The notes beneath the pieces are model-generated. The model was not told where the DNA came from, did not search any database, and worked only from the letters and a program-made list of their open reading frames with translations. DNA of 64,000 nucleotides from Ulva prolifera (Eukaryota; Chlorophyta; Ulvophyceae; Ulvales; Ulvaceae): positions 2,882,430 through 2,946,429 of the forward strand of contig CM041204.1 of NCBI GenBank assembly GCA_023078555.1, read 5' to 3'. Every line of letters starts with the position of its first letter. Position 1 is the first letter of the stretch. Both the position numbers and the translations under genes were made by a program. Positions 1-64,000 of the stretch are shown piece by piece.

Positions 1-828
1 CGCATGCATGCGTGGCTGCTGCTGTCTGTGACTGCCCATTAGCCGCGTCGAACTGCACTGGGGTCAGGCCTCTCTTCATTTCGATGACGCTCGTCGCCGT
101 CATGACAGAGCATGCCCGCGACGCATGCGCGGTGCTGGTTGGCGAAATAAAAGTGTGTGTGCTTGCACGCGTCCTTGTGCATCCACGTTTCATACGCTGC
201 TCTCTCTGCTGTCCCTGCCTGGCTTCGCCACGATCAAAGTCGCCTGCTCTCGCTCGTCGTCCGGTATTACCATCTCTGCCTCGAAAGATACTCTTGCTGT
301 GACGTCACATCCACCGGAGTCATCGCAATCGTGCGTGCCAATTTCCGGTAAATGAGATGCATGCCGCGCAACCGCCATGTCTTCCTGGCGGTTGTCAAAG
401 CATGTGTTACGTGCTTCATGCCGCTGTAGTAGCGGGCGATGCATCGCGATGTGACAAGGCGCATGATCTGTTGCATGCCCGCGAATGTGGGTGGAATTAG
501 GTGTTCATCAACCGATCCGTCGCAGCCCTCAGCCCTGAAAATGTGTTTAGCTGTCTCAGAAGATTGCGACTGCGTGCTTGGGGGGTGCACGGCACTGCAC
601 TTGCCCACACTAGCTCGGACGAGTCCATGCAGCGTAGCACCTGCCAGAATTTACTGTTTCTCGCCAGATCATTTCATACGCACAGCTTTGGAAACAGGGC
701 CTGGGTGAGCCGAAGCGTCTGACTGTCGTCTGAGGCCCGGGCTGTTATGCAGGAACAAGGGTGGCACCGATCTGCGCTTGACAGCAGAAGTGGTATCAGC
801 TCGCGCATCTCTTCAGGAACATCGCAAC
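1..828. other. left-edge region without a supported gene
   Basis: No complete gene can be supported here. A minus-strand open stretch at about 190-345 has a plausible amino-acid composition (acidic and Val/Thr rich) and could be an exon of a gene running off the left edge, but no convincing splice-bounded exon chain was found. Several CATGCATG-type palindromes occur, as elsewhere in the window. Confidence 0.4.
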
Positions 829-3800
829 ATGTTTTCATCCATCATTGCAGGAGCTGCGCTGCTCGCGCCACTCGTAGCGGCGCAAAGTGGTGGTAAGCGC
901 CGAGGCTACAGACCTGCATCCTCGGAACGTTGAGCCCTGCTTTGCAGCCTGCAGTGGTGAAGGACCTGTTGATCCCGAGCCCGCATGGCAAATCTGAATG
1001 AGCGTCGATATTTTCCCGCATACTGTGGCTGCTCAGCTGGCTCTTTCAATGGGCTTCCGTTTGACTCGTGCTGACCACGGACAATACTGTGCAGACTCCG
1101 TCGTACGATGCAGCATCTCCGGAACTGGCCTGGCTGGCTCCCAATCTCAAGAGGTAGCCACTGAAGTGGGTACGCCCTTTACACACTGCCGAAACGATCC
1201 CCATACTGACAAGCTCTAACCCTGTGTGGCCTAGCAGCATTGCATGCTGCTGACATGTGACCTCTCAAAAGCGCTCCTGACCACCTCCTGACCAAGCCAG
1301 ACTGGCCTGATAGACGTGCGGTTTGTGCAGTCGGCATCGCTTCTTTGTTCCTATGCGGCAATGAGACCGCATCAAGTGAGGCCGCCGTTATCGCGGCTGG
1401 GGCCATTGCCAATGCGACCGCCTTTGCCATCACCACCGCCTCCGCCGACTGCTTCGCAAGTGTGCTCCGGGCACCCCTCTCCCAGTGCCCTGCCCCTCTA
1501 GACCCACTGCTCAGTTCCCACACAGGCTTCTATATACTGTCGTGCACAACAATTGACCACACATTTGTTGTTTGCCTATTGTTTTGTTCCGGCATTGGTG
1601 TGTTACACTACAGTATGCACACCATCTGTCACTCTGCATTTTGTTCTCCTCATCTGGCTGCTCCTCTTCATCTTGGTTGACGCTGAGCCCGTCCGCCGCC
1701 GTGCAGCCGGCAGCTCGCGCTTCCGCATCAATGGCCGCAGCGCCGCTGGCGCGGAAGCCGTCGCCATCGCGTCGGCGATTGTGGACGTCGCGGGCACCGT
1801 CGAGGTGTGCGGCGAGTGCTCCGTCGCCGCCGCGCTCTGGGCGCGCTCCTACGAAGAGATCCTCATCTCCGCCTCCTCCGTTTCCGAGCTCGCGCTCAAC
1901 GGCACGTCGACGCCGGGTCAGCCCCTCGAGCTCCGCACCTCCGCTTTCCGTGCCGAGTTTGTGACAGCCAGTGCTGATGCCACCGCGGACGTGCGCCCCC
2001 CCCCCCCCCCCCCCCCCCTCGGGTCTTATATAGCCATCAGCAGTTGGTTCAAGCTATTTGCTGTGCATTCATGAGCCTTCGCTGAACCTCAAGAGCTAGC
2101 GTCTTTCCAGTCTATTCTATAAATCACGCAGTGGGTGCTCCTGTGTTGACAGATGTGCGCTGTGACCCTGCATGTCCATGCATGCCCCCATGGTGCTGGC
2201 ATCTAGGAACCCGTGGTGCGCGTGGTCAATTTCAACGGCTTGGGAATCGTCGTCCATGTGGGGCAGCCTCTCATCACGCATGATCGTGAAGCGTAACTGA
2301 CGAGGCGTGGTGTGCATGCAGCTGCTCGTCGTGCTCGCGGGCGCCGTCGGTGAGGGCTGCAATGCGACGATCCTCGCTGATATCGGCAGCGACCTCAACG
2401 GCATCGCGTGCAACGTCAGTGCCGCCGGCAGTGCCCAGAGCGCGGAAAGCGTCGCCACCAGCTTTGCCGGTCGCGCCGGTGTCAACGTCGCCGCCAAGCC
2501 GTGCGGAGTGGAGATCGAGACGAACGGCACTGTCGTCGTTTCTGTGCGCACCCCCCCTCCCCCCCCCCCCTGTGCATTGTTCGTTGCAGCAGAATGAGAA
2601 ACAGCAACATATCTGTACATACATGCCCGGCTCGACTCCTGTGTGCAGCCGCAAACGTCTGCAGCACCTGCTCCGCACGTTTTGCATGAACTCGGTGTGT
2701 ACGGCTGTACCCATGCACCGTTTGAGGGAGCATGGTGGCGCCATCGGCGACAGTGGTGTCTCTCAATAGGTCTGCATGCACACTGTGGTGGTGTGATTGT
2801 TTTAGCAGCCAGCTGACTCGGATCATGTGTGTGTGTGTGTGCAGCAAGTTGCGGAGGCTATGGCTCTCGCGATCGCGGAGGTGCAGGCGACCTGCCTCAT
2901 CGCTGGCGATGCATACGTCTGCGCCGAGGTCGGCGCCGCAATCAACGCCACCGCCAACGTGCGCCTCCCTGCGCCTCCTCCAACGCCATCGCTGTCAATC
3001 CACTGCCGCGTCTTTGTCAAGATTGCGCGTGTTCCCGCGGACCACCGGGGTTCACGCCCGTCACCATGCACTATGCTGAAACACTCATACATACAAGCGT
3101 GTTTCCCGGCCTCTGTCCTTTGTAATTACATACAAGCGTGTTTCTTTGGGGTAGCTTGGCTCTTGTTTGGCGCTAGCACATCCGCAACTATGCAGCACTC
3201 CCATAAACAACCTCTACAGTGCCGGAGCAGGGCTGCCTCTGTCCTTATGTGTACCCAGCCGTCCAATTGTGCTCGTTGCTGGATGAGTCAGGCCCGCCCG
3301 CAACGGGCTGATGCGGTGAATATCAACTGACCTGTGGCACTGGGGGTTGCAGGCCACAGCCACCGCCTTCGCGTCTGCGTATGCGATGGAGACGGAGACG
3401 TGTGGCGCAGAGGTGTGCACGCTGCGCCTCGCGACGCTCGTCAGGGTCTGCCGCACCATCCTCATCCAGTCCGCGTCCACCCTCTACCTCAACCAGTGCG
3501 CCGGTGCGCTCCTCATCTCCCCCACGTGCATCCGCTCCACCCAGTTGCAGCCTCCGTGGCATTCATATGTCCGCCTGCAGCTCGCATTCGCAATGAACCT
3601 GCTCATCTCTCCGCAAATATCGTGGACTTGGGCAGCATTCGTATGAGCATTCGTATGGCCCGAACGGCGGCTATGTGTTGGGATATTGGTAGGTTGGCGG
3701 TGACCGCTTACGTATGTGTGTGCCTGTGGCTTGGGGGGCCTTGTTGAGCTGACCCATGCCTGCTGGTGTATGCGTGGCAGAGCATTGATCCTGATAAGGG

Positions 3801-4368
3801 TGGCGTGCAGGTGGCGACTCCTTCTTCAGCGTTTCAGCTTTCCAGTCCACCCTCACTGAGGTCATTCTGGAGCCTTTCATCGAGGTCATCGGCCAGGTGC
3901 GATCTTGACCTCCACCACTCTTGCGTCCCCAGCATTTCACTGGCAGGGCTTTGATCTGAATTGCGCCCCGTCAAACCCACATGTTGCATGAGGCAGGAGA
4001 TGCTACTGTAACCATAAGAAGCCACCTGCGACAGGGCAAAAGTCCACTTCACGTGACACTCCGCTGTCGTGCAGATCCAAGCCATCTCCGGCCGCTGCTC
4101 CGTCACCCTCCCCATCTTTGCTGTCCCAGTTGAGAACGATGACGACGACGATGATGATGATGACATGATGTTCCCGATGTGTGGCGATACATGCGCCCCG
4201 GACAACAGGGTCTGCTTCGGCAAGGACTTCGACGCGCCACTCGCATGCTGCAGCCCTGACTACGTCTGCGTGCGTCGCGACGAGGACTTCTCGCAGTGCC
4301 GCCTCAACGGCCGTCCTGGCACCTTCGTCGAGTGGGACGGCCGCGAGGAGGTTTGCATCTCGGCCTAG
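829..4368 (+). CDS. paralogue A: secreted Cys/Ala-rich nine-exon protein with poly-Asp linker
   Basis: Nine exons: 829-892, 1095-1169, 1331-1459, 1707-1990, 2322-2543, 2845-2958, 3353-3503, 3811-3896, 4075-4368. Joined they give an open frame of 472 residues. Intron phases are 1,1,1,0,0,0,1,0, identical to paralogues B, C and D. Residues 1-19 form a signal peptide (MFSSIIAGAALLAPLVAA), so the protein is probably secreted or on the cell surface. The middle (about 22-375) is Ala/Asn/Val rich with regularly placed cysteines and NAT-type N-glycosylation sequons. Exon 9 begins with a GRCSV segment, then nine consecutive Asp, then an eight-Cys module (CGDTC, VCFG, CC, YVC, FSQC, EEVC) ending at TAG. 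The function is unknown; a cell-wall or extracellular-matrix role is inference. The start is the ATG that opens the signal peptide. Introns 4 and 5 have C-rich tracts just after the donor. Confidence 0.85.
1996..2018. repeat. poly-C tract directly after a 5' splice site
   Basis: An uninterrupted run of 23 C begins five bases into intron 4 of paralogue A, right behind the donor GTGCG. A similar C-rich stretch follows the next donor (about 2550-2570). Confidence 0.95.
3084..3140 (+). repeat. fragment of the LINE 3' tail inside an intron
   Basis: The segment contains TTCCCGGCCTCTGTCCTTTG followed by TAATTACATACA. This matches the 3' end of the non-LTR element at 49497-53694, flanked on both sides by short ATACAAGCGTG copies. 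It lies in intron 6 of paralogue A. Confidence 0.75.
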
Positions 4369-6062
4369 AGGTTACGGGCACGCCGCAATGGCAGGTCACA
4401 TCCTTTGTGTGACTGCGCTATGCTTGCACGCCACCGATGCGTGACTGCGCTGGACGGCCGTCTGCCCCAGCCGTTTTGGGCATCGTGCGTGGCGCCCCGG
4501 TCATGACCGTTGCAGCGCCAGTGTTCGCTGTGGCTGGGGGGATGGATGGGAGAAGACGCGATGTGTACGACGTCGATCGAATTTGAAGTCATCAGGTCGC
4601 AGCTATTGGATTGATGGGGGGGATGGGGGGGTGGAGATGGTGTGCGGTGGGGCAGATCGTTCCTGATCGACTGAGGCCGCATGGTGTAGCGGTGCGCTGT
4701 GCCGCAGAGGTAGCCCACAGTGCGTGTGGCTGTGGGGTGTGCTCCCCTTGATGGCGTTTATTCCGTGCACAGCCCGCCAAGCGCTAAAAGGCTATATTTC
4801 ATGCTAACTGGCGCGGCTGCCTCACCAGAACATGCGGTGGCTTGTGCTCCTGAGCTCTTGAGCAGCAGTGGCATGCGGTCTGTTGGACTATGCCGCTACA
4901 ACCCTCTGGAGAGACTGTGTTACTGTTTGGGCAACTGCTGCTGGGCTGAGTGGTCCGTGATGCAACTGAGCGTAGTTGACTCCTGGGTTGTTGCGTCCCA
5001 CCGATTTGAGCTTGAGCGTGATTGGTGGTTGTGGATCTTTGATACTGTTCTCCGGCATACTCGCCGGAACATTTCCTTTCGCGGCGGGGCGTTCTGCTGT
5101 AATTTCCTGCATGTTGCAGCCTGCATGCGGAGTGTGCCAGGTGAAGTTGGTTTGTCCAGCCTTAAGTAAAAAATAATTCCTCGTCATCCTCGTCATCATT
5201 CAATGTCCAAAGGTCACATATTGTTCATCTTGTTCTGCTACATGCATGCATGCATGCCACTGGGAGCATTACAGCTAGCCACACTCATGATCCGCTGTGC
5301 AATACAATCATCAGTGACCAGACAAGTGACAGTCAGTAAGCAATCCTCCCACCTCTGATGGTATATCTGATCAGTGGTCTAGCATGAAGCCCAATGTCAT
5401 GCACCTGTCATCAGGGATGCAGATGTGTCCTCTGCCTCTAGCTGGAAGTTGATCAGAGCAAGTGCAAAAAAAAAAAAAAAAGGGGGTGCAAGGAACACCA
5501 GGAGCCTTCAGACGCGAAGCAGGTCGATCTTGCTTACAGGCCTTCATATCATCACTGATGCCATTCGCTGCAGCTGCTGCCAGGTTACTACGTTATCTCG
5601 AGTCCTGGAGCTCTGCGCTGCTGTGTTCCTGCTGTGCCAGCCAGCCTAGCACTGCCTGGTACTGCTACCTGAGCACGTTAGTTTAATAAGGCAAACGCCA
5701 CAGGTTGACGTCGGATTTCGACTCAGTAACTCTATTCGTTATCCCGTGTAAGCTTGACCCTTTTGATCCCTATCGCATCAATCACATTAGGTTTCCACAG
5801 AACACTGACTGTATGCAACAATCAACACTCTTTTTAGCCTCATGAGGCCTCAGCGCACCATCTCACAGAAACAGATGTTCCCAGGTCTGCTGGTGTGACT
5901 AGCTGAGCAGTCGAGCGCACCGCACGCACACTCTGGAACACACTCTGCGCACACTCACACTCTGCGCGGAGTGATTGTCCCACAGTCCCAAAGAACATTT
6001 TTGTCAGCGGACATGCACAGTCGCAGCACTTTACCCCGCTATCGGCATTTCCAGGGTGTTGC

Positions 6063-6131
6063 TTGGAAAGCAAACACCCTGGAAACATGTACATGTACGT
6101 GCATGGTAGCATGTACGTGTTTGCTTTCCAA
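6063..6131. repeat. inverted repeat with 14-base perfect outer arms
   Basis: TTGGAAAGCAAACA at the left is matched by its exact reverse complement at the right end. The loop itself contains ACATGTAC/GTACATGT-like subpalindromes, so the whole could fold as a hairpin. A further TTGGAAAGC follows immediately. Confidence 0.8.
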
Positions 6132-6424
6132 TTGGAAAGCCAACACGTGCCTGCTTCTGTTTCTCCCCTGCTTGGCTATGCCACACATCTGGAATCAATC
6201 ACTATTGATAGTCTTAGCACTCCCCTTATTCTACACTGGCGCTGTGTTGTGCCTGGGCAGGCCAGCCATGCACAAGCACTAGACACTTGAGAACTCTGAC
6301 AGGTGTAAACACGTGCGTATGCCCCAGCGTATGCCCCAGCCCGCGCACAAGTGATCACGCAGTCGCTGTTGCACGTGTGTTGTGCGGCAAATTGCAAACC
6401 AATGTTGGAGAGGCAGCCTGAATA

Positions 6425-6462
6425 CTCAGTAAATCTAGATTTACTTTACTTTACTCAGGTGC
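6425..6462 (+). repeat. SINE 3'-tail fragment
   Basis: CTCAGTAAATCTAGATTTAC followed by repeated TTTAC matches the 3' end of the tRNA-like SINE family best seen at 41672-41945 (minus strand). Only the last part of the family is present. Confidence 0.7.
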
Positions 6463-6584
6463 ATACACCTGCGGGAGTGCGGACACCCACTGCAGTGAAG
6501 CCGTTGCCCCCTGACCCCAGCGGCAGATCATCCCAGATCAAGCATGGCGGGGTAGCTTGGCTATGTAATCATGCATACATACTA

Positions 6585-7122
6585 CAATGTACAACGAGAA
6601 ACTGGGGGACATCATGTTTATGCCGCTGGGTGACCCTTTGTGCATAGGAGATGTGTCGGTTGTGAACCCCTGTGCTGGTTCCTATTGCGGCCGTGCGGCC
6701 CGCGAGGACGGGGGTGCTGCGGAGACGCGGGACGTGCAGAAACGCACTGCTTATCGTTTGTACGACCCTGATGCGTATAGTTTCGTGCCGTTATCGCATG
6801 AGACGCATGGTCGCTTGGGGCGGCCTGCCATGAATCACATGAATCGGCTGGCGGAGGTTGCGTCTCGGTGTGGTAAGGTGAACCGCACGTGCTTTGTTTG
6901 TGACGAATGCTCTGCGCCGGTTGAGTGTGGCGTTGTGCAAGGGGAATGCTCTTGTGCTCCGTGCGGGGCTTCAATCTTTGGCTGGCATCACCGGCCGAGC
7001 TGTGGTACGTGCTCGTGCCCGGCCTAGTGCCATGACTGCGTGAGTGGATTTGCGTGTGTATTCCTGGCAACGGCTCGCTGCCCGGCCTCTGTCCTTTGTA
7101 ACTACATACTACATACTACATA
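6585..7122 (+). pseudogene. 5'-truncated, frameshifted LINE copy
   Basis: This copy starts within the C-terminal endonuclease region of the LINE protein (LGDIMFMP motif) and continues through the 3' untranslated region. It ends in TTTGTAACTACATACTACATAC. Compared with the full-length copy it has a four-base insertion in the AACCG/TGCTTTG region (about 6884), which shifts the frame and turns the end into a Cys-rich nonsense peptide. The 5' junction is preceded by CATGCATACATACTACA, like other copies. It is a dead, 5'-truncated insertion typical of target-primed reverse transcription. Confidence 0.85.
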
Positions 7123-7124
7123 CA

Positions 7125-7200
7125 AAAGCTGTGTGTTTGCTTCGTCTGCTAGCTTCTTTCGCGGTGCTGCCCGCCTTGCTGCCTTTGTCCTTGTAACACC
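7125..7200 (+). repeat. copy of the CCTTGTAACAC-ending dispersed repeat
   Basis: The segment contains CGGTGCTGCCCGCCTTGCTG followed by CCTTTGTCCTTGTAACACC. The same 3' sequence recurs near 19370-19400, 39540-39578, 56560-56600 and, inverted, at 21943, 39327 and 55588. It directly follows the ACATAC tail of the truncated LINE. Confidence 0.75.
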
Positions 7201-10200
7201 AGCGTACTCAAAAGTTTGACACGCCCCAAGAGCATGCATCCCGAGCCCACCTCAAGGCATCCACCATTGATTGGGTGGCACCGAATTCAGCCCAGGATGT
7301 CTTTTTACTTCGGTATACACACAACACGAACACCGAGTGGCATCGTACATCTCGCCTCGAGCGCCAGGCGGACGTACCCGGTTCTCTGCCCGCAAGTCCC
7401 CAACATATCACAGCCAGCGCCCCCCATATGCATTATGTTACAAGACTAAAGCCAGCACAGCCCCCACATGCATTGCCAATGCACAGTGTGCGCCAGCCCC
7501 CTGCTCACGCCCCTGCATGCCCAGGTAGGGAGTGCGTGTAGGTCCAGCCCCAGGTATCACCTACTCCAAAGACCCGTTGGCATGCATTTCGCTCCAGACA
7601 TACTGCACAACGTGCATATGCAGATACACCTACTCTCTGCTATGAGCTCATACACCACATCATGACAGCAGGTGCATAGATCGGTACAGGCATGCATGTG
7701 CACATCCCACTAGGCCCACTAGGCAGCGAAACTACTTTACTAGTACTAGTACAGCAGGCATCTCAGGTGGAGTGAGAGTTGACAGTTGATCCTCTTGTGA
7801 ATGCCGGTTGTGGATGTATGTTGGTTGCTTTGAGTGGGTGCTCTGCCTCACAGTGGCCCGAGTTCTTGTAAGTGATTTGCAATAGCATCTCAGCAGTAGT
7901 GGAGATACAGCAGGTATCAGAGGCGGTGTACACCCACTGCGCTGCCAGTCTGGCATGCACTGGCAGTGTCCCAGTCAGATCAGAGTTTGTCCTCGGACTG
8001 GGCCCAATCAGATGAGTGCAGTGCAGTTGATACACCATATGATATTGGATGCCGGTGTGGTTGAGATCCCAAACTCCAGAATTGATCTATGTAGGTTGTC
8101 AGATCTGACTGGGCCACACTACCTATCTCACAGCACAGGGCTCACTACGCTGCTGCAGCCTCCTACCCACAGCCTTGAAATTGTGTTACAGAAGAGCACA
8201 TGGGCACAGACAAATACAGACCTGACTGGGCCAGGTTCCCGTTTTGGGCTGGCTGTGCTGCAGCAATGCCTCCTACCCCACAGCCTGGAGCTCCACCATT
8301 GCCAGAGCTCCACTGCAGGTGCCAGGGCTTTGCAGACCCATGTGCATGATCATGCCAGCAGCTCAAGAATTCTGCTGGCATCCAAGCTGCTCATGGGTAT
8401 GACAACATGGCAAGGACAGTTGGCCACTGCTGGCAGTTTGGTTTGACTCAACATGAACTCTTTTTTACTCAGATTTGAAGTTCTTGCAGTGACTTGGGTC
8501 ACATGTGCATCAAAGGTGCAATGACAGCAATTGCCTCATGCCTCGTGTCAAGGCAATTTGGAGGTGCACATGAGAGCCGCTAGCAGTACTCTGCATGCTG
8601 CAGTACTCTGTGGTAAGAGTGCCCTTGATCTGTGCACATGGGCAGGCCTTGTGAGCTTGCATCAAGCAGCTTGGCAGTGCACTGCAGCGGTGGCTGCACC
8701 AATCCATGGCTACCGTGTGAGGCTTAACAACTTTTCAGCGAAGAGGGCTCCAGCATGTCACATTTGGTTGAGTTGGCATGAGTGCTGCATGAAAATGCTG
8801 CTTTACAGTGTGCAGAGGCTTGATCACAGCGATCTCTGGCCAGTCTTCTCGGTGGCCGTTGCGCGATGAGCTGCTGCCGCGGCGAGGCTTCTCGGAGTTG
8901 GAGCATCGATATCTTCCGAGGTAATAATCGCAAAATTCGTGCGAGGTGGCTTGAAGCAGTGGCGAGAGAGAGCACTAGATGCACACGAACATCTTCGTAG
9001 ATGCTCCTGTAGACCGCTATGCCTCCCGCTGCACTCCGGGATGTTGCTGCGGTGTGGACAGAAGCTACGCAGCTCGGTCAAACTTGTGCGTGTTGCAGAA
9101 GCGCTAGCGTAAACGGGCCTAAGCAAGCGCTCTCACGAAGCGGCTTCCTGAGTCATCTCGGACCAGCAGTCATACGTGTTTGATGTCATGTGCTCTGATC
9201 ACGGTACGGTGTGCGCTGGAGGGGTCAGCGCGTGCAAAGCCTTCCAGGCTGGAGGTGCCCTGGAACACGACTGCCACACGTTAGTACCATGCGTGGGTCG
9301 CACCGGAGGGCCTCGGGGCCCCGCGCGCGGGCGCGTTTTGATGCTCACATTAGCTCAGTCGAACCGAACTGGTAACGTAATGCCGGAGGATCTCACCATG
9401 GTTCACCAGCTGCACTCCTGTGCTCGCTCTTACGCGTGTCGACAGAAACAGCATCCATACTGGGCCTGCAAGTTGTTGACCGTGCATGGTGGCGTCGATA
9501 TACATGTGCACAGCCTCTGCCGTTCGAATTCGCTAGGCGTACGCATCGCGAGTGCGGTGTTCGTGCGCCGAGGAAGCGCATGCATGCGCAGAGTCGCTGT
9601 CGCGGAGCTGAAGCTGCCACCGCCGCCTCGGCGTGCACAGCACACTTTCTACCTCAGTCAATACACAGTACACCGACATGTGGCGGTGCGGTGGTGACCT
9701 CGGTGAAGCTGCAGCCTGGCATGACGCTGTCGCGACTCACATGAAGTGATCCAATTGTTTAGTATTGTGTACTGGCAAGTGGAAATCGTTGCTGGACGTG
9801 CCACACCTGTGCGGGTTCACATCTGCCCCAACTCGGGCACGGTCGTCCTGTGCTGCATGCTGTGTGGCCCCCGAGAATTCTGCGTTGTCGAGGTGCGCGA
9901 GTGTCGAGCGATCGAGGCCTCGAAGCGTCGATGGTGCGATGCCTCGAGCGTACTGTTCCGGAATAGCTGAATGTTTCAAGAGTCATGGCAACCCGCAAAT
10001 AAACATGCAACTCTCAACAAGATATCTCGTGGATAAGGGCAGCGTGCAGCGACAAATGGCCGCAACGCAGATGATGATTCGCGAGCGCTTAGCTTCGCGG
10101 TCGGCGCTGTGACCGTGACGCCGTGGCGATGGCAGCCGAACATCCGCGGGGCACTCCGCGGCGCGCATGCATATCACAACCATGCAATGCATCACACCAC

Positions 10201-11409
10201 CGCGGTCAGGCGCTTTGACGATATTCGAATTATATCGTGAATCGAAACCATAAGAAAAGATGCGTGAACAGACGATGCATGCCGGTGCAGCTGCACCGCA
10301 TTCCGCATGCATATCTTGTCATCTGTAAGCCCAGACATATGACAGGAGGGAATTACAGATTTGCTGGTGGCAGAATTCAGACCTTGAACTCTCGGAAAAA
10401 GATCACATGTTGCGCCATGCGGCCGGACGCAGAATGGGAGATCGGAGCATCGCGAGGACGCGGGCGGAATCGACGTCACTAGAACATCCGAATTGCGATC
10501 ACCACATGAAGGACTGCGAAGCCGGTCAGGGTTTCATGCATGTTTAGTAGAATGATAAGGAACAGCCATCAAACGACAGAACAAACAATCTTGAAGCTCC
10601 TAGATCAATATTCACGCCGCGCGCGGAGCGATCGAAAGCACGCGGGCGCCACATGTCACACACAAGGTTCGATGCAATACATTGTGATACTGCGAGCCAC
10701 GCCGCCACATGCGTGGCACGAGCATGACCTCGAGCCATTGCCATGCCCGCCCGCGCAAGTCCGCTGTGAAACCGCGAGGATCGCTCCGGCGGCACACAGA
10801 TCGAGCACATTTGTCAACTCACACCCGCGCAGCCCTTGCGCATATGCATTCGCTCAATCCCGGTTTTTTCATATCTGTCAGCCTGAAGCGTTGCGCCCGG
10901 AAGCTGTCTGTAGCGCGCCTGCAGCTGCTGTCTTTGGGCTGCAAACGAGGTGCACACACGCACGCGCCCAGCCCCGAGCCGATGCTAGCGTACGGCATCA
11001 TCTCCGGCAGTCACATTAGCATACCCAACTTCATAACTGAGCTCATTGCAGCGCTCGGACAGGCTGCAGCCCCCGTTCCCACACGTGCCTGACATGCACG
11101 ACGGTATCTCGTCTCCTCGCGACTCTGCCTGATCCCACACCACTCTGACAGTCGAGCGTACCAGGTATGTCACTCAATCTGGTTGCGACCTTGCTCCGGT
11201 GACCGTCCAACAGCTCGTCTTCGCCCCACGGCATGAGCACAGTCCAACCGATTATCCAGGATCACCCACAGGGCCGTGCCCTGACCACACGAGGCCTCAG
11301 CCGCTCCTGAGGATCCAAGTTTGCCGAGGCCAACCACCCTCGCCAGTCCTTCGCCCACCTCACCCCACCTGCGCCTGAGTCCGAACTCATCTTCGCCACA
11401 TTGACCCCC

Positions 11410-11444
<35 letters not shown>

Positions 11445-11617
11445 ACTTTCTCCATCTCAGCTCACCGAATCCGCACTACATCTCGGTGCGTACACGCGCA
11501 CAGCTGCCGCGGTGAGCGACCAAGCTGACACACAAAACAACAGCTATCTCGGCCCCTGACCGGCCAACGCTCGACTCCAGCCCTTTCCCCCCTTCCCCCA
11601 TACCTCCCAGCGTAGCC
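7201..11617. other. intergenic region, no supported gene
   Basis: No gene can be supported. Open frames on both strands are short or lack splice-bounded neighbours and recognisable motifs. The region contains frequent TGCATG/CATGCA motifs, a repeated ACTAGTACTAGTA near 7738-7752, and a 34-base poly-C tract at 11411-11444 just before paralogue D. Confidence 0.5.
11411..11444. repeat. poly-C tract (34 C)
   Basis: An uninterrupted homopolymer of C lies about 170 bases upstream of the start codon of paralogue D. Whether it is intergenic or in a 5' untranslated exon is not known. Confidence 0.95.
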
Positions 11618-14600
11618 ATGCGCTCTCCGAATCCCCTCAGGGCTGCGTACGCATGCTGCTGCGCTGTGCTGTGTGCGCTGCTCGCGAGGGCTCCCGCGCC
11701 AGCCGCCGCGCAGAACTACTTCGGCGACTACGGTCCGCTGCCCCCCCCCCCCCCCCCTTGCCTGCAGCAGAGTCCGGCTGCATGTGAATCACCTGTTTCT
11801 GTGGCAGCCAGAATCGGTGGTGACTTCCCTCGCCTGCGGCTCTGAGCACTGCTGCTGTTGCAATGCCGTTGCGTCTGGGGGCGCTATGCACACCTTCGCG
11901 GCCATGCCATACGATGCTCCGCGCTGCTGACGCTGCGGTGGTGTGGTGCAGGCTCGTTTGACGTCTGCCTTGATGCCCTCTTCACGCAGACCGGCAACAG
12001 CTTCGCCAACCTCGACCAGACTGGCTCCGCCGTCCGTGCGCCCCCACCTCGCACTGCTGCTGCTTCCGGCTTGCCTCGTGGTAGCACACGATGTCCTTGC
12101 CAAAGGCGACGAGTGAATTTTGCCTTGTTTGTCATTGACTTCGGGTGTCCTAAGCAGAAGCACCGCTCCCGGCCGCGCCCGTCTCCAGATGATTGTGCTG
12201 CTGCAACCAGCGTGACTCATCAAGACGGGCAGTTGAAGTGCTCGTGATGTGTGCAGTGGAGCTCGTGCAAGAGTTTGTGTGCAGCGGCGATGCCGCGCAG
12301 ACCAGCGAGCAGGCGGCGCAGCGGGTCGCTGCGGAGGTGGCGGAAGGCATCACCAGCCTAAGTGCCATCTGCTACGAAGGCACGCTGCCCTCCCCCCCCC
12401 TCCCCACCTTCGTCCCGCCCCCTGCCCCCCTGCCTGACTTCCTTGCAGCTGCATGGGTCTTCACTGCCACCTGCAGCGTAGGTGGTTTCCATGCATGATG
12501 CTCAGCGGCCCCTCCCCCCCCATCCCTGGCGTCCACACTGGGGGCCACGTGTATCGCGCTCCTGCAGTGCCCCTGTGTGTGTCGACGATCTTCCGCGAGA
12601 CAGTACAGATTCCTGCGCAGTGGTTTGCTCGCGCTGGCCCGTCTTCTGCAACAGCCAGGCGGATCGACATGTGCGTTGCTGCTGGTGCAGATGGCGCTTC
12701 GCTGCTCGACTTTGGGGGCCAGAACGTCGCCATCTCGGCCGCCGACGAGATCGCGCGCGTCGTCCGCTCCAACCTGCGCCAGCTGCCAGACGGCGCCTGC
12801 GGCGACTGCCCCGTGGCGCTGCAGATCCTGTCCGAGGCGCTCGAGGGCATCCTCGTCGGCGCGGCGGCGACGGCGGAGCCCGTGCTACTGGACGCCGGGG
12901 CCGGCACCCCCTCCCAGGCGGAGCTCGACGACTTCTCGGCGCAGCTGCGCCGCGGAGTGGCCTCCGGCCTCACTGAGGTGCGCATGCTGCGTGCTGTGCG
13001 CTGGGACACACGGACGCGTTGCGTTTCCACAGCTGGGTCATGCACTGACACCGCCAAAGTTCGGAGATGTTCTCCGGAATTTCGATGGGATTTGGGATAA
13101 AATTTGACGTGCTAGTGGGAGTAGGTTAAAAGAGGGGGGGTGGGGTGCGGGCGCTCTGGCCGTTGTGATCGGTGTGACTCCTGTTTGGCGTCTGCCCAAT
13201 TGCCGTCAAATGTATACGCTGAGGAGCAACCTGTGATCAACTGACTGCGTGTGCCGTGTGCAGCTGCTAGGCTCCGTCCGGGAGGCGGCGCGCAGCTGTG
13301 ACGGCGAAGTGCTGTTCGTGGTTGCGGCCGGAGTGTCGGGGCGGGAGTGCACGGTCGACGTCGCGCTGTCGGACGCCGCGCCGGTCGTGCGGGGCGTGTC
13401 GGAGCGCGCAGGCTCCGCGCTGTCCTCGCTCGCGTGCTCTGAAGACGACGCCCCCGACAACTCCACCGAGGCGGTGCAGGTGCGCCCCTACGCCACCCTC
13501 ACCGCTCAACTGCTCTGCAGCGACCTGGCCGTGCCTTTAGGGGTCCGCATCGTGCAACTGTAGTCAACATGCAGTGGTGGGTTTGTATGTTTCGTTCGTG
13601 CCGGAGTGCCGCTGTAACGGTGGCGGGGGGGTGCAGAATATCGCGATCGCGGTGGCGCGGGGCATCTCGGAGGCTGGGGCGACATGCATCTCCCGGACGA
13701 CGGACGTGCGGCCCTGCCTGTACACCCCTGAAGACATCTCGGCGATTGCTGAGGTGCGACCTTCTATCGAGGCGCCCCCTCCCTCTCCTACCTGCAGCCT
13801 ATTGTTTCTCAAAACTTTTGTAGTCGAAAAATACCCAACGACCCGGCACTAGTTGGTGTGCATGGCAGTGGCGTGCCACGTAGTCCAGCGGCACTAGCGT
13901 CACATTCAGGAAGAGATATGTTGCTTGCAAGCACCCCAGGCCGATGTCTGAGTGCATGCATGCTCGAGTACACGGCCATGATGTCTCTCGCTCCGCCCCT
14001 CCCCCTCTCCTACCTGCGGCTTTCATCAGTTCAAGTTGACTCAGCAGGTAGCTTATGTCCGCCCGAGTCCGCAGAGCTGGCATGCGAGTCAGGCTGCAGC
14101 ATGCGATTGCAGCCACCTCCTGCGCTGTAGTCGGGATGCCAGTGGCAGGAAACAAATGTAAATGTTTCACAAATGTAAATGTGATTCGCTGTGCAGGATG
14201 TGGCGGAGAGGTTTACGACACGCTTCAACGGCCTCGTCTTCTTCTGCGACCCCCGGCCCTGCACCTCCCGCCGCGCCAACTTCACCACCGCCGTGCTCGC
14301 CGTGCTCGAGCCCGCCGCGGCCCAGGCCGTCAACGAGCAGTGCGGTGTGGGCCCCACTTCTCATGCCCCACGGCGCACACCCTCATCGCTTCACAGCCGG
14401 ACGCTGGGGGATGCCACTTGGCACAGCCATCGCTCCTGCCTGCAGCTTGTGCTCCCGACCGCTTGTCGCTGTCATGGGTTATGGTCTGCACAGAACATCT
14501 GATGCACTGCGTCAGGCCGGGCCGTTGCGTGGCTATCCGAAGAAAGTGCTGACCGCCTGGGTTGGGTGCACATCCGGATCAACCACAAAACTCCCAATTA

Positions 14601-16441
14601 TTCGAGCCGGGTTTGAGAAACCCCGACATCGGGGGAACAGGCCCGACCCAACCCTCCTGACTCCACACCACTGCAGCGCAGTCGCTCATGCAGCCGCCGT
14701 GTTGGCGAGGACTGAGATTCAAGAAGTGTGTGTGCCGTGCAGGGAGTGGAGATGTACTGGACATCCCAACTGCGCAGGATCGGCTAGTGGAGCTGGCCTT
14801 CCCCGACCTCTCGCGCCTCATCGACCGAGTGCGGCCCCTCAGCCACCGCTTCGATACTGCCTCGCTTCCATGCGGGCATTGTGATGTGACCGCTGAATTG
14901 ACACTCTCCATGCTCTCGGGATCAGCCCAACCTGTGTCTTGCACTGCAGCGCCACTTTCTGTCTCCAAGTGCCGACACAGCCGTCGCCCCCGCACAGCTC
15001 TTCTGCTTGGCTGCAGAAGTCGCATGTGTGTCATCATTGAGGCGCTGTGCTGCGGCACGGCAGCCGTGCGCTGGTGTCTTACCAGACCCACCGCACGGCT
15101 TCTTTATTTCACGTGTTTGGGTGGTTGTAGGTTCTGGTGATCGGTGGCGAGTGCGATCTTGAAATCGGTCGCGCTGCCCCCCCTGTGGGCCCCCCGGCAC
15201 TCCCCGCAGTGCCGCCCCCGGTGCCACCCCCAATGCCGCCACCGGTGCCACCACCAGTGCCGCCCCCGGTGCCACCACCAGTGCCGCCCCCAGTGCCGCC
15301 CCCGGTGCCGCCCCCGGTGCCACCCCCAGTGCCGCCCCCGATGCCACCACCAGTGCCGCCCCCAGTGCCGCCCCCGCCTCCACCAACAGTGCCGCCACCG
15401 GTGCCGCCCCCAGTGCCACCGCCGACTTTACCCCCAGTGCCGCCCCCGGTACCACCCCCGGTGCCGCCCCCAGTGCCACCACCATTGCCGCCCCCAGTGC
15501 CACCCCCAGTGCCGCCCCCGCCTCCACCAGCGGTGCCGCCTCCAGTGCCGCCCCCGCCTCCACCAACGGTGCCACCACCGGTGCCGCCCCCAGTGCCACC
15601 GCCGCCTCCACCCCCAGTGCCACCCCCGATGCCGCCTCCAGTGCCGCCCCCGCCTCCACCACCGGTGCCACCCCCGGTGCCGCCTCCAGTGCCGCCCCCG
15701 CCTCCACCCCCAGTGCCACCGCCGCCTCCACCCCCAGTGCCGCCCCCGCCTCCACCCCCAGTGCCGCCACCGGTGCCGCCCCCAGTGCCACCCCCGCCTC
15801 CACCAACGGTGCCACCACCGGTGCCGCCCCCAGTGCCACCGCCGCCTCCACCCCCAGTGCCACCCCCGATGCCGCCTCCAGTGCCGCCCCCGCCTCCACC
15901 ACCGGTGCCACCCCCGGTGCCGCCTCCAGTGCCGCCCCCGCCTCCACCCCCAGTGCCACCGCCGCCTCCACCCCCAGTGCCGCCCCCGCCTCCACCCCCA
16001 GTGCCGCCACCGGTGCCGCCCCCAGTGCCACCCCCGCCTCCACCCCCAGTGCCACCGCCGCCTCCACCCCCAGTGCCGCCCCCGCCTCCACCCCCAGTGC
16101 CGCCACCGGTGCCGCCCCCAGTGCCACCCCCGCCTCCACCCCCAGTGCCACCGCCGCCTCCACCCCCAGTGCCGCCCCCGCCTCCACCCCCGGCGGTTCC
16201 TCCAGTCGATGAGCCAGCTATTGGCCCGTCCGAGGTGGCTGTCCCAGTCGCGCCAGCTACGATCGATCCACCCCCGCCCGACATTCTGTCGGCCATTGAC
16301 CTCCTGGCGCCGGAGTACGAGCCTCCCGTGGAGGCGCCCGGCCCGGAGGGCGACCCAGACGAGGCGGCAGGGCCAGGCGAAGCGCCGTCCGCAGACCCTC
16401 CTCTCTCTCCGCCGCTCGCTCCCGCGGTCCCACCCCTGTAG
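11618..16441 (+). CDS. paralogue D: secreted Cys/Ala-rich nine-exon protein with huge Pro/Val tract
   Basis: Nine exons: 11618-11732, 11952-12035, 12257-12379, 12691-12977, 13264-13479, 13637-13753, 14197-14344, 14743-14828, 15131-16441. Joined they give 828 residues with phases 1,1,1,0,0,0,1,0, as in A, B and C. Residues about 1-31 are a signal peptide. Exons 2-8 carry the family modules in diverged form, keeping the cysteines (EFVCSG, CGDC, CISR, CDPRPC, NEQC). Exon 9 starts with GGECDLEI and then enters a Pro/Val/Met tract (PPPVPP units) over about residues 411-747. It closes with an acidic Pro/Ala tail ending in PAVPPL and a stop. The eight-Cys module of A, B and C is missing. Intron 3 needs a GC donor (GAAG|GCACGC) to keep frame and phase. 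By analogy with hydroxyproline-rich glycoproteins, this is probably an extracellular-matrix or wall protein. Confidence 0.8.
15185..16195 (+). repeat. coding minisatellite (PPPVPP units) with an exact 240-base duplication
   Basis: Tandem variants of CCGCCCCCAGTGCCACC encode Pro-Pro-Pro-Val-Pro-Pro. The block 15556-15795 is repeated without change at 15796-16035 (80 residues), and shorter sub-blocks recur up to 16190. The reading frame is kept throughout. Confidence 0.95.
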
Positions 16442-17883
16442 CTGCGCATCGGCACCAGTTTGTGAGCTGCTGTGCCCTGGCCGGCGTGCGGTAAGTGCTC
16501 GAGATGTGGCGGGCAGCATATGTCGGGTCCGCCGCACCCGGCGCCGCGCCAAACACGTGTCCAGAAAGGCTGCGGGCTGCGCGCGCGGTGCTTGCACGTG
16601 GGGTGACAGCACATGCTTTGACATGCATGCATCTGATCCAGAGCAGCGCGGGCCAAGGCCAGCTCACGGTGCGGGTGTGGGAGCACGGGTGAGCTCTGGC
16701 CCGAGACGTCGGACCAGGGTATCGTGAGCTTTGAGGAGTTGGACCGCGAGCGTGTTGCTCGGCCGGAGAAGGCCGAACTGACCAGGTGCCGCAATCCCAT
16801 TCGAGTACGACATATGTTTTTGTGGTTGCGGTCATTGCTCCCAGGCATGCTAGCGCTGCAACTGACAGCGTTCTTGTGATCGAGACGATGCCTGCTGGTG
16901 GGGGCGTAAGGACGGCTAGGGATCGCACAGTGACCGACCCGCAATCGCCATGACTCGGTTCCGAGCGTGTGCCACTCGCGAGACTTGCAGGGTAGCAGCT
17001 TACGCCATGGCCGGTGGCTATGTTGGAAGTGAGGTGACGCCAGCGGCCATACCTGCTGCTGTGAATATGATGCTGGCTGCATGCATATGACAGGCGCAAT
17101 GCATGTGCTCCATGCGTGCGAGCGACCACTCTCGTGCGCGTCGGGATCGAGTGCGGACTCCAGCGCGGTTGTCGGCTTGGCAGACGCGGAATCGCTACTC
17201 AGTGTCGACTTGCTGGTTTGCAGCGTCTTTCTTGTAGCATGGAACGTTTTGTAAGGTAAGTTCTGTAGAAGCAACGTGTCTCTGGCGGAGCCAGAAGAGG
17301 TGGTATAAAATAACTTTGTGTGTGTAGTCTGCACCCGGCTCAGCGGCTGTAGCGTATGGTGAAGCAGGTGTGATGTGTAGAGTGGAGACTGCAGCAACGA
17401 ATACAAGTGTGTATGTGTGTGGGCATGTAATCGACAGCTGTGTGAATTGCACACCATAGGCTGGAAGCCACGAATTTAAGCACACCGTGCCAATCGTAAT
17501 GTGCGTAGCCCTTCCTGGGGCATAGTTGTCCCCAGTGGTCATATTCGTGTCGACAAAACAATGTTTTGCGATATCCAAACAATGTAGAGTGGGTTGCTGA
17601 GGTTCTTGAGCGCCGGCTTATGTACCAGCCCACGTCTTCAAACCACCCATGACCATCTTGACTATCAAAATCAATCATGCTGTCAGCACAGGATTGCCAC
17701 TGGAGTCGAACAATCGAATCACAAACAAGCCATGCAGACGGACTACATGTCTGACTGATCACTTAGAGCCTTGCGGGACTGAAGACTGGTGGCCCACCGC
17801 GCTGCCACACGGCCGCGGGCCTGTGCTGCGCTGTGCTGCGCTGTGCTGCGCTGTGCTGCGCTGTGCTGAGGAGCGCAGCACGG
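16442..17883. other. intergenic region between convergent genes
   Basis: The region lies between paralogue D (+) and the RCC1-type gene (-), whose 3' ends face each other. No gene is supported. A tandem decamer array occurs at 17821-17869. Confidence 0.5.
17821..17869. repeat. tandem decamer CTGTGCTGCG, about five units
   Basis: Near-perfect direct repeats of CTGTGCTGCG lie a few bases beyond the stop codon of the RCC1-type gene, in its presumed 3' untranslated region. On that gene's strand they read CGCAGCACAG. Confidence 0.9.
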
Positions 17884-20800
17884 TCAGCCCTGCGCCGCGC
17901 AGAGCGCGACCCCATGCATCGCCCCCACGGCCACAGACGCGACAGGTGGCAGCCCCTCCGCCTGCTGCGGCGAGAGCACCGCGTGGCCCTCCGGCCCCGG
18001 CGGCCCGACCCCGAGCATCCCGCTCGCGTTGTTGCCCCAGCCGTACACCTCCCCCTCCGCCGTCACCGCGAGCGTCGCTGTCGGCCCGCACACCACCTGC
18101 ACTTCCAGCATTTGAGTGAAACGGCCTGCTGCTGCGGCAACACTGAGGCATGGGATGACATGTGGATCTTCAGGTGTGCAAGGAGCTGCCATGCTCAACC
18201 CGAGGCCACACAGGGGCTGCAGCGGAGCCAGGGGCGGGATGCAGGTTGCCGCACAAACATGCACACAACACGGGTGGTGTCGGTGGTCGTGGGGCACAAC
18301 AGCACGCTTCGCGTATGATGTGCCAACATGCATGCATGGTTTGAGCCTCGGCAGGGATGGCCAGCGACACCCCAGTCAGCAAGTCGGAAGACCCTCCACA
18401 TACAGCAGCAAGGGGGGGGGGGGGGGTTAGGGGATCGCACATGGTCGACGACGACACCCTGGAGGCCGCGCACGCGGGTAGGGGAGGGGCGGTTGGCGGT
18501 GTCGCCGTGGCCGAGGGCCCCGTGGCGGCCCATGCCCCACGTGTACACCTCCCCATCATGCGACACAGCCGCGCCGTGGAAGCCCCCAGCGGCCACCTGC
18601 ACATGCATGCGCTTGCAGTGCCCAAAACCGCGGCCTTCGCCAATGCATGCACCTCGCCTCGCCACAGCATCACCCACTAGTGTCCCGCACATGCAAACAC
18701 TACAGTAGTGACTACACATCTCAGCAGGTGCGCTTGTTTTGAGAGTTGCAAGAACTGGAGAGTATACTCGGGCGCGCACCTGCTTGACGCGGCCGTCGGA
18801 GAGCGCGTTGACGAGGTTCGGCCGGGAGCCGCTCCACGCCCACTGCCCGGCGCCCTGCTCGCCGTTGCCGTTGCTGCCCCACGCGTACACCTCCCCCGAC
18901 ACCAGCACCGCGAACGACATGTAGCCGCCTGCGGCCACCTGCACCGCGCCCTCCGGCAGCGCCACCTGCACCACCCCGCCTCCCCTCACGTCTGTACACG
19001 TGCCGCTGCAGACACATGCATGCAGCTGCATACAGACCCTACGGCCTCGTTTGTGCAATGTACATGCCGTCGCCGTTGACAATCTGGCCTTGAGCCCAGT
19101 CTGGCCTTGATGGCTCGAAAGTCTGGCCGATGCTTAACAGTCTGGCCGTTGCCGTTGACAGTCTGGCCGTACGCACAGTCGCTGATGACCTTGCCTCATG
19201 CAAGGTAAAGCACAGTAGGCCTATATTCACCTAGCTATACGCTGACTGGTATTTGTAGGACACGGCTCGACACACTGGCGTGCGGTTGCATGAGGGTGTT
19301 GCTCTGTGTTGTCTGTTGGTGGTTGAGTGCGTGTGAGGTGCCCCTGTTTGTGGCCTGCGGTGTGGCCTGCCGCGCTGGCTTCGCCCTTGTAACACGCCGA
19401 TGTGCGGTCATGCTGGCAGCAGGAGGTGCTTGGTGGCAGCAGGGAGGTGCTTGGTGGCAGGCGACCTGCCTTGGGCATGCAGTGCAGGTGAGCTGGTAGT
19501 AGTGGCGCACCTGGTGGAAGGCAGGCAGCACGTTGGAGCTCTCCAGTGCTGGCACCTGCACGACCGCCCCACATCTGCACATGCATGTGGGTGCGGCTGC
19601 ATCACGTACGGCTGTTGCCACATTCTAGCTCGCAGCTCTGGAGCCTTCAGCAAGCTCAAGGCTAGACTCGTGGAGACCAGGCAGCGTCACGATCGTTGTT
19701 CGGTGCCTGTTGCTCCCGGGCGGCATGCATGATTGGCTGCTGCGAAGCGACAACGGCGATGCTGCTGGCTGTTGTTGCCGTTCAGTTGTGCTCTGTTGTG
19801 CTGTGTGGGAGCAGGCAGGGTGCCACAGGGCTGCCCTGCAGAGCATGCCTGAACACTACGGTGTGGGAGGTGGGTGGGGGCGCACCTGGAGGCCGAGGCG
19901 GCCATCTCCATCGTCCCGGCCACACGAAAACACCCGCCCAAACCTGCACGTCTGCGCACCGCTGTGAGCCTGGCACCGGCAGTGGTACACGCATTGGGGT
20001 GGGGTGACTGCGTGCGTGGGGGGCTTACAGTGGGGGCGGACGCAGACAGGAGCCGCTACGGCAGCAGAGGAGAGGGCGGTCAGAAAGCCGGGGCGCAGGA
20101 AAACAGCAGGTGGAAGTATTGAGGAGTTCCTCGACCGGCGGTGGTGGATGTAGGTGCAGGCGGCGACAGTGCTGACGAGCCGTTCTGGAATCGAACAGAG
20201 TAGACACTGTCTACTCTGCTCGATTCCAGAACGGCTACTAGACAGCCACCGTGATTGCACACACAGTGATGCAGCACCGCAGTAGCTGGACTGAGAGGCA
20301 TGCTGGTGAGAAGGTGGGACGTTGAGGGCTTGTGCTGGCCACATCCGCTGTGCATCCACAGAGGGACAGCCATAGAACTGTGTTACCCAAAGCGCTTTCT
20401 CGCCGCACACTGACGGCAGGGTATAGCACCAGTGTCTACTGAGGATACAGCCTTGGAGATGGACGTCGCCCCAGGAGGCACTGATGCTGTCAGGGAGGCT
20501 GTGGAGGTCGAGGCAAACCTGTCCACAAGCAGGCTGTGAGCTCCCGCAGCAGCTATGGCTGGAGTGTCATTGACGATGGGGACCTCGTCCCAGTGCTGCA
20601 TTATAAGCGCCTCAAACGTTTGCACTGGCGCCGGCTGCAGCTCTGACGTGAAGTGCTGCTGGCCTAAACATCCAAAGTCTCCCATGCCCCAGCTGAACAG
20701 ATGCGATTTCCCCATGTGTCCCGATGGATCGGTGCCTGATGTGTGGAATTCAGACGGCACATCTTCAGGTTGTTCACTATTACTATAAATCTGATGTTCC

Positions 20801-21317
20801 TCGGGAAGTATGTGCTTGCTATGGCCCGACTCCGTCGTCGGGTCGGACAGTGCCAGTGAGTGTTGACCACCCAGTGCAAAAGAAAGCACAGAACCTGCAG
20901 CGGCGAAAGGGTGATTATTGACACAAAGGCCTCGCTTGATCCAACGAATTCAAGCATTGCCATGGAGACATGGTTCTGGAACCGCTGCTGACAGCTCGAA
21001 GAGGTTGCTCACCAGGGAGTGGCACATGCAATGGCTCGTATGCGGACGCCTCATCACCAACACCAAGTCGTCCTAGCGATCCCTTTCCCCACATGTACAG
21101 TTGTCCATCGACGACACAGCCTGAATGCCACATTCCCGAGCGCACTTGTGGAGGCACCTGCGCTTCCCAAGAGTGGCCGCTGTGCCGCGGAGTCGCAGCT
21201 TCTGAGCCTGTGCCATCTGCTAATGCACCCCTGAAATATCATATGTAAACTTGAATCAAGTGCTTGTTCACTGCGCCGGTGTATGGAGACTGCACCGATT
21301 TGAATCGAGAACGCACT
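17884..21317 (-). CDS. RCC1-repeat (beta-propeller) protein, 5' end not defined
   Basis: Exons on the minus strand: an upstream exon ending at 21317 (start unclear, encodes YELWSWGRGSE), 21230-21013, 20894-20411, 19943-19886, 19555-19511, 18965-18780, 18596-18441, 18096-17884. Phases match at every junction. RCC1 repeat hallmarks recur: LYMWGKGSLGRLG, LFSWGMGDFGCLG, VFSCGRDDGDGRLG, VYAWGSNGNGEQGAG, VYTWGMGRHGALGHG and VYGWGNNASGMLG, each followed by a VAAGG/HS-type segment. RCC1 repeats form seven-bladed propellers; family members act in Ran exchange or as protein-binding modules, and nothing here fixes the role. Exon 20894-20411 carries a long insertion (Ser/Glu/His rich) between two blades. 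The stop is TGA at 17886-17884. Convergent with paralogue D. Confidence 0.85.
18409..18427. repeat. poly-G (poly-C on the coding strand) after a splice donor
   Basis: In the intron after the RCC1 exon 18596-18441, the minus strand reads donor GTGCGATCCCC and shortly afterwards a long C run. This is the same arrangement as in introns of the paralogue family. Confidence 0.85.
19290..19398 (+). repeat. diverged copy of the CCTTGTAACAC-ending repeat
   Basis: TGGCCTGCCGCGCTGGCTTC followed by GCCCTTGTAACACG matches the family's 3' end. It lies within an intron of the RCC1-type gene. Confidence 0.55.
20178..20236. repeat. near-perfect 59-base palindrome (29-base arms)
   Basis: The two arms start AGCCGTTCTGGAATCG and end CGATTCCAGAACGGCT. 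They are complementary over 29 bases with one mismatch and a single central base. It lies in the intron between RCC1-gene exons 20894-20411 and 19943-19886. Such a foldback could form a cruciform or, if transcribed, a long hairpin. Confidence 0.9.
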
Positions 21318-22438
21318 CTGATCCGCGCCCCCATGACCAGAGTTCATACACCACAGAACTAGCTGTTCGGCTGAATGTGGATGAAACGAGCTGATATGAA
21401 TCATGTCGGAGTGTGAAGCATCTGACCCTCTGCATTCGACAACGTTCGACCTTCTTCTCTTGAAGTTGACGCTGGCTAGCGCCAGATCCAATTCAGCAGG
21501 CAAAGAGACTTACAAATTCTGAATCAGAGCTGTTCATATTCTAACCATGTCCCTAATAACACAGCGTTAAGATGTTCAGACTGGTCTCAGGATCCGACAC
21601 GGTCTGCTGACCTGGTCAATTGCCGCCCTCTGCAAAGTAGGCCAAGCAAGGTCTGCCGCTGAACTGAACTGAACGGTCACGCAAGCGAATGGGTGGGGTT
21701 GAATGCAGCCCCGCCTGGTTGTAGGCTACATTGCTGCCAATCAGTGAGCGCGTTTGCGGTGACCTGTCTCATGCTGACTAGTTTGCAGCAGACGTAGCTC
21801 GCGTGCGTGGCCAGTAACCAGCAACGTGCCTCAGACGCTCTGATCGAAGAGCATTTTCATGGCGAATCAACGGTGGCAGCTACCGCTCCATCATGCCAGT
21901 TCACCACTCGTTTCAGTACAAACCGTCACGGCTGGCAGCTGTGTGTTACAAGGACCAAGTCGGAGAGGCAGGAAGCACCATGCAAGCAGTTTGTCGACTG
22001 CGCCATACAAAACTCGCAGCATTGAACATAATCTGCCTGAAGCCTGCCAGCAGTAAGCAATCTCCCGACCACTGACACAGCACCACCCTCTCGTGCTGAC
22101 CGCTGGATGCCTCATCTACATCTACAGCACATCATACATAGCCTGTGCCCCCCCTCGGCTCTTCCGATCTCGAACTTCCATTCACGCCTCAGCACAGCAG
22201 CAGGGCCATGGGATCCCAGATCGACTCAGATGCACGGGTCAGCAGTCCCAGTGATACCATCTGAAGCAAACAGGTGCAGCTTGCGGCAGCACCCCGCAGT
22301 CGCCAGTATTCCCACTGACTCGACAATCTGGAGATGGCTGTGTTGCCAAGACAGCGTCAGAGAGGCAGGTAACACCGCAGGCCGTGCGTCATGCATCTCC
22401 AGTGGAGAGGCCTGCCCCACAGCGGCCTCCCCATCCCG
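21318..22438. other. region upstream of the RCC1-type gene; no further gene supported
   Basis: The 5' part of the RCC1-type gene must lie here but its first exon or exons could not be fixed. The region also holds an inverted copy of the CCTTGTAACAC repeat near 21943-21980 (GTGTGTTACAAGGACC) and a diverged one near 22340-22378. The 3' end of the zinc-transporter gene follows at 22439. Confidence 0.45.
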
Positions 22439-25400
22439 CTACTTGGCGGCGGCGGCGGAAGGCTCCGGCGGTGTCTGCGCGGCAAACGTCTCGGCGCGGA
22501 CCTCCTCGACCTCGGCGACGAGGGCGGTGCGCGCGTACGTCGAGAAGCGGCCGCGGTCCGTCTCGAGGTCGACGTAGCGCACCCCCGGCACGAGCTCCAT
22601 CACCTCCGCCTCGATGCGGTCCACCTGCAGCCACGCCACACACCTCCCGTGACTCTGCAGTTGCATGTGGGTGGCGACTTGTGACGCGCGGTGCCTGCGG
22701 TGCTACCTGCCTGCTTGTTTCTGGCCTTGCATCACAGCCCGCACAGCGTGCCTACTTGCAGCAAACACGCCCGTGGCAATGGGCACTGGCACGGCCCCCC
22801 CGTGAAGCACGCGCACGGCATAACACATGCCGCGCCAGCAATTAACACGGCCAGCACACAGCACATCGCAGCACGGCAGGCGGTGGTGCGGGAGCAAGCG
22901 GTGACGAGGCTCCGCCTCAAGCGTGGGAACTGCACTGCCTGCGCCCATGTGTCCGGTGACACGCGACGCCGTCTTGCACCAATACGGCGAGCATGGACGG
23001 CAACAGAGGCACGGCCGATGGGGCTCGCCTGACGCACGCATGCATATGAGCAGCCTCCGGTGCATTATTCAGGCAGCGTCCGTATTGATATGGCTATGTG
23101 GTCATGCAAGTTGAGCCCGGCGCCGTCTGCAGGGAGCCCGCGCGAGCCGCACCTCGGAGCCGACGAGCGAGACGACCTCTGTGCCGTACGCCTTCATCAG
23201 CACCTCAAAGTCGTCGTTCTCCTCGTTGGACACCGCCCGCGCAAAGTGCAGCTTCATGTGGCTCACGTCCTGCCGCTGCATGTAGCGCTCGAGCAGCTTC
23301 GGGCCGTCAAAGTCGATCTCGGCGTTGAACCTGCAGCCGCGCACGCGCGCCGTTTCTTAGTTCGCTCGCTCTCGCACAGTCACAGTGGCATGGCCGCCTC
23401 AACACACAGCGGCAAAAAGATCACACACGCGCACGCGTGGAGAAGTCATGCATGGCTGAACTCCCTGCTGGAGCGACGTCCTGGCGCGCCAGTGCAAACC
23501 ACGGGTGCGGCTGCCTCCTGTCCCATCCCATCCCATGCATGGCCATCCACAAGACCCCCCTCCACGGAAATCAGCACAAACACCCCACCACCAGGAGCCC
23601 CTCCCCTCGCAGCGGAATCCTGAGCCAGCGAGCATTGGTCTCATGGCAAGAGGAGGCGGGGCCAGGCCAAAACACAGCACCAGGGGCAGTCAGCGCCAGC
23701 TCGCACAATCCTAGTCAGCCGTGATCGGCGTCAGGAGGCACGGTCAGCAGCAGGCGCAGTCAGAGCCGAATGGCACGCGCGCAACACACAGCGCAGATGA
23801 AAGCCCTCCGCGGCCAGGGCCGGGAGGGGGGCCGGGAGGGGGGCGCGTACCGGTAGATGCCCTCGCCGATCTCCTCGCTCTTGGCCTCGTAGATGTTCTT
23901 GATCACGGGGTCGCGCTTGAGGTGGCGCACGATGCGCTGAAAGTCGCCCTCCATCATCGAGCGCCCGATGAGGAAGCTGCGGTTGCGCTGGATGAGGTAC
24001 ACCGCAACGCCCCCGAGGATCAGCCCGACTAGCACACTGCCGAGGCCATCCCACACCGCCGCGCCCGTCACCTGCACCACCTCCGTCCTATGGGTGTGCC
24101 TGCGTGTTCAGTGTAACACGGCCACACAGGCCGCGGGGGGATGGGGGGGTGGGGGGTCCGCATGATCCTGTGCCCCTGTGAGCAACCGCGGGCAAACAAG
24201 CCTACTATCTCAAGAGAATGTAGAGTAGCTGATTAGCCTAAAGTTGCGCTATAACGACAAGGAGTTGGCTGGCTCAAGCGCGGCGGGGGGCGCACCTGGA
24301 CGAGGGCGGTGCAGACGCTCGCGACGATGACGCCGGCGACCGCGGCGCCGTCCTCCGCCATGATCGCCACCGACACCGGGTCGCGGCCCGACTTGACAAA
24401 GTCGAGGAAGCGCATGCCGGTGGCGCGCGCGCCCGCGGCGACGGCGCGGATCGCGACAGCGAGCGTGAAGCCCTCCACGAGCGTCGAGAACGCGAGCGCC
24501 GCGAAGCCCCACGTCATGTCGAAGGACTCCGCGGGGTGGGCTATGCTGTGGATGCCGTGCACGATCGAGACGCCGGCGCCGAGGCAGAAGATGCCGACGG
24601 CCGAGATGAGGCTGAACATGGCAAGCGGTCACGCTGTGGGGGGCAAACGCCATGGGGCAGCTTGTTGAGATGGGGTGTGGAAGTCATGAAAACTATGGGA
24701 GCAGTGACGGTGCCTGAGCAAACGTTCGTTCGGTCCGCCTGTGTGGTGTATGCGGGAAGTGAGACCCATGGCGGTGGCTGTGAAGGCCCGCTCATGCAAG
24801 CCAGGTCTCAGGTGTGGACTGGAACTGCTGGTGTGGACCGTGAGCGGTCTGAGGGCATGATGGGGTTTCACGTTGTGGACGGCTGCAGTTGAACAACACG
24901 GACTTGGCAGTGACATGCTTCCACAGAGAGGCAGGGAAGAAACATGACGATTCTAGCAACAACAGAGGAGCGCGAGGTCTCTCCGTGATAGCAAGCACAA
25001 AGATAGCTGTGCAGTCATGGGTATTCCATGGACAAGGCGTTGCGGAGCGCAGGTACCATTGTGCAGTGCTGTGCACCGAGATGGATCAACAAGATCATAG
25101 GACCAGGCCGAAATCGTCGATTCCGCAGGTCAAGGTACTCACCACGTGATGTACATCAGCGTGCCTTTTACAGTGAGCGAGGGCACACCTGAAAATGAAC
25201 TTGTCCCTCATGTGCCCGTATGGAAACTGGGCTGACGGAGCCTCACTGGCCTTCAAGATGCCCACTCGCAACATAGCCTGGTTACCTATATCTGCTAACG
25301 AATGTATAGCTTCAGCTAAGAGGGCTGATCCCCCACTTGCCCCCCATGCTGCCAGTTTCGCAACAAATATGAGCGAATTTGCCGACAAAGCTGCACAACA

Positions 25401-25898
25401 CCGTTTCCTGTCATCTTCAGCGACAGCTAATGAGCAATAATCGTGTTGTCGAAGATTATATCGAAGAGTGGATATGCATCGGAATGCGCACCGATATTTA
25501 CAGAGTTGAGCTCACGCCTCTTTTCTTCCTCGACGCGCTGGGCATGTTCAACAAGCACCGACGATGCCACCGTCGATGAGCGACTACCGTTATCATCCCT
25601 ACGACATAAATCATCACCTCATTATCCGAATCATCAGATGGCACCCACCTCCAGGATCTGTGGAACCAAGGAAGACAGCGTACCCGCATCCGGCGTGGCG
25701 GTACCGGCGCCAGACCAGCGGAGCCGATTGCCAAGGCGAGCCACATGTCTCACTGTGAACTAAAAACACAGAATTGCACTTTTGGAGTTGACGCGACTCT
25801 GATCTAGAGATGCAAAGGGTGAAACGCGGAGAAAAGTTACAACGCTTTGAGCTCAACACGGAACAGCATGTCCCCAGCAGCCTTCGTGAGCTTGCCAT
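22439..25898 (-). CDS. cation diffusion facilitator, SLC30A9-type (mitochondrial-type zinc transporter)
   Basis: Minus-strand exons: 25898-25754, 25617-25516, 25390-25189, 24611-24296, 24071-23851, 23330-23153, 22624-22439. Together they encode 449 residues in frame. The N-terminus MASSRRLLGTCC is Arg/Ser rich without acid, as in a mitochondrial presequence. The CDF membrane domain follows: VAKLAAWGASGG, LLAEAIHSLAD (metal-site His112/Asp116), PYGHMRDKFIFSLISAVGIF, FLDFVKSGRDP, AEDGAAVAGV (Glu236/Asp237), SVLVGLILGGVAVYLI and LIGRSM. The C-terminal domain has FNAEIDFDG, ending YVDLETD and a tail of Pro/Ala/Lys. The order and wording match SLC30A9, a mitochondrial zinc exporter in animals. The five last exons are secure; the first two rest on phase fit alone, and the 25617 acceptor is weak. 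Confidence 0.85.
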
Positions 25899-27398
25899 CT
25901 AACATATCAGCATTGTTCACCTGAGCTTGACTCGCTTGTCTAAAGGCGCAGCATCTCGATGTCAGGAACAGCTGTGCTCTCGTAGGAGATTCGTGACCAT
26001 GCAATCGTTGAGATGTGACACTTGGCTGCAGCAAGAATTGAACATGTCATGAAACAATGAACAGACCTGAGAGCCATACCTAGTCTACGAGATGATCGGA
26101 TGTGTCGTCATACAGTAGAGCCTTGCGGAGGCGTGCACAGCAGATTCGGTGGCCTGAGGCGCTGCAGCAGAAGGCCACATGCACGCTTGTCACGGCGAGT
26201 GAGCCAACGCGCATGTGGCTCAGTGAACCTGCATCGTCGTAGTGTAGTATAAGCTCGCCGTGAGGTCCAACACACATCGACAAGCGACTCCTGCAGCGGC
26301 TGGTCCGAGCTTCGGAGACATGAGCCAGTGTGCAAGCCGGACAATCGCTGCGCCGAGACCACCTGGCCGTCCTTGGTGTTAATCAGCTGCCCTTTTCAAC
26401 GTCCACAATTGTGCTTCACAAACACCGAATTGATACATCCTTACATGAGTACTGGCGCCGAGTTGCCTGCTTAAGCTTTGGTGCCTCCAGCTGGTGAGCA
26501 CCGCCACGTTGGCACGAGACGTGTTCTTCAGGCTGTGCTTGGCAAGACTACAGGGGTGTCTTCACACATCATGAATGGCATACAGTCCAGCTACAAAGAG
26601 CATGACAGCATTGCATGCAATTCACTGCTCCGCTGCAGTATTTCAGCTCTGCCTGCCAGTCAAGGCACATGATCAATCGAAAAAGTAATGAGGCTACATC
26701 CTCCTTGTAGATGATATTGACACACTGTCTGATGCTATCTAGCATCACTTGATAGGCGGGTAGGTCCTTGCTGCTGGTCAGGCAAGCAGCAGCCGTAGCA
26801 ACAGGCTGCCACTGGCTACAGCACAATACGGAATCCCATTCGCCTCAATGGTGTTGAGTCTGAGCACAGCTCTGGATCAGGTGTAGCTAGTCCAGGCAGC
26901 AGTGATATCTGGGCCGCCCAGCAGGGAGACGAGTCTACATACTGATCTCACTTGCATGTGGCTACATTTGCCATACCGCATAAAGACCCAACGCCTTGTC
27001 AACTTGCTTCTGTAGCACTACTACCAGTAACGAACTGCGCCAGCTGCCAGCAATGAAGTTCATGCAGCAGGAGGGGATGTGGTAGCAGCACATCCGCTCG
27101 CCTCAACTGGCAACGATTGTTGATCAAGACTGCACACTCTGCCTCCCAGGACGGTCTCTGTGGCCACTTCACAGGCTTGAGCCTGCCACAGTGACACATC
27201 GTTGCCCTGCGCAGATTTGCCTGGCCTGGTGTCATAAGCTCTTGCTTCACGACAGGCAGACGTGCTCGCTGACTATGGGCCGCAGATGCACGCTTCAATC
27301 TGCCCATGTTCTCAGAACGTCATCCTCGATGAGATCCATGTGGCAGGAGGCCGACCCTGGTAACTTTGAGGTGGAGGCGGCGGGGAAAATGTTGAGGC
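25899..27398. other. spacer between the zinc transporter and UFM1; unconfirmed minus-strand exons
   Basis: Three minus-strand open stretches look protein-like but were not joined into a model: 27307-26999 (starting MGRLKRASAAHSQRARLPVV), about 26826-26670 (containing LPAYQVMLDSIRQ and IIYKEDVASLLF), and 26327-26080 (containing GPHGELILHYDDAGS and ending in a stop). They could be one small unrecognised gene between its neighbours, all on the same strand, or chance. No family is recognised. Confidence 0.3.
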
Positions 27399-28132
27399 CT
27401 AACCGACGCGGTCACGGGGAATCAGCCGGAGCTCTGAGCCATGTTTCAAGAAAATGGTGGCGGCCGTCTGGCACGGGTTGAACCCGGTGCCATCTGCAGA
27501 CCATGCTGCAGGTCACAAACCTCCAGGTGGTGCTGTAATATTCATGCACCCATTGATGGTTTCAGCACGGGCAACAGGATAGAATCACTGATGGACCGAA
27601 TCACTGATGGCAAATCAGTGACTCATACCGTTCGTAATGATGGCGCTTGTAGCCGGTGCAACCTTGAACTGCACAGCGGCCTGGTCAATTCTCCATTCTG
27701 AGCAGTGGGAGCCATGAAAGTACACAAGAATGCAGGCATGTACGTAAATTGGCGAAGGGGTAGCGGTACCTCTTCAGCAGCGTATTTGATGACAGCTGTG
27801 AATGGCGCTTCACCTGGCACACTGAATCTGCAACAGACCCAGCTTTTTGCATGCCAGTGGAGCAGAAAGATGTCAACAACACAACATGGATCTGCCAAGC
27901 CTGTTGATATGAATAGATGCGCTCGTCTTTGTGACAAACGGCCCACTGGGTGTGTGGAGCAATGAGCTTGTGCGACTTGCAGTTGATCGCGAGCATGTCT
28001 GAATGCAACCATGCAGAAAATTTTAACGCTTTTAGGGCTTTTAAGTACTTACACTCGGTAAGGGAGCTTAGGATCTGACGTGAGGATGATCTTGAATGTG
28101 ACTTTGTGCGATGGTGCGTCCTCCGAAGCCAT
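27399..28132 (-). CDS. UFM1: UFM1, ubiquitin-fold modifier 1 (ends at the conjugation glycine)
   Basis: Four minus-strand exons: 28132-28053, 27827-27770, 27668-27629, 27493-27399. They encode 90 residues. Exon 1 gives [20 protein letters not shown]; then come [33 protein letters not shown], and an exon with [25 protein letters not shown] and TAG. This matches UFM1 over its full length. UFM1 is a ubiquitin-like modifier attached through its C-terminal glycine by UBA5, UFC1 and UFL1, chiefly on ER-bound ribosomes. Animal UFM1 is made as a precursor with residues after the Gly that a UfSP protease removes; here the codon after the Gly is the stop. The usual INPAQTAGN is FNPCQTAAT. All splice sites are GT-AG (GTAAGT, GTACCG, GTATGA) and all phases agree. 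Confidence 0.95.
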
Positions 28133-29063
28133 GCCGCAATCACGTCCCTGAAAGCCTCAAACAGTGGTACGGACCAGTAGGGCGAGAGAAAACCTCGTGT
28201 TTGTAGGCTTCAATGAGACGACGCGCTGGTGCCCGCGAATCAGTACGGCATATATAATGTTTGCAACTACTGATCTCTATCACCGCGTGCGCGGTACATT
28301 CTGAATCGGTTGCAAGGAAGAGATGATTCATTTTCGCGACGAGAGCGCGGGTGGAGGGAAGGTTATAGCCGCAGCGACCCGCAGCGCGATTCTTGCTCCA
28401 GTGGCTTCAGGGTCGTCGTACAACGTGGGGTTGCCCATCAGGAGGTGGTGCCGTGTGGCTGCGATGCCTTGATTTTTTTCTGCATTTTCCGGTGACAGCT
28501 GAAGTGTGGCTTAATTGTGCTGTGTTCCTGTGCAGCAATGCGTATTTCTCCCACTCACCGCCTCCACCTACCTGCCTCTGAAGATCGGATCCGACTTCTC
28601 TATAGCACAATGATGTCAGATGCCGCCGAAGCCAAGTAACAGCGAACAGACTTCTAACGGGCCACCATTCGATGAGCATATGTACCGGTCAGGTCATCGA
28701 CTAAACGAGAGCCCATCAATCTCTAGATAGAGGTCCCAGCATGGCTAACGTTGATCGAAATAACTGATGTTTCCACAATGGCACAAAACTGGCCAGGCTA
28801 CACAGTCAAGCAGCCTGAATAGTGTGGCACCTAGACATTGTCACCTCACGGCATCAAATATATGCCACAAATATGGCCTAAAATGTATCTCAAACGCAAG
28901 CAAGTCACGCACGGGAGGGTGCATCTGAGCACCTGTCCCACAAACACATCAAATCAGCCCGGCCACCAGCACACCCTGCTCTCCAATCTACAATCAAGCA
29001 CGCTACAGTACACTCAAGCACAGGCGCGGCCACATCAGAACACCGCACCATCACCGCACCACC
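28133..29063. other. intergenic spacer upstream of UFM1
   Basis: This is the presumed 5' region of UFM1 and the 3' flank of the next minus-strand gene. No TATA-like element or other gene is convincing. Open frames here are short and unsupported. Confidence 0.5.
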
Positions 29064-31388
29064 CTACACCCTCACGAACGTCCGGGACCGAGACGCCCAC
29101 GCGCGCGCCGCACCGGCCATCTGCATCCCCTGGTTCAACACATACCCAGCAATTCCGGCACTCTGCCCATCTCCGCCCGCACCTCCCTCCACCTGGCGCC
29201 CATTCTCGTCACACTCCGTGGCCACCTCCCCACCAAACACGTCGCACCCATGCGGGCAGCTGTTCTCATATCCATGGCTGCAAGCGGCCGCCTCACATAT
29301 GGGGGGACCGCCCGCCGTTGCACTCGGCCAAGCAGCGCAAGTCTGCGCGGGTGAAGCTGGAGTCTCCGCTGCAGTAGCAGACGCGGGGCGGGGCGGCGGC
29401 GTGCCCGCCTCGAATAACGGTGCACCCGCCCCGGACAACGGCGACCGGCCGACTCCACCTCCCGCCGAGCCCGCGCCTTCAGCAGAACGCGGCGTCAGCG
29501 CCGCAGGCCCGGGGGAAGAGCTCGCGGCCGCCGGGGTCGCCTTTGCTGGTGAGGGCCCGGGCGATGGCGCAGCAGCCGCGGGCGCGGAGGCCGCCGCCGG
29601 CGGCGGCGTGGCCGCCGGGGTGCCGCCTCCGCCGCGGGCCGCGATAGACACTGGCGTGTGCGGCGGCTCGTCCTCCACGGAAGATGCCACAGAGCTGCCG
29701 CTGCCGCCGGCCGGCCGCAGCGCGGCGCAGCGGTGCTGCACGGTGCGGGCGAGGAGGTAGCACAGCGCGGCCCAGCACGTCCAGCGCACGAAGCCCATGC
29801 ATACGCGCAGCGGCCGCAGGAGGGGGTTGACGATGGCCGTCAGCGGGCGCGGCAGCATGCGCATCGAGCGGCCACTGAGGTTCCAGGTGGCTTCTAGAAC
29901 AAGCAGGAACGTTCCGGCCGTCTTGGCGTTCCTGCACGGTGCCGTGATGTGCAGCTAGCGAGTGGACACTCTCAACCCAGGAGGCACACCACGAACCGCA
30001 GTCACAGAATGGCAGATCCTGCAGGCGCGAGGTCCACCCAGCCTCACCAGTGCCCCGGTGGAGACCAAGAGAAAACAACTCACACAGCCGCACCCTATGC
30101 ATGCAGACACACAAGTTCACACCAAGAACACGTTGCCGGCCCGGAGCAGGTGGAAGGATAGATCCACACAGAACACCGCACGCACTCCGGTGCAGGTCGC
30201 GCTGTGATGCAAGAGCAGACGGCCGGCCAGAGGGACGGCCAAGAGGCGCACGCACCGCAGCGTCAGGAATTCGGAGCGCCGGCCCCCCGCGGCTCCGCCG
30301 CGCGCCGCCGCTGCCGCCGGCACATACTCCGACAGCAGCACCTTGTGGCACAGCACCGCCGCGACCACGTCCGCCTCTGCCGCGGCCTTGGCCACGCCCT
30401 TCAGCACCAGCGACGCCGCGTAGCCCGCGTTACCCACCACGCACTCCGCCGCGGCACGCGCCAGCGGGCCCGGCAGTGCGCTCGTCGCCGAGGCCTGGGC
30501 CTGCTGGAGCTGCGTTGCGGCGGTCACCGCCGCGGCCGCCGTGGCAGAGGAGTGCTCTGCGAGGCTGGTTGTGGCCTGGGTGGCCTCTGTGGACGAGGCG
30601 GCGAGGCGGTCGATGCTGGCACAGAGCTGGATCAGCATTGAGTTCTGGGCCTGGATGGACGCCTGCATGGCAGAGCTGTGTTGCGGTGGTGACCAGTCGA
30701 GGCATGGTGGCCTGCTGTCGTTGCAGCATCTCATCGAGGTTCCGGCGCGGCCGTGCATGTGAGGCGATGTCAGTCTCCATACAGGTTCCATTCTCAGCAC
30801 CTGATAGTGCACAAGAAGTATCTGAAGACGCACCTGCATGCGGGAGTCTGCAGCTTCTGTGTACTGCCTACAAAGCTGCAGTGTTTCGACTCTTTCCTCC
30901 AGCGTCTGTAAGCGAGAGCTAAATGCTAGCAGCTTCTGCAGTTCTTGCCCTACAAGAAGAAGTAACTGAAACAGCAGCATGGACGATGTCTGCTCCTTTA
31001 GCGTGATGGTGGTTGCGGTACAGCATTGCAACCAGCATTGTGTTAATGTCGCCGGGAGCTACATGGAGGGTAAACACAACAGGGTGTCTGTCCACCACGG
31101 AGCTGCGACCAGTATGCACTACTATCGATGAGGTCGACTGACGCGATGTATGTACGGGGAGCAAGCAGCGGTGGGGGTGATTCAGGGAGCACCTGCCACT
31201 TCTGAGCTGGCATGAATGGACATGACACTGCGGTTGTTGAAGAGCTGCGCACGAGGTCTTGAAGACACGGACAGCGACGTTGATTCAGGTTTTGTAGATG
31301 GGTGGAGATTTGGATCAAGTTGCGTCAGGACACGCGGAGACGATGGCTGCTCTGGACTGCTGAAAGTCCGGGCGAACCTATCGTCCAT
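29064..31388 (-). CDS. unrecognised coiled-coil and membrane protein
   Basis: Well-supported minus-strand exons: one ending at 30834, then 30662-30186, then 29954-29064. They are all phase 0 and end in TGA after SRTFVRV. The first part is helical and coiled-coil-like (SSRLQTLEERVETLQLCRQ, then QASIQAQNSMLIQLCASIDR). An Ala/Thr/Ser stretch follows. Near the end of exon 30662-30186 and in the last exon are hydrophobic segments (FLTLRCVRLLAVPLAGRLLL; TFLLVLEATW; WAALCYLLA) that may be membrane helices. A long Pro/Ala/Ser linker and a Cys-containing tail (CSHGYENSCPHGC) end the protein. The 5' part is uncertain: a possible first exon 31388-31193 begins MDDRFARTFSSPEQPSSPR, but its link to the coiled-coil exon is not fixed. 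No family is recognised. Confidence 0.5.
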
Positions 31389-33619
31389 GCGCTCGCCGGG
31401 ATGATGGTGCAAGCCTGAATGCAGGGCCCTTATGTCAGAGACAGTCTCTCAAGCCATCATATGTACTGCTACATGAATCACGTCTGACCAGATGGAGCCA
31501 GTCCTGGAGACATAGGGATTGCTGAACCTCAGTGGGCATCGCTGCGTGGCAGGCGATACACGTCCGCAATGCCAAGAAATGGAAGCAATGACCACGATAA
31601 CAGCTGCTACGCATTCAACATCTGTGTGATGCCATAGCATGCTGTCGGGAACATAGCGTGTGATGCAAATCGCAGAATGTTGTTACCTTGCCCTTCTTGG
31701 TACGCCGGTATGGAGAAGTCACTATTAGCAGGTCTGTAATATGCAGGATCCCAGAAATGTGACGTTGGAGATGTGCGCTCGGGCATCCCTCAATGCGTTT
31801 TCCTAGAGCTAGCGCTGGCTCTGGATCAAGATTGCACCAAGCGCCGGAACAATACGAGGCTGTACGGACAAATCTGGATTATCACCAGAACACAAATATA
31901 TACGGAGTGTTATATCGTGGACAGACTCAGGTGCACGAGGTACCTGACGGGTGCATTTCACGATGCTGAAACTCCGTTGTTGAGTCAGCACCAGCGACGG
32001 CCCCACTCGATTGCACATGCATCAATTGAAGGCGCATACATCACTGAGTGAGTGAAGCTCTCTCGCATCTGGTCAGAAGGGCATGTGCTGGCGATGACCT
32101 ATTCTGCATGCGCGCAATTTCTGTTCACGCTTCCGATCAGAGTATCCACCTCGCTAAAGCGGGGGTTGGCTGCAGCCATCACGCATCGTGCCACCCTCGA
32201 TCCCAGAATGACAAGGCCACGATTCACCAACGAGAAAACTGCAAACAAGCAAACAAGCAATAAAGCTACGTCGAGGTGCTACGTGCTACTACATACATAC
32301 ATGTTTACCCAGAATTATTCCGTCATGCATCTGTCGCTCCATTTGATACAAGCCCGCCCTCACAGCCGTGCGGAACGTATCTTAAAGTAGTATGTGCTGT
32401 AAGAGCGCATTGGGGCTGCCTGTTTTGTATTGTACGTCCCTGACTGACGCCGACATGCTGTGCAGCGCAAGGGCTTTGATACTGCGGTTCCCTGCCCACA
32501 AAGCCTCTAGTGTTTGCTTCAATTTCGGTACGCCAGTTCATGTACGTGCATAATTGCCGATCATGCAGCGGAATGCGAGGAAGAACTGTCGGGATCTGGA
32601 TTTTGTTACGAGGTGCGCCTCGAACCTCGATTACAGCCTCAAAGCCAAAATCACAAGCTGCCACTGTGCTCCAAACTTCAGTCTCTACCAGTTCATGTTC
32701 TGTGCAAGGAACGTTCACGATGGCGCTGCTGCCCTGCAATTGGTTGAGCCTACAGGCGAAACATGCATACCGATCTTAAGCATAGGCTTAGATGCACCTG
32801 TGCTATAACAGATCGAACTCTGAGTGAGTCTGCTGAAGGCAAGCCTCGACGTGGAGGAAGCTCATGTTCCCTTCGATCGATTGATCATAGCTTACAACAG
32901 CCACAAACGGAAGGCTGCCCAGTTCCTGGAAGCCTTTCACAATGGTTGGCAACAGCTGAAGCACAGGGCCTCACAAAATCACATAACACCGAACGCACCA
33001 GGCGTGTTCCATGTACACGCCAACACAACATGCCACAGCTCGAAGCTGTCGCACCGCAGTGCCTGACACACATACACACACACTCCGTCCCGAACAATCC
33101 AAGAGCACATCACTCGGCTGCAAGAATCCCAGGTACAGAAGCTGCAGGCCCAGCAGCGCTCTCACACAGCAACACCCCAGCCCAGCCTTCCACTGCTCGG
33201 CCAGAAGCCACTGTCCCGCCACGATACTCACCACTGCCGCACACAACATGGACTAGCTAGGATGCCTGCAACAGGACCAAGTATACACTCTCCATGCACA
33301 GTGAGACTAATGTACACACACCAGTGCAGCATCCTCGATGGCTGCGACAGCCCTCGATCCGACACCGTGTGCTAGACAGACTCCATACACGCTTCACACC
33401 ACCCCCGGAGCCATCACCTCTCTAGTCCGTGGCCCCTCCAGCCACTCACCGCCACCTCGTCCCCATGTGCAACTCCTCCCTCCTCCACCTGTCTTCAACA
33501 ACTCAACAGGCCGCTAACAGACCCATGCATATACACACAGGCTGTGCGATACAGCCACACACAAGTAGCACCATGGCGAAAGAGCAGGCGGAAAGATACC
33601 GCGCGGCCCCGCTCCACCT
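31389..33619. other. intergenic region with one unconfirmed minus-strand coding stretch
   Basis: A minus-strand open stretch at about 32739-32420 has protein-like composition (motifs VAACDFGFEAVIEVRG and LCTYMNWRTEIEANTRGF) and could be an exon of the gene at 29064-31388 or of another gene. No splice chain was established. Nothing else is supported in this interval. Confidence 0.35.
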
Positions 33620-36600
33620 CTAAGCGGGGTTGCACACGATCGAGCCGTCCGCGATGTCGTCGAGGGCCACGCACGTGACGACCAGGCTCGACCGCGCAGA
33701 CTCGACACACGCAAATTCTGAGCTGCAGCAGCCTACAGGACCTGACGGGAAGCCGCGGCCGCCGCAGGGCCCGCGGTTGCGGGCGCATGGTGTGCCGCAC
33801 GTCGGCAGCTCCGGCTCCATCGGGTCCGGGGCTGTCCCATCGCCGTCTGTCGCGTTCGTCGGCGTATTGTCTGTCATGTTCATCGGCGTGTCAACTGTCG
33901 TGTTCATGCCCGTGTTGTCTGTCGTGTTCATCGGCATCTCCATCGTCATGTTCATCGGCGTGTCAACTGTCGTGTTCATGTCCGTGTTGTTTGTCGTGTT
34001 CATCGGCATCTCGATCGTCATGTTCATCGGCATTTCGACTGTCATGTTCATGTCCGTGTTGTTTGTCGTGTTCATCGGCATCTCGATCGTCATGTTCATC
34101 GGCATTTCGACTGTCATGTTCATGTCCGTGTTGTTTGTCGTGTTCATCGGCATCTCGATCGTCATGTTCATCGGCATCTCAGTCACCAGCACCCGCGTGT
34201 TGTTGACCATCACCTCCCCCCGCAGGATGGCCGCCACGATGTCGAGGTCGATGTTGCATTCCCCTCCTGCTGCTGTCACCTGCAGCGACACCGCGACTGC
34301 AATTACACATGTAATGACCTCAACATCAGTGTTGGGTCGTCGGGCCCGATCATATGTGACAATTCCGAATGTTCAGGTCTAATTTCTGGGTGGCAGCCCT
34401 TAAAATGCTGCAAAGCGATCCGGCGCTGGTCAGCATTCCCAGGTGTGTGACTTCCCTGGAGCATGCTGCCGAGCTGGTGGCCGCACATCAACAGCAACAT
34501 GAAACTGTGCGCCAGATTCCGATCCAAAGATTCCTGTACATTTATGACATGTCCAGCAGTCGCTGTCCTCTGCACCAGCCTGAGAAAGCAGACGGACTTG
34601 GAATGTGCAGCATTCAGGCTAGGCAGCGATCCACACAGGGCGCACCATGTGTTCAAGTCATTAGCGGGGGACACCTATGGGGGTATACCCTGAAAACACG
34701 CAATGCGACACCCTCGTTGTGCGGCAGGTAGCACTTACGTGCGCAGCATAAGCAGACAGAGAATTTAAAGCATGGACAGCATGGGATCTGAGGGTCCGCA
34801 CGTTGAACACGATCGAAGACAGCGCCGTCAGAGACTGCTCCACGATCTGGGACTGCAGGAGCGTGATGTTGAAGATGTCATCCGGGCCTGCACAGCTGCT
34901 GCGCCGTCACTGCATTTCTGGGTTGTCGGGCCCAATCAAATAGAACAAGTCCGAACATTTCGGTCTATTTCCCGGATGGCAGCCCTGAAACGGCTGCAAG
35001 GCGACCTTACAGTGGTCGCCGAGCGGCTGGGTACGGATCTGCTGCAGTCGCTGGAGCTGCATCTCGCAGCTCAGCACCACGCAAGTGATCATCTGATGAT
35101 GTTGAGCCACAACTTGGACTTTGCTTTACTTCACAGTACCTGGGCTGTAGCGCACCTCCGCATTGCTCGACCAGCGCGGACGTCGTTGCCGTAGAGAGGA
35201 CCTCATCCACCGCCTCGGTGAGCACCATCGTGCTCACCTCGCAGGTCGCAGGGTCGCATACGCTGGTCGCGTTCAGGAAGGTGACTGCGAACGCGGACGC
35301 CACGGCCTGCTCAGCACAGCGCACATGTACGCATGGTGGCGGTGAATGTACAATCTCAGCTGCAGTACTAGTACCCGCACAGGCAGCACCCACACGAGCA
35401 CATCAGGTTGCATGTGGTGCCCTCCGAAGGGGCCTCTCGCAGGAGTAGCGGCCGGTGGCTCGGGGTGGCTACTGGGGGAACTGAAGCTCAATCAATGGAC
35501 AGGGGTTGCAGGAGGGGGCCGAGGTATGTGGCGGGTGTGCGCAGGGGAAGGGGCGTGGCGTACCCTAGCGGTGGCGTTGGCCTGAGCTGAGGTGATGCTG
35601 CACACGCGGGACTCCCCGATAATCGTGCACGTCTGCGTGATTTGCGCGATCGCAATCGCCTGCGCCGACGCAATCGCCTGCATGCATGCAGCTCATCAGA
35701 GATACGACGATGCTGATCATGTCGGACGTGCCAGGAGGTAGCTGTCTGTACGAGCGATTCCGCCAAGACTCTGGTGATTGCAGCCCCCCCAGGCCTGCAG
35801 CTGTGAGGCGCTCCCAGGGCCCTCATGCATGCACATGTGCACCCTGAGCGTGCGGGTGCGCCAGTCTTGGGCCGCAGGCGCCGCTGAGCTCCCATACAAA
35901 ACTTTCCATTCTTGTCCTGTCGTGTGCTGTGTCTCGTACACTCATCAGGGATTACTTACCCTTGTAACAACACAAACACGCGTCTTTGCGCCGCTCCACC
36001 GCAACCCGAGCAGTGGAGCGTCTTGATTGCCCTCGTCCAAGGTATGCCATTGCATGCCTACATCTGCACCCAGTCTTGACACGCGTCTCAGGCAGCGTGC
36101 ATGCGCACCTCGGCGGTGACGTTCAGCGTGACGGTGCTGTTTGTGTTGTTACATGCGGTGGCAGAGGCGTCCGTGATGAGCTCCGATGCCGCGTCAAACG
36201 TCTCCTCATCTGCCAGCGCCGCCACGCGGACCTCGCACTCCGCGCCGTCCCGCTCGTTGCCGACCTCCACGAGAAGCGTGCCGTTGCACATGCCATCGAC
36301 GCCAGCCCGCACGGTCGCCAGAATCTGCACGGTCAGCGCTGCGTGACTCAGTGCGCGGCACGCAGACTTTGGGTGCCCGATGGACAGGCTCGACTGAGGC
36401 TGTGGCGCATGCACGGGAAGCATGCGCCATGCTGTGGCGCATGTCTCTTGTGTGTCCACAGGTGTATATTTCCCCCCTCACGGCCACGCAGTCACTCACT
36501 GGCGGAATCACACTTGTTTTGCGGGGAAAGGATGATACGTATGCATGCGTGCAAACGCTGACAGCAAAATGCATGTGATAGTGCACCTCCCGACTGGTGA

Positions 36601-38341
36601 ACTGCTCACACTCCGCTTGACGATGAACACACGCATGCACGTCCGCAATAGCACGTGAAGCCTGCACAGGGCTGACAAGGAGCCATGCGCGTGGTGAGGG
36701 GCCACACCTCGGCGTACGCAGTCGCGGTCATGTTCACGTATTCCGCCACAAAGTTAGAGCCTCGCTGCTCCACCGGCTCGCCGCCGTTGACGCTTCCAGC
36801 AAGCGTCAGCTCCGCCATAGCTGTCGCCTGGACAAAGACCCGCGAGTAGCTCTCGGCGAACAACTCGGCGGCGATCGAGCAGTTGCCGCAGACTGATGCA
36901 CCAATGGATGCGGACGCGACGGACGACGCGATCGCCACGGCCTCAGCGTTGGCCAGGCTCAGGCCATTCAGCGTGAAGCGAGATCGGCCACCTGCACCGC
37001 ACCGCATTGTGTGGCTGTGGGTGCTGCATGCAGAGAGCTTTTTTTGGCGACTGTATATGTAGCAAAAGAACAACTTTAGGGGGGCAGCGCTGCCAAGTCC
37101 ACGTACAGGATCGGAAGCACCAACGCAAACAGTGGCTGGGGGAGGGGGGGGGGGATCTCACGTGCGTAACAATTTCCAGTCGTGTTGGCGATGGCGGTCG
37201 CGGTGGCAGTCGCAATTTCTTGGGCAACGATGGACGCATTATTCACGACTGCGTCCACACCGGTCTGGTTGCAGAGGAACGCTGTCACGTTGGCAGCTGC
37301 AAACATCGGTCACTGTCAGTGCGGCCGGCTCCGCTGCTTGGCATGCGGCGGGCTCCACCAACCAAGGAGTCTGATTGGTCCGCCCTGCAGTGCCTGTGTC
37401 AGCTGACACAGGCACTCCCGGGGGCTCTCACACGCACACAGACACACACAGGTGTCCGAACACAAACACACGCATGGTCGCATGCGGACATAGTAGCAGG
37501 GTATTCGCCATTGATCTAGACCTGTCAAGATCATAGCTGGGGTTCGAGTTGACTCCAGGTATGCAATGGCCATCTCCGCAGGCTATGTGATGCGGGGATG
37601 ATTATTGGGCTGCTAGCCCCACAATAGCAGGAATGCAGTACTGCCACGTGCCAAGCATGCGTAAGAGTGGCCACCCACACGCCCTTAAAGGTAGCGCCGG
37701 CGGCATGCAGCAACAAACAGCGATGTCGTTCGGAAGGGCGCACCGATGTTAACACCGACGATGTCGGACACCGAGCCAGAGACGCCTCTGCCCGTGAAGC
37801 GGCAGCTGACAAAGGATTCTGCACAGTAGCCAGCGCCGGTGTTGACACATGTGAGGGGCGTCTGATGCTGGCGCTGCGGTCCGTGCTGAGTGCTCTGCCG
37901 CATGCATGCAGTGTCCTTACTCAGCCGCACTATGCTCAGGGTCGAGGGTGCACCATGCGTACGCTACACCACTTTGGGTGCTGCCACGCATGCCGTCAAT
38001 GATCATGCGCAGCGGTCAATTAATTGCAATGGGCTGTGCACCTAGTCTGAGGCCAGTACATTGCGTTCGCTTCTTGGATACAACCGGCCGCTGACATACA
38101 GAGCATGGGCGATTGCGGCATCACCTCCTGCGCCTGGGCGCCAGGACCCTGGAGGTTCTCATGCATGCATATCGTCATCGCTCATGGGAGGGTCACGCTG
38201 GGGGAGGAGCTCGAGTGACGTGGCAAGCAGAAGAGGACACATACCCGGGCCGTCAATCTGCGCGGCTGCGAGGGGGGCAAACGCGGCGGCGCCGGCGACA
38301 AGCAGCGTCGGCATGCATGCCCATGGATTCAGAGTCATCAT
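33620..38341 (-). CDS. paralogue C: secreted Cys/Ala-rich nine-exon protein with Met/Asn-Thr repeat
   Basis: Nine minus-strand exons: 38341-38245, 37818-37744, 37296-37162, 36991-36708, 36324-36109, 35677-35564, 35306-35156, 34887-34802, 34279-33620. They encode 605 residues with phases 1,1,1,0,0,0,1,0. A signal peptide lies within residues 1-28 (LLVAGAAAFAPLAAA). Family modules follow: CRFTGRGVSGS, FLCNQTG, SRFTLNG with CGNCS, MCNGT, CTIIGESRVC, CDPATC, VEQC. Exon 9 opens with GGECNIDLDIVAAI. It then has a tandem repeat of MPMNMTIE and MPMNTTNNTDMN units crowded with N-glycosylation sequons. It ends in the eight-Cys module (CGTPC, GPCGG, GCCSS, FACVE) and NPA-stop. The function is unknown; it is probably secreted and heavily glycosylated. 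Two introns near exon 8 hold copies of a dispersed repeat (34330 and 34915). Confidence 0.85.
33855..34190 (-). repeat. coding tandem repeat (Met-Pro/Asn-Thr units)
   Basis: Within exon 9 of paralogue C, units of about 66-72 bases encode alternating MPMNMTIE, MPMNTTNNTD and MNMTVE. Some unit copies are identical in DNA (for example the GTGTTCATCGGCATCTCGAT core on the plus strand), pointing to recent expansion. Confidence 0.9.
34330..34440 (+). repeat. dispersed repeat Z, copy 1
   Basis: Marked by GTTGGGTCGTCGGGCCCGAT and CTGGGTGGCAGCCCTTAAAA followed by TGCTGCAAAGCGATC. It lies in an intron of paralogue C. Copies 2 and 3 are at 34915-35010 and 42630-42735. Confidence 0.7.
34915..35010 (+). 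repeat. dispersed repeat Z, copy 2
   Basis: Diverged copy: TTGTCGGGCCCAATCA, GTCCGAACATTTCGGTCTAT, and GGATGGCAGCCCTGAAACGG followed by CTGCAAGGCGACC. It lies in the next intron of paralogue C. Confidence 0.65.
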
Positions 38342-39326
38342 GCAGCAGCTGTGTGCAATCTGTTCCTATGTGGCTGGTCTCACACTCTGCGCCTCTATCC
38401 ACGGCAGTGCGTCTGAGGGTGTGCGGCTGTGGCGAAGCTGGGCGCGGTGCAGCCTTTGAATTTCCAATTAAAACTGAGCTGGGTGGTCTTCCGATTGCTG
38501 TCACCTTCAGGGCGGCAATTGACGCTGCCTCTAAAGCCGAGAGCCCCTGCATAGTCTACTGCCACGTGTCGAGGTTGCAGCTGCATAGAAGGCGCGGCTG
38601 CGGCTTTCTGATGTGCGTCAAGACTGTATGGATAGCAGAGGGGTTTGCATGGCTGCGAGTGGCGAAAGGGACGTCCCGTCGATGCGCCAGGTCATGGCAA
38701 GGGTCATGATGGGCACGTCTGTCCTTTGCGTCCATGGGGCGTAGACCCAGATCGGGGTTAGTGTTGAGTGCAGATGTGCGTATGGAAGTGCACCCTGTGC
38801 AGCCCTCCGGCGCCGTGACATCCCGCTCCATGGGAGAAGCTGACGTGGCGAAGCAGCACCAGGCCACAGCAGCAGCGCTGTGGCTGTGGCTGCTACTGCT
38901 GCTATCGGCGGTTTCCAACTGCTGGCAACTGTGCAGCACAAACGAATGTGCACAAGGACTGGTGTGTTGATCAAGAACTGCAGTGTGTTGAACCTCGGGT
39001 GAGCTCACTCGGAGCCACCTCGGGTGAGCTCACTCCGCTAGCTCACTCCGACGCAGCTGCACCACTGCATCTCAGCTGCACCACTGCATCTATCGTAGGT
39101 GACCACTGCTGACCGCGGCTGACCCACGACTGAGGCATGCACATGCTGCACATGCTGCAATGCTTTTGAGAGACATGGATATTGTTCCAAATCATGAATG
39201 TGTTGAATCGGCAACTGTCTGTGCGCACACTGGCTGTACACATGTGCGCAACTTTATTGTTCTTGGGCTGCACACTGTACCACCATGTTGGTCTGTGCTG
39301 TGTGTTGCCGGATGTGTGAGTGTGTG

Positions 39327-39578
39327 TTACAAGGACAAAGCAAGCGAGGCAGGTAGCACCGCAAGCAAGAAGCAGGGGAAACGCACACCACGCAGCAAGC
39401 CACACGAAGCGCACACCAAAACACCCACGCAACGGCAGCACCCGCGCCGGACACAGCAACACGGCCACACAACCACACACACGCCCATGCCCACACGCCC
39501 GGATGTGTGAGTGTGAGGTTCCCCTGAGTGCCTGCCATGCTGCTACAACCTGCCTCTCGATTTGTCCTTGTAACACGC
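39327..39578. mobile_element. about 250-base element flanked by inverted CCTTGTAACAC ends
   Basis: The left end reads GTGTTACAAGGACAAAGC then GAGGCAGGTAGCA. The right end is TGCTACAACCTGCCTC then TTTGTCCTTGTAACAC, the near-complement over about 35 bases. The interior is AC/CA rich without coding potential. It could be a non-autonomous inverted-repeat element or two opposed copies of a one-ended repeat; other copies in the window show only one end, which favours the latter. Confidence 0.5.
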
Positions 39579-39699
39579 ACTGTCACACAGTGCCAGCTGC
39601 CTCAGCTACCCCCTGCCTCCACAAAAACAGACACATTTGGCAGAGATGGTCCTTGTCACACATTCATGCACACAGCTAGCGGCGTGCTGACTTTGTCTT

Positions 39700-39782
39700 T
39701 GTCACACATGTGCACACAGACATTCTCATGCTTTTGTTTGCGGTGCTACCTGCCTCGCTGACTTTGTCTTTGTCACACATGT
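39700..39782 (+). repeat. two tandem partial copies of the TTGTAACAC-family end
   Basis: GCGGTGCTACCTGCCTCGCT followed by GACTTTGTCTTTGTCACAC. The motif CTGACTTTGTCTTTGTCACA occurs twice, near 39688 and 39760, as diverged family ends, each followed by TGTGCACACAGACATTCTCA. Confidence 0.6.
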
Positions 39783-41671
39783 GCACACAGACATTCTCAT
39801 GCTCATGCTTTTGCCCTTGGTGTGACCTGCACAGGTGTCAAGCTCATGACACAAAAGCCGCGTCTTCCAGGTGGACACATGCATGGCTAGCCACATATCA
39901 GTGTCAAGTTTGTGAATGTGGCCAACCACTTTATTTGGGGGCTCGAAAGGTGTGGCAATCCAGTGGTATGACCACTGCAAGGGTTCAGCGACGACGGCCT
40001 CACTGTTGAGATGTAAGGTAGAGCGAGCAGAGATATTGACAAAGGGTAGTTACTGAGATATCATCGATCGATATAATTATATCTTAAGGCAGCGAACCAC
40101 GCCACTGCCGTTGGGCTAGTCCGCTGTATGTCGAGGACATGCATGGCCAGTCTCAGAGGCTCTATGACCACACTATATTCCTGGCACTCACTGCTGTGCA
40201 CCTGGCGCCATGGAGTGCCATGGAGTGCCATGGCATGCCATGGAGTGCTAGCTTGAAATGGGGGAGCAAGCACTGCTAGCCCTGACAAATGCAACACATG
40301 CATGTACTGACTGAGAAAAGGGTGAGGGCATTGCAGATATATTATGTATTCACTGTATACTATACAGTACACAGCATCAGACAACTTGATGCTTGAAGCA
40401 GCCAGGATTGACATGGTTTGAGCAGGCAGGATTGAGTGAGGCAAGTTGAGACACAACATATAGATTTCCTGATCACCATAAAGTGAGCAAGAAACATATC
40501 ATGATGCGGGCTAGGAGGTCCCGGTCCTGGCCGGGGTCGGGGGTGTGCAGTGTCCAGATCTGCGTCAGACTGCTGCGGTGAGGCTGCGTTTGTGAAAGCT
40601 CATGCGGTAGAGCTTCTTGTGTAATGTTGCCTGCGCCCGCTTACTACTCCGCACCACATACCAATTATTAATGCACTGGGTCCAGTGGCGAGTCTTTGGA
40701 TGCATCACGCTCCATCGCCTGCGGATTTTCTGGTTCGGGAGCTCGCGCATGGACTGATCATCCTGACTGCCTGAGTGCACACTTTCACGCGCTCAACCAT
40801 TGCATGTGCACTACAGTTGTTGTCCATGGAATGATGAGCTTGCGACGCGTGTGCAAGCTTACGACGTCAAGTCCGCCCGTGGCCAGGCCAGCTAGCGCGC
40901 TGACGTGCGACACAGATCCACTCCTTTCGCACCGGCCGCGATTGGCGGCTTCGTGAAAATCAACATGCACTAGTAATGCAAAACGGTATTGTCACACTGT
41001 GATGCGCATGCGCGCAGCCCAAAGATGCATGCATGCTACACCGCAGGGCCCGTTGCTTATCCAGAACTGAACGCGTTGCCTGCGCGACGTGGCCGGCTGT
41101 GTGAACGTTCCCGTACACGGCTTTCTCCATCTGTGTCTCTGAATCCCCCCACCTTGCGGGTTCTGGCAGTCTCCTCGAGCCAGCTCTGCCCACATGCGTA
41201 ACACATGCTGTACAGCTGTTACGGATTGTGAGCCATGCCTCATCCCACTCCCATGTACATATACGTCTCCGCAGATACATTGCAGCACGGGTGAGGATCA
41301 CGACATACAGCATCTGGAAGGATTGCAGTTGGATGTGATTTGTCTTGGGACTGCCAGGCAGTGATTGGAAAGCTGGCTTGTGCGAGAGGAACAGCATTAA
41401 ATTTATGGCTATTGAGTTACATCTGGGCAGTCTCAAAGAATGGTGGCTGGGGCTGTAGTGAATACAATAAGTGCCGTCGCAGAGGCTACATGCTGTCAAC
41501 AGCACACACTGCTTCAGGTGTTCTGCCTGGTGTTCTGCCTGATGAGCATTGAGTCTCAGGCAGCCCGATACACTGCCAGAGTCTTGCTGACTGGGCTGGT
41601 TCCGGAGTACGAGGCATTCTGCTTCTGGCCTGGTTCTGTATATGCTGCCCAACCTCTGCTAGCTGGTGACA

Positions 41672-41945
41672 GGTAAAGTAAAGTAAATCTAAATTTACTG
41701 AGCCGTATCCTATTGGACATTGACAACTCCAAGTTAAGGGGACCACATATGCCGAAGGGATACACCACCTGGAAACCCCCCTCAGACGACCGTTCGCAAC
41801 TCACAGGGCCTCCTCCTGTGCTAAGCGAGGTGGTCACATACGGCTATTTCGATGCCCCAAAGTGCATGCAGAATCGAACCCACGACCTCCTGAAACGGAG
41901 GGGTAAGCTTCTAATCCGTCCTCAACCCATTGGACCCATTGAACA
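41672..41945 (-). mobile_element. SINE with tRNA-like head
   Basis: Read on the minus strand, the 5' part (41945-41870) resembles a tRNA, with a GTGGGTTCGATTC B-box-like segment. The middle contains GGCATATGTGGTCCCC. The 3' end is GGAGTTGTCAATGTCCAATA, then GGATACGGCTCAGTAAATTT and repeated TTTAC. The 3' part recurs at 6425, 46973, 55355, 59735 and 62914, so this is a dispersed family and this copy is the most complete in the window. RNA polymerase III transcription and LINE-dependent movement are inferred from the class. Confidence 0.6.
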
Positions 41946-42629
41946 GGTGATCAGCTCAGCCGGAACAGTACACATGTCTCGAAGTGTGTCAACCTTATCC
42001 CTTGCAAGACGTTGTGAGCAACCAGGATACAGGCATCTCTGTACGCAGCAGCATCACAATCACCCTCGCAGCACCATCACCCGTGTAGTGCTGCAGGCCT
42101 ACACACAGGGCATAAGATCCTGTGGCAATCCAGTGGTATAGCGGCCATATCACGGGATTGCCACAGATCCCACTCCAGCTGGATTTCGGGGTGCATGTGT
42201 TACATAGACAAAGGCATTGAGGCAGGACTTTGGGGTGCCTGTGGGGCGCTCCTGTGGTGTGGCTCTGTGGGAGCTTTTTCGAGAGGGAGTCTGTGTTCTG
42301 TGTTCGATCCGTTCATTCACACTTTTCAGCCTCCTGTAAAATTTCACGAAGAGGCTCACATACACCCATAGAACACACTCATCCAATAAGTGAGAAGCCC
42401 TTTACCTCTCTCACAGACGTGACGCGTAACAACGTGGCGCTTTGCAGTGCACGAGGCCTACGTGTTGTCTCATACCACGACCGGTACCGCAGCCTGCAGC
42501 CTGTAGACGTGAAATCGGGATCCTTGTTCAAGCAGATGTGCACAGTGACATCAAGTGACATCACATCGACGAGAATGCTCTCAATCAGTCGACTTGCGCG
42601 CAGTACGGGCCCCGGGTACGGATCTGCAC

Positions 42630-42735
42630 CAGTGTTGGGTCATCAGGCCCGATCATATGTAACAATTCCAATTGGAATTGAACTATTCAGGTCTCATGTC
42701 TGGGTGGCAGCCCTGGAAATGCTGCAAAGCGAGCA
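42630..42735 (+). repeat. dispersed repeat Z, copy 3
   Basis: GTTGGGTCATCAGGCCCGAT, GTCTGGGTGGCAGCCCTGGA and AATGCTGCAAAGCGAGC match copy 1 closely. It is outside any gene recognised here. Confidence 0.7.
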
Positions 42736-43327
42736 CTGCAGATGGCCACGCCAGGCGACAGTTCCCTTGACAGTAGCACTCGACAACAAATCCATCACAT
42801 ACGACAGTATCACTCACTTGGACGTGCTTGGTGTTGCAGAGGCAGGATTCCAAATCTGGAGTGGACCGGCTCATACTGGTTGTCAAGTCTAGCTGTCGAA
42901 GCTATGTAGTGCACTGGACTGTCCACGCGCAGAAGGAAACACCACGGTGTTTTAAAAGAGTGAACGGGGGAAAACACCATAGTTGTGTGCGGAGCTGCAT
43001 GCTGACGTGTTGTGGTTGTGACCGCCCACAGGCTAACGCGCCGCAAATGAGCCTGAGAGTTGAGCCTGTGCATCGATCCGATGGAGACGTGAAAGAAAAC
43101 AAGTTCATGAGCTTGGGCCACCGCATGTCAGAACACCAAGAATTACCGCATAGCATCTCGATCGCCAAAGAAAATGACGAGCTCCACTCGCCATCACCAC
43201 GCAGAGCTTCGCCCGCCACATCTGCTGGCGCTCTGTCATGCGTGAATGTGGAAATTACACCAATCGGATGCGAGGTCGAGCATGCAGCGTTGGTCAAGCT
43301 GTAGCTCTGCGGAGGTCCGATACGAAC

Positions 43328-43395
43328 CAACATAGATTTTACAAAAGAGTGAACGGGAGACGACAAATACTACAAATGAATCTTATCTGAATCAA
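43328..43395 (+). repeat. GAGTGAACGGGAG repeat copy
   Basis: ACAAAAGAGTGAACGGGAGA, then CAAA and AATCTTATCTGAATCAAC. The copy at 43818-43882 has ACAAAAGAGTGAACGGGAGG, then CAGAGTCTCATCCGAATCAA. Confidence 0.7.
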
Positions 43396-43817
43396 CGCCA
43401 CCATACACATAATCACACGAACCAACATATGATATCGATGCAGCTGCCCTGCGACCGGCTGCCATGCGACTCCAAGGCCTGCAGCAGGCAGTCAGCGCGG
43501 AGGGCGCAAACTTGCTAGTATCGGCTATAGCTAAACATTTTCGACTGCAGCCGCGGATGCGATTCTCAGCCAGCCGCGACTATGAATCCCCGTCTGACAT
43601 ACCACATGGACCTTGCGTGATGATGATATGATACCTCGGATGTGAAATGATCACTTGCGCGCGGTCCGAGTGCTTCGGTTGAATGGCAGCTCATGAGAGC
43701 GGAAGTGATACACGGCTTTGGACACAAAAAAGAACACGAACGAGGTGTGGAGTCACAAGGCGCTGCTCCATCATTTTCGAGTCGAGAATCTCCCAGCAGA
43801 CCCAGCAGGACTGATGA

Positions 43818-43882
43818 TTACAAAAGAGTGAACGGGAGGAAACAAATTCCACAACAGAGTCTCATCCGAATCAATATCAACT
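43818..43882 (+). repeat. GAGTGAACGGGAG repeat copy
   Basis: Same family as 43328-43395; both end in a GAATCAAYATCAAC-like sequence. Confidence 0.7.
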
Positions 43883-44627
43883 GATGAAACCCGACGATTG
43901 CATCGGCAAGCTGTAGGCATGCAAGGATCACCTTGTCAAGTGTGCGGCAGAGCATGTAATTATTGACCATGTTTTGTGGCATGGCGGACCGAAACAAATC
44001 ATCGAAACACGGAACTGCATGCACCGGCACGGATGTTGCGAACTTGCGTGCCAGGCGAGGCCGCTGCGGATAGGATTCTTCCCTGGATCCAGTCAGATGG
44101 ACTCGATCCAGCTCCAGCCATGGCCAGAGGTGGCGGACTGTCCCATGGCTCATCAGGGGGATATACACATGGACGTAATGATGCATCATGCATGAATGAC
44201 ATCGGATTGTCGAGGTATATCGCAAAAGCGACTACTGCTGGGTCACTGTCTTGCAGGATAATTGGGTGTGGGGCATGTGTCATTGATGTGGCCACCGGTG
44301 TGCGGGTGAATGTGAAGCTGCTTCACCAGATGTTCTTATGTTGTTTAATTTCACCTCGATCATTCTTCATGACCGGGGGATTGACAAGCATTCACACCAC
44401 AGCACTAGCTATCAGAGGAACGACTGGTGGGGGATCCTTGTGTACATGCTTTCACACCTCATGCATGCGCACACAGAGCCACTCCACACTGCCACACACA
44501 GAGTCTGTCACAGACACAACCCGGAATCTGGTGGGACTCATGCCCTGTACCACAGTGCAGTCCCTGCTCATGCGAAGCGACAAGCGCTGAATTGCATATT
44601 ATGTGTGTCCACTCTTCTGTAACATAC

Positions 44628-44651
44628 ATTTATTTGCATATGCAAATAAAT
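44628..44651. repeat. perfect 24-base AT-rich palindrome
   Basis: ATTTATTTGCAT is followed directly by its exact reverse complement. Confidence 0.95.
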
Positions 44652-44940
44652 AGGGCTAGTACTGGAATTCTGAAATTTCAGCTCAAGCTGGATTTCCAAA
44701 ATCTCATCAGTTGCCACCAGCATATGCACACTGAGCACCTCAGCAGCTCAAACCTGTTCCACCAGGGCACTGTGCATTTATATTGTTTACCTTTGTAATT
44801 AATCTCATACACAGCTGCTTGTAATTTCATATCAATGGCCATGCTATAGCTAGTCAACTTGAGTACTCAACGTTGAACTCTGCAGTGTTCTGCTGTTGTA
44901 TGAAGAATCGTGCTGTTAGCCAGCACAAGATAAACACGCC

Positions 44941-46790
44941 CATCATGCGCAGCTAATACTATTTACATACGTCGATGCAGCTGTCCCGTCAAGAACACGC
45001 AGCCGCATGTAGACTGGCCGGGGCCGTGAACACACACCGCGCGGGGTATCACCTGTAGCCACCTCCGCCACGCTACGTCTTCTCCCACGGGCGCCACGCA
45101 TCACCCAGCATCCATGGTGCACACGACTCACGACAAGCTTAGAGCAGATTCGTGACCACACAATGAAGGGGCTGTCCCGTGTGGCGTCTACGGGTATGTG
45201 CATAAGGAAATCTCTCTGTATTCGAATGATCATGGCGTGCGTACCTTGGAGTTCCGTAGTAAGCGCAACAAATGCCGCGCCGTTCACGTTCGATCTTGGC
45301 GAGGCGGTCACCTCGGCGCTGCCTGACGGTCTGGGTGGAGTCCGAGGGAATATATGCACGCTCAGAATGCAAAGCGCAGCTTTAGATCGTCTGGTATCCA
45401 GCTGTGTAGCCGCAGTGGAATGCAGAACGCAATCGCAGCGTTCAGGATGCGAAGCGCTGTAGATATGGAGCTCGCTCAGCCGCGTCCACAAGCTTCACGA
45501 TAATCGATCCCCGCCTGTGTGTGATTCGAGAGTCTTGGCCCTATCTCAGAGATACAGCCTCGCGTGCGTGTGTGCGTACGTATAAGTAACACAAGTGATC
45601 AGCCATCAAATATTGAAGGAGACCCGTTGCATCAGCGATTGCGGCCGAAACACGCCAGCGTTTGTGTCTCTAGAGCTCCAGCATGCAAGCAATTCACGCG
45701 ACAGCGATGCGGCATGGCCATGCATGCGTAACCGTTTGGGCCCGAGGCCGGCGGCGGCCGCTTGCGGACGCGTGCGCCTGCGCATCCGACGGTGACTACT
45801 AGTAGTAGGCCAACGCCATCCGCAAGCCAGACCATCTGAATTGAGGCCGGGGCATGTGCACATGCATGCGCAGCTGCGTATACGCGCGGACACACCTGGA
45901 TGCTGCTGCACCATGCAATTGAGCTTGCGGTGCACAAATAACATGCGCATCGGCGAACGAGAGGTTTGAGATCGATCTCGGTTGATGCTGAAGCCATCTC
46001 ACAGTCTGACGTATGTATCTCTGCTCGCGTTCTGGAGTGAATATCCGCCGGCGCGCGGTGGCTTGAGGTGCGCGGTGGGCCATCCATGCATATGGCTATG
46101 TCCGCGTGCTTAATCAAGCTTAAGCTGCACCATGGTGTCAGGTGAAGGTCCATCAATGCGCGCATGCCACGTACGCCACGTCATGTCGGGCCCATGCTTA
46201 CGTGCCGTGCGCCTATCCGTCCATGGATCCCGGTCCACAACGATAAATCCTGGGATTCACCTCGATGTAGACAATATATAGCTGCTCACCGAAGTGTTTG
46301 ACGTGCGGGACTGGAGGCGCGTGGCGCTTGCGATAGCCAGAACGTCGACACCGGCGTGCCCCGACGAGTACGCATATCGCCTCCATATGCATGGACGCGC
46401 CGGTCTGCTGGCGGCGCCGCGTGGCGCACCGTGGCGGCCTGCGCACCTGATGGTGCGGTGAGCTTGCACACCAGTTCACGATCAGACCTGCAGCAATGTT
46501 GCGGATCGTGCCCACGGGAGACATGCTCAGATCTAGTGCGCAGGCGGTCGCTGTGCACATCGACGTATCTATTGATAAACATACATTTGCAGTTTCCTTG
46601 TCAATTGCAAGCGGCGGCCGTGGCCGTGGCCGTAAACTGCCGAGCAGTCAACCCCTTTCATTCGATCGAGGCTCGATGCCTGCCAGTGATCCCGGAATGC
46701 GCGACGCAGCATGATTCCTGGCGCCAGCGCTGAGGTATGATGCGGGCCTGGACGACCCGAGCCTGTCGGACAGAGGTGCGGGCGCGGTTG
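44941..46790. other. intergenic region, one unsupported ORF
   Basis: A 182-codon minus-strand open frame (45491-44943) is the longest here but has no recognisable motif or splice context. Nothing else is supported. Confidence 0.4.
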
Positions 46791-46794
46791 TAGT

Positions 46795-46925
46795 GTGACC
46801 GTGTGTATGTTGATTCGGATGAGATTCGGTTCTGGTGTTTGTCTTCTCCCGTTCACTCTTTTGTAAACACCGTGTGTATGTGGCTGAGATTCTTTTCTGG
46901 TCTTCTCCCGTTTACTCTTATTGCA
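46795..46925 (-). repeat. two GAGTGAACGGGAG-family copies in tandem
   Basis: On the plus strand GATGAGATTCGGTTCTGGTG, then TCTTCTCCCGTTCACTCTTT, is followed by a second, shorter copy with TCTTCTCCCGTTTACTCTTA. These are reverse complements of the copies at 43.3-43.9 kb. Confidence 0.7.
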
Positions 46926-46972
46926 GTCGCTTTCTGTAACTAATCAACATGTACAGCGACACAGCGACATTT

Positions 46973-47016
46973 CGGAGTTGTCAATGTCCAAATGGATACG
47001 GCTATGTAATCATGCA
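46973..47016 (+). repeat. SINE 3'-tail fragment interrupted by a LINE
   Basis: GGAGTTGTCAATGTCCAAAT then GGATACGGCTATGTAATCAT is the SINE 3' sequence up to the point where CATACATAC and a truncated LINE begin. The SINE and LINE may have been joined by insertion into this CATACATAC. Confidence 0.6.
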
Positions 47017-47025
47017 TACATACAT

Positions 47026-47146
47026 GCCGGCCGAGCTGTGGTACGTGCTCGTGCCCGGCCTAGTGCCATGACTGCGTGAGTGGATTTGCGTGTGTGTTCC
47101 TGGCAACGGCTCGCTTCCCGGCCTCTGTCCTTTGTAACTACATACA
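47026..47146 (+). mobile_element. strongly 5'-truncated LINE copy (3' end only)
   Basis: Begins CCGGCCGAGCTGTGGTACGT, near the end of the LINE reading frame. It continues through GAGTGGATTTGCGTGTGTGT and ends CCTTTGTAACTACATACATG. It is preceded by CATGCATACATACATG. Confidence 0.85.
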
Positions 47147-47304
47147 TGCCTGTGTTTTTTCTAATTGTGAAGACGCTTTTGAAGTTTCTCATGTGCACTT
47201 GCCCGTAGTGGGTGTGCACTGGCCTGGTGAATGAGTGGATTTGCGTGTGAGTTCCTAGCAATGGCTCGGTGCCCGGCCTCTGTCCTTTGTAACTACATAC
47301 ATGC
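47147..47304 (+). mobile_element. truncated copy of the second (249-codon) unit
   Basis: Starts at GCCTGTGTTTTTTCTAATTG within the 3' end of the 249-codon frame. It runs through the stop and the shared 3' tail GAGTTCCTAGCAATGGCTCG to CTTTGTAACTACATACATG. It sits directly upstream of complete copy 1. Confidence 0.85.
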
Positions 47305-47320
47305 GTGACTGTATACATAC

Positions 47321-48240
47321 AACCGCTTATACATTATATTGATTATCGTCGTTCGTTTCTTCACTCCATAGCTCGGGTCGGTCGTGCTGCGGTGCACGGC
47401 CGGCTCGTAGTCGTTGATTTAAATGTCCATACTGCTGTCTGATTCTTTCGCGCTCGTTCGTTTCATGTCGTCTCTGCTCTGCGCACCACAGGCTTGGCAC
47501 GCTCTGGTCCGACTCAGCTGTGACGGCATGTCTGCTACTCCTGCCGCTATGTCCCTTGGCGGCGAAGGTCATACGGTTGCACTACAAGTTATCACTTTAA
47601 TATTGTGCGGCGTTTGGCTCGCTTCTGGGCATGGCGGATTGCCAGCATGCTCCGTTCTGCGGGTCGGCTTGGGGCGGTACCGGCGAGGCACACATGTCTG
47701 CATGTTGCCTTCCGTTGTCAGCGGTCGCGCGGACGAGGTTCAGCGAAGCTTTTCATCTAGGTTCACGTTTCAGTGGCGCCGCTATACCCTTTTATGGCGC
47801 CCTAGCGGCTTCGAGATGATCATGGCTTCAGCGGTCCCGCGTCCTGCTGCACTGCTGCGTACAGCCAATTCTGTCGGCACCCAGCTGCTGCGTACAGGTT
47901 CCCAGTGTGGAAGTTATGATCCCATGTTCATCCGCTACGATACCCCGTTCTCTGAAAATTTGCGGTGCGTGAGGAGATGGTTTCCTGCTGGCTGTACGCC
48001 AGCGCTGTTTGCTGCAACGGCTTTGACGGTCATGCGACGATGGGCTGCGTGGTTGATGACTAGCTGCTTCCTTGTGAAGCTGGATGCCTGTGTTTTTTCT
48101 AATTGTGAAGACGCTTTTGAAGTTTCTCATGTGCACTTGCCCGTAGTGGGTGTGCACTGGCCTGGTGAATGAGTGGATTTGCGTGTGAGTTCCTAGCAAT
48201 GGCTCGGTGCCCGGCCTCTGTCCTTTGTAACTACATACAT
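47321..48240 (+). mobile_element. second repeated unit, copy 1 (249-codon open frame 47423-48172)
   Basis: The unit begins AACCGCTTATACATTATATT right after an ATACATAC and ends with a 3' tail about 85% like the LINE tail, finishing CTTTGTAACTACATAC. It carries an open frame of 249 codons starting MSILLSDSFALVRF and ending VHWPGE. I recognise no domain in that product; it has Cys/Trp-rich and hydrophobic stretches. It differs from copy 2 by a single base change in the frame (Val/Ala). It may be a 5'-truncated relative of the LINE or a non-autonomous passenger using its 3' end. Confidence 0.7.
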
Positions 48241-48508
48241 GCGTGACTGCGTGAGTGGATTTGCGTGTGTATTCCTGGCAACGGCTCGCTTCCCGGCCTC
48301 TGTCCTTTGTAACTACATACATGCCTCTGGATTTGCGTGTGAGTTCCTAGCAATGGCTCGGTGCCCGGCCTCTGTCCTTTGTAACTACATACATGCCTCT
48401 GAGGAGCGTGAGTGGATTTGCGTGTGTATTCCTGGCAACGGCTCGCTTCCCGGCCTCTGTCCTTTGTAACTACATACATGCCTCTGCCCTTTGTAACTAC
48501 ATACATAC
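48241..48508 (+). mobile_element. chain of LINE/unit 3'-tail fragments
   Basis: Several very short copies are strung together: 48241-48325 (LINE-type tail), 48326-48400 (second-unit tail), 48403-48482 (LINE type) and a final CTTTGTAACTACATACATAC. Each ends in TTTGTAACTACATACAT, and the next begins at that point. Confidence 0.85.
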
Positions 48509-49430
48509 AACCGCTTATACATTATATTGATTATCGTCGTTCGTTTCTTCACTCCATAGCTCGGGTCGGTCGTGCTGCGGTGCACGGCCGGCTCGTAGTC
48601 GTTGATTTAAATGTCCATACTGCTGTCTGATTCTTTCGCGCTCGTTCGTTTCATGTCGTCTCTGCTCTGCGCACCACAGGCTTGGCACGCTCTGGCCCGA
48701 CTCAGCTGTGACGGCATGTCTGCTACTCCTGCCGCTATGTCCCTTGGCGGCGAAGGTCATACGGTTGCACTACAAGTTATCACTTTAATATTGTGCGGCG
48801 TTTGGCTCGCTTCTGGGCATGGCGGATTGCCAGCATGCTCCGTTCTGCGGGTCGGCTTGGGGCGGTACCGGCGAGGCACACATGTCTGCATGTTGCCTTC
48901 CGTTGTCAGCGGTCGCGCGGACGAGGTTCAGCGAAGCTTTTCATCTAGGTTCACGTTTCAGTGGCGCCGCTATACCCTTTTATGGCGCCCTAGCGGCTTC
49001 GAGATGATCATGGCTTCAGCGGTCCCGCGTCCTGCTGCACTGCTGCGTACAGCCAATTCTGTCGGCACCCAGCTGCTGCGTACAGGTTCCCAGTGTGGAA
49101 GTTATGATCCCATGTTCATCCGCTACGATACCCCGTTCTCTGAAAATTTGCGGTGCGTGAGGAGATGGTTTCCTGCTGGCTGTACGCCAGCGCTGTTTGC
49201 TGCAACGGCTTTGACGGTCATGCGACGATGGGCTGCGTGGTTGATGACTAGCTGCTTCCTTGTGAAGCTGGATGCCTGTGTTTTTTCTAATTGTGAAGAC
49301 GCTTTTGAAGTTTCTCATGTGCACTTGCCCGTAGTGGGTGTGCACTGGCCTGGTGAATGAGTGGATTTGCGTGTGAGTTCCTAGCAATGGCTCGGTGCCC
49401 GGCCTCTGTCCTTTGTAACTACATACAACT
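48509..49430 (+). mobile_element. second repeated unit, copy 2 (249-codon open frame 48611-49360)
   Basis: Same start, same frame and same 3' tail as copy 1. It is followed by a degenerate stretch of ACTACATACAACT and a T-run before the full-length LINE begins. Confidence 0.7.
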
Positions 49431-49496
49431 ACATACATACAACTTTTACAACTTTACATACATACAACTTTTTTTTTTTTTTGTAACTACATACAT

Positions 49497-52400
49497 GCCA
49501 TACTGGTCTTTGTCGTACGTCTGTCGTCTGTGCTGTGTCGTGGTCCCGATGTAGACGCATGCCAAAAGAACCCGGCTGCGGGAGGCAGCAAAAAGAAAAC
49601 GAATAGGCCCTTAGTTGTGTTCTGTCGTCCGCTGTCGTGCAGCTGCAACGAATACGCGCGCCAGCTGCCAGTGTTCCGTCGTTCTGCAGCCCCACTAGAA
49701 TGCCAGCGGACTAACCGCCAGTGGCCTGCAGCCTTGCCCATTTGGAACACCTAGATGTCTGATCTATGTTTCGCCTGGCCTTCCTGGTGACCCGCTTGGC
49801 TGTGCAGCCGTCATGTCGGCGCGGGCCGCTGGCTGCCCGCGTGCCGTTGTCCGGCAGTCCCACTGGCAATCCTGCGGACTAGCCGCAGGTGATCTGCAGA
49901 TTTGATTCGTTAAAAGTGTTGTGTGTTTGTTGTTTTAGTTTTGTGCCGTCTGGCCGGTTCAATGGCCCGTTAGACTGCACCGTTAGTGTGTCCGCTTTCA
50001 GCGGAACGAGTCCCTGCGTATGAGCTTTCAGTGTCCATATGACGGATGCAGCGCTAGTCTCTCCTCCCATTCAAGTCTGTTCACCCACATCCGAGGAATC
50101 CATCGCGACGGGCCGAGGCTGCCTACTGCGAAGCTGCACGAACTCAATGCCGCGTACTGCTCTCACTGTGGCATGTTCGGCTCCACCAAGACCCCTAAGG
50201 CGCATAAATGTGTGGGAGGTCAGAACAGGAGCTTGAGGTCAGGTCACTGCGTGCTGCCCGCCACACATCCGGCCCGACAGCCCGCCCCAGCCCAACCCGC
50301 CCCAGCCCAGCCCATCCCTGCCCAGCCCGCCCCAGCCCAGCCCGCCCAGCCGCAGCCCGCCCAGCCGCAGCCTGCCCAGCCTGCCCAGCCGCACCCCCAT
50401 CAGCCACCCCGTCACTTCACCGAAGCCCCCGCCGCCGCCCACAACACCGCCCAGCCCAGGCCCTCCCCGAAGGTCCCGGACACCGTCCATCCGGAGTTCG
50501 GCGACGCAACGGCCGAGCTCCTCAGAGATTTCAACGATGCCAGCGACGCGTCAAACATCGACGGAGCACGACTGGCCCTGGGCCGCGTCCTCGACTTCCC
50601 TGGTAAGGTTCTGTCGCTGAAGGGAGGGGACGGCACGGCGCGCCGCGCTCGTTCATGCATCACGCTGTTCATGGACGGCGCGGAGCCCAGGCTGGCGGAG
50701 CCCACTCCGAGCCAGAAGCGCAGAATGAATCAGAACCAGGATCGCCGCCTGGCGGGCTCCGTCCACAGGTCACTGAGCGACGGTAATGTCCGCAAAGGCG
50801 CGGAGAAAGTGGAGGCGCCGCCCATCGCCAGGTACACCCCGGAAGTGCATGAGGCGCTGCGGCACCTGCATCCCGCAGAAGCGCTCCCCCCCGACACCCA
50901 GCCCGCCGAGCCCGCGCCCCCGCTGCAAATCGACGAGGCGACGCTCCGCGCACTGCTCGACAAGCTGCCGAAGGGCAGCGGCCCAGGCCTGTCGGGGTGG
51001 ACGTATGAGCACATCCGGGCTGCTGGCACGGCCTCCACGGCCGCATTCACGGAGATTCACCGCTTCGTGAACGCGGCCCTCGCCGGCCGGCTGCCACACC
51101 TCCCGCGCTTGCTGGACTGCCGCCTCCTCCCGCAGGAGAAGCCACAGGGAGGCGTCCGCCCTATCGCCATTGCAGAGACGTGGCAGCGCCTGGTAAGCCT
51201 GTGCGCCATGACCCTGTGCAGTGGCCTGGGTGCCTCCCTCGCGCCGCTGCAGGTGGGGGTCGGGGTGCCAGGGGGCGCGCAGAACCTGGGCCATGCTGCG
51301 CGCGCCGTGCTGCAAGCGTGGGACGATGTCGTGCTTGTGCAGCTGGACTGGAAGAATGCATTCAACATGATGTCCCGTGCAGCCATCTTGGAGGCCGTTG
51401 CGTCTCACAAGCCTGCGCTGCTGCCCTTCGCCACCATGCTTTACAGGTTCCCCGCAAATCTCTACATCGAAGGCGCACCGCCTGGCACCGCTGCAATCAC
51501 GTCGCAGCGCGGCGTGCGTCAAGGCGACCCCATCAGCCCGCTGCTCTTCGCCCTGGCCCTCCAGGGCCCCCTCCAGGCAGTGCAGGCCCAGCACCAGCCA
51601 CCCGGGAGGGAGGTCACGGCCGCCCTCATGGCGTATCATGACGACTGCACCATCGCCGGGCAGCGCGTGGACGCCGCCGCCGCATTCCGTGCGCTGGTCT
51701 CGGCAGCAGAGCCCCTCGGGCTGGAGCCCCAGCTGCACAAGTGCACGGCCTACTCGCGCGACCCCCAGCATGCGGGATCCGTCGCGGCCGCGCTCGGCAT
51801 AACGCATGCCACAGAGGGCACCGTCATCACCGGCACGCCCATCGGCACCCCGGCGTTCGAGTCGGCGCACGCGGAAGCGACGGCCGACAAGGTGTGCGCC
51901 ACCATCGAAAAGATGATGCGCTTGCCCCTGAAAGCGCAAGACCAGTTCTTGCTGCTCACGATGTCCTGCCAACGCCGTATGCTGCACTTCGCCAGGGCGG
52001 TGCCGTGGGCGCACATTTCCGATCACATGCGCCGGACGGAGGCGTCCGTCCTGGCTGCGGTGAATGAAATCATGCGCGTCCCGCGGGACGACACTCGTGC
52101 GGCCGCACAAGCCGTCCTTCCAGCGCGCCTCGGAGGCCTGGGCGTCACGTCCACGCCGCAGGAGGTCGCGGACGGAGCGTACCTCGCTGCAGCGGCGGTG
52201 AGCCAAAAGGCGTTCGCAGGAGGCCCCGAGTGCATGCAGCCGTACCGGGGGCCGCACGGGCAACAATTGCAGGAAACCTGGCAGGCCCTCAACGTCGCTC
52301 AGCAGCTCCATCCGGAGCTGCCCGGGCCGGCGAGCGGCGACACCATCGCCAAGGTGTTACCTGGTATGCAGCAGCGTATCACAAAGTTGGTTGCCCTGCG

Positions 52401-53694
52401 CCGCCGGGCAGCTCTGCTTGCCAGCCATGATGTCGCCACGCTCGAGGGTGCATGCAACTTGGCACGGCTTCGCAGCTGTGCTTGCCGTGCAGCCACCCTT
52501 TGGTTGAGCACCCTGCCGCTCTCCCAGGCGCTGCGCATGACTGACATTGAGTTCATGCTGTGCATCAGGTATCTCCTGGGCATGTCCCCAGCCCCTCCCA
52601 ATGCGGTCGGCTCGCGCTGCGAATGTGGCACTCTCATACAGCCGCATGATCTCGATCACGCGATGAATTGCACACACAATGCGGGGACCTGGACTTCGCG
52701 CCACAATATCGTTGAAAAACAATGGCGCGAGATCGGGTCCCACGCGTGTGTGGCATCCACGCGCATCCCGCGCACAGCGCCGTTCGTCCGCGCGCGGCTT
52801 GCGGCCGCATCGAGGCAGATCCATGCTGGCCCGTTGGGCCCGCACCCCCCTGCTCCGCCCCAGCCCGCCTCCCAGGTCGCGGGCCCTTCGCGTGGGGCAG
52901 CCTTGCCCGCGGCGCCGATGCCTGCAGCCCCGCCGCCGCCGCCGACCGCGCGCGCGGACGGGGCGCCGGCACCTACGCCTGCTCCGGCCGCCGACGCCGA
53001 TGCTGGACACAGCGCCCAGATGGGGCGCCACGCGCCAGACGCGGCGCAGGCTGCGGCCCTGGCGGCGGCGGCGGCGCCGGGTGGTCAGGATTTAGCGGGG
53101 CCTGGGGAGCAGGCCGCAGCCGCGCAGGCAACGGCGCTGGATGAGGTGTTCAGGGCAGTGGCCCAGGTGAAACTGGGGGACATCATGTTTATGCCGCCGG
53201 GCGACCCTTTGTGCATAGGAGATGTGTCGGTTGTGAACCCCTGTGCTGGTTCCTATTGCGGCCGTGCGGCCCGCGAGGACGGGGGTGCTGCGGAGACGCG
53301 GGACGTGCAGAAACGCACTGCTTATCGTTTGTACGACCCTGATGCGTATAGTTTCGTGCCGTTGTCGCATGAGACGCATGGTCGCTTGGGGCGGCCTGCC
53401 ATGAATCACTTGAATCGGCTGGCGGAGGTTGCGTCTCGGTGTGGTAAGGTGAACCGTGCTTTGTTTGTGACGAATGCTCTGCGCCGGTTGAGTGTGGCGT
53501 TGTGCAAGGGGAATGCTCTTGTGCTCCGTGCAGGGCTTCAATCTTTGGCTGGCATCACCGGTAGGGCTGTGGTACGTGCTCGTGCCCGGCCTAGTGCCAT
53601 GACTGCGTGAGTGGATATGCGTGTGAATTCCTAGCGATGGCTCGCTGCCCGGCCTCTGTCCTTTGTAACTACATACATACATACACACACTCCA
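49497..53694 (+). mobile_element. full-length non-LTR retrotransposon (LINE) with restriction-like endonuclease
   Basis: A single long open frame (50020-53610) is preceded by about 520 bases of presumed 5' untranslated sequence. It is followed by a short 3' end (GAGTGGATATGCGTGTGAAT through CCTTTGTAACTACATACATA). Both boundaries lie in ACATAC repeats. No long terminal repeats are present. The architecture (N-terminal zinc fingers, central reverse transcriptase, C-terminal Cys/His motif and endonuclease) is that of R2-like LINEs. Confidence 0.85.
50020..53610 (+). CDS. LINE ORF: zinc fingers, reverse transcriptase, restriction-like endonuclease
   Basis: The product has 1196 residues. N-terminus: a C2H2 finger (Cys5, Cys10, His23, His28) and a second Cys/His motif (Cys47, Cys50, His62, Cys64), then a Pro/Ala/Gln-rich linker. 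Reverse transcriptase motifs: QGGVRPIAIAETWQRL, LVQLDWKNAFN (catalytic Asp443), GVRQGDPISPLLF, MAYHDDCTIAG (Asp541, Asp542; YHDD instead of the common YADD) and GTPIGT. After the thumb comes a Cys/His knuckle (Cys867, Cys869, His880, Cys884). Near the end is a restriction-like endonuclease pattern: LGDIMFMP (Asp1054), IGDVSVVNP (Asp1068), then Lys1098. Such elements nick the target and prime reverse transcription there. The frame is intact, so this copy could have been active recently. It starts at the first ATG, just before the finger. Confidence 0.9.
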   Translation: MSFQCPYDGCSASLSSHSSLFTHIRGIHRDGPRLPTAKLHELNAAYCSHCGMFGSTKTPKAHKCVGGQNRSLRSGHCVLPATHPARQPAPAQPAPAQPIPAQPAPAQPAQPQPAQPQPAQPAQPHPHQPPRHFTEAPAAAHNTAQPRPSPKVPDTVHPEFGDATAELLRDFNDASDASNIDGARLALGRVLDFPGKVLSLKGGDGTARRARSCITLFMDGAEPRLAEPTPSQKRRMNQNQDRRLAGSVHRSLSDGNVRKGAEKVEAPPIARYTPEVHEALRHLHPAEALPPDTQPAEPAPPLQIDEATLRALLDKLPKGSGPGLSGWTYEHIRAAGTASTAAFTEIHRFVNAALAGRLPHLPRLLDCRLLPQEKPQGGVRPIAIAETWQRLVSLCAMTLCSGLGASLAPLQVGVGVPGGAQNLGHAARAVLQAWDDVVLVQLDWKNAFNMMSRAAILEAVASHKPALLPFATMLYRFPANLYIEGAPPGTAAITSQRGVRQGDPISPLLFALALQGPLQAVQAQHQPPGREVTAALMAYHDDCTIAGQRVDAAAAFRALVSAAEPLGLEPQLHKCTAYSRDPQHAGSVAAALGITHATEGTVITGTPIGTPAFESAHAEATADKVCATIEKMMRLPLKAQDQFLLLTMSCQRRMLHFARAVPWAHISDHMRRTEASVLAAVNEIMRVPRDDTRAAAQAVLPARLGGLGVTSTPQEVADGAYLAAAAVSQKAFAGGPECMQPYRGPHGQQLQETWQALNVAQQLHPELPGPASGDTIAKVLPGMQQRITKLVALRRRAALLASHDVATLEGACNLARLRSCACRAATLWLSTLPLSQALRMTDIEFMLCIRYLLGMSPAPPNAVGSRCECGTLIQPHDLDHAMNCTHNAGTWTSRHNIVEKQWREIGSHACVASTRIPRTAPFVRARLAAASRQIHAGPLGPHPPAPPQPASQVAGPSRGAALPAAPMPAAPPPPPTARADGAPAPTPAPAADADAGHSAQMGRHAPDAAQAAALAAAAAPGGQDLAGPGEQAAAAQATALDEVFRAVAQVKLGDIMFMPPGDPLCIGDVSVVNPCAGSYCGRAAREDGGAAETRDVQKRTAYRLYDPDAYSFVPLSHETHGRLGRPAMNHLNRLAEVASRCGKVNRALFVTNALRRLSVALCKGNALVLRAGLQSLAGITGRAVVRARARPSAMTA

Positions 53695-53734
53695 CTATGT
53701 ACTATACACTATGTAGTCATGCATACATACACAC

Positions 53735-53856
53735 CGGCCGAGCTGTGGTACGTGCTCGTGCCCGGCCTAGTGCCATGACTGCGTGAGTGGATTTGCGTGT
53801 GTATTCCTGGCAACGGCTCGCTTCCCGGCCTCTGTCCTTTGTAACTACATACACAC
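53735..53856 (+). mobile_element. 5'-truncated LINE tail
   Basis: Begins CCGGCCGAGCTGTGGTACGT after CATGCATACATACACA and ends CCTTTGTAACTACATACACA. It has the same truncation point as the copy at 47026. Confidence 0.85.
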
Positions 53857-53862
53857 ACTCTC

Positions 53863-54014
53863 TGCCCGGCCTAGTGCCATGACTGCGTGAGTGGATTTGC
53901 GTGTGTATTCCTGGCAACGGCTCGCTTCCCGGCCTCTGTCCTTTGTAACTACACACACTCTCTGCCCTTTACATACATACACACGCTCTCTGCCCTTTGT
54001 AACTACATACATAC
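53863..54014 (+). mobile_element. further truncated LINE tails
   Basis: GCCCGGCCTAGTGCCATGAC through CTTTGTAACTACACACAC, then two still shorter pieces, each ending in ACATACATAC. Together they lead directly into copy 3 of the second unit. Confidence 0.8.
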
Positions 54015-54935
54015 AACCGCTTATACATTATATTGATTATCGTCGTTCGTTTCTTCACTCCATAGCTCGGGTCGGTCGTGCTGCGGTGCACGGCCGGCTC
54101 GTAGTCGTTGATTTAAATGTCCATACTGCTGTCTGATTCTTTCGCGCTCGTTCGTTTCATGTCGTCTCTGCTCTGCGCACCACAGGCTTGGCACGCTCTG
54201 GCCCGACTCAGCTGTGACGGCATGTCTGCTACTCCTGCCGCTATGTCCCTTGGCGGCGAAGGTCATACGGTTGCACTACAAGTTATCACTTTAATATTGT
54301 GCGGCGTTTGGCTCGCTTCTGGGCATGGCGGATTGCCAGCATGCTCCGTTCTGCGGGTCGGCTTGGGGCGGTACCGGCGAGGCACACATGTCTGCATGTT
54401 GCCTTCCGTTGTCAGCGGTCGCGCGGACGAGGTTCAGCGAAGCTTTTCATCTAGGTTCACGTTTCAGTGGCGCCGCTATACCCTTTTATGGCGCCCTAGC
54501 GGCTTCGAGATGATCATGGCTTCAGCGGTCCCGCGTCCTGCTGCACTGCTGCGTACAGCCAATTCTGTCGGCACCCAGCTGCTGCGTACAGGTTCCCAGT
54601 GTGGAAGTTATGATCCCATGTTCATCCGCTACGATACCCCGTTCTCTGAAAATTTGCGGTGCGTGAGGAGATGGTTTCCTGCTGGCTGTACGCCAGCGCT
54701 GTTTGCTGCAACGGCTTTGACGGTCATGCGACGATGGGCTGCGTGGTTGATGACTAGCTGCTTCCTTGTGAAGCTGGATGCCTGTGTTTTTTCTAATTGT
54801 GAAGACGCTTTTGAAGTTTCTCATGTGCACTTGCCCGTAGTGGGTGTGCACTGGCCTGGTGAATGAGTGGATTTGCGTGTGAGTTCCTAGCAATGGCTCG
54901 GTGCCCGGCCTCTGTCCTTTGTAACTACATACACA
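54015..54935 (+). mobile_element. second repeated unit, copy 3 (249-codon open frame 54117-54866)
   Basis: Has the same start (AACCGCTTATACATTATATT) and tail as copies 1 and 2. The frame product appears identical to that of copy 2. It lies on the far side of the full-length LINE. Confidence 0.7.
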
Positions 54936-54962
54936 CACACACGGCCACGTTTACAGCGTTTA

Positions 54963-55036
54963 CGTTTACAAGAGTGAACGGGAGAAAACAAACACTGAAA
55001 CCGAAACTCATCCGCATCAACATCAACCTACACTCA
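54963..55036 (+). repeat. GAGTGAACGGGAG repeat copy
   Basis: ACAAGAGTGAACGGGAGAAA, then CTCATCCGCATCAACATCAA. It follows an ACACAC-type tail. Confidence 0.7.
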
Positions 55037-55351
55037 CACGGCCACACTACAGCAGCGCCCACGCGTGGGCGTTGCAACGTATACGTGTACGTACGCCGCA
55101 GCCCGGCAGCACCGGGTCCTCCATGGATGTCCAGGCCGCATTATAAGTGATGTGTCGACGTCCGACGTGGTACCTGGAAGCTTGCACGCTGCAACGTGCA
55201 CGTGAATCAACGCATCGACAGACAGCGCGTGTGCTGCGCTGCTGCAGTGCGCTACAGAAGAGAAAATGCTGCTGCATGGTGGCATGCGTGAGGGAAACGA
55301 TGCTTCGGTCGAGATTCTTTGCAAGTTGATGTGTTTGTTTGCGGCGCCGGC

Positions 55352-55432
55352 CGTAAAGTAAAGTAAAATAAATCTAAATTTACTGAGCCGTATCCTATTG
55401 GACATTGACAACTCCGAATTCACGGGACCACA
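55352..55432 (-). repeat. SINE 3'-half copy
   Basis: On the plus strand GTAAAGTAAAATAAATCTAA, then ACTGAGCCGTATCCTATTGG and GGGACCACATATGCCG. This is the reverse complement of the SINE 3' part. Confidence 0.75.
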
Positions 55433-55587
55433 TATGCCGTTCGCTAGCTCTTCTGTAACGCTCAGGAGTAAGGTCCGCCGAAAACGTACAATCTCAGGTC
55501 ATATACGTTTCTTACGTCGTACAATATCTGAACCTCCAATATTGCCGTATACGGTACCAAAAGGCATATAAGATGCCGCATATGGCG

Positions 55588-55660
55588 TATATGTGTTACA
55601 AGGACAAACGCAGCAAGGCGGGCAGCACCGCGACAGAAGCAAACATACGAAGCAGACACA
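55588..55660 (-). repeat. inverted copy of the CCTTGTAACAC repeat
   Basis: GTGTTACAAGGACAAACGCA followed by GCAAGGCGGGCAGCACCGC. The flanks contain several diverged GCGTATATG / CATATACG motifs. Confidence 0.7.
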
Positions 55661-56544
55661 CAAACACGCACGCACGCGACACCCACCGGCGCATGGTACC
55701 ACGCCCAGGAGACCCACCACCGGCGCATCAAATGGCGTATATGTGTCACTGTATAGCCGTATAAACCCGCAACGTGTAAACGCGTATGTGAAACGGAAAT
55801 AGATAAAACGGAAGACGCTAATCATACGTTATAACGTGTACATACGAAAGTTTATACGTACACGGAGTTGGCGGACCTTACTCAGGAGGTCGCCGAACAC
55901 ACGCGTGCACCCACGTGGGTGTCCGGACGCGCGTGCGCTGGCGGACAAGTGCAAGCAGCGAGCGCAGTACAGATATCTACACATATGTGTTGGATGTGTA
56001 CCGGGAGCTCAACGCAATCGCAAGCCCCCTTTCTGTGCCTGCATTCTGAGAGCGTAGAAGGACATGTGGCGTGTGCACGTGCATCTGTAACACATTCAGA
56101 GACGTGGGAGCGCATGCACACAGACTCTCGGAGCCATGTTGCACACAGTCTCAATTGGGCACCGCATCGTCCTTGGCGCAATGCAGCGCGGCGGTGTGCC
56201 AAGGTGGCAGGGTGCGCTGTGGGTCTACGGGTGAGGTGGGGTTTGGGGCTGGCCATGGGGTGGCCCCCGCCAGTCAGGCGACCCCGACAGGCGGCCTTGT
56301 GAGGCGCCGACACGGGCCCGGCTTTGTCGTGCGGGGGGGGGCATGCATTCAGGTGTGGGGAGTTGTGTTTGGGGCGGTGTGTACACGTACGTGTGGGTGT
56401 GGGTGCACATGTGGGTAGCGGTCTAGGGATCTGTACAGCACGTGCTGTTTGCTGGGAGCGTGGTGAGGTTTGTATGTCATGCATGGGTGCGAAAAGAAGC
56501 GACGATGTGGGTGCTTTTGGCCGGGCTTCTGGGTGTGCACTTGA

Positions 56545-56602
56545 TCTGCTTGTAGCTTCCGCGGTGCTGCCCGCCTTGTCGCCTTTATCCTTGTAACACA
56601 CA
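56545..56602 (+). repeat. copy of the CCTTGTAACAC-ending repeat
   Basis: TTCCGCGGTGCTGCCCGCCT followed by ATCCTTGTAACACAC. A diverged second copy ending in AAGTTGTAACACTC lies at 56700-56760. Confidence 0.7.
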
Positions 56603-56813
56603 GTCTCCAAGTCGCAAACGAGCAATAGGGCGTAAGCAAACGTACCACATGGATATGTTCCGCGACATCGGTTCCATACGCAGCCACACTCGGCTGTAGC
56701 CTCTGTTTGTGGCCTGCAATGCTACCAGCCTCACTGGCTTGACCTTCAAGTTGTAACACTCAGCTGTAGAACTCAGCTGCAACAGTCTCTCACAGAACCA
56801 CACAAAGACACAG

Positions 56814-56862
56814 ACACAGACACACGCACACGCACACGCACACGCACACGCACACGCACACC
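56814..56862. repeat. (CACACG)n microsatellite
   Basis: Tandem CACACG/CACAGA units, at least seven, without coding potential. Confidence 0.9.
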
Positions 56863-59146
56863 CTGGTCCTGCCAGTGAAGGATTGCACCATTTGACCTCT
56901 TGCGCTGCATCTGCATCTGCACCGCACTACTCTAGTAGAGCAAGCTTAAGCCTACAAGTTGCTGCCGCAAATTTACGAGCACTGACTTCTAAAACATCTT
57001 AACACAGTCCCGCTGCAACGAAACACACATCAGGCGCACTGCAATGCCAACCGCTCGAGTGTGCCCTAGAATTTTGGAGCACAGCCGCTTGCAGTGGCAA
57101 CTTCAACATCCCCCTACTTGCAACCGATCTGGATGCACAGCATCCTGTCCCGGCACGTCTAAGAAGCTTAAGCAAATGGAACAAACCAGACGGCTGCATG
57201 ATGCTGCACATCCTCCCGCTAGCGCTTGCGAGGTGTGTGCTTTACCCGTTCCGCTGTTGCACCTGCGTCAAGGCTGCGTACGAGTGTGCAGGCCAACGCG
57301 CATGACCATACCGCCCACGATAGCCACCTCCAGGAACTTCTTGAATGGCAAGGAATGGCACTGAATGGCATGGCCTCAACGCTGTCGCCGCAGCGCTTTC
57401 GCTGCACGTCACCCCCGCGAGGCCGCGGCAGTGGCTCAAGGACAATGCGGCGAGGCGGGCGGCACCGTGAAAGCAGAAAGCAGCGCAAGCACACAACCAC
57501 CGACCCGGTCCGACGCGCCCATGCCACACTTGCGGGCGCGGCAGTGCAACGTCGGCCGTGGCCGTCTGAACTGAGGCGGCGTATGCAGTCAGGCACAAGG
57601 CACGAGCCAGATATAGTGAGTATCACCGCGCTCTGTCTGCAGATGATCCCGAGGAGACAGGTCTACACACATGGAGCAAGTAGCAGTCTTCTCTGCAGTA
57701 GCCATGCATGCCAGTGTCATGAAGAATGCATTGGGCACACAGTATGTTCTGATGACTCATGCGCATTTTGACTGTTCTGTTTAACTGCTTTCTGCAGTAT
57801 CAGCCACTCCGGGTTTCACCCGGCCCACCCACGTCGACACGCCGTTGTGGCTGTGCAGATGTGTGTGTACATGCAGGTGGGTTGGGATGTATGCAGCTGC
57901 CATGGACATGTGCATGGGCACCCCACCCTGGGTGAGCTGTGGTGCTATGTCGTCGTTGTTTTGGCCTCCTCGCCTGAGGTGAGCAGGGCCGCTATGAAAC
58001 CAAGCTATATAGATATGTGGGGTGTGGTGCGTAGAGACATGCTGCCGAAATAAGTCAGGCAATCAGGTCTGCTTACACCTATTGGATGAGCCGGGTGTGT
58101 ACCTCGACTCAAGTCAAAAGTCCTATGCTGGCTCTGACTCATGAGGCTGGGGGTTGTTTAGCCCACTGCACCATGGCACCTTAGGTGCGGTGGCATAGTT
58201 GTCAGGAGGCCGCAGGGGTGAACTGGTAGGCAGAAAGCATGGGTGCTGATTTGAACATCAAGTGGTGAATGTGGGGTTGCAACCATGTGTGCTTCAAAAA
58301 GCAAATTTTTGACAGGATGGAATGTACCAGACAGTAACAAATCGCAAGCTTGTGCACAGATGATGCACCAACGCCAGGTGCAGACGGCTCAGCATTGATC
58401 AGATTAATGATTTTAAGCATAGAAAAGGCCAGAGATCCAATCTAAGTAGACCGCCACGGAAATGCGCACGCTTCAGCGCCAAATCTCTAGTCACTCTCAA
58501 AGCACATTGCAGTAGAGTGTCTCTCCTTGCCAACGGATAAAATTGCATGCAGCAACTGCTACGTTTGCTGTACGGTCGCTGGAGCGGCCTCCTGCAACCT
58601 CCCTTGCAAATCGGCTTGAAATGAATCAAGCGATCGCCCTTGCCCCCAACACCGCTCAAGGACTCCAACACGGACAGACATTCAATTGTATGTGTACACG
58701 CACCCCTCGACAGGCCTGGAGAGCATGGGCAACACCCACGCAGCTGATGGATGTTTCAGGAACATCCCAGGGCTACATGCCCGGAACGCCACGGCACGCC
58801 GGGAAGGTGCGGCTGGATCAAGCTACTAGCCTGCCATTCCACGATCATGGTCACAAAGGTGCCTTGAGATTGAAAACAGATGCATCTCGAATCCTGGCTT
58901 GACCCTTCCAATTGCTAGCACACAGCACATGCCACACCCTCGCAGTTGCGCAACATGTGGTCGCAGCAGCCAGTCTGTTCGAGGAGGGACGTGCCCAACT
59001 GACTAGTGCATCAGACTCCTCACCGCTGAAACTTCGGAAGGCCGGACAGGGCGGTGTCCTTCCCCCCGGGGCAAAGGAGGGCCGGCCTCGTAGCTGCAGC
59101 GCCACGACACAGCACGCACAGCGCGGCCAGCACACCCGTCGCGCGC

Positions 59147-62100
59147 TTAAACAGGGTTACAGCGCTCGATGGTGCCGTCCCAGCCGCGGGGGACGGGGCG
59201 GGTCGCCAGGCGGCACTGGCTGAAGCGCTCATTGCGGCGGAGGCAGACGTAATTCGGGTCGCAGCATGGCGCGGGAGTGGCGCCGAAGCGGGTGGACGAG
59301 CCGAAGCAGCGGCGGTTGTTGGCGACGCACGTTCCGAAGCAGTTGGGCAGCCCCGGGTCGGTCGTGACGACGGCCGGGGGTGGGGGGGGAGGTGGGGTGA
59401 CCACGGGATCGACGACAGCGTTGCCTGGGTCGGTGACGACGGTTGCAGGAGGTGGGGGAGGGGGGGACATGGGGGGGGGAGGAGGAGGAGGAGGGGGCAT
59501 GGACGAGCGTGTGGTGGTGACCACAGGGTTGCCGGTGACCGCGGCGACGATCTCAGGGATATCGAGGATGCACTCCTGGCCATTGATCACGGTCACCTGC
59601 ACAGCACACACAGGCGGTTCAGAGGTGCCGTCGGTGTGTCCCTGCAGAGGTGACATCAGTGTACCCTACACGTTGCATGCACCACGACCCACACGGCATG
59701 CGCCACAGTCCCACTACAGGTGCCGCCAGAGGCAGTTTCGGCATATGTGGTCCGGTTCACTCGGAGTTGTCAATGTCCAATAGGATACGGCTCAGTAAAT
59801 TCAGATATATTTTACTCTGCTGTGCACCAGGACCAGCAGGTCCACTCTCCACCTGCAGAAGGTTGTGACAAATGACCGGGCCGATTCACATCCACCCCAC
59901 GCCTGTGACTGCGGCACTGCCTGCGCGCGCATCCGCGCATGCATGCGCACATGGCACTGCGCACACAGGCTGCGCAGATGCATGCTTCTGCACAAAGAGC
60001 AGTCAGGCTGCAGAACACGACTCAGCCTCAACGTCATGCATCACCAAGCAGCTATGTGATGTGCATAAGCAGTGAACGGCAATGATTCAGAATTTCATGT
60101 GCGCAGTTTCTGCGCTGCCCGCAGCAACGAGTGGCAGGGAGAGGGGTGTAGGGGCGCACGTTGGCGATGATTGTGGTCAGGGCAGTGAGAGTAGCCTCCT
60201 GGATCTGCTCCTCAAAGACTGTCCTGTTGAACACGCTGGCCATCGGGTCTGCACACAGAGGCACCCACTTATCAGCACAACCGTGACCATCAAATTTCAC
60301 CACAAGTTTGTCCCGTGCTCGGTACGCTGCGAACTGCTACACACCCGCCCGCCGCAGATCTCAACACACAAATAAAACTAGCACACACGCTGAGCATCAC
60401 TGGTGAAGACTCGCATGGCCCTACAGTCTGAGAGCAGGGCACAATGCGTCGCCAATGTGATCTCACGGTGCTGATCCATGAGACACGAGAGAACAGAGAA
60501 GGCTCGGTTCTGATCGAGGGCATGCATTCACACATCTGAAGCAAGGGGTGGAGCGAGGGCACACCACTGCACTGGTTTAAGACAGCCCTGGCGGAGGCGA
60601 AAGAGAGCACGAACGAAACGGCCTCGACGAGGACGTTGGTGTCAACCATGCATGTCGGTGGGTCGCAGGTGCTGATGGCAGCCGCGTACAGGAACCCGAA
60701 CGCCTCTGCAGTGGCCTGCATGGATCACACAAAATCAGCGCAGGCCTTCAGAGCAACACCACGGGCGCGTGCTCGGATGGCAGCAATGCCTGACTATTGC
60801 TGCGGAGAGGAAGATGGGAGGGTGTCGGTGGCCAGAGTGAGCGGTCCCAAGTGTGTGGACGTTGACTGGATGTGGTGTGTTACCACTGCTGCGTGGGGAC
60901 GACTGTGCAGGAGGTGCTCGGTGAGGGAATGAGATGTGGTGGGGTGTGGCAGGCTTGATCAGGACGGAACTGTTGATGTGCAAGGCGGTTGAGGCGACAC
61001 ACGACAACAATGGTGGCTGGCGTGTGAAAGGCGCGTTCGAGAGGCGCACGTTGGCGGTGGCATTGACCTCAGCCTCAGAGAAGGCACAGACTTGGGCATC
61101 GCCTGCGATGACACATGAGGTGGAGATCTGAGCGAGAGCAACGGCCTGGGCGCTTGCGATCGCCTGCAACAAAAAACCCCGTCCTTAGCTACATTGTTCT
61201 GCTGTGCAGTGCTGCATGCGGCTCACCGAGCAAGAGCCGCAGAGGTCATGACACTGTTCACACTGGCTAGGCTTTTTCTACGGAGGGCATTTGGGTAGAG
61301 CCAAGGGAGGAGGGTGCACACCTCAGCAGTGACATTGATGTTGGTCGTGGCGATCGCATTGTTGCATCCCATGGCCTCGATATCTACGATGGTCTCGGAC
61401 AGAGCATTCATTGACACACTGTTGTTGGCTGCGGTGACATCAATCGCGCAGACACCGCCATTTTGTCCCAGATCTCCAACGGAGAACAGAGCTGTGGCAT
61501 TGCAGCCCTGGCCGACGGCAGCCTGAACTGTTCCGAGGACCTGCAAGGGTCTATGCTGCTCAATGAACCTGGCGAGAGATTAGCTTCAAGTCGCCTACGA
61601 TCATTGGCAGGAGACGCCACTTCTACTACAATACCGCTGGAGACCTTGGCACGGCGAGTCGCAGATACAGTGGAGGGAGGCGCACAGACGCATATGCTAT
61701 CGCGGAAGCATTTATGATATCCTCGACAATGTCATTCGCGATAGCGACTGCGGGCATGCCCATGGTGGAGTCGCCCTCGAGGTTGGCCTGCGCGAGCGCT
61801 GACGCCTGAAGAACAATCTCTGTGTACGCCTCGGCGAACAACTCGGTGGCGATGCTGCAGGTTCCACAAGCATCGCTCTCCAGCACAAGGGATACAACAG
61901 AACTAGCAATAGCCACGGCCTCAGCCTCGACCAATGATCTGCCATTCAGGCGGAAGCTAGCACGTCCGTCTGCAGTCACACACCACTCCGGTCAGAAAGC
62001 ATCTGGAAAGATTGCAAACGAGTTCGGGGACACATTCAGCATGTAGAACAAGTGCTAGAAGGCCCGGCACCAAATGTACGTGCCTCCGGCTTGACAGGCT

Positions 62101-62821
62101 GACTGAGAATGGCGTTCACAACAGGGCAGGAAGGGACGCAAGGACCGCACTTGCAATGCACTGAGCTGTCACGCTCGCGATGGCGAACGCGGTGGCATTG
62201 GCAACCTGGAAGGCTGTGGCGTTAGCTTGTTCCGTGACAACACCAGGTGAGTTGCACACGTAAGCAGTCACTGTCTCAACTGCACCACACCAGTCCTGGT
62301 CAGAAGCTTGGATGGGCATGGTCAGCCCAAGTCGACAGTTAGGTCACACTGCTTGAATTTTCAGCTGACAGCGAATGAAAGGTCGACCCTGGGCATAACA
62401 AGGCACATATTCCGGCAGGCTTCCAGGCATGGCTTCAAGCACATGAGCCAGCAACAGATGCTGCCATTGTAATATACAAAGAGCTCACCTACAGTGACAG
62501 CCACCTCGGCTGACTGGGAGCCTCCAATTCCACGGCCATTGAATGTGCACCTCGCGATGGAATCTGCAGAACTCATTCAGGTGAGAGTCATGGGCCCAGG
62601 CGAGCCCTGAGCAGCACACTGTGCTGTGCCACAGCTGTGGACAACAAGCTGGAGCAGATCATATCACATTCGGCAGCACAGTACATCTTGCCAGCCACTA
62701 AGACACATCACAGGCGCCTCGAAGACAAGACGGCACCTTGGTTGATCTGCGCAGAGGCAGAGGGGGCCAGCATCGCCGCCCCCAGCCCGAGGGCGGAGAT
62801 CATAGTCTTAGAGGACACCAT
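59147..62821 (-). CDS. paralogue B: secreted Cys/Ala-rich nine-exon protein with poly-Pro linker
   Basis: Nine minus-strand exons: 62821-62737, 62563-62489, 62279-62151, 61969-61686, 61540-61322, 61163-61050, 60715-60565, 60248-60160, 59596-59147. They encode 531 residues with phases 1,1,1,0,0,0,1,0. Exons 2, 3, 4, 6 and 7 (75, 129, 284, 114, 151 bases) have exactly the lengths of those in A. A signal peptide lies in residues 1-25. The modules are CTFNGRGIGGS, VCNSPG, SFRLNG with CGTCS, GCNATALF, CVIAGDAQVC, CDPPTC and LNQC, then FEEQIQEATLTALTTI. Exon 9 has GQECILDIPEIVAAV, poly-Pro segments and the eight-Cys module (CFGTC, RRCFG, APCC, YVCLRR, FSQCR, ERCNPV, stop TAA). It is closest to A in the Cys module. 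The role is unknown; an extracellular location is inferred. Confidence 0.88.
59735..59818 (+). repeat. SINE 3'-half copy inside an intron of paralogue B
   Basis: GGCATATGTGGTCCGGTTCA, then GGAGTTGTCAATGTCCAATA and GGATACGGCTCAGTAAATTC. It lies in intron 8, antisense to the gene. Confidence 0.75.
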
Positions 62822-62913
62822 TCTTGGTACAACGGAGACGCTGGGTGCTCCGATTCGCCTTCACAGCCCCGTCCCTGCACCAACCCCGACTCTTCAGCAC
62901 TCACACTAACAAC

Positions 62914-62962
62914 CAATCAATGTCCAATAGGATACGACTCAGTAAATTCATATTTTTTATTT
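62914..62962 (+). repeat. SINE 3'-tail copy
   Basis: AATGTCCAATAGGATACGAC followed by TCAGTAAATTCATATTTTTT. It is diverged at its end. Confidence 0.7.
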
Positions 62963-63007
62963 GAAGTTACAACTCAGTCTGTCCAGTGCTCACATTGAAA
63001 CCGGAAT

Positions 63008-63395
63008 GTATGTAGCAAAGGACAGAGGCCTGAATGTAGTTACAAAGGACAGAGGCCGGGAAGCGAGCCGTTGCCAGGAATACACACGCAAATCCACTCA
63101 CGCAGTCATGGCACTAGGCCGGGCACGAGCACGTACCACAGCTCGGCCGGTGATGCCAGCCAAAGATTGAAGCCCCGCACGGAGCACAAGAGCATTCCCC
63201 TTGCACAACGCCACACTCAACCGGCGCAGAGCATTCGTCACAAACAAAGCACGGTTCACCTTGCCACACCGAGACGCAACCTCCGCCAGCCGATTCAAGT
63301 GATTCATGGCAGGCCGTCCCAATCGACCATGCGTCTCATGCGACAACGGCACAAAACTATACGCGGCCTGAATGTATGTATTCATGCATGAATGA
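63008..63395 (-). pseudogene. 5'-truncated LINE copy, reading frame of the C-terminus intact
   Basis: On the minus strand it encodes the last part of the LINE protein in frame (from AYSFVPLSHETHGRLGRP to ARPSAMTA and stop). It continues through the 3' tail to TTTGTAACTACATTCAGG. The 5' junction on that strand is preceded by GAATACATACATTCAGG, again an ATACATAC site. A shorter second tail end follows at about 63008-63035. Confidence 0.85.
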
Positions 63396-64000
63396 CGAGC
63401 ACCTAGGCATGTTCATGCAGCCATGATCACTCCTGGACTGTTCAGGGCAGGACAGAGATGGCCGCCTGATGTGATTGGTGAGGATGTGCCAGCAGGCTGC
63501 TGCTTGCTCACTGCCTTCACCAACGCAGCTCACACAATGCTGTACACAGAAGCGCTGCCATGATTCTAGAGACTTGGTTGTGAACCAAATCATAGCACTC
63601 CTGCCCACAACTGGCACAACCCGCACCATGGTGTGGGTTGTGCACCATCCTTCACAAGGAGGGGCAAGGAGGGGCAGGATTTCGCTTGCAGAGGCACAAA
63701 AACCACTACAAATGCCGCGCTATGGTTGTTTGGCAGACACCAGAGCAGAATCAGCTCTGCAGAGCTGCTGTGTCACAACGACAAAGGCAGAGCTGCTGTG
63801 TAACCCACACCTAAGCAGCTCTCTATCCATCGCGTCTGAATGCAGCGGCATATGCATGCAAAGATAAATGCCAATCTAGCTGGCAGCTGGTGTGATCCGG
63901 TGTCATAGGTAAGGCCTCTGCATCGAGCATCGTGTCACTATGCTCGTGCATACGTTTCCGATGCGATGTGTGTGGCTGCCTCGTAGGAACATCGGTATTT

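Follow-up and report, generated by a model that had tools for sequence, protein, structure and literature searches.

The window analysed here, a 64,000-nucleotide stretch of Ulva prolifera DNA, contains four genes (A–D) of a large family of secreted Ulva proteins whose role, on balance, is most likely to construct or connect the cell wall and the extracellular matrix. This family is genome-wide in Ulva and apparently undescribed; its members have one disulphide-rich core in common, and their differing tails probably tie the proteins into the seaweed cell wall.

Each of the four genes is composed of nine exons. Gene A (829–4368, forward strand) encodes 472 residues that comprise a signal peptide, a 14-cysteine core, a poly-Asp linker and a Cys-rich domain. 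Gene B (59147–62821, reverse strand; 531 residues) and gene C (33620–38341, reverse strand; 605 residues) follow the same order of signal peptide, core, linker and Cys-rich domain, the linker being proline-rich in B and made of MNMT/MNTT repeats in C. Gene D (11618–16441, forward strand; 828 residues) features a signal peptide, the most divergent core and a long PPVPPP rod (repeat at 15203–16191, forward strand), and has neither the Cys-rich domain nor a cationic tail. The exon lengths are 64, 75, 129, 284, 222, 114, 151, 86 and 294 bases in A; 85, 75, 129, 284, 219, 114, 151, 89 and 450 in B; 97, 75, 135, 284, 216, 114, 151, 86 and 660 in C; and 115, 84, 123, 287, 216, 117, 148, 86 and 1311 in D. 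The models, phases and lengths proposed in an earlier note on this DNA were reproduced to the base, with the phase series 1,1,1,0,0,0,1,0, a whole number of codons and the same end coordinates in all four genes. Acceptors are CAG at 31 of the 32 introns and TAG at one; donors are GT at 31 of 32, the exception being the GC donor (12380) of the GC-AG intron 3 of D (12380–12690, forward strand), which occupies the same position as intron 3 of A, B and C. The proteins are predicted to be secreted, as previously claimed, through a signal peptide that we identified by eye in each of A–D and also in the proteins P0001, P0002, P0004 and P0010. The sequence patterns described as shared proved more restricted: ANATAFAI occurs only in A and B, CGxCS in A, B and C (D has CGDCP), CDPxxC in B, C and D, and NQC in A and B.

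The claim of one gene family with one ancestral exon plan was borne out. The six pairwise BLASTP comparisons among A–D gave best E-values of 1.5e-9 to 1e-47. A spliced-profile aligner, using a profile built without D, placed all seven core introns of D at the same places, including the one with the GC donor; a wider profile recovered six of seven, the first being missed by local alignment, and in A, B and C all seven fell within one column of the fixed positions. Among 25 modelled paralogs (of 26 candidate loci; L034, score 187.9, was left out), 102 of 113 introns lie at the seven core positions of A–D. The aligner can produce spurious paths, with control scores of up to 109.4, and its controls rejected a chance exon pattern. 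Two apparently intron-free relatives also bear on the models. P0001 (530 residues on a 2,540-base contig, shorter than the genomic span of B) and P0002 (470 residues on a 2,708-base contig, shorter than that of A) are probably transcripts. Their alignments with B and A, respectively, cross all eight junctions, and gaps within 10 columns of a junction were confined to junction 1 (in both A and B) and a single column at junction 7 of B; P0001 is 79% identical to B over the core query. We conclude that A–D are four real genes.

The family extends well beyond the four members first described. Core matches form 69 clusters on eight contigs of the assembly (C1–C7 and C9), 61 of them with two or more matches, and some of the 69 may be fragments or pseudogenes; the loci include gene clusters and tandem near-copies. 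In a tree that leaves out L017, L024 and L048, A–D fall into one clade (support 100/99) together with one further chromosome-9 gene and four database relatives; D sits on a long branch, and we are unsure of its placement. A chromosome-9 group is therefore real, yet it represents one branch of a larger family spread over the genome. Protein searches, each scoring a capped set of about 8,000 candidates, returned at least 13 different proteins; one of them did not recover P0002 although it was part of the query, so they certainly overlooked relatives, including some outside Ulva. P0002 and P0001 are close counterparts of A and B from another lineage. The description of the family as diversifying holds insofar as sequence and tails differ, but nine paralog pairs, all from outside A–D, gave no indication that the core is under positive selection. 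For eight of these pairs dN/dS over the core could be calculated and lay at 0.07–0.56, and the ninth was saturated; four comparisons between the most similar copies gave 0.07–0.25.

The core spans approximately 370 residues and carries 14 near-invariant cysteines. Twelve of these columns are occupied by cysteine in 27 of 27 rows and the other two in 26 of 27, with pairwise identities down to 17%; these 27 of 31 rows exclude L017 and L035 (incomplete) and L024 and L048 (apparent half-core forms). Profile comparison indicates that the core is a tandem duplication of a unit of approximately 150 residues. In A, the first half corresponds to exons 2–5 (1095–2543, forward strand) and the second to exons 6–8 (2845–3896, forward strand), with its last residues in exon 9. 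The two halves align with an hhalign score of 112.4 (E 2.4e-18). The highest control scores were 23.4 in 100 column shuffles, 43.6 in 100 block shuffles and 52.1 for a reversed half, although the last control was not clean, its E of 5.3e-8 reflecting biased composition. Two loci, L024 and L048, appear to be naturally occurring forms with a single unit, in which the first half runs directly into the linker and the Cys-rich domain. The core is predicted to be mostly helical. Structure prediction, suggested in the earlier note, was run; the first model (mean pLDDT 47.1) was too poor for searching, and in the second the helix order predicted for the first half recurs in the second half. Foldseek searches with this second model found no match in either PDB or BFVD at E <= 0.001, and its VIA rows were ordinary helical bundles; that no fold was listed is no proof that none exists. 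The non-cysteine columns kept in at least 80% of the 27 rows are Ala, Gly, one Ser and one Phe, which do not appear to form a catalytic set.

Beyond the core, the C-terminal ends are of several types: a CBM1-like Cys-rich domain, linkers that are proline-rich, acidic or rich in N-glycosylation sites, and, in one clade, a cationic tail. The Cys-rich domain lies at 4180–4365 (forward strand) in A, at 59150–59341 (reverse strand) in B and at 33623–33799 (reverse strand) in C, where it is divergent and absent from the places found by the domain search. This search identified 74 places, of which the 65 with E < 0.001 were used in the table of clusters, and the domain is present in 10 of the 25 modelled loci. 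Six of the seven matches of its profile to PDB chains are fungal-type cellulose or xylan enzymes, at E-values of 0.001 (the best) to 0.43, and we take these six to be CBM1 carriers. The domain has about eight cysteines, some of them additional to the four that form the CBM1 bridges. The cysteines of these C8–C25 and C19–C35 bridges (PMC3160888) are found with Gly10 in 12 of 12 domains, the search pattern itself having required them. Pfam CBM_1 (PF00734) matched only two of the 12 domains at E <= 1, weakly (best 0.028), and none of the whole A–D proteins. The cellulose-binding face of CBM1 consists of Y5, Y31 and Y32 with N29 and Q34 (PMC3532174). In the 12 domains, the aromatic position is kept in three at position 5, none at 31 and seven at 32, and the polar residues in eight (N29) and seven (Q34), so that the face is preserved only in part.

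Proline-rich linkers occur in B, D and several paralogs and are absent from A and C; the tail of D is 69% proline, and that of C, which includes the MNMT/MNTT linker, has 18 N-glycosylation sequons. Eight of the 25 modelled loci, all in one clade, carry a cationic tail (25–41% Lys+Arg+His, net charge +30 to +46) behind an acidic core, and A–D have no such tail. The signal exons of this class are candidates only, found at six of the eight loci with scores of 4.13–4.49, where the reversed-DNA control reaches 4.25. In five of the 25 loci (L017, L021, L035, L036 and L051) the tail was followed without a clear end being reached. Tails of this cationic composition would also suit antimicrobial activity or nucleic-acid binding.

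The earlier statement that the proteins belong to no described family agrees with our searches. Pfam and NCBIfam gave no identity and single unrelated matches only (best E 0.0009, in one of 12 members), and the best E-value against PDB sequences was 0.27. Pfam detected no pherophorin domain in A–D at E <= 10, and none figured in the nine families that it listed for the 12 members at E <= 1. No relative was detected in viral contigs, scanned with P0001, or in prokaryote genomes, scanned with alignment A2; both scans were seeded by a few exact patterns and reach close relatives only, so that a distant one may have escaped them. Among the papers listed on Ulva matrix, secreted, wall, lectin and CBM1 proteins and on the Ulva mutabilis locus name, none showed a description of the family.

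The polysaccharides of Ulva walls include cellulose, ulvan, xyloglucan and a glucuronan (PMC10762512, section 15). We infer that the core would be a mostly helical body, made rigid by its disulphides, which contacts matrix glycoproteins or further copies of the core. The C-terminal end would anchor the protein. The CBM1-like domain may contact neutral wall glycans, e.g., cellulose or xyloglucan, and the strongly cationic tails of another clade may bind ulvan, a sulphated polyanion. Reach and hydration would be set by the linkers, whether proline-rich, acidic or N-glycosylated. This role in the wall is supported by the signal peptides, the cysteine frame, the internal duplication, the dN/dS constraint, the CBM1-like domain and the cationic tails. 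It is weakened because the domain retains just part of the CBM1 binding face and Pfam CBM_1 matches only two of 12 domains, weakly, because D has neither anchor, and because no fold was recognised for the core. More tentatively, with the balance slightly against it, the family could be an Ulva matrix protein system independent of the volvocine pherophorins, in which a duplicated 14-cysteine helical core with two anchoring chemistries (CBM1-like and cationic tail) cross-links the neutral-glycan and ulvan networks.

Other functions would also account for parts of these data. Secreted recognition or signalling glycoproteins, e.g., species-specific sporulation inhibitors or gamete recognition proteins whose variable tails confer specificity, would fit the many divergent copies and the 8, 10 and 14 N-glycosylation sequons that A, B and C, respectively, carry up to the core end; Ulva also secretes the species-specific glycoprotein inhibitor SI-1 (PMC8734247). 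We nevertheless consider this role unlikely: no copy is linked to reproduction in the present data, the wall-anchor-like ends and rods suit a structural role better, and A and B have close counterparts (P0002 and P0001) in another lineage. In a defensive function, the acidic core would mask or carry an antimicrobial tail of cationic, histone-like character, and a knottin-like inhibitor would be provided by the Cys-rich domain. Such a function would suit the charge of the eight cationic tails, the gene clusters and the tandem near-copies. It appears somewhat less likely still, given that such tails are confined to one clade and missing from A–D and that the dN/dS values (eight pairs, core only) do not point to an arms race.

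The core could also carry a ligand or act as an enzyme at the cell surface, held there by ends that are anchors only; small ligands are often bound by helical folds rich in disulphides. CBM1 is generally found with glycoside hydrolases (PMC3160888), yet the conserved Ala, Gly, Ser and Phe columns do not look catalytic and the core has no Foldseek fold match in PDB at the threshold used, an absence that proves nothing; we regard this option as improbable. That the exon plan arose by chance or through modelling, or that the genes are dead, is barely credible: the single non-GT donor in D and the spurious aligner paths point that way, but the apparently intron-free relatives fit all junctions of A and B, the paralog introns recur at seven positions and dN/dS in the paralogs is low.

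Among the closest known systems, Liu et al. in 1996 are said to have described a wall protein of the Porphyra purpurea gametophyte in which four domains apparently bind polysaccharides. The CBM1-bearing wall proteins CBD1/CBEL occur in Phytophthora, and CBD1 is wall-localised (PMC3160888 and PMC3532174). As far as these sources go, the Ulva family resembles such algal and oomycete proteins in being non-enzymatic and secreted and in placing a CBM1-type domain beside another domain or an O-glycosylated region. It differs from them in that the partner is a duplicated 14-cysteine helical core for which no family match was found and in that its Cys-rich domain, with some eight cysteines, lacks most of the aromatic face; one clade carries a cationic tail in place of this domain. 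The volvocine pherophorins, too, are secreted glycoproteins of an algal matrix; they form large families and combine globular parts rich in cysteine with rods rich in proline. The Ulva family is similarly large and secreted, with a cysteine-rich globular part and, in some members, proline-rich rods; unlike pherophorins, A–D have no pherophorin Pfam match, and a single double-unit 14-cysteine core is followed by linker and Cys-rich domain. Hydroxyproline-rich glycoproteins of extensin and arabinogalactan type are known from Ulva (PMC9266709 and PMC10762512, section 15). The family shares with them the proline-rich rods, such as that of D, and the expected wall location. Its rod is joined, however, to a large disulphide-rich core, and we know of no extensin with such a core.

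Ulva serves as a model for multicellularity in green seaweeds and also causes green tides, yet little is known of the proteins that give cohesion to its wall of cellulose and ulvan. One review section covers polysaccharides, arabinogalactan proteins, enzymes, extensins, expansin, collagens and elastins, and no such family (PMC10762512, section 15). The family described here, with some sixty loci and anchor-like ends, offers candidates that can be taken directly into wall proteomics and into studies of adhesion, desiccation and bacterial interaction.

The nine-exon models of the four genes in the window, A (829–4368, plus strand), D (11618–16441, plus), C (38341–33620, minus) and B (62821–59147, minus), were all reproduced to the base, and the phase series 1,1,1,0,0,0,1,0 and whole numbers of codons were confirmed in each. 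Of the 32 introns, 31 have a GT donor and one (D intron 3) a GC donor; 31 end in CAG and one in TAG. Pairwise alignments gave E values of 1e-47 (B vs C), 4e-30 (A vs B), 9e-29 (A vs C) and 1.5e-9 (A vs D), and a profile made without D recovered its seven core introns exactly. A protein search with the A–D core returned three relatives among the matches listed. The database relatives P0001 (530 aa, contig of 2,540 bases) and P0002 (470 aa, contig of 2,708 bases) appear intron-free because the genomic spans of B (3,675 bases) and A (3,540 bases) exceed their contigs; a transcript origin in a related Ulva is probable for both. P0001 spans all B junctions (396 of 536 columns identical) and P0002 all A junctions (327 of 477); gaps near junctions occur at junction 1 in both pairs and, as a single column, at junction 7 of B only. 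Separate alignments of 22 of the 36 window exons against eight database proteins placed each exon on a different stretch, the exceptions being a few stray residues in two exon-8 rows. The source record of one relative, P0010, assigns it to Ulva mutabilis (jgi/Ulvmu1, UM001_0305.1).

The window, 64 kb of contig C9, also holds a non-LTR-like retroelement between C and B (49987–53610, plus strand), a 1,207-aa frame with an RVT_1 match (E 8.5e-11) and, by eye, a zinc-finger-like N-terminus. Pieces of its 3' part lie at 6598–7120, 47002–47406, 63007–63364 and 3103–3134 (best matches 94–100% identical); one piece is just upstream of B and a 32-base piece sits inside intron 6 of A. A piece of an RCC1-repeat gene occupies 18195–19133 (minus strand, E 2.5e-17). 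The assembly's plastocyanin, encoded by the two-exon gene L032, is identical at 98 of 98 residues to PDB 7pcy from Ulva (Enteromorpha) prolifera; together with P0010, this identifies the host as Ulva, in all likelihood U. prolifera or a close relation.

The earlier note had described a local family of four members, which was not borne out by a search of the assembly (88.9 Mb, 44 contigs) with the cores of B, L040, L046, L049 and D. We identified at least 69 core clusters merged at E ≤ 0.001, A–D included, on contigs C1–C7 and C9; at least 61 contain two or more matches, and some may be fragments. Two weak core matches of equal score (E 0.007) lie 10 kb apart on opposite strands at C8:230423 and C8:240336, a possible inverted duplication. 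Of 26 candidate loci, 25 were modelled by means of a spliced-profile aligner; with a first profile of A–D, P0001 and P0002 only, these loci scored 238–657 and the controls (opposite strands, unrelated stretches, reversed DNA) at most 109.4. In the refined paralog models, 102 of 113 introns fall at the seven A–D core positions and phases, so the exon plan is ancestral rather than local. Individual paralogs lack subsets of these introns, the last being the rarest (present in 4 of 21), and L018, L020, L028 and L046 carry a different intron at column 131. L018 (C2:315 kb), L020 (C1:6.42 Mb) and L028 (C3:8.10 Mb) are close copies (83–97% identical) dispersed over three contigs; they share one reduced set of introns and make up a branch that has been mobile recently.

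Across the 27 rows counted (L024 and L048 left out), twelve cysteine columns of the core are invariant and two more are kept in 26, at identities down to 17%. Its two halves align by hhalign with probability 99, score 112.4 and E 2.4e-18 over 151 columns. Top control scores were 23.4 (100 column shuffles), 43.6 (100 ten-column-block shuffles) and 52.1 (reversed, E 5.3e-8), and biased composition therefore accounts for part, not all, of the raw score; the two halves are homologous. In L024 (C4:7.70 Mb) and L048 (C7:2.11 Mb) the modelled core stops once the first half has reached its final cysteine, and the reading frame continues into a proline-rich linker, then the small Cys-rich domain or a variant. 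These look like natural single-unit forms, and may be ancestral or later losses. An AlphaFold2 model (30 rows) had a mean pLDDT of 60.2, with ten-residue blocks at 54–82 (residues 41–200) and 74–91 (281–370), separated by poorly predicted regions; both halves contain a pair of helices, then a short hairpin, then three more helices. No fold match for this model stood out in structure searches, and neither Pfam nor NCBIfam has a model that covers the core.

Behind the core, the linker is poly-Asp in A, proline-rich in B and a repeat in C, whose tail holds 18 N-glycosylation sequons. An eight-cysteine domain follows in all three; D lacks this domain and has a tail of 69% proline. A regular expression placed the domain in 10 of the 25 modelled loci, 20 of the 25 being followed to a clear tail end, and variants were read by eye in L048 and L050. 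A PDB profile search gave seven hits (best E 0.001 and 0.0033, others ≥0.14), six of them CBM1-carrying enzymes. The four CBM1 cysteines and Gly10 occur in 12 of 12 domains, as the search pattern itself required; most of the aromatic binding face is missing, and Pfam makes no CBM1 call, its profile matching 2 of the 12 weakly (E ≤ 1, best 0.028). The domain resembles CBM1 and may work like it, as a CBM1-like domain rather than an established member of that family. At 31 of its 65 places no core cluster was detected on the same strand within 4 kb. Genes with the domain but no detected core form an array at C4:3297–3402 kb, including L053 (C4:3302000–3310500), and occur also at C9:36–51 kb; no core was found in the one region read of the C4:3.30–3.40 Mb array. 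Two C9 places score the same as two on C4, which suggests a copied segment.

In eight of the 25 modelled loci the core is acidic and is followed instead by a linker (mostly Thr-, Pro- or His-rich) and then a cationic tail of net charge +30 to +46. These eight group in a single clade (96/87), so the cationic end probably arose only once. Six of them (L037, L039–L043) have candidate signal-peptide exons upstream; because their scores (4.13–4.49) barely exceed the best reversed-DNA control (4.25), the likeness among the L039–L042 candidates is the better evidence.

In a tree of 32 cores, a single clade (100/99) unites A–D, L033 (C9:3.13 Mb), P0001, P0002, P0004 and P0005; the very long branch of D makes its placement in it unsure. 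The pairs are A and P0002, B and P0001, and L046 and P0006, and L033 groups with P0004, so these lines separated before the species did, provided that the relatives belong to a different species, which their divergence suggests. Across nine paralog pairs, none with A–D, dN/dS was 0.07–0.56 where computable (one pair was saturated), indicating purifying selection on the core with no sign of positive selection.

The signal peptides imply that these proteins are secreted. Among the components of the Ulva wall are cellulose, the sulphated polysaccharide ulvan, xyloglucan and a glucuronan (PMC10762512). The CBM1-like end would suit neutral wall glycans and the cationic end ulvan, the core providing a stable body for assembly; we infer these steps from secretion to wall binding. 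The rival readings are that the family comprises signalling or recognition proteins, cationic defence proteins, or surface enzymes or carriers. Literature searches on Ulva matrix, wall, secreted, lectin and CBM1 proteins turned up no description of the family. Rods and carbohydrate-binding ends are already known from families of matrix glycoproteins; what is new here is the core.
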